DNA of 37,202 nt from an uncultured Opitutia bacterium. GTDB taxonomy: Bacteria > Verrucomicrobiota > Verrucomicrobiia > Opitutales > Opitutaceae. The notes beneath the pieces are model-generated. The model saw only the letters and a program-made list of their open reading frames with translations. It ran no database searches and was not told the origin of the DNA. Both the position numbers and the translations under genes were made by a program. The stretch covers positions 1 through 37,202 of the forward strand of contig CAIXKG010000170.1 of assembly GCA_903919985.1 (NCBI GenBank), read 5' to 3'. Below are positions 1-37,202 of this stretch, in pieces. Every line of letters starts with the position of its first letter. Position 1 is the stretch's first letter.

Positions 1-238
1 CCCCGTGGATCGAAATGAATCCGGCTACGTCGCATGGCCGGAGCAAGGATCCGACGACGGGCGGTCGCAAATTAAAATAAGCGGGCAATTCCAGCCACGC
101 TGCGGAACGCGCGAGCGTTGCGCGGAGACAGCGGGTCGGGCGCCGAGCGATCGGTATTTTTTAGACGGGGTGGCCGCACTCGCCCGCCGTTCGAACCACG
201 ATTTAGGGCGGGCTTCGTTTGTCCGTGGCCGTTTGGGG
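1..238. other. gene-free left edge
   Basis: I see no convincing gene here. The open frames in this stretch have no recognisable protein motif and run on into the palindrome that follows. A short inverted repeat (182-188 with 207-213, 7-bp arms) could form a weak hairpin. The stretch lies downstream of the minus-strand lipid operon, so it is 3' flanking DNA of that operon plus whatever ends to the left of the window. Confidence 0.5.
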
Positions 239-307
239 GTAGCGGCAGGCGTCCCTGCCTGCCGGCTTGGCGTCGTCGTTTCCGCAGGCAAGGACGCCTG
301 CCGCTAC
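239..307. repeat. REP-like palindromic element
   Basis: Two 24-base arms (239-262 and 284-307) are inverted copies of each other with one mismatch, separated by 21 bases. The left arm begins GTAGCGGCAGGCGTCC and the right arm ends GGACGCCTGCCGCTAC. The GC-rich, intergenic, palindromic form resembles dispersed REP-type elements common in GC-rich bacterial genomes. It lies 34 bases past the stop codon of the last gene of the minus-strand operon, so its transcript could also fold into a terminator or a 3'-protecting hairpin. Confidence 0.75.
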
Positions 308-341
308 GCCTGCTAGCGGCTACGCTTTGGGTTACACCGCT

Positions 342-1160
342 CTAGGCGATGACCCCGGCGAGCTCCGTGTCGGCTGGCTCCTCGCTCGCCGGTTCTTCGC
401 TCGGCAGCGGAAATTCACGAATGAAATCCGTGTAGTTAATGAGTTCGAGGCGGCCGTCCCAGTGCTCGACGAGCGCGGTGAGCGATTCGACCCAGTCGCC
501 GGAATTCAGGTAACGGATCGTGCCGAGTTGCTTGTCGGCGGCGGTGTGAATGTGGCCGCACATGACGCCGACGCAATCGCGGGAACGCGCGAGTTCGGCG
601 ATGTGCTCCTCAAAATTTGAGACGTGACTGACCGCGGATTTGACGCGCGCCTTGATCGCTTTGCTGAGGGACCAGTATTCGAGACCGCGCCAAGCGCGCC
701 AGGCGTTATAGGCGCGATTCAGTTTGAGGAGCGCGCGGTAGCCCCAATCGCCGAGATGGGCGAGCCAGACGAAATTTTTGGTGACCGTGTCGAAGACATC
801 GCCGTGGAGCACGAGATAGCGCCCGTGCGCGGTTTCGTGGATGTGATCCTCGACGACGGTGAGGTTTTCAAAATCGAGCGGCAGAAATTGCGCGAGGATG
901 TCGTCGTGATTGCCCCGCAGGTAGACGACCTGCGTGTCGCGCTTCTCGAGTTTTTTTAGCACGATCCGGATGAAACGTGTGTGTGCTTTTGTCCAGCTAC
1001 CGCCGCGCTGGAGTGCCCAGCCGTCGATGATGTCGCCGTTGAGGATAAGTTTTTCGCAGCGCACATTGCGCAGGAAATGATTCACCTCGGCCGCCTTGCT
1101 CTCGGCGGTGCCGAGATGAATGTCCGACAAAATCACGGTACGCACGCGAAGTTTTTTCAT
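342..1160 (-). CDS. PlcP/LpxH-type calcineurin-like metallophosphoesterase
   Basis: This 272-residue two-metal phosphoesterase has the full calcineurin-like motif set: D13 and H15 in SDIHLG, GDIID at 42-46, GNHDD at 83-87, HGD at 119-121, GHIH at 202-205, then GDWVES at 221-226. Relatives are usually annotated as UDP-2,3-diacylglucosamine diphosphatase (LpxH, lipid A synthesis). The segments WLAHLGDW, YWSLSKAIK and GDWVESLTALVEH resemble, from memory, the PlcP group, which in Sinorhizobium cleaves phospholipids to diacylglycerol during phosphate starvation. Context favours PlcP: it is the last gene of an operon with two lipid-type glycosyltransferases and a diacylglycerol kinase, behind a Pho-box-like promoter. 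A lipid A role cannot be excluded from sequence alone. The acidic C-terminal tail (about 255-272) is rich in Glu and Pro and looks disordered. The gap to the upstream kinase gene is 26 bases. Confidence 0.85.
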   Translation of the reverse strand: MKKLRVRTVILSDIHLGTAESKAAEVNHFLRNVRCEKLILNGDIIDGWALQRGGSWTKAHTRFIRIVLKKLEKRDTQVVYLRGNHDDILAQFLPLDFENLTVVEDHIHETAHGRYLVLHGDVFDTVTKNFVWLAHLGDWGYRALLKLNRAYNAWRAWRGLEYWSLSKAIKARVKSAVSHVSNFEEHIAELARSRDCVGVMCGHIHTAADKQLGTIRYLNSGDWVESLTALVEHWDGRLELINYTDFIREFPLPSEEPASEEPADTELAGVIA

Positions 1161-1186
1161 GGTAGGATAAAACTGGATCTACGGGC

Positions 1187-2131
1187 TTAGGGCAGTTGAA
1201 GGGCGAATCCGGCGGGGCTGAGGTCGTCGCTAAACGCGATGGCGCGTGAGGTCGCGGGCAGGACCACGCGGAGGCTGCGGGGATGGACGAGCACTTCGAC
1301 CCTCGCGCTGGTCGGATGCGTTTCGCCGTCGGTATGGACGAGGCCGGGGGCGGCGCGCTCGATCACAAACTTCGCGCCGCGCAGCCGGCGGATTTTCGGA
1401 CTGCGATCGATCGATCCGAGAAAAAGATGGGCCCCCAATACCGCGGCCCCAAACAGTCCCACGGGGCGAATCGCGATCAGGTCGAGCTGGCCGTCGTCCA
1501 CGCGGGCGCCCGGCGCGATGAAGGCGCGGTTGCCGTATTGGTCCGAATTGGCGACGGCGATGAGCATCGCCTCGATTTTTTCCTGATGGCCCGCGGTGCG
1601 GATCGTGCAGAGTTCGCTCTTTCGTTGCGCAAATGCGGCGAATGCGGTGCGCGCATACGCGGGCAGGCCGCGTTTCGTGAGGTGGTTGAAACGGCGGCTC
1701 ACTTCGGCATCGAGGCCGAAGCCCATGGCGTTGAAAAAAGGCATGCCGTTCACCGAGCCGGTATCAACGGCGGCGACGCGACTGCCGGCGGCGGTCACGA
1801 GTTCGAGCGCGTCGAGGGGCGTGAGCGGAAGCCCGAGATGGAGCGCCAGCCCGTTGCCGGAACCACAAGGAATGAGGCCCAAGGCGGCAGGCGTGTAGAG
1901 GAGCGCTTGCGCCACTTCGTTCATCGTGCCGTCGCCTCCGACGGCCACGACGCGCTCGCAGCCGTTGTTGACCGCGTCGCGCGCAAGGGCGGTGGCGTGA
2001 CCTGGACCTTCGGTGGCGATGAGGTCGGCATCGAGCCCGCGGCGGACGATGAAATCGCGCAGGAGGGGCAGGAGACGCGCGTTGCGGGCGTGCCGACCGG
2101 AGTGCGGGTTAAAAATGAAACGAGTTTTCAT
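1187..2131 (-). CDS. diacylglycerol kinase family lipid kinase (YegS/DgkB-like)
   Basis: This 314-residue protein belongs to the DAGK catalytic family. The N-terminus has NPHSG (8-12). The nucleotide-binding loop is GGDGTMNEV (65-73), followed by the glycine-rich GSGNG motif (90-94). A conserved DGE triplet occurs near the C-terminus. Members phosphorylate diacylglycerol or related lipids on the cytoplasmic face of the membrane. Its ATG overlaps the stop codon of the upstream glycosyltransferase (ATGA), so the two are probably translationally coupled. In this operon a plausible job is returning surplus diacylglycerol from phospholipid breakdown to phosphatidic acid. That role is inferred, and sphingosine or other lipid substrates remain possible. 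Confidence 0.9.
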   Translation of the reverse strand: MKTRFIFNPHSGRHARNARLLPLLRDFIVRRGLDADLIATEGPGHATALARDAVNNGCERVVAVGGDGTMNEVAQALLYTPAALGLIPCGSGNGLALHLGLPLTPLDALELVTAAGSRVAAVDTGSVNGMPFFNAMGFGLDAEVSRRFNHLTKRGLPAYARTAFAAFAQRKSELCTIRTAGHQEKIEAMLIAVANSDQYGNRAFIAPGARVDDGQLDLIAIRPVGLFGAAVLGAHLFLGSIDRSPKIRRLRGAKFVIERAAPGLVHTDGETHPTSARVEVLVHPRSLRVVLPATSRAIAFSDDLSPAGFALQLP

Positions 2132-3564
2132 GCGAGGGAAGAAGCGCCGCCGACGGAGGAACGCGGGAGTGCATGGGCAGCCGTACTCATCCCCATAGAA
2201 GCCGGAGCGGCTTCGACCGTTGCAGGGAAAGAGGCGGGAATGTCACTTAATAGGTGACATGTGGCTGACGGCGGGTCGCGGTGGGGAAGCGAGTTGACGG
2301 CGCCAGCTGCACCTTTGGTTGCGGAGAGAATCTGGCTGACGATTACGCTGGCGGCGTCGTTCCGGACGAGAGTTGAGAGGGCGGTACGCCAGCGGTGCCA
2401 GCCGGCGCCGCCGTCGGCAAAGGCACCGCGCAGCGTGGTCATCACGGCATCGGGAGTTTCGGCGAGCGCACCGGCGTGGTGGCGGCGGAGCAGCTCGTAG
2501 TTCCCCTCTTCCTGACCGGGCACGACTTGGTTGACGATCATCGGGCAGCGCGCAGCGATGGCCTCTTGCGTGGTGGCGCCGCCGGCTTTGCTGATGACGG
2601 CGTGGTGCGTCATAAGCAGATGAGGGATCTGATCGGACCAACCGAGAATATGGGCGGGACGTGCTCGCCCGGCGGCGAGCGTGGTCAGTTTTTGGCGCAG
2701 GGCTTCATCGCGACCGACCGCAATGGTGATTTCCCAATCGGACTCAGCGAGGAGCCGGCGCGCGGTTTCTCCGGCGTGGTGGGTGCCAGAGTTGATGATG
2801 TAAAGAATACGGGGGCTCGCCTTCGCCGGGGCTTCGGCGGGCGTTGGGGGCACTCGGCCCCCATCCGGCAACATGTCACCTATTAAGTGACATGTTGCCG
2901 GGGTGAGGTCGGGGGGAAAGAGGTGGGCGGCGTTGTGGCCGAAAAAAGCCGGCACCGGAAAACCGCTGACGTGCAATCGGTCGCGCTCCACGCCGGCGCA
3001 GCGGAGGACTGCCGCGGAATCTTCATTCGGCAGAAACCAGCCGGCCGCTCCCGCGCGCCACCACAGCGAGTTGATGCTGATGGAGTCGGTGACGACGTTG
3101 TAGTGCGGCGGCAGCGAGTGGCCGTCGTGCGCGAGCCGCGCGATGAGAAACGCGTAAACGGGATACGTGCTGCACAACGCGACCGGAGACTCATCGGCGA
3201 TTATTTTGGCCAGCAAGCGACGCTCGCGACCAAGCATCCACATGCACCGCGGCACGATGTTCGAACGGTCGATCCACGCGTAGAGGCGGCTCCAGATTTT
3301 CGGCGCGCCGTTGATCGTGGCGAGATAGGCGCGGCGGCTGACCGCATTCAGGCGCGGGGCGGACAACGCAAAGATATCGATCACACGGGCCGAACCGGCA
3401 CCGTGTTTGGCAACGCACGCTTCGGCGATCGCACGCGCGGCGGCGTTATGACCTTCGCCGTAACCGGCCGTGAGAATGAGCAGTTGAAGCGGGCGCTTGG
3501 TGGTCGGGCGCTGGACGTCCGAGGTGGAAGGCTGGGCGCTCAAGGTTTCGGCCGGGATAGACAT
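2128..3564 (-). CDS. MGDG-synthase-like diacylglycerol glycosyltransferase (GT28)
   Basis: The protein resembles monogalactosyl/processive diacylglycerol glycosyltransferases. An N-terminal MGDG-synthase domain contains AGYGEGHN (33-40) and YNVVTDS (155-161). A C-terminal GT28 domain contains SKAGGATTQEA (325-335) and PGQEEGN (349-355), which bind the UDP-sugar. I chose the ATG at 3564 (478 residues): a frame is open back to 3675, but that would overlap the upstream gene, whose stop is at 3581. The expected reaction is transfer of a hexose to diacylglycerol at the inner face of the cytoplasmic membrane. Two near-identical peptides, ATCHLIGDM (223-231) and ATCHLLSDI (434-442), are encoded by in-frame copies of a palindromic DNA element. 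One lies in the linker between the two domains and one in the C-terminal tail. Confidence 0.85.
   Translation of the reverse strand: MSIPAETLSAQPSTSDVQRPTTKRPLQLLILTAGYGEGHNAAARAIAEACVAKHGAGSARVIDIFALSAPRLNAVSRRAYLATINGAPKIWSRLYAWIDRSNIVPRCMWMLGRERRLLAKIIADESPVALCSTYPVYAFLIARLAHDGHSLPPHYNVVTDSISINSLWWRAGAAGWFLPNEDSAAVLRCAGVERDRLHVSGFPVPAFFGHNAAHLFPPDLTPATCHLIGDMLPDGGRVPPTPAEAPAKASPRILYIINSGTHHAGETARRLLAESDWEITIAVGRDEALRQKLTTLAAGRARPAHILGWSDQIPHLLMTHHAVISKAGGATTQEAIAARCPMIVNQVVPGQEEGNYELLRRHHAGALAETPDAVMTTLRGAFADGGAGWHRWRTALSTLVRNDAASVIVSQILSATKGAAGAVNSLPHRDPPSATCHLLSDIPASFPATVEAAPASMGMSTAAHALPRSSVGGASSLA
2240..2262. repeat. in-frame palindromic element, copy 1
   Basis: This 23-base segment has the core GTCACTTAATAGGTGAC. 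The arms 2240-2246 and 2254-2260 are perfect inverted repeats around a 7-base loop. The same 23 bases occur in the other orientation at 2870-2896. Here the element lies inside the C-terminal tail of the GT28-type glycosyltransferase and is read as ATCHLLSDI with its flanks. Confidence 0.8.
2865..2901. repeat. in-frame palindromic element, copy 2
   Basis: Perfect 15-base arms (2865-2879 and 2887-2901) flank the 7-base loop CTATTAA. The inner part is identical, in opposite orientation, to the copy at 2240-2262. It lies in the inter-domain linker of the glycosyltransferase and is read as PATCHLIGDMLP without breaking the frame. Confidence 0.85.
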
Positions 3565-3580
3565 GAGTCGATGGAAAGAT

Positions 3581-4765
3581 TTACGCGTTGAACGTCGGCG
3601 CGGGAACACGCCCGAGCGCCGCAGGCGGAGTTGCATGTTCGGCAACGACGGCTGCGAGATTCGCTTCGAAATCACTGATGACCGTTTCCCACGACTGCGG
3701 CTCGACGGTCAGCCGGGCTTGCGTGCGGAGGCTCCGACACAAGGCCGCGTCCGTGGCCAGACGTACACCGGCGGCGATGAACGCCTCGGGCTGATCCGTG
3801 GGCACGCTCAAGCCATTTTCGCCGGATCGAACAAATTGCCGCGCGGCGGCGTAGTCGAAACCCGCCACAGCCAGCCCGCTGGCCATGGCCTCGGTGAGGA
3901 CGTTGCCAAACGTCTCGGTGAGGCTCGCATGAATGTAGATGTCGGCCGAGGCGTAGTGCCGGGCGAGATCGTCGCGCGGGATGAAGCCGGTGAAGATACC
4001 CGCGGGGAACTGGCGCTGCAGCGACGGTCGCAACGGACCGTCGCCGATCAGGACGAAGCGCAAACGCGGCTCGACTGCGCGCATGGCGGCAAAGGCGCGA
4101 AGCAGCAGCGGATAATTTTTCTCGGCCGCCATTCGCCCCGCGTGAATGACCACCGGCTCATCCGGCGCGACGCCCCACGATGCGCGGAGTTCGGCGGAGC
4201 GCCGGTCCGGACGAAATTGCGTCGTGTCCACGCCGCGCGAGAGCACGGCCAGATCGCGAAAACCAAGTGCGGCCAGTTCGGTGCAGAGTTCGGTCGTCGG
4301 CGCAAAAGTCCGGCGCGTGCGATTGTGAACGTGGCGCAGCCAGGCGAGAGCTACGCTTTGGAGCGGGCCGACGCCATAGTGCCGGGTGTAGGCGTGAAAG
4401 TTGGTGTGGAAACTTGAGGTGACGGGCAAGCCGAGGGCGCGGGCCGCGGTGACGGCGGAAGCGCCGAGCGGGCCTTCGGTGGCGACGTGCACGAGGTCGG
4501 GGCGGTCGGCCCGCCAGTTGCGGCGCAGGGTGCCGCCGGCGGGTAATCCCAGTCGGAGCAGCGCATAACCCGGGATGGGCAGGCCGGGCAGGGGCACGAC
4601 GCGATAGCCGGTTTGAGCATCGGGCGCCGGCAGGTCGTTGCGGCGGGGCCGGTAGACCGTGAGCTGATGGCCGCGCCGGCCGAGCTCGCGCGCGATCACG
4701 CCGAACGTCATTGCCACGCCATTGATTTCCGGTGGGAAGGTTTCAGTGACGAGGGCGATTTTCAC
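3581..4765 (-). CDS. GT4-family glycosyltransferase (lipid or mannosyl type)
   Basis: This 394-residue GT-B fold enzyme is the first gene of the minus-strand operon. The N-terminus (ALVTETFPPEINGV, 4-17) is the usual acceptor-domain start of GT4 enzymes of the SQD2, MgtA and PimB type. The donor-binding half carries GRMAAEKN (210-217) and the E-x7-E pair E284/E292 in TETFGNVLTEAMASG. SSFHTNFHAY (117-126) is also typical of this branch. No membrane segment is seen, and such enzymes act at the cytoplasmic membrane surface. The gene precedes the MGDG-synthase-like gene by 16 bases. In proteobacteria a GT4 enzyme (Agt type) sits beside plcP and makes glycolipids under phosphate limitation. I infer a similar role here, but the sugar and acceptor cannot be read from sequence. 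Confidence 0.88.
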   Translation of the reverse strand: MKIALVTETFPPEINGVAMTFGVIARELGRRGHQLTVYRPRRNDLPAPDAQTGYRVVPLPGLPIPGYALLRLGLPAGGTLRRNWRADRPDLVHVATEGPLGASAVTAARALGLPVTSSFHTNFHAYTRHYGVGPLQSVALAWLRHVHNRTRRTFAPTTELCTELAALGFRDLAVLSRGVDTTQFRPDRRSAELRASWGVAPDEPVVIHAGRMAAEKNYPLLLRAFAAMRAVEPRLRFVLIGDGPLRPSLQRQFPAGIFTGFIPRDDLARHYASADIYIHASLTETFGNVLTEAMASGLAVAGFDYAAARQFVRSGENGLSVPTDQPEAFIAAGVRLATDAALCRSLRTQARLTVEPQSWETVISDFEANLAAVVAEHATPPAALGRVPAPTFNA

Positions 4766-4810
4766 GAAAGGTCGATGAGCGTCGGGGTCGCGGGATTTAG
4801 GATTGTGAAT

Positions 4811-4854
4811 AACTAACCCCTTTCCGTGTCGGTTGCGTGGCGGCTCTGTTACAA
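4811..4854 (-). promoter_or_regulatory. Pho-box-like promoter of the glycolipid operon
   Basis: Read on the minus strand, three 7-base units, TTGTAAC (4854-4848), CCGCCAC (4843-4837) and CCGACAC (4832-4826), repeat at exactly 11 bases. Eight bases later comes GTTAGTT (4817-4811) in the -10 position. The pattern matches the layout of the two other Pho-box-like promoters in this window and of known PhoB boxes (7-bp half-sites plus 4-bp linkers). The -10 match is weaker than in the other two. The predicted leader to the GT4 start codon is about 40 bases. Confidence 0.55.
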
Positions 4855-4941
4855 TTCGGACAAACGCTGCACCGGCGCCATTTCGGCGTAATTCGGGGTT
4901 GCGCTACAACCGGCGCTTTCTACGGTCGTTTTTTTTCGCGA

Positions 4942-7641
4942 ATGCAGTCTCACGGTCCGAAGCGCGTCTATACCCCCCATTCGCTCGAGTTCTGGTTTGG
5001 AAAGCTCGAGCAGGACTGGGCGGGACGCTTCACCTCCACCCAGTTGGAAGTTGGCCGGCAGATCTATCGCGACGGTCAGGTTCGCGAGCTGGAGTTGACC
5101 GAACGTGACGCCATCGTCCATCGGCGCGTGGAAAAAAAGGACGAGTACGCCGTCATCGCATGGGACGCCGAAGGCTTTTCGGTTCGCTCGTCGTCGACGG
5201 ATATTGAGGTGGCCCATGCACTCGCGGTCGCTGGGCTGCACGAGATCGAGGAGTTGGTGGCCGATGAAATTTCCCCATTGCCCGACGACGCCCCCCGGCC
5301 TTCGGGTGCGGCTCCGGGCCATGGTAATGCCCATAACCATAGCTTTGAATCGAGCCGTCCCGGTGCGATGACGCCGCGTGCGCATCCGCCTGCTGCGGCT
5401 GCGACGCAGCCTTCGGGCCATGGCATGGCGCGCGTCAATGGCGGCGTAAGCCCGGCTTCACGCTTGAGCGCAACGGCCCGACCGCTGTTGCTGGTTTTCA
5501 AAACCAAGGTCGCCGGACTTGCGTTTCAGGCCTTTTGGCTGGAGGCGGATCGCAAGACGCGCCGCGCCGCACTCGGGCCGGACGCGCATGCGAATAACAA
5601 CGGTCACATCTCGTCCGGCGAGCGCGCGAAGTTGATCGGGCTCGCGGCCTATGCGCGGAAAGCGCACTTCCACTATAATCAGGACAACGGGGCTTATCTG
5701 ATGGAGTCTCTCGTGGAGATTCCAAATTTTCTAAGGACGACGCTCCCCGCGTGGCGCCGGATGTTCGGCGTCGAACTCGACGAGAAGGCGGCGAATCTCA
5801 TCAAAGGCACACGTGCGATCGAAATCGAGGCCGTAGCCGAGCGGGCCGGCGGGACGCCCGAGGGCGGCGCCGACGCTGCGGGCCACACGGCGCTGAACCT
5901 GCGCTGGATTTTCCGCGCCGGCGAACGCCTGCTCACCGACAGCGAGGTGAACACGTTGCTCAAACGCGGCGGACAACCGGTGATTTTGCCAAACCTGGGC
6001 ATCGTCTCTTTACCGGCGGACCGCTGGGATTCGTTCAGCGCGTGGCAAAAAAACGTCGAAGAAACGCAAGGCCCCCGGGCGGCGGCGAGCGGGACACTTT
6101 CGCCGTACCTCGTATTTTCGCTTTTCAACGATGCGAAACTAAAGGTCACCCTTTCGCCCGAGATGGAAGCGTGGCGGCAGCGCGTGCTGGCGCCGACCGA
6201 GGCGACGCCCACGCTGCCGGAATTGCTTCGGCCCTATCAACGCCGAGGCGTGGAGTGGATGCATCATCTCTGCGATGTGGGCTGTCACGGGCTGCTTGCC
6301 GACGAGATGGGCCTCGGCAAAACCCTCCAGGTCCTTTCGCTCCTCGCCTCGCGGCCCGTGTTGGACAAGTCCAACGTGATCGTTTGCCCGGCGAGCGTGG
6401 TGCCGGTTTGGCGCGAGGAGATGGCCAAGTTTTTCCCGGCGCTTGTGGTGCAAGTCCTGAAGACCGGTCACGATTTTACGACCCATTCGGCGCCGGCAAT
6501 CTGGCTCGCGAGTTACACGCAGTTGCGCAAACACCGCGCAATGCTGGAAGGCGTCGAGTTCGGTTACGCTGTGTTGGACGAGGGCCAGTTCATCAAGAAC
6601 CCGGACGCAAAAATCACGCAGACCTGTTTCGCGGTTCGGGCACGGCATCGCATCGTGCTGACCGGAACCCCGCTCGAGAATCGTCAGCTCGATCTCTGGA
6701 GTATCTTTCGCTTTTTGCTGCCCGGCTTGCTGGGCTCCCGGGCGGCGTTCGAGGCGGCGTTGATCACGGATCGCGAAGGCACGCTCACGCGATTGCGCGC
6801 GCAGCTGGCGCCGTTTCTCCTGCGTCGGACGAAAAAGGAAGTGGCGACGGAGCTGCCGCAAAAAGTGGAGATCGACCTCGTGTGTCCGCTCACGGACGTC
6901 CAACGCGCGGAGTACGCTCGCATCTGTACGGAGGGCTTGGAACGCCTCGGTGACGACGTGGGCTCGGCGATGCGGGAAAAATCATTTGGCTTTCTCGCGT
7001 TGCTCACGCGGCTGCGCCAGACGTGTTGCGATCCCGACATGTTGCCGTGGCTCAAATCGCCGCTTTCCGACTCGGGCAAGATCAACCTCCTCGTGGAGAA
7101 ACTCGCGGAAATCGTCGGTAGCGGGCACAAGGTCGTGATCTTCTCGCAATTCGTGATGTTGCTCGAGCGTGTGCGCACGGCGCTTGCGACGCATTTTCCC
7201 GACTTGCCGCGTTATGAACTGACCGGGATGACGCTCGATCGCCAGAAACCGGTCCATGGATTTCAGACGGCGTCCGGCGCCGCGGCGATGTTGGTGTCGC
7301 TCAAGGCCGCGGGCACGGGAATCACATTGCACGCGGCGGATTACGTTTTCCTGCTCGATCCGTGGTGGAATCCGGCGGTTGAGGCCCAGGCCGTGGACCG
7401 CGTGCATCGCATCGGCCAGACGAACACGGTGTTTGTCTACCGCATGGTCACCGCCGGCACGATCGAGGAACGGATCCAGGCGTTGAAGGCGTCGAAGAAG
7501 GATTTGTTCGACAAGCTGATCGGCGGCCTTGGCGGGGATTTCGATCTGAGCCAGCATTTCAGTTCGTTGAAGAGTTTGGTGACGCTCACGGCCAACGTGG
7601 AAACCGACCACGAGCCGGAGCAGGCCTATACGCTCGATTGA
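4942..7641 (+). CDS. SNF2-family DEAD/DEAH-box helicase
   Basis: This is a large SNF2/Rad54-like ATPase of 899 residues. Lobe 1 has the Walker A motif DEMGLGKT (454-461), the Walker B box DEGQ (546-549, usually DEAQ) and motif III LTGTPLEN (about 573-580). Lobe 2 has RRTKKE, VVIFSQF, AGTGITLHAAD and the arginine-finger motif RVHRIGQ (820-826). The N-terminal ~100 residues (FWFGKLEQDW…QIYRDGQV) look like the SWIM-type domain that often precedes bacterial SNF2 proteins, but zinc-binding cysteines are absent. A low-complexity stretch rich in Pro and Ala follows (about 110-190). I chose the ATG at 4942; an open frame reaches a GTG at 4837, but that would run across the promoter of the divergent operon. 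The likely role is moving or remodelling protein-DNA complexes; the substrate is unknown. Confidence 0.92.
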   Translation: MQSHGPKRVYTPHSLEFWFGKLEQDWAGRFTSTQLEVGRQIYRDGQVRELELTERDAIVHRRVEKKDEYAVIAWDAEGFSVRSSSTDIEVAHALAVAGLHEIEELVADEISPLPDDAPRPSGAAPGHGNAHNHSFESSRPGAMTPRAHPPAAAATQPSGHGMARVNGGVSPASRLSATARPLLLVFKTKVAGLAFQAFWLEADRKTRRAALGPDAHANNNGHISSGERAKLIGLAAYARKAHFHYNQDNGAYLMESLVEIPNFLRTTLPAWRRMFGVELDEKAANLIKGTRAIEIEAVAERAGGTPEGGADAAGHTALNLRWIFRAGERLLTDSEVNTLLKRGGQPVILPNLGIVSLPADRWDSFSAWQKNVEETQGPRAAASGTLSPYLVFSLFNDAKLKVTLSPEMEAWRQRVLAPTEATPTLPELLRPYQRRGVEWMHHLCDVGCHGLLADEMGLGKTLQVLSLLASRPVLDKSNVIVCPASVVPVWREEMAKFFPALVVQVLKTGHDFTTHSAPAIWLASYTQLRKHRAMLEGVEFGYAVLDEGQFIKNPDAKITQTCFAVRARHRIVLTGTPLENRQLDLWSIFRFLLPGLLGSRAAFEAALITDREGTLTRLRAQLAPFLLRRTKKEVATELPQKVEIDLVCPLTDVQRAEYARICTEGLERLGDDVGSAMREKSFGFLALLTRLRQTCCDPDMLPWLKSPLSDSGKINLLVEKLAEIVGSGHKVVIFSQFVMLLERVRTALATHFPDLPRYELTGMTLDRQKPVHGFQTASGAAAMLVSLKAAGTGITLHAADYVFLLDPWWNPAVEAQAVDRVHRIGQTNTVFVYRMVTAGTIEERIQALKASKKDLFDKLIGGLGGDFDLSQHFSSLKSLVTLTANVETDHEPEQAYTLD

Positions 7642-7648
7642 ATTAAAG

Positions 7649-7725
7649 CTGGGCGGGGTGACCTCACCCCGTGCGCGATGTCGCTGGTTCTGCAACGCCG
7701 AGCGGAGTGGGGCACCCCGCCTCCA
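7649..7725. repeat. REP-like composite palindrome
   Basis: This contains a perfect 8-base-arm hairpin (7654-7661 CGGGGTGA with 7664-7671 TCACCCCG). The outer segment GGCGGGGTG near 7652 also pairs with CACCCCGCC near 7713-7721. The element sits just past the helicase stop codon. Its sequence differs from the palindrome at 239-307, so it would be a second REP-like family. Confidence 0.55.
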
Positions 7726-7743
7726 TTTAAAGGTCGATGAGCG

Positions 7744-7775
7744 AAACGAAAGCCCGGCGAACGCGGGCTTGTTTC
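7744..7775 (+). terminator. intrinsic terminator after the helicase gene
   Basis: The inverted repeat AAGCCCG (7750-7756) and CGGGCTT (7764-7770) has a 7-base loop. Pairing extends to GAAAC/GTTTC outside, with a 2-base bulge. The trailing run is only GTTTC, so termination may be moderate. It lies between the helicase gene and the EIIA gene, which argues against the longer EIIA reading frame that opens at 7737. Confidence 0.6.
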
Positions 7776-7805
7776 ATGCTAACATCCATTTACTTTCCCG
7801 CTGCC

Positions 7806-8267
7806 ATGTCGTTGCCCGAACTTATCGCTTCGCCGGACGTGCTGGTTCTCGACCTCGACGTGGTGAGCGGGGATGAGGCCATTCGCGCCTTGCATCACCG
7901 GCTGCGCGCCGCGACCCCGGACGTGAAGAACGCCGACCAATTTTTGCGGGACTTGCTTGAACGGGCGGCGCTCGCGTCGGTTTGCATCGCGGATGAGGTG
8001 GCGCTTCCGCATGCGCGCACCCTGGCGGTTGACCGGATTGTGCTCGCGGTGGCGCGGACGGCGGCGCCCGTGGCCTTTGATCCGGCGCATCCGAAGGTGC
8101 GGCTGGTGTTCCTGGTCGGTACGCCCAAGGAGGCGGTTGGGGAGTATTTGCAATTGGTGGCGGCGCTTTCGCGTTTGTTAAAGAATAAGGAGACGCGCGC
8201 GGCGTTGTTGGCGGCGCCCGCGGAAGATGAATTTCGCGCCATCCTGGCGCGGGCGCTCCAGCGATGA
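7806..8267 (+). CDS. PTS EIIA (fructose/PtsN-type) domain protein
   Basis: This single-domain protein of 153 residues belongs to the EIIA-Fru/Ntr family. The phosphorylatable histidine is H69 in VALPHARTLAVD, the family signature. LVFLVGTPKE is the conserved strand and loop further on. I chose the ATG at 7806 because the open frame upstream (to 7737) covers the terminator hairpin. No EIIB or EIIC permease genes are nearby, so a regulatory (PTS-Ntr-like) role is more likely than sugar uptake. The stop codon overlaps the start of the ClC transporter gene (ATGA), which implies coupled translation and a possible functional link to ion transport. Confidence 0.88.
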   Translation: MSLPELIASPDVLVLDLDVVSGDEAIRALHHRLRAATPDVKNADQFLRDLLERAALASVCIADEVALPHARTLAVDRIVLAVARTAAPVAFDPAHPKVRLVFLVGTPKEAVGEYLQLVAALSRLLKNKETRAALLAAPAEDEFRAILARALQR

Positions 8268-10039
8268 ACGCGGTGACGGATCCCGCGAAGCTCCTGGTGG
8301 AGCGCCTGCTGCGATTGTTGCGCTGGCGCGTGTGGATCCAGGAAAAACTCCAGCCGACCGAGTGGCAAATCACGCTGCTGTGGGCCGCGTTTGTGGGAGG
8401 ACTCGGTGCCTTGGTCTCGCTGGTTTTTCAGGGTCTGGCGGAAGGCGTGCACGATTTGCTGAGCGGATCCAGTGCGGGCGTCGTGGAGTCGATGCGACAA
8501 TTGCCGTGGTGGGCGGTGCTCGCGCTGCCGGCGGCGGGCGGACTGCTGGCGGGCCTGGTGCTCCTGCTTGGGCAACGCATCGCGCGCGGGCAGAGTTCGA
8601 CGGACTACATGGAGGCGATCGTGATCGGCTCGGGCCATCTGCCGATTCGCGCGAGTCTGGTGAAAAGCACGGCGGCACTTTTCTCGATTGGTTCGGGCGG
8701 GTCGATCGGTCGCGAAGGTCCGATGGTTCAGCTTTCCGCTGTAATGGCGTCATTCATCGGGCGCTGGCGGCAGTTCACGCCGCCGCAGTTGCGGCTGCTG
8801 GTCGCTTGCGGAGCGGCGGCGGGGATCGCATCGGCCTACAATGCCCCGATCGCGGGATCTTTCTTCGTTGCGGAAATTATTCTCGGTACGATCGCGATGG
8901 AAAGTTTGGGACCGCTCGCGGTGGCGGCGGTCGCGGCGGCGCTGACGGTGCGCGTGCTGACGAGTGAGGCGCAGCTCTACAAAGTACCGGCGTTCAAACT
9001 GAATTCACCGTGGGAGATGTTGCCCTACGTGGCTCTGGGATTGATCGCGGGCGTGGCGGCGCCGTGGTTTCTGCGGTCGTTGCGGCAGGCGGAAAAATTT
9101 TTCGTGGCCACGAAGCTGCCTTTGATCGCGCGGCTCACGCTCGGTGGACTCGTCGTTGGTGCGCTTGCGATCAAGGTGCCCGAAGTTACGGGGAACGGTT
9201 ACTCGGTGGTCGTTAACATCCTCAACGGGCACATCGTGTGGAGTGCGCTCCTCGTGATCTTTGCCTGCAAGTGGCTCGCGACGGCGGCCTCGTTCGGATC
9301 CGGTGCACCGGGCGGGGTGTTCACGCCGTCGTTGTTTATGGGCGCGAGTGTGGGTTATCTTTTTGGCACGGGCGTCCATGCGATTTGGCCGGCGGCGGCG
9401 CCGAATCCCGGCGCGTTCGCCTTGGTGGGGATGGGAGCCTTTCTCTCGGCGGCGAGCCGCGCGCCCGTGATGGCGGTTATTATGCTGTTCGAAATGACGC
9501 TGAGCTACGACATCATCCTGCCCCTGATGCTGTGCAGTGTGATTGCGTACTACACGGCGAAGGGCTTCGAGGATCGTTCGCTTTACAGTGAGGCGCTGAA
9601 GCGCAAGGCGGCGGAGACGCCCGGCGGCGGGGCCTTCGAGGTGGGCTCGGTCGCGGAACTCATGAAGAGCAAACCGCCCACGCTGCCCGCGGGCGCGCGG
9701 TTTGCGGAGATTGCCGGGCTGTTTCTTTCGCTGCGCGTCAACAATCTCTATGTGACCGACGGCGTCGGGCGTTTTCTGGGCGCGGTATCGTTGCACGACA
9801 TCAAACCCTACCTCGGTGAAGCCGAACTCGCCGAGCTGGTGATCGCGAAGGATATTTTGCGCGAAGATTTTCCCCGGGTCATGCCAACGGCTTCGTTGAG
9901 CGACGCGCTGGGTGGCTTTCTTAATTTCGAAGCGGAGCGCCTGCCGGTCGTTTCGCCCGATGGCACGCTGGTGGGTAGCCTGGCCAAGGGCGACCTGTTG
10001 CTGGCGCTGGTCGAGAAGCGCAAGAAGCCAGCGGTTTGA
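8264..10039 (+). CDS. ClC-family chloride channel/transporter with CBS domains
   Basis: This is a 591-residue integral membrane protein of the voltage-gated ClC family. The selectivity-filter signatures are GSGGSIGREGP (143-153, with E151 as the gating glutamate) and GSGAPGGVFTPSLFMGA (about 345-361). Multiple hydrophobic helices span about 35-440. A cytoplasmic pair of CBS-type domains follows (about 460-585: VGSVAELMKSKPPTL… and NNLYVTDGVGRFLGAVSLHDIKPYL, then the second copy). Aligned by eye to E. coli ClcA through PIAGSFFVAEII, the internal proton glutamate (E203 there) is replaced by a hydrophobic residue. That raises the possibility of a channel or altered coupling. The start overlaps the EIIA stop codon. 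Confidence 0.93.
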   Translation: MNAVTDPAKLLVERLLRLLRWRVWIQEKLQPTEWQITLLWAAFVGGLGALVSLVFQGLAEGVHDLLSGSSAGVVESMRQLPWWAVLALPAAGGLLAGLVLLLGQRIARGQSSTDYMEAIVIGSGHLPIRASLVKSTAALFSIGSGGSIGREGPMVQLSAVMASFIGRWRQFTPPQLRLLVACGAAAGIASAYNAPIAGSFFVAEIILGTIAMESLGPLAVAAVAAALTVRVLTSEAQLYKVPAFKLNSPWEMLPYVALGLIAGVAAPWFLRSLRQAEKFFVATKLPLIARLTLGGLVVGALAIKVPEVTGNGYSVVVNILNGHIVWSALLVIFACKWLATAASFGSGAPGGVFTPSLFMGASVGYLFGTGVHAIWPAAAPNPGAFALVGMGAFLSAASRAPVMAVIMLFEMTLSYDIILPLMLCSVIAYYTAKGFEDRSLYSEALKRKAAETPGGGAFEVGSVAELMKSKPPTLPAGARFAEIAGLFLSLRVNNLYVTDGVGRFLGAVSLHDIKPYLGEAELAELVIAKDILREDFPRVMPTASLSDALGGFLNFEAERLPVVSPDGTLVGSLAKGDLLLALVEKRKKPAV

Positions 10040-10048
10040 TCCGCCTAC

Positions 10049-10079
10049 CGGTTCGGTGCGCGTCCCGTGCACCGAACCG
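10049..10079 (+). terminator. stem-loop after the ClC gene
   Basis: Perfect 11-base arms CGGTTCGGTGC (10049-10059) and GCACCGAACCG (10069-10079) flank a 9-base loop, starting 9 bases past the stop codon. There is no T-tract, so it may be a weak or Rho-assisted terminator or an mRNA-stabilising hairpin. Confidence 0.55.
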
Positions 10080-10177
10080 TTGGTCGGCTTTCAGAACCCG
10101 TCCAACGGTCGGGTCCCCAGTGCTCCAGCGACGCGCCCCACCGAGGCAGAATGAGGCGGGCGCATTGTTTTCTCCAA

Positions 10178-10231
10178 GCGTAACGCAATCGTGACTTCTG
10201 AGTCATTAAATCGTGACACGCGCGGTCTAAA
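10178..10231 (+). promoter_or_regulatory. Pho-box-like promoter of the PstS-like gene
   Basis: Four 7-base units, GCGTAAC (10178), TCGTGAC (10189), GAGTCAT (10200) and TCGTGAC (10211), repeat at exactly 11 bases with 4-base linkers. Eight bases after the last unit comes TCTAAA (10226-10231) as a -10-like element. The same 8-base spacing and a nearly identical hexamer (TCTAAG) follow the tandem units before the porin-pst operon. This matches the architecture of PhoB-activated promoters, in which Pho boxes replace the -35 element. The leader to the ATG at 10309 is about 70 bases. Confidence 0.7.
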
Positions 10232-10308
10232 CTCCTGCGTCCAGTAATCACATAGCCATCTGGCACGTTCGTTTATCGAAACACCTCAACTCAGATTCGA
10301 AGCTAAAG

Positions 10309-11517
10309 ATGAAACCATTCCAGCAACTTCTCGCGGCCGTTTCTGTGCTCGCGTTCGCTAGCATCGCCACCGCCCAAACCACGACGCTCCGAATCACGGG
10401 ATCGACCGCCTTCCGCGCGGCCACGGTCACGGCGGTCCAGAACATCCTGCAGCCCGGGTATACCTTCGGTTACAACGGAACGAGCGTCACGGGCGCCGGC
10501 CAGTCGGTGTTTGTTGGCACGACGAAAGTCGGGAGCCTTCCGGTCGTCATCAAATGCTCGTGGTCCGGCTCGGTTGGCGGCGTGCAGACGATCGCGCAGC
10601 AGAGCCCGGCGATCACGGTGGCCAATTGGCTGTCGGAATCGATCAACACGCTGACGGTTGCGGGCACACCAGCCCTCAATTCGGGCTCAATCTATGATTC
10701 ACCGACCGGAGCGGATATCGCGATGTCAGATTCGTTTCAAAGTTCCACCGCCTTCTCCGGACCTGGTTATAACACCCTCGCCGATACGGTGGTCGGAGTG
10801 GTTCCATTCGTCTGGACGAAGGGTTCAAGCAACGACACTGCGGTTCAGGCCAGCCTGGCCAACTTCACCAATATGTCGCCGCTGATGGCCAAGCTGGTGC
10901 TCGCCGCCGGCGCGCCGCTCTCGATGTTCACCGGCACGGCCGCGGACTCGACGGTCTACGTCTACGCCATGGGTCGCGACGAGGATTCCGGTACCCGTCT
11001 TACGGCCTTCGCTGAATCGACCTTCGGTATTTTCGGATCTCCGATTCAGTATCAACCAACGATCACCAGCGGCGCGATCGCGTCCATCGCCCCTTGGCCG
11101 GCCGCGACCGTCCTGGGCATCAGCTATCCCACTGGCCACTCGGGATTCTCGAGCGGCGGCACGATGGCCACCAATCTCAACACTCCGGTGGCGACGACAG
11201 CTCGCGACGCGTTCTCCGCGAAGTTCGCCCTCGTGGCCTATTTCGGCGTGAACGACGCCAACGGCGTGAACGGGGGAAACAATAATCTCACGTACAACGG
11301 TGTGGCCTACAGCGCCGACAACGTCCGCGAAGGCAAATATACGTTCTGGGGGTACGAGCACCTGACTTATCGCAGCACCCTCGCTGGAAATGCGAAGACC
11401 GTCGCCGATCAGATCGCGAATCAGCTTAAGACCGCCGACGCCTCCGTGTCGGGCGTGTTGCTCTCGACGATGCATGTCTCCCGTTCCACCGAGGGCGCGG
11501 TGATCATCCATAATTGA
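10309..11517 (+). CDS. PstS-like exported phosphate-binding-type protein
   Basis: The protein has 402 residues with a clear signal peptide (MKPFQQLLAAVSVLAFASIA, cleavage probably after TAQ at 23). The mature start TLRITGSTAFRAA (26-38) resembles the first ligand-binding loop of PstS proteins, and GRDEDSGTR (about 222-230) resembles their later Ser-Gly-Thr loop. It is longer and more divergent than the classical PstS encoded at 33346-34173. It probably binds phosphate or a phosphorylated compound in the periplasm or at the surface, but no transporter genes sit beside it. The Pho-box-like promoter just upstream supports a phosphate link. An exported Ig-like protein follows after 70 bases and may be co-transcribed. 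Confidence 0.75.
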   Translation: MKPFQQLLAAVSVLAFASIATAQTTTLRITGSTAFRAATVTAVQNILQPGYTFGYNGTSVTGAGQSVFVGTTKVGSLPVVIKCSWSGSVGGVQTIAQQSPAITVANWLSESINTLTVAGTPALNSGSIYDSPTGADIAMSDSFQSSTAFSGPGYNTLADTVVGVVPFVWTKGSSNDTAVQASLANFTNMSPLMAKLVLAAGAPLSMFTGTAADSTVYVYAMGRDEDSGTRLTAFAESTFGIFGSPIQYQPTITSGAIASIAPWPAATVLGISYPTGHSGFSSGGTMATNLNTPVATTARDAFSAKFALVAYFGVNDANGVNGGNNNLTYNGVAYSADNVREGKYTFWGYEHLTYRSTLAGNAKTVADQIANQLKTADASVSGVLLSTMHVSRSTEGAVIIHN

Positions 11518-11587
11518 GCCACAAGCGTGCCATCGCGCTCCCGCGCCCTGCATGCCGAGTTCATTCTCCAATCTTAGGTCCCACGAC

Positions 11588-13414
11588 ATGAAAAAACTTT
11601 TATCGACCGTCCTCCTGGCCGCGCTGTGCCTCGCCCTCCCGGCGGCCGCGCAGGTCCAAGCGAGCTTGAATGATTTGATTCTGGGATTCCGGGCAACCGG
11701 AGGCCAGGGTCAGAATATTAATCTCGAGGTGAATCTGGGCAGCGCCTCTCAGTTCCAAAACCTTTCGGCCGGCGCGACCTTGTTAATCTCGCGACTCTCG
11801 GCCGCCGACCTGGCGGCCGCGTATGGTTCGAATTGGGCCTCGCGCACCGATCTCTTCTGGGGTGTCGTCGGCACGGCCGGTCGTGTCAGCGGCGGTCCGA
11901 ATGGCGCGCCCATCGCGACGCTTTGGGCGACGCGGGCTCAGGAGACGGTTGGCACGCAATCGCTTCCGTGGACGCCCGGCAGCCGTAACGCGCAAACCAA
12001 CGCGTCCTCCGGCATTGAGGCGTTGTTGTTCGGTGCACCGGGTAGTTTGAACGGGGCGACGTCCACGAGCCTCAGTAGCTCTTCGGCCCAAATCAATGCC
12101 ACGCTCGCCGGTAGCTATACGGTCCAAGACTCATTCCAGTCGGGGACAAGTTTCGGTTTCTTCAATCCCTCCGTCAATAATTTCACCAAGGCGCCGTCCG
12201 GCGACTATGCTGTGTCGGATCTGTATGAACTCCGCGTCGACGGCGCGAGCGGGACCTACCTTGGGTCATTCGGGCTGTCCACGAGTGGCACGCTGACGTT
12301 CAGCACGTCATCCGCGTTCTTCACCGGGTCGAGCGGCGCTCCCATCATCACTACCCAGCCAAACGCGCAGGCGGTTGTCCTCGGCGGCAACGCCACGTTC
12401 AGTGTAACTGCGACCGGGACGGGAACGCTGTCCTATCAATGGTACAAAGATGGAGTCGCCATTGGGGGAGCGACGGCCAGCACGCTGACGCTCTCTGGCG
12501 TCACCGCCGCAAGTGCTGGCAGCTATTCGATCACCGTAGGCAATAGTTCGGGTTCGATCACCAGCACGGGTATCCTTCTCACGGTTGGATCGGTGCCGAA
12601 TCCTGGCCGGCTGATTAATCTTTCGGTGCTGACCTCCGTCGCGGCCGGAAATAATTTCACCTTTGGCTTTGTGGTCGGCGGCACGGGCACGAGCGGCAAT
12701 AAGCCGCTGCTCATGCGCGCGGCCGGTCCTTCGCTGGCCCAGTTTGGCGTCGGCGGGGTGCTGGCGGATCCGTTCATGGAATATTTTTCAGGCTCCAACA
12801 AGGTGACGGAGAATAACGACTGGAGCGGCGATTCTGGCGTGCTTGCGACGTCGGCAGCCGTCGGCGCTTTTCCCTACACCGCAACGACGTCGAAGGATGC
12901 GGCGATTTACCTGTCTAACGTTTCCTTTGGTGCGAACTCGGTCCGGGTTTCAGGCGTGGGCACGAATGCCGGAGCGGTCATTGCCGAGCTCTACGACGCC
13001 ACGCCTTCGGCTCAGTTCAATTCCAACACGCCCCGTTTGATCAACGTTTCCGTGCTGAAGGATATCGGATCCAGTATTACGGTGGGCTTCGTGGTCGGCG
13101 GATCCACCAATGTCAAAGTGCTCGTGCGCGCGATCGGGCCGAGCCTCACCGCCTTCGGTGTGGGCGGTGTCATCAGCGATCCGAAATTGACCTTGTTCAA
13201 CGGCGCCGGGACGGCGCTCGCAACCAATGATGACTGGGCCGGCACGGCTGCACTGACCGCCGCGTTCTCGCAAGTGGGTGCGTTCGCGCTCACCGCGACG
13301 TCGAAGGATGCTGCGGTGCTGCAAACGCTGAGCCCCGGCAGCTACACCCTCCAAGTCACGCCGTCCACCGGTTCGACCGGCGTCGCGCTCGTGGAGGTTT
13401 ACGAAGTTCCCTGA
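11588..13414 (+). CDS. exported protein with Ig-like domain and tandem verrucomicrobial C-terminal modules
   Basis: This is a 608-residue secreted or surface protein of unknown function. I chose the ATG at 11588 because it begins a good signal peptide (MKKLLSTVLLAALCLALPAAAQ); a frame opens earlier at 11552. Residues about 25-245 form a domain beginning DLILGFRATGGQGQNINLEVNLG, which I know only as a recurring domain of unknown function in verrucomicrobial exported proteins. Residues about 251-335 form an Ig-like fold (ITTQPNAQAVVLGG…YQWYKDG…AGSYSITV). Two repeats of a module follow (from about 340 and about 482), each with RLIN-S-V, GFVVGG, RA-GPSL-FGVGGV and DP. A role in surface display or substrate binding is a guess. 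Position suggests co-expression with the PstS-like gene. Confidence 0.8.
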   Translation: MKKLLSTVLLAALCLALPAAAQVQASLNDLILGFRATGGQGQNINLEVNLGSASQFQNLSAGATLLISRLSAADLAAAYGSNWASRTDLFWGVVGTAGRVSGGPNGAPIATLWATRAQETVGTQSLPWTPGSRNAQTNASSGIEALLFGAPGSLNGATSTSLSSSSAQINATLAGSYTVQDSFQSGTSFGFFNPSVNNFTKAPSGDYAVSDLYELRVDGASGTYLGSFGLSTSGTLTFSTSSAFFTGSSGAPIITTQPNAQAVVLGGNATFSVTATGTGTLSYQWYKDGVAIGGATASTLTLSGVTAASAGSYSITVGNSSGSITSTGILLTVGSVPNPGRLINLSVLTSVAAGNNFTFGFVVGGTGTSGNKPLLMRAAGPSLAQFGVGGVLADPFMEYFSGSNKVTENNDWSGDSGVLATSAAVGAFPYTATTSKDAAIYLSNVSFGANSVRVSGVGTNAGAVIAELYDATPSAQFNSNTPRLINVSVLKDIGSSITVGFVVGGSTNVKVLVRAIGPSLTAFGVGGVISDPKLTLFNGAGTALATNDDWAGTAALTAAFSQVGAFALTATSKDAAVLQTLSPGSYTLQVTPSTGSTGVALVEVYEVP

Positions 13415-13469
13415 TTCCAACGATGCAGACGTTCGGGGAAATCCGGACGGCTTCATTCGCTCTTGAAAT

Positions 13470-15164
13470 ATGCAGCGCGGCCCCTCTGTCACAACGGAGG
13501 GGCCGGCTTTGTTCACTCCCACATTGTCCCCACTTTTGTTACAACCGTGCGTCCGCGGCCCAGCCTTTTATCGCTGGGCGCGACTGCTTGTTTTCTGCTC
13601 GGCGTTGGCGGTGAGCGACGCACAGGAGGTCGCCGGCGGCCCGAATCCCGTGGCGACGCGGACCGATGAAGCGGAGCCGACCTGGCTGATCCAGGAATAC
13701 CGGGTACAGGGCGTGCGGCATTTGAGCCGGGAGCAGGTGGAGGACGCGGTCTATCCCTTTCTGGGACCGGGCCGGAGTCGGGCAGACTTGGAAATGGCGC
13801 GTGCTGCGCTGGAAAAAGCCTACCGCGATTCCGGCTTAAATACGGTCGCCGTCCAACTGCCCGAGCAGTCGGTGCGTAACGGCCTGATTGTACTCCAGGT
13901 GGTCGAAGCCTCCGTCGCCCGGCTGCGCGTGGTGGGAGCCAAATATTCTTCGCCCGCGAAGATCAAAGCGATGGCTCCGTCGCTGGCGGAGGGAAAGGTG
14001 GTGAACTTCAATCAAGTCCCCCGCGAGATCGTCGCGCTCAACCAGCAACCCGATCGTCGGGTGACGCCGACGCTGCGCGCCGGCGCGGCGCCCGGCACGG
14101 TCGATGTCGACCTCAACGTGACCGAGAGCTCTCCGCTGCACGCAAACGTCGAGCTCAATAACCGGCGGAGCGCCCACACCAGCTCGCTTCGTCTCAACGG
14201 TTCATTCACTGACAACAATTTCTTGCAACGGGGTGATTCGCTCGGCCTCAGCTTTCAAGTCGCGCCGCAGCGCATGGACGACGCGAAAGTTTTTTCCGCC
14301 TTTTATCTGACGCGGCTGCCGACCGCCTCCGGTCTGAGTCTGATGGTGCAGGGTACAAAACAGGACAGCAACGTCTCGACGTTGGGCGGAGCCGCCGTGA
14401 CCGGGCGCGGCGAAACCGCGGGAGTTCGCGCAATCCTGCGACTGCCCGCCGGCAAAGATTTCTACGAATCGTTGAGTCTCGGCGTCGATTACAAGCATTT
14501 CGACCAGACGCTGCGGATCGCCGGCACCAGCATCGTCGCTCCGATCACTTACTATCCGCTGACGGCGAATTACAATGGTACCCTGGTGGGCACTGGACGC
14601 GAAACGGATTTCAGCCTCGGAGCCACGCTGCATGTCCGCGGACTCGGCAGCGATCCGGCGGCCTTCGACACCCGCCGCTATCGCGCCGATGGCGGTTTCG
14701 CTTATCTGCGCGGAGAGGTTTCCCACCTCCATGAGCTCGTTCGAGGCTTCCAGATTTTCGGCAAGGGCCAGGGCCAGCTCGCGAGCGGACCCTTGCTCGA
14801 CAGCGAGGAATTCAGCGGCGGTGGTCTCGCCACGGCGCGTGGCTATCTCGAATCCGAGGTCGTTGGGGACAATGCATTGTTCGGGTCGCTCGAGCTGCGC
14901 AGCCCCGCGCTCGGAAAGTCGATTTCTTCGAAGCTCAACGAGTGGCGCGTCTATGTTTTCACCGATGGCGGCTGGGTGACGATTCGGGACGCGCTCCCGC
15001 AGCAACACGCGCGGCTTTATCTGGCGAGCTACGGCGCCGGCAGCCGGTTTCGGCTGGACGATCATTTCAACGGTTCCCTCGAAGCCGGCTTCCCGCTGAT
15101 CGGCCAGGGCGAATCCAAACCCAACGATGTACGCTTCACCTTCCGGTTGTGGGCGGACTTTTAA
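13470..15164 (+). CDS. TpsB two-partner secretion transporter (ShlB/FhaC/HecB family)
   Basis: This is an Omp85-superfamily outer-membrane transporter that would secrete the large TpsA protein encoded at 20646-31874. After a signal-like segment (WARLLVFCSALAVSDAQ), a POTRA_2 domain (about 70-145: YRVQGVRHLSREQVEDAV…) is followed by a second ShlB-type POTRA (to about 225). A β-barrel with ATARGYLESE (the VRGY-type plug-loop motif) ends in a terminal phenylalanine, LWADF. Coordinates give the longest frame (564 residues), but the ATG at 13470 lies just before a terminator hairpin. Initiation at a downstream TTG, for example 13536 in front of the signal peptide, is likely. The next gene starts 7 bases after the stop. 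Unusually, five genes separate TpsB from its presumed TpsA partner. Confidence 0.88.
   Translation: MQRGPSVTTEGPALFTPTLSPLLLQPCVRGPAFYRWARLLVFCSALAVSDAQEVAGGPNPVATRTDEAEPTWLIQEYRVQGVRHLSREQVEDAVYPFLGPGRSRADLEMARAALEKAYRDSGLNTVAVQLPEQSVRNGLIVLQVVEASVARLRVVGAKYSSPAKIKAMAPSLAEGKVVNFNQVPREIVALNQQPDRRVTPTLRAGAAPGTVDVDLNVTESSPLHANVELNNRRSAHTSSLRLNGSFTDNNFLQRGDSLGLSFQVAPQRMDDAKVFSAFYLTRLPTASGLSLMVQGTKQDSNVSTLGGAAVTGRGETAGVRAILRLPAGKDFYESLSLGVDYKHFDQTLRIAGTSIVAPITYYPLTANYNGTLVGTGRETDFSLGATLHVRGLGSDPAAFDTRRYRADGGFAYLRGEVSHLHELVRGFQIFGKGQGQLASGPLLDSEEFSGGGLATARGYLESEVVGDNALFGSLELRSPALGKSISSKLNEWRVYVFTDGGWVTIRDALPQQHARLYLASYGAGSRFRLDDHFNGSLEAGFPLIGQGESKPNDVRFTFRLWADF
13478..13505 (+). terminator. intrinsic terminator between the Ig-like gene and tpsB
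   Basis: The 9-base arms CGGCCCCTC (13478-13486) and GAGGGGCCG (13497-13505) form a perfect stem with a 10-base loop, followed by GCTTTGTT. The hairpin sits eight bases after the first ATG of the tpsB frame. It therefore either lies inside that gene's 5' end or, more likely, shows that tpsB starts further downstream. Confidence 0.75.
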
Positions 15165-15171
15165 TCACTCC

Positions 15172-17070
15172 ATGAAACGCGCGAAATATAACGTCTGCCA
15201 CTTTCTCCTGCTTGGAATTTTGCTCTCGCTGCTGGGCGCGACGCCCGCGCTTGCCTGGTGGAAGCCGGAGTGGACGCTGCGCAAACGCCTCGTCATCGAC
15301 ACCGGTCCGAATGGCGCGGCCCTCGCCGAGCCGATCGGCGGAACGCCCGTGCTCGTGCGGCTGCACGATGGTAACTTTCCCTTCGCGGCCGCAAAACCGG
15401 ACGGTAGCGATCTGCGGCTGGTCGCGGGCGACGACAAGACGCCGCTCGCGTTTCACCTGGAGAAGTTTGATTCGCTGTTGAACGAGGCGTTTGTCTGGGT
15501 CCGGGTCCCGGATCTCAAACCCGGTGCACAAACGACCATCTGGCTTTACTACGGCAACGGCGGAAGTTCGGTTGCGCGCGCCGACGACGTCAAGGGCACC
15601 TACGACGGCGAGACCGTCCTCGTTTATCATTTCGCCGAGCGCGGGCAACCGGCTGCCGACGCCTCGGGGCTCAACAACAATTCGCTGAACGCCGGACCCT
15701 CGGTCGATGGGGCGATGATCGGCGGCGGACTCAGATTCGACGGCCGCGCGGCGGTCACGATTCCCGCGTCGGCCTCGATGGCGTGGGCCGACGCCGCGCC
15801 GCTTACATGGTCCGTTTGGGTGAAGCTCATCGCTCCCCAGCCGCGCGCCGCGATTTTTCGGCGCCAGGACGGCCCGAACGGTGTGACCGTTGGATTCGAT
15901 CAAGCCATACCTTTCGTGGAAATTGCGAGCAGTCGGGGACCGCAGCGCACGCCGGCCGCCGCACCGGTGGCGCCGAATACGTGGCATCAGCTTGCGGTGA
16001 TTTCGGGCGGCGGAAATACGACGCTTTTTCTGGACGGGGAAGTTTACGCGACCCTCGCCGCGTCCGTGCCCGCATTGAACACGCCGGCGCTGGTGGGAGG
16101 GGAGGGCACCAATGGCGCTGCCGGATTCACCGGCGAAATCGATGAACTCGAAATTTCCAAAATCGCGCGCCCACCGGGCTTCATCAAATTCGCCGCGGGC
16201 GAACAGGGTGGGGAAAAGTCGGCCAAGATTCTCGCCATGGGCGAGGAGGAGCAGCCGAAGAGCTGGTTCAGTTTTATCAAAACCGGTTATGTCGGCATCA
16301 TCATCGGCTCGCTCAGCATCGACGGCTGGGTGGTGATCGGCGTGCTGATCCTGATGTCGATCGTCAGCTGGATCGTGATGATCGGCAAGGGACGCTACCT
16401 GAATCTCGTCGGCGCGGGCAATGAGCAGTTTTTGAAAGACTGGCGTCTGGTCGCGTCGGATTTGTCGGTGCTCGATCACGAGGATAGCGAGCATGTGAAA
16501 TCACTTGGCGGTCGCGTGGACGCCACCAGTCAGCGCGTGATGCGGAACGCGCCCTTGTTCCGCGTCTATCACGTCGGCGTCGAGGAAATCCGGCATCGGC
16601 TCGCCGCCGATCGCAACAACAAGGTGCTTTCGGCCCGCTCGATCCAGGCGATCCGCGCGGCGCTCGATGGCTCGCTCGTGCGCGAAACGCACCGGCTGAG
16701 CAGTCAGATGGTGCTGCTGACGATCGCGATTTCCGGCGGACCGTTTCTCGGACTGCTGGGAACGGTCGTCGGTGTGATGATCACCTTCGCCGCGGTCGCG
16801 GCCGCCGGCGACGTGAACGTCAACGCGATCGCGCCCGGCATCGCCGCCGCGCTGGCGGCCACCGTCGCGGGTCTCGCCGTCGCGATCCCCGCGCTTTTCG
16901 GTTACAATTATCTGCTGACGCGCATCAAGGCGGCGACCTCCGACATGCACGTGTTCATCGACGAGTTTGTGGCGAAGATGGCGGAGTTCTACGCCGAGCC
17001 GGCCGACGCCAGTCGTGCCATCACCCGCTCGGCGTTTGCGCCGAGCGAGCCGAACACCCCGCAACGCTGA
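15172..17070 (+). CDS. DUF2341/LamG-like domain fused to MotA/TolQ/ExbB proton channel
   Basis: This is a 632-residue fusion protein. A signal peptide (residues 1-28) is followed by a DUF2341 domain (about 30-150, with WLYYGNG). Next comes a concanavalin/LamG-like domain (about 170-335, with LTWSVWVKL, WHQLAVISGGGNTTLFLDG and GEIDELEIS). After a first membrane helix (about 384-404) and a cytoplasmic stretch, two more helices (about 512-540 and 553-580) form the ExbB/TolQ channel signature (GPFLGLLGTVVGVM…IAAALAATVAGLAVAIPALFGYN). It would be a proton channel subunit with a large periplasmic, possibly glycan-binding, head. The start at 15172 gives the signal peptide directly; a frame also opens at 15127, inside tpsB. 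ExbD follows after 6 bases. Confidence 0.9.
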   Translation: MKRAKYNVCHFLLLGILLSLLGATPALAWWKPEWTLRKRLVIDTGPNGAALAEPIGGTPVLVRLHDGNFPFAAAKPDGSDLRLVAGDDKTPLAFHLEKFDSLLNEAFVWVRVPDLKPGAQTTIWLYYGNGGSSVARADDVKGTYDGETVLVYHFAERGQPAADASGLNNNSLNAGPSVDGAMIGGGLRFDGRAAVTIPASASMAWADAAPLTWSVWVKLIAPQPRAAIFRRQDGPNGVTVGFDQAIPFVEIASSRGPQRTPAAAPVAPNTWHQLAVISGGGNTTLFLDGEVYATLAASVPALNTPALVGGEGTNGAAGFTGEIDELEISKIARPPGFIKFAAGEQGGEKSAKILAMGEEEQPKSWFSFIKTGYVGIIIGSLSIDGWVVIGVLILMSIVSWIVMIGKGRYLNLVGAGNEQFLKDWRLVASDLSVLDHEDSEHVKSLGGRVDATSQRVMRNAPLFRVYHVGVEEIRHRLAADRNNKVLSARSIQAIRAALDGSLVRETHRLSSQMVLLTIAISGGPFLGLLGTVVGVMITFAAVAAAGDVNVNAIAPGIAAALAATVAGLAVAIPALFGYNYLLTRIKAATSDMHVFIDEFVAKMAEFYAEPADASRAITRSAFAPSEPNTPQR

Positions 17071-17076
17071 CCCGCC

Positions 17077-17475
17077 ATGCAGCTCCAGTCCGAAGACAAG
17101 CCCTACGACGACATCAACATCACGCCGATGCTGGATCTGGCGTATGTGCTGCTCGTGATTTTCATCCTGATGTGCACCGCCTCGGTGCAAGGCGTGAAGG
17201 TGAATCTGCCGCGCGCAAGCTCGGCGCCGAGCCTCGCGAAGCCGAAAACGCGCGCCATCACCGTCACGAACGAGGGTAAAATGTTCCTCGATACCGTGCC
17301 GGTCAGTTTGGCCGAACTCGAAGCCCGGCTGGCCCAGTACAAGGCGTCCACGCCCGACCTCCCCGTCGTGGTGAAGGGCGACAGCCTCACGCAGTACCAG
17401 GGCATCATGGACATTCTCGATGTCCTCGGCCGACTCGGCATCACCCAAGTCGGGCTCGCGACGAAGCCCCGCTGA
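17077..17475 (+). CDS. exbD: ExbD/TolR biopolymer transport protein
   Basis: This 132-residue protein has the ExbD layout: a short cytoplasmic N-terminus (DDINITPMLD), one membrane helix (about 20-36) with the proton-carrying aspartate D20, and a periplasmic domain ending in VLGRLGITQVGLAT. With the ExbB-type channel encoded just upstream it would form the proton-motive-force motor that drives the TonB-like protein encoded 33 bases downstream. Confidence 0.93.
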   Translation: MQLQSEDKPYDDINITPMLDLAYVLLVIFILMCTASVQGVKVNLPRASSAPSLAKPKTRAITVTNEGKMFLDTVPVSLAELEARLAQYKASTPDLPVVVKGDSLTQYQGIMDILDVLGRLGITQVGLATKPR

Positions 17476-17508
17476 AGACCCCCGCGGGAAAATTCCTACG
17501 CCGCTGTC

Positions 17509-18195
17509 ATGACGCCAACCACATCGATCGAGGAGCGCGGATTTTTTCAACGCTTCGGCTTTGTCTTCGGGATCGCAGCGATCGGGGCGATCGTCGGGGT
17601 GGTTTTCGTCGGGCAGTCGCTTTCGCACCACGAGCGGCCGGTGCACAAGATGCCCGAGGTGACGATGGTGAAAATCGTCTCAGCACCTCCGCCGCCGCCT
17701 CCACCTCCGCCCCCTCCCAAAATGACTGAGGAGAAAATGATGGAGCAGGCTCCGGTGGACGATTCGCAGGCGAAGCCCGAGGAGCCGGCGGCTCCCGCCG
17801 TGGCGGATGTCGGTACCGGAATCAAGGGCGGTGGACCGGGCGACGCGTTTGGCCTGTCCGGAAATCGCGGCAACGGTTTGATCGGCGGCACCGGTGGCGC
17901 TCGCACGGCGGCGAGCCGGTGGGGCTGGTACGCGAGCGCGGTGCAGGTAACGGTCAGCGACGCGTTGCGGAAAAATCCGCGCACGCGCGACGCGAACTTT
18001 CGGGTCGAAGTCCGCGTCTGGGCGGATCTCACCGGGCGGATTAGCCGGGCGCAGCTGGTCAGAACGACCGGCGATTCGCGACTCGATGATGCCATCCGCA
18101 ACGACGTCCTCGCCGGCCTGCAACTCAACGAAGCACCCCCCGACGGCATGCCGATGCCCATCGTGATGCGCCTCTCCGCCCACCGGCCCAACTGA
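17509..18195 (+). CDS. TonB-family energy transducer
   Basis: This is a 228-residue protein with one N-terminal membrane helix (about 17-36). A periplasmic linker with an unbroken run of 11 prolines (60-70) is followed by a stretch rich in Glu, Pro and Ala, a Gly-rich stretch (about 100-132) and a C-terminal TonB-type domain (about 140-228: VEVRVWADLTGRISRAQLVRTTGDSRLDDAI). It would carry energy from ExbB/ExbD to an outer-membrane partner. No TonB-dependent receptor is encoded in the window; the nearest outer-membrane proteins are the porin 16 bases downstream and TpsB. Confidence 0.9.
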   Translation: MTPTTSIEERGFFQRFGFVFGIAAIGAIVGVVFVGQSLSHHERPVHKMPEVTMVKIVSAPPPPPPPPPPPKMTEEKMMEQAPVDDSQAKPEEPAAPAVADVGTGIKGGGPGDAFGLSGNRGNGLIGGTGGARTAASRWGWYASAVQVTVSDALRKNPRTRDANFRVEVRVWADLTGRISRAQLVRTTGDSRLDDAIRNDVLAGLQLNEAPPDGMPMPIVMRLSAHRPN

Positions 18196-18211
18196 CCCTT
18201 CCGTTCCATTT

Positions 18212-20026
18212 ATGTCCGAAAGTATCCGCGCCTCCCGTGTTCCGTTCCTGCTGCGACTGCTCGCGCTGGGTTGTGCCTTGGTCGCCTCCTCGCTCTCCGC
18301 AGCCGAAGCGCCGGCCCCGATTCCGCGCTCCCAGAACGTCACGATTAATCTCGTGCGCCGGCTGGTCCAGCGCGGCCTCCTGCCCCAGGAAGATGCGGAT
18401 GAGTTGATCAAGATGGCGGAGCAGGACGCAGCCGCCGCCCGCGCCGAATCGGCGGCGACGCAGGCGGCGATCGCCCGACTCAGTGGCGCTCCGTCTCCGG
18501 CGGCGTCGATCGCGACGGCCGCGCCGATGGCGGCACCGGCTGCGGCTCCGGCTGAACCCGTGGCGGATGATACCGTGCGAGTGACGTACGTCCCCGAGAT
18601 CGTGAAAAGACAGCTGCGCGAAGAAGTGAAACAGGAAGTGCTGGCGCAAGCCCGGGAGGAGCGCTGGGCCGCGCCGCGGAGCTTCCCAGAGTGGGTTTCA
18701 CGCTACACGCTCCTCGGCGATCTGCGCCTGAGGGAGGAGGGGATTTTCTATCCGAGTGGCAACGACAACACCGGCGCGTTTCCGAATTTCAACGCGATCA
18801 ACACCGGCTCGCCTTTCGACGTCGCGGGCGCGCTTTTCTCCCCGCAAAATAACGTCGATCGCGATCGTCAGCGCACGCGATTGCGCGCGCGCTTCGGCGC
18901 GGACGTCGACATGGGCGAGGGTTTCCGGGCCGGAGCGCGGGTGGCGACGGGAGAGAGCAACTCGCCGGTGACCACCAACCAGAGTCTGGGCGCTTCGGGT
19001 GGAAATTTCAGCAAGTACGCGCTCTGGCTTGATCGTGCGTTCATCACTTATCGGAGCGGCGGGGATAATGGTCCCGGGACGACGGTGAGCCTCGGTCGCT
19101 TCGACAATCCGTTTTTTTCGAGCCAGCTGGTTTTCGACGACGATCTCGGTTTCGACGGCGTGGCGGCGAGGACGGTGCTGGCCGGCAGCGACCGGGTGAA
19201 ACCCTTCGCGACGTTCGGCGCGTTTCCCGTGTTCAACAGCTCGCTGAATTTTTCATCGATTCAGCCGTCCAAGTTCAAGAGCCAGGACAAATGGCTGCTG
19301 GCGGCGCAAATCGGCGCGGGTTTCGAGCCGGGCCGCGGGTTGAGCCTGAAGATCGCCGCGGCGTACTACTATTTTCAGAACGTCGAGGGGAAACTATCGC
19401 GCCCCTTCACCCCGCTCAGCACCGCGGATAATGGCAACACCGACGAAACCCGCCCGTCGTTTGCCCAAACCGGCAACACCTACTTTCCCCTGCGCAACAT
19501 CGTGCCGAACGTCCTGAACAATTTTGGGACGATAAATCAGTTTCAATACTTTGGCCTCGCCACGCCGTTTCACGACGTGGCGGTGACGGGTCGCATCGAC
19601 TACAATCGATTCGAACCGGTGCAGGTTTCGTTGCTCGGCGAGTGGGTCAATAATCTGGCGTTTCATCGCGGCTCGATGCGGCGGCGCGCGGTCAACAATC
19701 TCGGCGCGGGCGGCGTGGGCGATTTCGCCGGCGGCAACAACGGCTGGAATGTTGAATTGAAAGTCGGCGCGGCGGCGCTGACGCAGCGAGGGGACTGGTC
19801 CGCGATGCTGGGCTACCGCTCGCTCGAGTCGGATGCCGTCGTCGATGGATTCACCGACTCGGACTTCGGCAACGGCGGCACGAATCTCGAGGGCTATATG
19901 CTCGGAGGCTCGCTCGCCCTCTCGCGTCGCACCTGGGTCACGCTCCGGTGGCTCAGCAGCAGCAGCATCGCCGGTCCGCGCTACAAAAACGACATCCTGC
20001 AATTCGACTTCAACGGGAAATTTTAA
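18212..20026 (+). CDS. putative outer-membrane porin with N-terminal helical segment
   Basis: The protein has 604 residues and a signal peptide (to about 31). A helical segment (about 44-75: VTINLVRRLVQRGLLPQEDADELIKM) and an Ala/Pro-rich linker lead to a second helix (about 125-148). A β-barrel follows from about 160 (RYTLLGDLRLREEG…) to a terminal phenylalanine in FDFNGKF. The segment LV-RGL---ED/E-L recurs at the start of the porin encoded at 31996, so the two are related 'putative porin' proteins. The substrate is unknown. Its place inside the ExbB/ExbD/TonB operon suggests it is a partner of that motor or of the secretion system, but no TonB-box or plug domain was recognised. Confidence 0.85.
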   Translation: MSESIRASRVPFLLRLLALGCALVASSLSAAEAPAPIPRSQNVTINLVRRLVQRGLLPQEDADELIKMAEQDAAAARAESAATQAAIARLSGAPSPAASIATAAPMAAPAAAPAEPVADDTVRVTYVPEIVKRQLREEVKQEVLAQAREERWAAPRSFPEWVSRYTLLGDLRLREEGIFYPSGNDNTGAFPNFNAINTGSPFDVAGALFSPQNNVDRDRQRTRLRARFGADVDMGEGFRAGARVATGESNSPVTTNQSLGASGGNFSKYALWLDRAFITYRSGGDNGPGTTVSLGRFDNPFFSSQLVFDDDLGFDGVAARTVLAGSDRVKPFATFGAFPVFNSSLNFSSIQPSKFKSQDKWLLAAQIGAGFEPGRGLSLKIAAAYYYFQNVEGKLSRPFTPLSTADNGNTDETRPSFAQTGNTYFPLRNIVPNVLNNFGTINQFQYFGLATPFHDVAVTGRIDYNRFEPVQVSLLGEWVNNLAFHRGSMRRRAVNNLGAGGVGDFAGGNNGWNVELKVGAAALTQRGDWSAMLGYRSLESDAVVDGFTDSDFGNGGTNLEGYMLGGSLALSRRTWVTLRWLSSSSIAGPRYKNDILQFDFNGKF

Positions 20027-20028
20027 AC

Positions 20029-20649
20029 ATGAAAGCCTGCCTTCTACTATTGTCTGTTTTTACTTTGGCGGCCGTGGCCGCGTGGGGCGCGGAAACCGCG
20101 GAGACAAGCGACGCGCGTTTGCGGGAAGCGCTGCGCAGCGCAACCCTCCAGCTGCGTACCGCCGAAACCGAGCGCGCGAATCTGCAGTCCGCCCAAACCA
20201 CGTTGCTGGAGGAGAAAAAGGTCATCAGCGAAAAATTCGAAGTGCTCCGCAAGCAAACGGTCTTGGATCGTGCGGCGGACGAGAAAGCGATCGCGTCGCT
20301 GAAGACGCAGGTGTCCGCGCAACAGGACGAGTTGGCCCGCCTCAAGGAGGCTTTGGCGAAGAGCGAGGCGAGTCATCAGCAGGCTGCCGCGTTGGCGGTC
20401 GGCAAGGAAGGCGAGCGCGCCCAGCTGGCGGCGCAGATCACACGGCTCGAACAAAAGCTGGCCGACCGGGAGATCAAAAATCTGGCGCTGTTCAAAATCG
20501 GCAACGAGATACTCACGCGTTACGAGAAGTTCAGTCTCGGTGACGCACTGGCGGCGCGCGAGCCGTTCGTCGGCGCAACGCGAACCAGATTGGAGAATCT
20601 GGTGCAGGATTATGAGGACAAGCTCACGCAGCAAAGAGCCAAACCATGA
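20029..20649 (+). CDS. small exported coiled-coil protein
   Basis: I do not recognise a named family. The 206-residue protein has a signal peptide (MKACLLLLSVFTLAAVAAWG) and then an almost continuous coiled coil (about 30-150) rich in Glu, Lys, Gln, Ala and Leu. A short tail with LFKIGNEILTRYEKF and FVGATRTRLENLVQDYEDKL ends it. I chose the ATG at 20029, two bases after the porin stop codon; a frame opens earlier inside the porin gene. Its stop overlaps the start of the giant TpsA gene (ATGA). A periplasmic chaperone or spacer for TpsA or the porin is an inference from position only. Confidence 0.85.
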   Translation: MKACLLLLSVFTLAAVAAWGAETAETSDARLREALRSATLQLRTAETERANLQSAQTTLLEEKKVISEKFEVLRKQTVLDRAADEKAIASLKTQVSAQQDELARLKEALAKSEASHQQAAALAVGKEGERAQLAAQITRLEQKLADREIKNLALFKIGNEILTRYEKFSLGDALAAREPFVGATRTRLENLVQDYEDKLTQQRAKP

Positions 20650-23600
20650 TGAAACGCGGCGGAGATTTTCGTCGCTGGCCGATCGTGCTGGCCGGGGTTT
20701 TGTCGGCGACACTGGCCCTGCGAGCGGGTGACATCCTGCGTGGGGGCAGCGCGACCGTGGTGCCGGATGCCGCGGCGGACGGCGTGGCGATGTCGCGGGG
20801 CGGGATCGCCCAGCCTCGGTCGAACGCGCCCGACACGCTGGCGCGGACGGCTCAGGCGCTGCAAGCAGTGCAGGCGATGCAGGCGGCGGCGCGCGCGGCC
20901 GCGGTCGCGGGCGCGAATAATCTGGGCTCAGATCCGAATCACGCCGGGCGGATATTGCCGAACGTGCCGGACGGTTTGACGACGGGCGGACTGCAGATCG
21001 CGACTGGCGTGCCGCTCAATCTCTCGCAACCGGCAGCCGGTGAAAACCCGCTGCTCTGGCAGGGAGCCAGATTGCCTGCGCAATCAGTCGCCAACGGGAA
21101 GACCACGGTCACCGTCACGCAGGCCTCACAGCAGGCGCTTCTGACCTGGCAGACGTTTAACGTGGGGAAAAATACCACGCTGGTTTTTGACCAAAGCGCG
21201 GGAGGGGATCGGGCCAGCGAATGGATTGCTTTCAACAAGATCAACGATCCGACCGGTGTTCCGTCGCAGATTCTCGGCCGCATTCAGGCGCAGGGACAGG
21301 TGTATGTGCTGAATCAAAACGGCATCATCTTCGGCGGGTCGTCGCAGGTGAACACGCACGCCCTCGTCGCCTCGTCGCTGCCACTCAACGATAATCTGGT
21401 CGCGCGCGGCCTCCTCAATAATCCCGACCAGCAATTCCTGTTTTCCACAATTCCCCTCGATGCCGGCGCGAACGGTTCGCCGTCATTTACCCCACCGGCT
21501 GCACTCACGCCCGACGGCAAGAGCGGAGACATCATAGTGCAGGCGGGTGCGCTGATCACGAGCCCGACCAGCGACGAACATGTGGGCGGACGCGTGGCGC
21601 TGTTCGGACCCAACGTCACGAATGCCGGGACGATCTCGACGCCCGATGGTCAGACGATTCTGGCGGCCGGCCAACAAATCGGGCTCGCCGCGCATGACAG
21701 CAACGATCCGAGCCTGCGCGGTCTCGATGTTTTTGTCGGGCTCGGCGGCGGAGCGGTCACCAACTCTTCCAACGCGCTGATTGATGCGCCACGCGGCAGC
21801 ATTTTGTTCGGCGGAAAAACGCTCAGTCAACTCGGCGCCGTCACGAGCAGCACGTCGGTCGCGTTCAACGGCCGGATCGATTTGTTGGCGAATTACAACG
21901 CAGTGAGCAGTGGCGGGTTCGCCGGCCTGCCGGCTTTTTTTCCGCAGGCGACCGGCAGCGTGATGTTCGGTCCGAACAGCGTGACCGACATTCTGCCGGA
22001 GCTTAACAGTACCGACCGCGTTGTCGGAACGCGGCTCGCGCTGGCTTCGCAGCTCAACGTCCAGGCGCAGTTCATCTACCTGGCTTCGCGCGCGACCCTA
22101 CTGGCGCCGAGTGCGAGCCTGGCCTTGAGCGCGGGTAACTGGAATTTGACCGGCGCCGGAGCGACCGCGCAGGACTATTTCGCTTTCACCGGGGGCCAAA
22201 TCTATCTCGACGCCGGCGCTGCGATCGATGTCGCCGGCTCATCCGATGTCACCGCCTCGATGTTGGAAAACATCGTTGCCGTGCAACTGCGGGGTTCTGA
22301 ATTGGCGAACTCGCCGTTACAACGCGACGGCCCGTTGCGCGGACAAACGGTTCAAGTCGATATCCGACAGACCGGCACTTTCAACGGTCAGACTTGGATT
22401 GGAACTCCTCTCGCCGATGTGAGTGGCTACGCTGCGCTCGTCGATCACACGGTCGGGGAACTCACGACGGCGGGAGGCTCGGTCGATCTCAAGGCGGGTG
22501 GCTCAGTGGTTTTGCAACCGGGATCGACGATCAACGTTTCCGGCGGCTGGATCAACTACGCGGGCGGCACGGTCGAAACCACGAAGCTCATCGCCGACGG
22601 CAGGTTGATCGACATTTCGCAGGCCACGCCGGATCGGGTCTACGATGGGCTCTACACCGGGGGCACAACCACGACGGATGCAAAATGGGGCGTGACGTCA
22701 TCGACGACTAATCCGCGTCTCGCGGCCAATTTCGAGGCTGGCTACGTGCAAGGCGGCGACGGCGGCAATCTCGCTATATCCGCTCCGGCGATGGCTCTCG
22801 ATGGGGCATTGTTTGGCAGCACGTTTGCCGGTCCCCGGCAGCGTCTCATCGCTCCCGCGCTGGGTTCACTCACGCTGACCTTTCGGGGACAGGATCCGTC
22901 GCTGCCGCAAAATTTGTTTCCCGCGTTTTCGCCGACTGCGCCCAACATTGTTTTTCAGACCGGGGGCACGTCGTCGCCGGTGGTGCCCGCTTTTTCCGTC
23001 ACGGGTGCGATCCTGCCGGAAGAGCGCAAGCGAACCGTCACGCTCTCGCCCGATCTTTTTAGTGCGTCAGGATTCGGTGCGCTAAAAATCGACAATAGCG
23101 ACGGGGGGATTTCGGTGCCGGTCGGCACTTCGCTCGTGCTTCCGGCGCGCGGCGCGCTGACGTGGCTCGCGGCCAATATCAACGTAGCCGGAAAAATCGT
23201 CGCGCCGAGCGGCAGTCTGGCCTTCACCGTGTTTGACCGTTCGCCGTACGCCGACCGCGCGTTGACGGGCGGTGCGGTGCCGGCGACGCCCCAGCCCGAT
23301 GCTACGCGGGGGAAGTTCACCCTGGCCTCCACGGCGGAGTTGAGCACCGCGGGCCTGTTCGTTGACGACCGGCCGACGTCGGTCGTATCCGATCAAGGTC
23401 CGCTCGCAACGGTCGGAGGAAGCATCGCCATCACCAGTTTCACGGCGGATTTGGCGGTGGGGAGCCTGATCGATGCTTCCGGCGGCGTCGCCTTGAGCTC
23501 GGCGGGCAAGGCGACGTATGGCAACGGCGGCAGTATCGCGATCAAGGCGGGGCAGGATCCAAAAATCACGTCGTTGCTGGGCGGGCAACTCGCACTGGGC

Positions 23601-26600
23601 AGTATCCTGCAAAGTTTCTCCGGCGCGAAAGGCGGAACGCTGACGCTGCTCGCGCCCTCGGTCCAGATCGGCGGCGGGACCACGAATCGAGACACCTTGT
23701 TGCTCACGCCGGAATTTTTCAGCCAGGGCGGCTTCGCGGGTTTCAATGTGAATGGACTCGGCGCCGCGACCGCCCAGACCGAACGGTTCCTTCCCGCGGT
23801 GTTGATCGCGCCCGGCACGCTGATCACTCCCGTCGTGCAGAGCCGATTGATCGCGACCAACGCTTCGGATGTGGCCGGTGCGTTCACGACCGTGGTTCAA
23901 CCGGTCGGAGTTCGTGCGCCGGTGACGCTTTCATTTGGGGCGGTAGGAGTGCGCGACCTGTTCAACAGCGCGCAGCCGATTGCGGTGCGCGGCGATTTGA
24001 TCGTGGGCGAGGGTGCGGTCATCCGCACCGATCCGCGCGGAACGGTTGCGCTCAGCGGTGACACGGCTCTCGTCCGGGGTTCGATCTTTGCGCCGGGTGG
24101 AGCGATCAGCGTAACGGGCGCGAAAGATTCCATCCTGTTTTTCTCGGATTCGACGCAGGCGGTGCCGACCGTCGAGCTCGCGGCGGGCAGCGTGCTCTCC
24201 ACCGCGGGGGCGACGCTGCTCACTCCCGACGTTCGCGGGTTTCGAACGGGAACCGTTTTGCCGGGCGGCACGATCAACGTGGCGGGCAACATCGTTGCGC
24301 GGGCCGGAGCGCAGCTCGATGTTTCGGGCGCCGCCGATCGGCTGGATCTGGCGCCTTCCTATTCCTTGTTTAACGGCTTGGGCAACTCATCGACCGCAGG
24401 GTCGCGGGTTGTCGCGACGGCGGTGGAGAGCAACGCCGGGTCGATCTCTTTCGTGGGCGGGCAGGAATTGTTTGTCGACGCCACCCTGCGGGGCGCCTCC
24501 GGCGGACCCTCGGCATTGGGTGGTTCGCTCAGTATTTCATCGGGCCGATTCTACGCCGCGGGAACGAACACCCAGACTCCGCTGGATCCGACGCTCACGA
24601 TCTCGCAGCGTCAGCCCGTACTTACCTTCGGCGCGACGGCAATCGGATCACCGGTGCGCGATGCCGCGGGAGTTGCGGTCGTCGGACAGGGATATTTTGC
24701 CGTGGAGACATTTGCGCAGACCGGTTTTGACACGCTGGCTCTAAGGGGAACGGTGCAGTTCTCGGGACCGATTACGCTTTCGGCCGCGCGCAGTTTAACG
24801 CTCGGGACTTCAGGCATTATTTCGGCTGACGCGGCGGTGACTCTTTCCGCGCCGTACGTTTCGCTCGGCGCCGCTTTTCAGACCCCCTTGCTGGCGCAGG
24901 AGCAAGGGCCTGCGTTCACGGTGCAGGGCCAGCCCTTCTATGCGCCGCCGTCTTTCGGGGCGGGAACGTTGAACGTGAATGCGAGCCTGATTGACCTGGG
25001 GAATCTGTCCCTGCAGAAAATCGGTCAGGCGACTTTCGTTGCTAACAATGGAGATATTCGTGGCGCCGGCACGCTCGCGATCGCGGGCGATCTGACCCTT
25101 CGCGCCGGCGTGATTTATCCGCCTTCCGCGCTGACCTTCACGCTCGTGGCTTTCGACTCTACGGTGGCCGGCGTGGTGCGCCCCGGCTCGGTTACGATCG
25201 GCGCGGCGGGCACGCGAGCGCTGCCGCTCTCTGCCGGAGGGACCCTCAACGTGTACGCCTCAACGATTCTGCAAGGCGGCACGTTGCGAGCGCCGATCGG
25301 CGCGATCAATCTCGGTTGGGACGGCACGGGGACGGCACCGAAGGATTTTGTTTCCAACCACAGCGTGTCGGCGACGCAGCAACTCACGCTCACAACCGGC
25401 AGCGTGACCTCCGTGTCGGCCATCGATCCCGTCACCGGGAGTGCGGCGACCATTCCTTTCGGGCTCATTTTGAATGGCGCGTCTTGGATCGATCCGGCGA
25501 GCAACGATATCACGGTGTCGGGCGCGCCCGAGAAGACGGTCACGATTTCGGCGCAGCGCGTCGTGGAGCAAACCGGCGCCACGATCGATCTGCGCGGCGG
25601 CGGCGACCTCTACGCCTACCGCTGGGTTTCCGGAGTGGGCGGAACAAAAGATATCTTGGCGGGCACGGGCGGCTTCGCCGTTCTCCCGGGTTATCAGGCG
25701 GGCTACGCGCCGTACGCGCCTTTCAATCCCACGACGCTCAATAATAATTTCGGTCGCGACGCTGGCTACGTGAACGCCGCGCTGGCGGCGGGAGATCGCG
25801 TTTATCTGAGCGGCGTGTCGGGATTGCCCGCGGGATTTTATACGCTGCTCCCGGCCCGCTACGCTCTGTTGCCCGGGGCTTTTCTCGTCACTCCGAAATC
25901 TGGGGTGCCGCCAGCGGAAACGGTGACCCAGCCCGATGGCGCGAGCGTGGTGTCGGGTTATCGATTCAACGGTCTGACCACCGAGCCCGTCGCCCGGCCG
26001 CTCGCGGCCGCATTCGAAGTCGCCCCGCAATCGGTGGTACGAACCCGCGCTGAATATGACGACTCGCTGGCAAACGCCTTTCTCAGTCAGGCCGCGATCG
26101 CGCGCAGCGCGGTGTCGCCGCGACTGCCGGTGGATTCCGGCCAGCTCGTGCTCGAGGCGACGCGTTCGATGACGATTCAAGGAACGGTGCTGGCGCAGGC
26201 GCCGAAAGCCGGCCGGGGCGGGCTGGTGGATATCAGCAGCCCAGGCAGTATAGTGATCGGCGGACCGAACACCGTCGCGGCGGCGGGAACGCTCGTGCTG
26301 AGTTCCACCGAGCTGAATGCCTTTGGCGCGGAGAGCCTTTTGATCGGCGGCATTCGGCGTTCGACCGACGCCGGAACGGCGGTGAGCGTGAACACCGATT
26401 CGATCACGGTCGATAACGCCGGCAGATCGCTCTCCGGTTCGGATCTGGTGCTCGCCGCCAATCGTTCCCTAACGGTTGCGAACGGGGGGATCGTTGAACA
26501 GACGGGCTCCGCAACGTCCTCGGCCGGTACGTTGCTGCTTGGAAGCACGGCGGCCCCGGGCAGTGGCAACGGCGTGTTATTGCGGGTGACAGGAGACCCG

Positions 26601-29600
26601 GCCGCGCAGGTCGTGCGATCCGGGGTGAGTACGGCGGATGGGCCTGTGCTGACCATTGCTGCCGGCGCGCGGCTCTCCGGAGCCAGCGTGACCCTCGATT
26701 CTACGAGCGCGACGAACCTGAATGCGGCCGCCACGATCGCCGGAACGTCGCTCGCGCTTGGGAGCGGAAAAATTTCCCTTCAACTCGCGAATGCGGGCCA
26801 GCTCCCGGCCGACAGCGGTCTCGTACTTTCCAGCGCGACCTTGCAAACGTTCCAGAGCGCTCAATCGCTCTCGTTGCTCAGCTATTCGACGATCGACATC
26901 TACGGCACCGGTCAGATCGGTGCGCTGGATGCGAGCGGAAATCCGACGCTGGCTTCGCTCGCGCTGCACAGCGGCGGCGTTCGCGGCTTCAATCAAAGCG
27001 GCGGAAGCGTGTTGCTGGCTGCTCGAAATGTTTTGGTCGACAATAGTGCGGGCGCTTCCGCCCCTGTGCCCGGGACCGTGGTTGGTGGCACGCTGACGTT
27101 CAACGCCGGCACATTTCGGATCGGCGCGAATCAGACCGCCGTCACGAATTTCGGGGCGGTTCAAATCAATGCGTCCGACGCCATCGTTGGCCAAGGCACG
27201 GGTGGACTCGCGGTGCAGGGCGATCTGACTCTGCGAACCCCGTTGCTCACAGGGGCAACCGCGTCGTCGCAGACGATTTCAGCCGGCGGAGCTTTGACGC
27301 TGAGTGCGCCCGCGACGACCACGGTGTCCGCCGCGGTTCCGGGGCTCGGCGCAAGTTTGGTCTTAAGTGGCGCGAAGGTTACCACCGGCAGCTCCATCGT
27401 TTTGCCCAGTGGAACTCTGAGCGTTAGCGCTTCGACGGGAGATCTCACGATCGGCGCCAACAGCCGACTCGATATGGGCGGAACCACGATTGCTTTCTAC
27501 GATTTGCTCCAATCCACGGCGGGGGGACAACTGAACCTGACGGCGAGCGCGGGGAACGTGAATCTTGCCAGCGGGAGTACCATCAATGTTGCAGCGCCGT
27601 CGACATCGGCCGGCGCGGGCCTGCTGAATGTCAACGCGCCGAACGGCATCTTCACCACGGCTGGCACGTTGCTCGGCGGCGGCGGCTCGTTCCTGCTCGA
27701 TGTGGGACGGGTGCCGGGCGAAGGCATCGCCGCGCTGAATGGCGCGCTCAACGCGGGCGATTTTTCCCTGCTGCGAACTTTGCGGGTGAGGACGGGTAAC
27801 GTGGTCGTCGACGGCACCGCCACCGCGCATATTTTCAATCTTTCGGCCGACCTAGGCTCGATCACGGTCTCGTCACAGGGAGTGATCAATGCCGCGGGCG
27901 ACCGCGGTGGTGCGATCAATCTCATGGCGGGCGGCAGCGTCACGCTGCAATCTGGATCGAAGCTCATTGCGACGGGGAACGACTTCGACGCGGCCGGCAA
28001 GGGAGGCGCGGTCGCCTTGGAAACCCGCGGGCTCAATGGCGGCGTGGTCGATATTCAGTCGGGTTCGAATATCGACTTGTCGGTCGCGAGCAACAACGCC
28101 GGTAGCGCGGCCTTGGGCCAATTCACGGGGACGCTTCATCTGCGGGCGCCGCAGAACGCCACAAATTCTGACCTAGCGATTGCGCCGATTAACGGCCGTC
28201 TCCTCGGCGCATCGAGTATCGCCGTCGAAGGATTCAAGATTTTCGATCTGAGCTCGGTTGCCGAGGCGCTGATCACGAGTGCGGTTCAGTCGAGCGTGCT
28301 GGCGAACGGGCAGATCTTCGCGGGCAACACGACCGCGATCGCGAACCGTCTGCTCGCGAACAACGCAGCGCTGGCCTCAGTGCTGCATGTCCGGCCGGGC
28401 GCAGAAATCATCAATCCGCTCGGCGACCTCACGCTGGCGCAGGCTTGGGATCTTTCCACCTACCGTTTCGGCCCGGGCGGACGCGAGCCGGGCGTACTGA
28501 CCCTTCGCGCCGCGGGCAATCTGAACTTTGATTACAGCTTCAATAGCATCTCCCGCAAGGCGACGATCGGACTGTTGAGCGACGGCTTTGGCGGGACGTC
28601 GAGCTATGGTCTGTGGGACGCACCGCTGCTGACTCCCGGCACGGCGTCCTGGTCCTATCGCCTCGTGGCCGGTGCCGATTTTACGGCCGCCGACTTTCGC
28701 GGCGTGAGGTCCGCCGGCGATCCGAAAGCGAGCGGTTCGCTTCTGCTCGGGAGGAATACGCCCGCTTTGCCGGTGCCGAGCGATCCCAACAGTCCGAACA
28801 GCACGGCGAACCTTCGGCAAAATATCATTCCCAATTTCTTCCAGGTGATTCGCACCGGCACGGGCGACATCGACATTGTGGCGGCCCGTGACGTCCAGTT
28901 TTTCAATCCCATCGCCGCCATTTATACCGCGGGAACCCAAGCCTCCCCGCTGGCCAATTTCGATCTGCCCAATTTGAGCGAGGCGGTGCGCAACAGTCGC
29001 TTGGGAGCAACGCAGGACCCGATCTACGGTGCGCAATTCAGTTTGGCCGGGGGCAATGTGACGATCGCGGCGCAGCATGACATCATGCATGCGATCGTGG
29101 CCGGCTTTCCGGCGACGCTGGTCGCGGATTCGTCGCGCGAGTTGCCGAATAATTGGCTCTATCGGCGCGGGTACGTCGACCCGGCCACCGGCCAGTTTGG
29201 CGCGACGCATCCGGGCGGCGAAATCGCTTCGACCGCGTGGTGGGTGGACTTCACCAATTTCTTCGAAGGCGTGGGCGCGCTGGGCGGCGGCAACGTCACA
29301 CTCGCGGCCGGTAATAACATTACCAACGTCGACGCGGTGGTGCCGACCAATGGGCGCATGCCCAAGGGCGCGCCCGATGCGTCCAAGCTGGTGGAACTCG
29401 GCGGCGGCGACCTCGTGGTTCGCGCCGGCGGCGAAATCGATGGAGGTGTCTACTATGTTGAGCGCGGTCGCGGCACGCTCGCCGCGGGTACGAGCATTCA
29501 CACGAACAGCACCCGGGCCGCGCTCACGCAGTCCGATATCGTGGCCCTGGAGAATCTCAAGCGGGCGGCCGATCCCACCACCTGGCTGCCGACCACGCTC

Positions 29601-31874
29601 TTTCTCGGCAAAGGCAGCTTCGACATCTCCGCGCGTGGGGACCTGTTGCTCGGTCCGATCGCGAATCCGTTTCTGCTGCCGCAGGGCGTGAATAATAATG
29701 CTTACGAGAAAACCTATTTTTCAACTTACGGCACCAGTGATGCGGTCAATGTTTCGTCGCTCACGGGTACCCTGACGATTCGGGACAGCGCCGACGGCCG
29801 CGCCGGTTCGCTCGCGGCTTGGTTGCAGAGCGTCGACCTTTACGATGGAGCGAGGCACCAGACGTTTTCCTCGTATTCCCAGCCCTGGCTCCGGTTGCTC
29901 GAGACGGATATCACTCCGTTTTTCACGGTGACAGCGCTCATGCCCGCCACGCTGCGGGCCACTGCGTTCTCGGGTGATCTCAATCTCGTCGGCAGTTTGA
30001 CGTTGTCGCCCTCGCCGCAGGGAACACTTGATCTAACCGCGGCCAAATCGATCAATGGAATGCAGCCCAACGGCGTAAACTCCACGACCGGAAATCGCAT
30101 CTGGGGGACGAGCCTGATCAATCTTTCCGACGCCGATCCGACGCGGACTCCAGGGGTCGCGACGCCGGTTTCCCTGTCGGCCACGGCGGCGCTCACGCCG
30201 ACGGTGACGCCGATCGATCTGTTGGATGCGGTTAATGGTTTGTTCAACGAGTCCGGTTCAATTCAGGGACTCTTCGGAGTGATCCAAACCAAGCAGGCCC
30301 TGCACGCGCGCGGTCCGCTGCACCTTGCCGATCTGATTCCATTGCATGTGTACGCGGCGGGCGGGGATATTTCCGGCGTCAGTTTGTTTTCGGCGAAGGC
30401 TGCACGGGTGATTGCCGGGCGGGATTTGACCGATGTCGGGCTTTACCTCCAAAACACGCGGCCATCGGATGTCAGTGTCGTGGCGGCCGGTCGCGACTTG
30501 ATCGCCTTCGATCTGAACTCACCCCTGCGCATTGCCGCCCAGACCGGCCGCAACGAGCTGCTGCAGGGGAGCGTGACCACGCCGGGCCCGGCCAGCGGCA
30601 ATCCGACGTCGGGAGACATTCAAATCAGCGGGCCGGGTACGCTCGAAGTTTTAGCGGGCCGCAATTTCGATCTCGGTGTCGGACCCAGCGCTGGCGATGG
30701 CACGGCCGTGGGCATCACCAGCATCGGGAACGCGCGGAATCCTAATCTGCCCTTTGCTGGCGCGGAGATAATCGCGGGAGCAGGCATCGGCAACGCGTCG
30801 AGCCTGAGTAAGAGCGCGATCGATTTCGCCGCGTTCGTGAGCAAATATTTGGATCCATCAAGTGCCGGAGCGGCGGCTGATCGTTACCTGCCGGAGCTGG
30901 GGCGGGAGCTCCAGATGCCCGGAGCGAGCAAGTCGGCGGTCTGGTCGGCCTTCACCGGTCTTCCCCTAGAGAAACGTTCGGCGCTCGCGCTTGGTATTTT
31001 CTACGCCGTCCTGCGGGATGCCGGTCGCGATCACGGCCGTCCGTCGTCCCCGGGTTATCGAAATTACGACGCGGGGTTCGCTGCGATCGCCGCACTGTTT
31101 CCGGGCTCGAAGTGGACCGGCGATATTTCCCTGACCTCGCGCGAGATCAAAACGGCGAGCGGCGGCGATATCAGCCTGTTCGCACCCGGCGGTCAGCTCA
31201 CCGTGGGCTTCGATCTCGTCGGCAGCCAGGCAGTCGATCAGGGCGTGCTGACCGAGGACGGAGGGAGTATTTCCATTTTTACAAAAAACAGCGTCGTCGT
31301 CGGCACCTCGCGAATTTTCACCCTGCGCGGCGGGAATGAGATCATCTGGTCTTCTTCCGGCAATATCGCCGCCGGAGCTTCGTCGAAGACGGTACAATCG
31401 GCTCCTCCCACGCGAGTCTTGATCGACCCTCAGAGTGGAGACGTGAAAACCGATTTGGCGGGTCTGGCCACCGGCGGCGGTATTGGCGTGCTTGCCACCG
31501 TGACCGGCGTTCCGCCGGGCGACGTCGATTTGATTGCTCCAGGTGGAACGATCGATGCCGGCGACGCCGGGATTCGTGTATCCGGAAATCTGAACGTGTC
31601 GGCCCTGCAGGTGGTCAACGCGAGCAACATCCAAGTCAGCGGTACGAGCGTTGGCACTCCGAGCGTGGCCGCGCCAAGTCTGGGCGGCTTGGCCGCGACC
31701 GCCGCGAGCGCATCGGCGGCCACCACCAATGCCGCTACCGACGTATCCCGAGCCGGTCGGGCCGATGCCGAACCGGAGCACCAGCCGTCGGTGATCACGG
31801 TTGAGGTGCTGGGCTACGGCGGCGGGGAAGTAATGACCTCGCTCGAAAACTCCCACGCGGGCGACCGAGGTTGA
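20646..31874 (+). CDS. giant filamentous-haemagglutinin-family TpsA protein with DUF3739-like C-terminus
   Basis: The protein has 3742 residues. A signal sequence (about 1-27) is followed by an Ala-rich stretch and the TPS (haemagglutinin activity) domain, about 105-290, with NQNGIIFGG (223-231) and VNTHALVASSL. More than 3000 residues of β-helix-type repeats follow, rich in Gly, Ala, Ser and Thr (recurrent GG-I-V-AG-I and L-LSA units). The region near 3450-3660 (FYAVLRDAGRDHG, GGDISLFAPGG and PPTRVLIDPQSGDVKTDLAG) matches what I recall as DUF3739. An Ala/Ser-rich tail ends it. It should cross the outer membrane through the TpsB encoded at 13470 and form a surface fibre. No CdiA-like toxin tip or immunity gene is seen. 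Its start codon overlaps the previous stop, so it is the last gene of the long operon. Confidence 0.93.
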   Translation: MMKRGGDFRRWPIVLAGVLSATLALRAGDILRGGSATVVPDAAADGVAMSRGGIAQPRSNAPDTLARTAQALQAVQAMQAAARAAAVAGANNLGSDPNHAGRILPNVPDGLTTGGLQIATGVPLNLSQPAAGENPLLWQGARLPAQSVANGKTTVTVTQASQQALLTWQTFNVGKNTTLVFDQSAGGDRASEWIAFNKINDPTGVPSQILGRIQAQGQVYVLNQNGIIFGGSSQVNTHALVASSLPLNDNLVARGLLNNPDQQFLFSTIPLDAGANGSPSFTPPAALTPDGKSGDIIVQAGALITSPTSDEHVGGRVALFGPNVTNAGTISTPDGQTILAAGQQIGLAAHDSNDPSLRGLDVFVGLGGGAVTNSSNALIDAPRGSILFGGKTLSQLGAVTSSTSVAFNGRIDLLANYNAVSSGGFAGLPAFFPQATGSVMFGPNSVTDILPELNSTDRVVGTRLALASQLNVQAQFIYLASRATLLAPSASLALSAGNWNLTGAGATAQDYFAFTGGQIYLDAGAAIDVAGSSDVTASMLENIVAVQLRGSELANSPLQRDGPLRGQTVQVDIRQTGTFNGQTWIGTPLADVSGYAALVDHTVGELTTAGGSVDLKAGGSVVLQPGSTINVSGGWINYAGGTVETTKLIADGRLIDISQATPDRVYDGLYTGGTTTTDAKWGVTSSTTNPRLAANFEAGYVQGGDGGNLAISAPAMALDGALFGSTFAGPRQRLIAPALGSLTLTFRGQDPSLPQNLFPAFSPTAPNIVFQTGGTSSPVVPAFSVTGAILPEERKRTVTLSPDLFSASGFGALKIDNSDGGISVPVGTSLVLPARGALTWLAANINVAGKIVAPSGSLAFTVFDRSPYADRALTGGAVPATPQPDATRGKFTLASTAELSTAGLFVDDRPTSVVSDQGPLATVGGSIAITSFTADLAVGSLIDASGGVALSSAGKATYGNGGSIAIKAGQDPKITSLLGGQLALGSILQSFSGAKGGTLTLLAPSVQIGGGTTNRDTLLLTPEFFSQGGFAGFNVNGLGAATAQTERFLPAVLIAPGTLITPVVQSRLIATNASDVAGAFTTVVQPVGVRAPVTLSFGAVGVRDLFNSAQPIAVRGDLIVGEGAVIRTDPRGTVALSGDTALVRGSIFAPGGAISVTGAKDSILFFSDSTQAVPTVELAAGSVLSTAGATLLTPDVRGFRTGTVLPGGTINVAGNIVARAGAQLDVSGAADRLDLAPSYSLFNGLGNSSTAGSRVVATAVESNAGSISFVGGQELFVDATLRGASGGPSALGGSLSISSGRFYAAGTNTQTPLDPTLTISQRQPVLTFGATAIGSPVRDAAGVAVVGQGYFAVETFAQTGFDTLALRGTVQFSGPITLSAARSLTLGTSGIISADAAVTLSAPYVSLGAAFQTPLLAQEQGPAFTVQGQPFYAPPSFGAGTLNVNASLIDLGNLSLQKIGQATFVANNGDIRGAGTLAIAGDLTLRAGVIYPPSALTFTLVAFDSTVAGVVRPGSVTIGAAGTRALPLSAGGTLNVYASTILQGGTLRAPIGAINLGWDGTGTAPKDFVSNHSVSATQQLTLTTGSVTSVSAIDPVTGSAATIPFGLILNGASWIDPASNDITVSGAPEKTVTISAQRVVEQTGATIDLRGGGDLYAYRWVSGVGGTKDILAGTGGFAVLPGYQAGYAPYAPFNPTTLNNNFGRDAGYVNAALAAGDRVYLSGVSGLPAGFYTLLPARYALLPGAFLVTPKSGVPPAETVTQPDGASVVSGYRFNGLTTEPVARPLAAAFEVAPQSVVRTRAEYDDSLANAFLSQAAIARSAVSPRLPVDSGQLVLEATRSMTIQGTVLAQAPKAGRGGLVDISSPGSIVIGGPNTVAAAGTLVLSSTELNAFGAESLLIGGIRRSTDAGTAVSVNTDSITVDNAGRSLSGSDLVLAANRSLTVANGGIVEQTGSATSSAGTLLLGSTAAPGSGNGVLLRVTGDPAAQVVRSGVSTADGPVLTIAAGARLSGASVTLDSTSATNLNAAATIAGTSLALGSGKISLQLANAGQLPADSGLVLSSATLQTFQSAQSLSLLSYSTIDIYGTGQIGALDASGNPTLASLALHSGGVRGFNQSGGSVLLAARNVLVDNSAGASAPVPGTVVGGTLTFNAGTFRIGANQTAVTNFGAVQINASDAIVGQGTGGLAVQGDLTLRTPLLTGATASSQTISAGGALTLSAPATTTVSAAVPGLGASLVLSGAKVTTGSSIVLPSGTLSVSASTGDLTIGANSRLDMGGTTIAFYDLLQSTAGGQLNLTASAGNVNLASGSTINVAAPSTSAGAGLLNVNAPNGIFTTAGTLLGGGGSFLLDVGRVPGEGIAALNGALNAGDFSLLRTLRVRTGNVVVDGTATAHIFNLSADLGSITVSSQGVINAAGDRGGAINLMAGGSVTLQSGSKLIATGNDFDAAGKGGAVALETRGLNGGVVDIQSGSNIDLSVASNNAGSAALGQFTGTLHLRAPQNATNSDLAIAPINGRLLGASSIAVEGFKIFDLSSVAEALITSAVQSSVLANGQIFAGNTTAIANRLLANNAALASVLHVRPGAEIINPLGDLTLAQAWDLSTYRFGPGGREPGVLTLRAAGNLNFDYSFNSISRKATIGLLSDGFGGTSSYGLWDAPLLTPGTASWSYRLVAGADFTAADFRGVRSAGDPKASGSLLLGRNTPALPVPSDPNSPNSTANLRQNIIPNFFQVIRTGTGDIDIVAARDVQFFNPIAAIYTAGTQASPLANFDLPNLSEAVRNSRLGATQDPIYGAQFSLAGGNVTIAAQHDIMHAIVAGFPATLVADSSRELPNNWLYRRGYVDPATGQFGATHPGGEIASTAWWVDFTNFFEGVGALGGGNVTLAAGNNITNVDAVVPTNGRMPKGAPDASKLVELGGGDLVVRAGGEIDGGVYYVERGRGTLAAGTSIHTNSTRAALTQSDIVALENLKRAADPTTWLPTTLFLGKGSFDISARGDLLLGPIANPFLLPQGVNNNAYEKTYFSTYGTSDAVNVSSLTGTLTIRDSADGRAGSLAAWLQSVDLYDGARHQTFSSYSQPWLRLLETDITPFFTVTALMPATLRATAFSGDLNLVGSLTLSPSPQGTLDLTAAKSINGMQPNGVNSTTGNRIWGTSLINLSDADPTRTPGVATPVSLSATAALTPTVTPIDLLDAVNGLFNESGSIQGLFGVIQTKQALHARGPLHLADLIPLHVYAAGGDISGVSLFSAKAARVIAGRDLTDVGLYLQNTRPSDVSVVAAGRDLIAFDLNSPLRIAAQTGRNELLQGSVTTPGPASGNPTSGDIQISGPGTLEVLAGRNFDLGVGPSAGDGTAVGITSIGNARNPNLPFAGAEIIAGAGIGNASSLSKSAIDFAAFVSKYLDPSSAGAAADRYLPELGRELQMPGASKSAVWSAFTGLPLEKRSALALGIFYAVLRDAGRDHGRPSSPGYRNYDAGFAAIAALFPGSKWTGDISLTSREIKTASGGDISLFAPGGQLTVGFDLVGSQAVDQGVLTEDGGSISIFTKNSVVVGTSRIFTLRGGNEIIWSSSGNIAAGASSKTVQSAPPTRVLIDPQSGDVKTDLAGLATGGGIGVLATVTGVPPGDVDLIAPGGTIDAGDAGIRVSGNLNVSALQVVNASNIQVSGTSVGTPSVAAPSLGGLAATAASASAATTNAATDVSRAGRADAEPEHQPSVITVEVLGYGGGEVMTSLENSHAGDRG

Positions 31875-31911
31875 GTGGGTTGCCTGATCGTGTGCGGTGC
31901 CTTTTCCCATT

Positions 31912-31954
31912 TTGTCACACAGTCGCCATCATTTCGTAACAATCAAAGTCTAAG
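31912..31954 (+). promoter_or_regulatory. Pho-box-like promoter of the porin-pst operon
   Basis: Three 7-base units, TTGTCAC (31912), TCGCCAT (31923) and TCGTAAC (31934), repeat at exactly 11 bases with 4-base linkers. Eight bases after the last unit comes TCTAAG (31949-31954) in the -10 position. It lies directly before a porin and the pst genes, a classical PhoB target, which supports the assignment. The predicted leader is about 35 bases. Confidence 0.75.
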
Positions 31955-31995
31955 GTTACGGCGTTTTGATCAGACCTACAACCAAACCGACCACC

Positions 31996-33309
31996 ATGTT
32001 GCTTAAGAAATCCCTTTGGCGTGCGCTGCTCAGCGGCGTTGCCTTCACTACCTGTTCCGTTTTTGCTCAAGATAGCGGCGCTCTCCTCAATCTGCTCGTG
32101 AAAAAGGGCCTCGTCACCGATCAGGAGTCGGAAGACCTCCGCGCCGAGCTGACGAAGGACTTTGCCACCAACACCTCCGCGGGAAAGATGAACCTGAGTT
32201 CTTCGCTCGTTGAGTTGAAGCTCTCGGGCGACATGCGCATTCGCTACGAAAACAATGCCCAGGTCCCTGAGACCGCGGCTGGCGCGGCGACGCTCGTGAA
32301 CGAAACCTCACGTCAGCGCTTCCGTTTCCGTTTCAACGGTGACGTGCTGCTCCAAAAAGGTTGGAACGCTGGCTTTGCGCTTGAGAGCGGTCAGTCGAAC
32401 GATTCCGCCAATCAAACTTTTGTCACCACGGCCGATGATTACGGCGTTTTCATCGCCCGCGCTTACGTGGGCTGGCAGCCGAATCTGAACTGGGCCTTCG
32501 TGCTCGGAAAGCAGAAGAATCCGTTCTACACGACCGAAATGCGCTGGGACGCCGACATCAGTCCGCAAGGCATCAGCGAGATCTACAAGTATTTCATCGG
32601 CGCGAAGGACACGTTTGAAATCCGCGCGATGCAGCACGCCATGGAAGATCGCTCCGAAGCCACCCCTGGCCCGGCCGGTCGCGACACATGGTTGTTCGAA
32701 CAACAGGCCGTTTACACGAAGTGGTTCGGCCCGGAGAATCTCAGCAGCGTGATCATCGCTCCCGGTTACTCGGCGTACAACCAATCGACCATCACCGCGA
32801 CACCGCTCAATTCCGCGGCTTACGTCGGTTCGGTGCGGGCGCAGAATTATTTCACGTTCGCGGGCGAAGTGAACCTGGCTAACCTCAACGGCCCGGGTTC
32901 GGCCCTGAAATTCTACTGGGATTCTTCCTACAACACGGAAGCCGAGACTCGGGTGTACAAAGTTTACGGCCTGAATCCGGCGTCATTCAGCAAGGGCGCG
33001 ACCGCTTGGCTTGGCGGCGTGGGCTACAGCTACGGCACCGGGAAAGTCCAGGGTGACTATAGCGCCAAGCTCGACTACCGCGAAGTCGGCATCGGTGCCG
33101 AAGACCCCAATATCAACGATTCCGACTGGGGCTTCAGCAAACTCAACCAGAAGGGCTTCAAGCTCGCGCTCAGCTACAACCTGACGGACTTCGCCAACTT
33201 CAACGTCACCTATTTCGACACGAAAATCATCCAGAAGAACATGGCGTTCTCACTCGGAAATCTGAACCGTTCCCATGAACTGTTGGTCGATCTCGTCGTA
33301 AAATTCTAA
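31996..33309 (+). CDS. putative outer-membrane porin heading the pst operon
   Basis: This is a 437-residue porin: signal peptide (MLLKKSLWRALLSGVAFTTCSVFAQ), short helical segment (LLNLLVKKGLVTDQESEDLRAEL, about 30-52), then a β-barrel (about 70-437) with alternating aromatic strands and terminal phenylalanine in VVKF. I chose the ATG at 31996; the frame also opens at a TTG at 31966, but that falls too close to the predicted promoter. It lies 36 bases before pstS behind a Pho-box-like promoter, so phosphate or polyphosphate passage like that of OprP/OprO is plausible. Sequence alone does not prove selectivity. It is a relative of the porin encoded at 18212-20026. Confidence 0.87.
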   Translation: MLLKKSLWRALLSGVAFTTCSVFAQDSGALLNLLVKKGLVTDQESEDLRAELTKDFATNTSAGKMNLSSSLVELKLSGDMRIRYENNAQVPETAAGAATLVNETSRQRFRFRFNGDVLLQKGWNAGFALESGQSNDSANQTFVTTADDYGVFIARAYVGWQPNLNWAFVLGKQKNPFYTTEMRWDADISPQGISEIYKYFIGAKDTFEIRAMQHAMEDRSEATPGPAGRDTWLFEQQAVYTKWFGPENLSSVIIAPGYSAYNQSTITATPLNSAAYVGSVRAQNYFTFAGEVNLANLNGPGSALKFYWDSSYNTEAETRVYKVYGLNPASFSKGATAWLGGVGYSYGTGKVQGDYSAKLDYREVGIGAEDPNINDSDWGFSKLNQKGFKLALSYNLTDFANFNVTYFDTKIIQKNMAFSLGNLNRSHELLVDLVVKF

Positions 33310-33345
33310 TCCGTTCCTCTCCTTCGCACTCAATCTTCATTCACC

Positions 33346-34173
33346 ATGAAAAAATCTATTCTCATCATCGCGGCGCTCGCGTTTGCCACCGCCGCTCACG
33401 CTCAAAAGCTCGTGATCAAGGGCTCCGATACCCTCGGCGCAAAACTCGTTCCCCTGCTCAAGGAAGCCTATGTCGCGAAGAATCCAGGCGTCTCTTTTGA
33501 GATCGCCGCGGAAGGCTCGACCACGGGCATCGCCGCCATCACCGATGGCACCGCTCAGATCGGCATGTCGTCCCGGCGTGCAAAAGCCACCGAGGTGTCC
33601 GCGGCGTCGGCCAAGGGCGTGACCTTGAAGCCAATCATCGTGGCCCACGACGGGATCGCGATCATCGTCAATGCGGCCAACCCGATCGCCAAATTGAGCA
33701 AGACCCAGATCGAGAAGATTTTCTCGGGTGGCGTGACCGATTGGTCGGCAGTGGGCGGCAGCGCCGGCAAGATCTCCATCTACACCCGTAACACCTCGTC
33801 GGGCACCTACGCGGACTTCCGCACCCTGGCGATGAACGGCATCGATTACGCCTCGTCGTCGCAAAAGATGGCCGGCAACGAGCAGATCGTGTCCGAGGTC
33901 GCCAAGAATCCGGCCGGCGTCGGCTATGTGGGACTCGCTTACATTCGCGAGGCCGGCATTAAGGTGTTGTCCGTCGACGGTGTGATGCCGAGCAAGGAAA
34001 CCGTGCTGACGAAGAAATATGCCTTCGCCCGCCCAACCTTCTTTTACACGAACGGCGAAGCGACCGGTGAAGCCAAGAAGTTCATCGATTTCACCCTGAG
34101 CGACGAAGGGAAGAAGATTGTCGAAAGCGAAAGCATCGGAATGGTCGCGCCGGTCACGGCGAAGACGGAATAA
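33346..34173 (+). CDS. pstS: phosphate ABC transporter substrate-binding protein PstS
   Basis: The 275-residue periplasmic protein has a signal peptide (MKKSILIIAALAFATAAHAQ). The mature chain starts LVIKGSDTLGAKL (first phosphate loop) and continues with AEGSTTGIAAITDGTAQIGMSSR. The other ligand loop is TRNTSSGTYADF. NPIAKLSKTQIEKIFSGGVTDWSAVGG and NPAGVGYVGLAYI are family signatures. It delivers phosphate to PstC/PstA. It follows the porin by 36 bases and is separated from pstC by a strong terminator, which would keep PstS more abundant than the permease. Confidence 0.95.
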   Translation: MKKSILIIAALAFATAAHAQKLVIKGSDTLGAKLVPLLKEAYVAKNPGVSFEIAAEGSTTGIAAITDGTAQIGMSSRRAKATEVSAASAKGVTLKPIIVAHDGIAIIVNAANPIAKLSKTQIEKIFSGGVTDWSAVGGSAGKISIYTRNTSSGTYADFRTLAMNGIDYASSSQKMAGNEQIVSEVAKNPAGVGYVGLAYIREAGIKVLSVDGVMPSKETVLTKKYAFARPTFFYTNGEATGEAKKFIDFTLSDEGKKIVESESIGMVAPVTAKTE

Positions 34174-34202
34174 CGCTCGTCACCACGATCTCACCTGGAA
34201 AG

Positions 34203-34235
34203 AGCCCGCTTGACCGAAAGTCGGCGGGCTTTTTC
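34203..34235 (+). terminator. intrinsic terminator/attenuator between pstS and pstC
   Basis: AGCCCGC (34203-34209) pairs with GCGGGCT (34224-34230). An inner stem TGAC/GTCG closes a CGAAA loop, and a T-tract (TTTTTC) follows. It sits inside the pst operon, 29 bases past pstS, so partial read-through would set the PstS-to-PstCA ratio. Confidence 0.85.
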
Positions 34236-34261
34236 TTCAATAATCTGGCTCCCTTCGCACG

Positions 34262-35863
34262 ATGAATAAACCGGACTCCGCCGCGCCGGCTCATTTTCTA
34301 GCGAACAAGAGCAAAATCAAACTGTTCGGCCTCACGCTGGACGACTGCATCAAGGTTTTTTTCGGCGGCAACGCGGTGATCTCAATTGTGGTGCTCGCCC
34401 TGATCACCTATTTCTTGTTTCGCGAAGGCGCCGGGTTTTTCGGGCAGAACCGGCAGAACATTCTCGTCTACCGTCAGGCGGGCCTGGAATACGTGGACTT
34501 CATTCGCGCCGAGGTGAAGGACCACATGGCGCTCACGCGCTATTTGTCCGACATCCGGTTGCGGCAATATGTTTATCTGACGGCCGAGAAGAAGCTTTCC
34601 GCCGAGGACGCGAATGCCGCGTTGGCGGGCTTCGATACTTTTGCGGAACAGTATGACGGAACGGTGGTGCCGGTTCGCCGCCTGCTTTCAGAGCTCACGG
34701 AACTCGCGACCGCCATCAAAGAGAAATTCGCCAACAACGAGAACAAGGTGCAGGAGAGCCTCCAATTGCTCGCGCAAAACCGGGCGAGTGACGCGGGCAA
34801 AGTGGCCATTCAGGCCGTCAATTTCGCAGAGGAATTAAAGCCGATCGTCGGAACTCTCCCGGCGTTTAAAGCGCTGAACGCCGAGTTCGCGACCAAGCTG
34901 AACGAGGTCCTCGCGGCTGCGCCCTCGCTGTCCGGGCCGGGATTAGGGGCGCGGATGGATCGGTTCAAAGAGCTGACCCGCGACTACGTGAAGACCTTTT
35001 CCGCGGTGGAGAGAGATCTCACGGACTGGGATTTCCGCCGGGAGGTCCCGATGCGTCAGTCAGTCGCCGGATTTTTCCTTGGCCGTGAATGGCAGACGGC
35101 GAGTTCCTGGCAGGACTGGTACGGCATCCTCCCGCTTTTTGTCGGCTCGCTGATGGTGTCGTGCGTGGCTTTGCTCATTGCCGTGCCGCTCGGGGTGGGG
35201 GCGGCGATATATGTGAACCAGATCGCTTCGAAGTCGGAGCAAAGTTTTATCAAGCCCTCCATTGAGTTCATCTCCGCGTTTCCATCGGTCGTGCTCGGAT
35301 TTTTCGGAATTGCGGTGCTCGGGCAGGGTCTGCGCGCGGCGTCCCAAATCTCGTGGCTGTCCTGGATCCCCGGCTTTCCCTATTCGGAGCGCCTGAACAT
35401 TCTCACCGCGGGCTGCCTGCTCGCGCTGCTCGCGGTCCCGACGATTTTCACACTGGCGGAGGACGCGCTGAACAACGTGCCGCGGGCGTTCAAGGAAGCT
35501 TCGTATGCCCTCGGTGCGACCCGGCTGCAGACGGTGATCAAGATCATCGTGCCGGCGTCGCTGTCCGGCATTATTTCCGCTATTTTGCTCGGGCTTGGGC
35601 GGGTGATCGGCGAAACGATGGTCGTGCTGCTTTGCGCCGGCAACCGGATCGCGATTCCCGATTTCACGGCCGGACTCGCCGTCGTCACGCAGCCGGTCCA
35701 CACGATGACCGGCATCATCGCACAGGAAATGGGCGAAGTGGTGCAGGGCAGCATTCACTACCGCGCGCTGTTCATGATCGGGATCGCGTTGTTCTTCCTT
35801 TCGCTCGGCATCAACTACGTCGCGCAGGGTGTGGTGCGTCGCTATCGTATTTCCATTGGCTGA
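34262..35863 (+). CDS. pstC: phosphate ABC transporter permease PstC with large periplasmic insertion
   Basis: This is a 533-residue permease, against about 300-320 in most PstC proteins. The first membrane helix is at about 36-53. A hydrophilic, mainly helical stretch of about 225 residues (61-285, with segments such as [20 protein letters not shown] and [18 protein letters not shown]) then precedes the normal transmembrane core. The core carries the ABC-permease coupling (EAA) motif [20 protein letters not shown] at 412-431, and [14 protein letters not shown] after it. The protein forms the membrane channel with PstA and is energised by PstB. The insertion would face the periplasm if the core topology is conserved; it could dock PstS or sense a signal, which is inference. 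The stop is four bases before the pstA ATG. Confidence 0.93.
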
Positions 35864-35867
35864 GCGC

Positions 35868-36920
35868 ATGAATCCCGCCACTTCGACCGCCCACGATTTT
35901 GTGACCAAGCCGTCCGCGGCCCGGAGCTGGGAGCGCGTGCTGTTCTGGCTGTTCCGCGGCGCGACTTACTTCGTGCTGCTGTGCGGCGCCGCGGTGCTTT
36001 TCACGATCGTGTTCCGCGGCGCTCCGATCCTGTTCAAAAAGGAAGCCCCGTTCATCAACACCACGTTCCTGACTTCGGCCCCCGAATCGCTCCACGTGTT
36101 TGAATACGAAGGCAAGAAAATGGAGCTCGGCGATCGGGACTACCGTGCCTTCCTCGAGCGTAACCCGGCGGTCGCCACGGTGAAATCCGAGAGCTACGTC
36201 TACTCGGCGGGCGGTATTTTTCCGGCGATCGTTGGCACCGTACTGTTGGTGATTGGCTCGATGACGATCGCGTTGCTCCTGGGCGTGGCCGCGGCGATCT
36301 ACCTGAGCGAATACGCCCGTGACGGAAAATTCATCCGGTTCATCCGCCTGGCGATTCTCAACCTCGCGGGCGTGCCCTCAATCGTCTTCGGGCTTTTCGG
36401 CTTCGGCATGTTCGTGATTTTCTTTGGCTGGAACGTCTCGCTCCTTGCCGGCTGGTTCACGCTCGCGTTCATGGTCCTGCCCGTGGTGATCACCGCCTCG
36501 GAGGAATCACTCAAGGCGGTGCCCAAGGGGTTTCGGGAGGGTTCGCTCGCCCTTGGCGCGACCAAGTGGCAGACGATCCGCAAGAACGTCCTGCCCTACG
36601 CATTGCCCGGCATCCTCACGTCGTCCATTCTTGGCATCGCACGCGTCGCCGGCGAGACGGCACCGATCATGTTCACCGCCGCCTACGTGGTGCGGGACAA
36701 ACTGCCGTGGGAAGGCCTCACCTCAGTGAACGATTTCTTTTTCCAGGGCGTGATGGCGCTGCCTTACCACATTTACGTCGTGAGCTCGAAGATCCCGCAG
36801 AACGAGTACACGGAGCGCGTCCAATACGGGACCGCGTTTGTCTTTTTGATGATCGTCGCGCTCATCGCCACCGCCTCCATCGTGCTCCGCAACCAGCTTC
36901 GCAATCGCTACAAATGGTGA
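35868..36920 (+). CDS. pstA: phosphate ABC transporter permease PstA
   Basis: This is a 350-residue permease. The first helix is at about 30-50, followed by a periplasmic loop of about 60 residues (57-115), longer than usual. The core then carries the EAA motif [20 protein letters not shown] (224-243), and [15 protein letters not shown] is typical of PstA. I chose the ATG at 35868; the frame opens earlier at 35829, but that lies inside pstC. It pairs with PstC to form the phosphate channel. Confidence 0.95.
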
Positions 36921-36944
36921 CCGCCCGGGTTGCCTCCGCCGTCA

Positions 36945-37101
36945 ATGACCGCCACTTCTTCTAAAATGGATATCAGGACATCCACGCTGCCGCCCGCCGC
37001 CGGCTCCACCGTTGCGCCCGCCCCGGTCGCGTCGGCCCCTGCTGCGCGGGAAGCGTTGGTCGGCGAAACCTTGATCGACATCGACCACGTCGATTTACGG
37101 A
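36945..37101 (+). CDS. pstB: phosphate ABC transporter ATP-binding protein PstB, N-terminal fragment
   Basis: Only the first ~50 residues are present. An Ala/Pro-rich leader is followed by ETLIDIDHVDL, the first β-strand of a PstB-type ATPase, just before where the YG-x-ALK region and Walker A would follow. Instead the sequence changes to AT-rich DNA encoding another protein, and the frame runs into a stop at 37134-37136. ATGs at 36945 and 36966 are both possible starts, and the frame opens at a TTG at 36930. Position right after pstA supports the call. The break is best explained as a contig-end chimera and not as a real pseudogene. Confidence 0.65.
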
Positions 37102-37202
37102 TTTACCATGGCTTTGTCACAAGAATTAGCCTTTAAAGGCGTCACAGTGAATACCGTATCTCCTGGCTATATTGGCACTGATATGGTTAAAGCTATTCGT
37201 GA
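37093..37202 (+). CDS. phaB: fragment of acetoacetyl-CoA reductase (PhaB-type SDR), foreign to this locus
   Basis: Read from 37099 in the frame GGA-TTT-ACC, the last 104 bases give GFTMALSQELAFKG, then VTVNTVSPGYIGTDMVKAIR. This matches the conserved segment after the active-site YxxxK of NADPH-dependent acetoacetyl-CoA reductases (polyhydroxybutyrate synthesis). There is no start or stop; the piece is internal. Codon use (TTG, TTA, AAA, GTA, ATT, GCT) is AT-rich, unlike the rest of the window. It overlaps the end of pstB in a short ambiguous zone (about 37091-37112). Confidence 0.8.
   Translation, partial: MYGFTMALSQELAFKGVTVNTVSPGYIGTDMVKAIR

Follow-up and report, generated by a model that had tools for sequence, protein, structure and literature searches.

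Tandem 11-bp repeats ahead of phosphate-related operons in an Opitutaceae genome are probable Pho boxes

Three promoters in a 37,202-nucleotide stretch of DNA from an uncultured Opitutaceae bacterium (contig CAIXKG010000170.1; hereafter the window) carry tandem 7-base units, raising the question of whether they share one regulatory signal and, if so, which regulator reads it. We propose, at a probability of about 93%, that the three sites are Pho boxes, operators for the PhoB-type regulator of the pstSCAB-phoU-phoB-phoR locus, which would activate uptake, glycolipid and secretion operons. By direct reading, the spacing between units is 11 at every step in all three sites.

Site 1 (sequence, pattern search and orthologues)
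4826..4854, minus strand: probable Pho box, three 7-bp units at 11-bp period
4854-4848, 4843-4837 and 4832-4826, minus strand: units TTGTAAC, CCGCCAC and CCGACAC (direct reading)
4859..4865, minus strand: degenerate upstream unit GTTTGTC (relatives' conserved T, T, C)
4810..4815, minus strand: presumed -10, TAGTTA (poor), 10 bp past the last unit (relatives' offset scan)
Site 2 (sequence and relatives' promoters)
10178..10217, plus strand: probable Pho box, four 7-bp units at 11-bp period
10178-10184, 10189-10195, 10200-10206 and 10211-10217, plus strand: units GCGTAAC, TCGTGAC, GAGTCAT and TCGTGAC (direct reading)
10228..10233, plus strand: presumed -10, TAAACT, 10 bp past the last unit (offset scan and E. 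coli geometry)
Site 3 (sequence and orthologues)
31912..31940, plus strand: probable Pho box, three 7-bp units at 11-bp period
31912-31918, 31923-31929 and 31934-31940, plus strand: units TTGTCAC, TCGCCAT and TCGTAAC (direct reading)
31901..31907, plus strand: degenerate upstream unit CTTTTCC (relatives' conserved columns)
31951..31956, plus strand: presumed -10, TAAGGT, 10 bp past the last unit (offset scan)

The first-pass annotation had described 7-base units at an exact 11-base spacing in sets of three, four and three; units and spacing were borne out, and the count needed correction for an extra degenerate unit. Such similarity could be a coincidence of reading, or leftover similarity of related promoters, with no regulatory signal behind it. 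Consistent with coincidence, the motif YYGTNAC fits exactly in only five of the ten window units (all ten have G as their third base and A as their sixth), and a search of the bacterium's own genome gave 18 pattern matches versus 6 for a reversed control pattern, so that most single matches mean little. The 18 comprise the three window sites, the C139 site, and 14 in open frames of at least 120 codons. Within the window, a three-unit pattern allowing up to 3 mismatches matched 10 times, some matches overlapping, against a shuffle mean of 1.79 and with 0 of 100 shuffles reaching 10, a count that is partly circular because the sites themselves suggested the pattern. One of those 10, a weak box-like match at 37094-37122, was rejected; the contig end there is probably chimeric.

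Promoters of other genomes speak against coincidence. A matrix built from the window's ten units was scanned upstream of orthologues at periods 8 to 16 with a threshold score of 15, excluding the window genome's own rows and dropping two others (L075, the second piece of one gene, and L099, which lacks upstream DNA). At period 11 the threshold was reached by 25 of 29 glycosyltransferase, 26 of 28 porin and 8 of 17 PstS-like promoters, together 59 of 74, versus 0.17-0.29% of dinucleotide shuffles; at any other period, at most one promoter per set did so. Orthologous promoters thus keep the units. The glycosyltransferase and porin loci are the best 30 matches of many and lean to close relatives, so they are not independent samples; the PstS-like list is complete, at 19 matches. 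The PstS-like promoters are the least constant set (L064, L067, L072 and L074 score 3 or less), and 5 of 28 porin promoters reach 15 when scanned antisense. Beyond the family but within its class, regions upstream of porin genes reach 15 in 11 of 23 cases at period 11 and in 0 or 1 at other periods, in a shuffle-free scan of 1,100-base segments in which some of the 11 matches lie far upstream (L193, L203). Nor does the matrix match promoters at random: across both strands of 332,034 bases of relatives' loci, picked for holding such operons, it matched 23 times; by position, 16 of the matches precede PstS-like, porin or glycosyltransferase genes, another 5 an Ig-domain or pst gene, and 2 lie at other places. 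Both results, on random matches and on orthologous promoters, favour the first-pass interpretation over the refuting outcomes it had named.

Alignment of the relatives' promoters also refined the layout of the operator. At sites 1 and 3, a degenerate unit, NNTTNNC, lies another 11 bases upstream, with T and T at its third and fourth positions and C at its seventh conserved in relatives (columns from the 26 glycosyltransferase and 27 porin promoters scoring at least 15). The consensus depends on place: NNTTNNC at place 0, TYGTMAC at place 1 and NCGHCAY at place 2. Place 3 varies with promoter type, being YCGTAACA in the porin set and YCGNCAC in the glycosyltransferase set. A -10 hexamer of the form [T/C]ANNNT starts 10 bases past the last unit in 31 of the 59 held-out promoters; the other 28 lack an exact fit at that offset, and none of the remaining offsets between 0 and 25 has it in more than 4 of 59. 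The letters TCTAAA, TCTAAG and GTTAGTT, originally placed 8 bases past the last unit, are present and are better read as 10 bases followed by TAAACT, TAAGGT and TAGTTA, the last being the poor -10 of the window's glycosyltransferase site. A preferred -10 offset, the sharing of this layout by promoters that are not homologous, and a fourth site picked up by the profile alone (see below) add to the period specificity that already contradicts coincidence for the porin and glycosyltransferase promoters, and we regard a coincidental or leftover origin as extremely improbable.

The layout matches a known class of operator. In the consulted text of a review, a Pho box is defined by 11-nt direct repeat units, with a consensus that varies among species (PMC4415409). 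Here, two or more such units, each of 7 conserved and 4 less conserved bases, stand where a -35 would be, some 10 bp ahead of the -10 (in those same 31 of 59 promoters), and precede phosphate-starvation genes, as assigned by gene family. The boxes of E. coli phoA, pstS and phoB share the 7+4 direct repeats, the core GTCA and, as in pstS, several tandem units; a -10-like hexamer lies 10 bp past the last unit in phoA (TATAGT) and phoB (CATAAT), and pstS has candidate -10 hexamers at offset 10 after two of its units. In contrast to E. coli, the units follow the place-specific forms instead of CTGTCAT, to which the column make-up of the relatives' units does not conform; a degenerate fourth unit stands upstream, and the spacers are less A+T-rich. 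The proposed verrucomicrobial box does differ from CTGTCAT, but modestly: E. coli phoA itself contains a unit TTGTCAC. Since the review's consensus varies by species, CTGTCAT does not define the wider family of Pho boxes.

Gene linkage in relatives bears on which regulator would read these boxes. The genes at site 3 are ordered porin-pstS-pstC-pstA.

31996..33309, plus strand: Porin_5 outer-membrane porin (PF16930)
33346..36920, plus strand: pstS, pstC and pstA (TIGR02136, TIGR02138 and TIGR00974, over cut-off)

In all five long named relatives' loci, porin-pstSCAB-phoU-phoB-phoR is contiguous behind the box. The PhoB encoded with pst-phoU-phoR shares 46% identity with its E. coli counterpart and, judged against that protein only, conserves the recognition helix RTVDxHxRRLR, which we take to contain the contact residues. 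It scores 243.9 bits against TIGR02154, below the 296.2 cut-off, a value passed in just 2 of the 14 well-known genomes used as controls; PhoR scores 278.1 bits, below a cut-off of 334.2.

For a genome-wide view we used a profile, R1, whose alignment omits 9 of the 62 rows scoring at least 15 (near-duplicates or weaker ones, by our choice), scoring 150 or 28 first-look candidates per genome and tallying matches with E up to 0.001. The best four matches in the bacterium's own genome are the three window sites, which were training data (site 1 at E 1.4e-7), and one before a small conserved ORF. In 14 family genomes at least 15 matches fall outside the training set, 11 of them before porin, pstS or glycosyltransferase genes; two of these genomes (G048, G110) gave no R1 match even at E 1 among 150 first-look candidates. 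The fourth site, on C139, has a box conserved in congeners. Its region matches one congener at 72% over 192 bases, has a short match in another genome and repeats inside C139 itself, and had no Rfam match up to E 1. Mismatches in the small ORF by codon position (13, 15 and 21 of 59 each) weakly suggest that it may be coding. Box-like arrays also occur at a stand-alone receiver gene and at genes of unclear role.

These data bear on a second explanation, that the boxes are read by a different OmpR-family response regulator encoded in this genome, one that also binds tandem half-sites of about 11 bp and whose regulon extends beyond the phosphate genes. Four further regulators match the PhoB profile at near full length, the kinase's best score is to PnpS (below cut-off), and the arrays at the receiver gene and genes of unclear role would fit. 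Against this, relatives have PhoB/PhoR, encoded behind pstSCAB-phoU, as the box-linked regulator, porin, pstS or glycosyltransferase promoters account for 11 of the 15 held-out matches tallied across genomes, and the -10 spacing is that of E. coli phoA and phoB; we consider this explanation very unlikely. The PhoB-operator reading is favoured because conservation is confined to period 11 and extends to porin regions of other families, the offset-10 hexamer reproduces E. coli geometry, the gene linkage and genome-wide matches agree, PhoB keeps its helix, and the repeats fit the published definition (PMC4415409, as far as consulted). It is weakened by the sub-cut-off PhoB and PhoR scores, the four PhoB-like regulators, the inconsistent PstS-like promoters, the two genomes without a match among first-look candidates, the poor -10 at site 1, the antisense porin matches and the non-independence of the loci.

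The genes downstream fit the phosphate theme at all three sites, as first suggested: the porin-pst cluster at site 3, a PstS-like protein (by sequence reading) at site 2, and a glycolipid/phosphoesterase cluster, assigned by gene families, at site 1.

3581..4765, minus strand: glycosyltransferase with GT4-type domains (Pfam; NCBIfam below cut-offs only)
2128..3675, minus strand: MGDG synthase-like / diglucosyl-diacylglycerol synthase-like protein (PF06925; NCBIfam below cut-off)
1187..2131, minus strand: YegS/DAGK-type lipid kinase (PF00781; TIGR00147 over cut-off)
342..1160, minus strand: calcineurin-like phosphoesterase, putative PlcP from context (PF00149)
10309..11517, plus strand: PstS-like secreted protein P0001, first gene of the site 2 operon (sequence reading)
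11552..31874, plus strand: remainder of the pdt-like operon (gene families)

Marine PlcP-glycosyltransferase lipid-remodelling clusters, some with a Pho box upstream according to the consulted part of PMC4796936, likewise combine phosphoesterase (here the putative PlcP) and glycosyltransferase genes; the cluster here differs in its set of glycosyltransferase, MGDG-synthase-like protein, lipid kinase and phosphoesterase. At site 2, P0001 had no match in Pfam or NCBIfam and has matches in 17 of 120 family genomes, its own included. The genes behind it encode an Ig-domain protein, ShlB/TpsB, ExbB, ExbD, TonB, Porin_5, a 233-aa ORF and a 3742-aa protein with a filamentous-haemagglutinin domain at its N-terminus. 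By gene families, this corresponds to the published table for P. aeruginosa pdt/PUMA3 (PA0690-PA0696), with a core of TpsB, ExbB, ExbD, TonB and a putative porin plus a large TpsA exoprotein, a system described in the consulted portions of PMC7035377 and PMC4971064 as having a pho box and PhoB control. The core order is retained in 11 of 12 relatives' loci, which were picked for having a PstS-like match (usually close to a porin match) and thus give no frequency. As far as those portions describe pdt, two differences stand out: here the operon starts with PstS-like and Ig-domain proteins and ends with the giant protein, and the box is followed, after 10 bp, by the -10, while the P. aeruginosa box is placed ahead of a distinct -35 that the ECF sigma factor VreI uses. 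None of the 19 window ORFs scanned with Pfam matched a sigma-factor family.

Units, period, -10 offset, conservation, gene context and the linkage to phoB in relatives are observed; PhoB binding, phosphorylation, sigma recruitment and induction we infer from the E. coli system. Under phosphate scarcity, PhoR would phosphorylate PhoB, and each unit would take up one of its protomers, aligned head-to-tail along the 11-bp repeats. The protomer on the last unit would occupy the -35 place, 10 bp before the [T/C]ANNNT hexamer, and recruit the main sigma factor. This would switch on phosphate uptake via the outer-membrane porin and Pst, glycolipids replacing phospholipids, and the operon for two-partner secretion, TonB and the giant protein, which includes a PstS-like protein of its own. 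The idea of a local phosphate regulon stands in part: phosphate-related genes lie at all three sites, but further boxes occur in other parts of this genome and in relatives.

We take the sites to be Pho boxes of a known kind whose consensus is local. In the literature searched, as far as its text was consulted, we found no Pho box description for Opitutaceae, and the named members of the family that we encountered are metagenome assemblies throughout. A broader reading, possible although we hold it at somewhat under even odds, is that PhoB of Verrucomicrobiia acts on a four-place operator with each place coded differently, whose place 3, dependent on promoter type, could rank promoters, that one such operator directly drives a pdt-like two-partner secretion/TonB system with a giant protein and a PstS-like protein of its own, without an ECF sigma factor, as a phosphate-scavenging surface machine, and that another such operator drives a genus-specific small protein. 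The sites provide a usable phosphate-control consensus for Opitutaceae, tested on other genomes, and predict further regulon members, among them phosphatase-like genes, the small protein and the stand-alone receiver protein. A pdt-like operon behind a box is notable, though the PstS-like promoter set is the least constant, and it ties a huge secreted protein and a TonB-type gene set to predicted phosphate control outside Pseudomonas.

The repeat units lie where the first-pass annotation had placed them, and direct reading of the sequence confirms an exact 11-base period at all three Pho-box-like arrays:

Site 1, 4826-4854, minus strand: TTGTAAC, CCGCCAC, CCGACAC; faces genes for a glycosyltransferase, an MGDG-synthase-like protein, a lipid kinase and a calcineurin-like phosphoesterase
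Site 2, 10178-10217, plus strand: GCGTAAC, TCGTGAC, GAGTCAT, TCGTGAC; faces genes for a PstS-like protein, an Ig-domain protein, ShlB, ExbB, ExbD, TonB and Porin_5, and further a 233-aa ORF and a 3742-aa protein with a filamentous-haemagglutinin N-terminal domain
Site 3, 31912-31940, plus strand: TTGTCAC, TCGCCAT, TCGTAAC; faces genes for Porin_5, PstS, PstC and PstA

The proposed consensus YYGTNAC fits five of the ten units exactly and the other five inexactly; all ten share a G in the third and an A in the sixth position. A three-unit pattern with up to 3 mismatches has 10 matches in the window against a shuffle mean of 1.79, and 0 of 100 shuffles reach 10, but this test is weak because the pattern was suggested by the sites themselves. 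The downstream genes claimed earlier were recovered by Pfam, NCBIfam and sequence reading, as a glycolipid/phosphoesterase set, a PstS-like protein and pst genes. PstS, PstC and PstA behind site 3 all score above curated cut-offs, and the first gene behind site 2, with zero match in Pfam and NCBIfam, appears from its sequence to encode a PstS-like protein.

A matrix of the ten units was scanned over the 300 bases 5′ of relatives of each first gene, with the rows of the window's own genome left out. In this orthologue scan, which the annotation had proposed, period 11 gave scores of ≥15 (the match threshold) in 25 of 29 glycosyltransferase and 26 of 28 porin promoters, from loci that are the 30 best matches each, lean to close kin and are non-independent. 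The PstS-like promoters followed the prediction in part, with 8 of 17 at ≥15 and the remaining nine below; site 2-type boxes are the least constant of the three sets, and four of the 17 score ≤3. At any of the remaining periods between 8 and 16, no more than one promoter per set scored ≥15, dinucleotide shuffles reached that score in 0.17-0.29% of cases, and the antisense control did so in 0/29 glycosyltransferase, 0/17 PstS-like and 5/28 porin promoters. Unit bases are less variable than spacer bases in the aligned promoters.

Among promoters scoring ≥15, the window's own included, the porin set (n=27) has the column make-up NNTTNNC-N4-TYGTMAC-N4-NCGHCAY-N4-YCGTAACA, and the glycosyltransferase set (n=26) has YCGNCAC in place of YCGTAACA as its last unit. 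Since the two T and the C of the degenerate first unit are kept (77-100% in the porin set, 92-96% in the glycosyltransferase set), the normal array comprises four half-sites. Of the 59 held-out promoters, 31 have [T/C]ANNNT starting ten bases past the last unit (offset 10), and no other offset between 0 and 25 shows it in more than 4; the "eight bases then TCTAAA" described earlier is therefore better read as ten bases then TAAACT. The same offset is found in E. coli, at phoA (CTGTCAT aaag TTGTCAC, ten bases, TATAGT) and at phoB (ten bases, then CATAAT), and at pstS a hexamer follows two of the units at ten bases, either of which may be the -10.

The window contig stops within pstB. Its last ~100 bases (37100-37202) look chimeric: the reading frame of pstB is broken, and the A+T-rich sequence there, ...MALSQELAFKGVTVNTVSPGYIGTDMVKAIR, we take to be acetoacetyl-CoA-reductase-like. 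Contig C154 of the same genome starts within pstB, lacking the gene's beginning, and continues with phoU, phoB and phoR. Behind a box, the order porin-pstS-pstC-pstA-pstB-phoU-phoB-phoR occurs in 5/5 long loci of named relatives (L147, L149, L150, L153 and L154, with a 1.9-kb gap from pstS to pstC in L153). Over 227 residues PhoB of the window's genome shares 46% identity with its E. coli counterpart, and it retains RTVDxHxRRLR of the recognition helix; it scores 243.9 against TIGR02154, below the cut-off of 296.2, and the linked kinase scores 278.1 against the PhoR model, below 334.2. Four further near-full-length matches to the PhoB profile are present in the genome.

R1, a sequence-only profile built from 53 of 62 box-bearing promoters, was searched in 14 family genomes, some of them close kin of training genomes, and matched at E≤1 in 12; G048 and G110 had zero match at that level. 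Five of the 20 matches at E≤0.001 are training sequences, and the other 15 precede a porin (seven), a glycosyltransferase (two), a pstS-type protein (PBP_like_2; two), a stand-alone receiver protein (two) or other genes (two). Within the window's own genome the best matches are site 1 (E 1.4e-7) and site 3 (E 3.7e-7), both training data, then C139:50868 (E 0.0022, non-training) and site 2 (E 0.0029, training), with weaker ones at window 14962-14988 (E 0.012) and at E 0.31. Behind the C139 box lies a 69-codon ORF (L221, G000:C139:50963-51169) with relatives of 58-59 codons in three congeners (L222, L223, L224); the search of 250 family genomes found this small ORF in 4, each belonging to the window's genus. 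The two congeners with upstream DNA keep both the box, scoring 18.1 and 18.0, and a -10 ten bases after its last unit, and the contig of the third starts inside the box (TTGTAAC, ten bases, TAACTT). Genes for a PAP2-type phosphatase (L171) and, at a weak match (E 0.016), a calcineurin-like phosphoesterase (L134) also follow boxes in relatives. Separately, in four family genomes (L117, L130, L131, L170; Pfam run on L131 alone) a Pho-box-like array precedes the gene for a stand-alone response-regulator receiver protein, which in three of them is adjoined by what reads as a ParA-like gene; two box-fronted proteins, of 493 aa (L165, G044) and 134 aa (L124, G005), have zero Pfam match.

The site 2 operon shares with the P. 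aeruginosa pdt locus (PMC7035377) its TpsB-ExbB-ExbD-TonB-porin order and a giant TpsA protein. The pdt locus depends on PhoB together with the sigma factor VreI, and its pho box lies 5′ of a separate -35 (PMC4971064); the site 2 box, by its geometry, stands at a direct-activation position. PstS-like protein, TpsB, ExbB, ExbD, TonB, porin, 233-aa ORF and exoprotein follow in order in 11 of 12 chosen relatives' loci, ten of these 11 with an Ig-domain match between PstS-like protein and TpsB; the twelfth runs past its contig end. Two relatives (L178 at 4988, L183 at 16247) have a second Pho-box match before a second Ig-domain gene within the operon. The SNF2-to-porin distance is 2.6-2.9 kb in 5/5 named loci with both genes and 24 kb in the window, which argues that the operon is probably a ~22-kb insertion into the phosphate island (window 10178-31874 against L147 5710-8292), with the chloride-channel gene on one side and the porin-pst genes on the other.

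Across a phylum sample, R1 matched at E≤0.001 in 20/194 genomes: 17 of the 19 listed family genomes, eight of which gave R1 no sequence, and three from other families of the class. Two of these three matches precede a Porin_5 gene, and the third has zero ORF of 100 codons behind it in a 1.6-kb locus; other families of the same order gave matches in 0/15 listed genomes. Porin upstream regions from other families of the class reached ≥15 at period 11 in 11 of 23 cases (0 or 1 at other periods), and thus the 11-base grammar extends past the family.

By definition a Pho box consists of two direct repeat units of 11 nt each, and its consensus differs by species (PMC4415409). PMC4796936 describes lipid remodelling clusters with Pho boxes in marine bacteria, reports PlcP in Verrucomicrobia and includes a figure marking Pho boxes per organism, possibly a verrucomicrobial one among them; among the open-access matches listed, neither a Pho box nor a pdt-like operon was described elsewhere for Verrucomicrobia. 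That the Opitutaceae would use Pho boxes of the known kind is well supported by these sequence comparisons and is modestly surprising.
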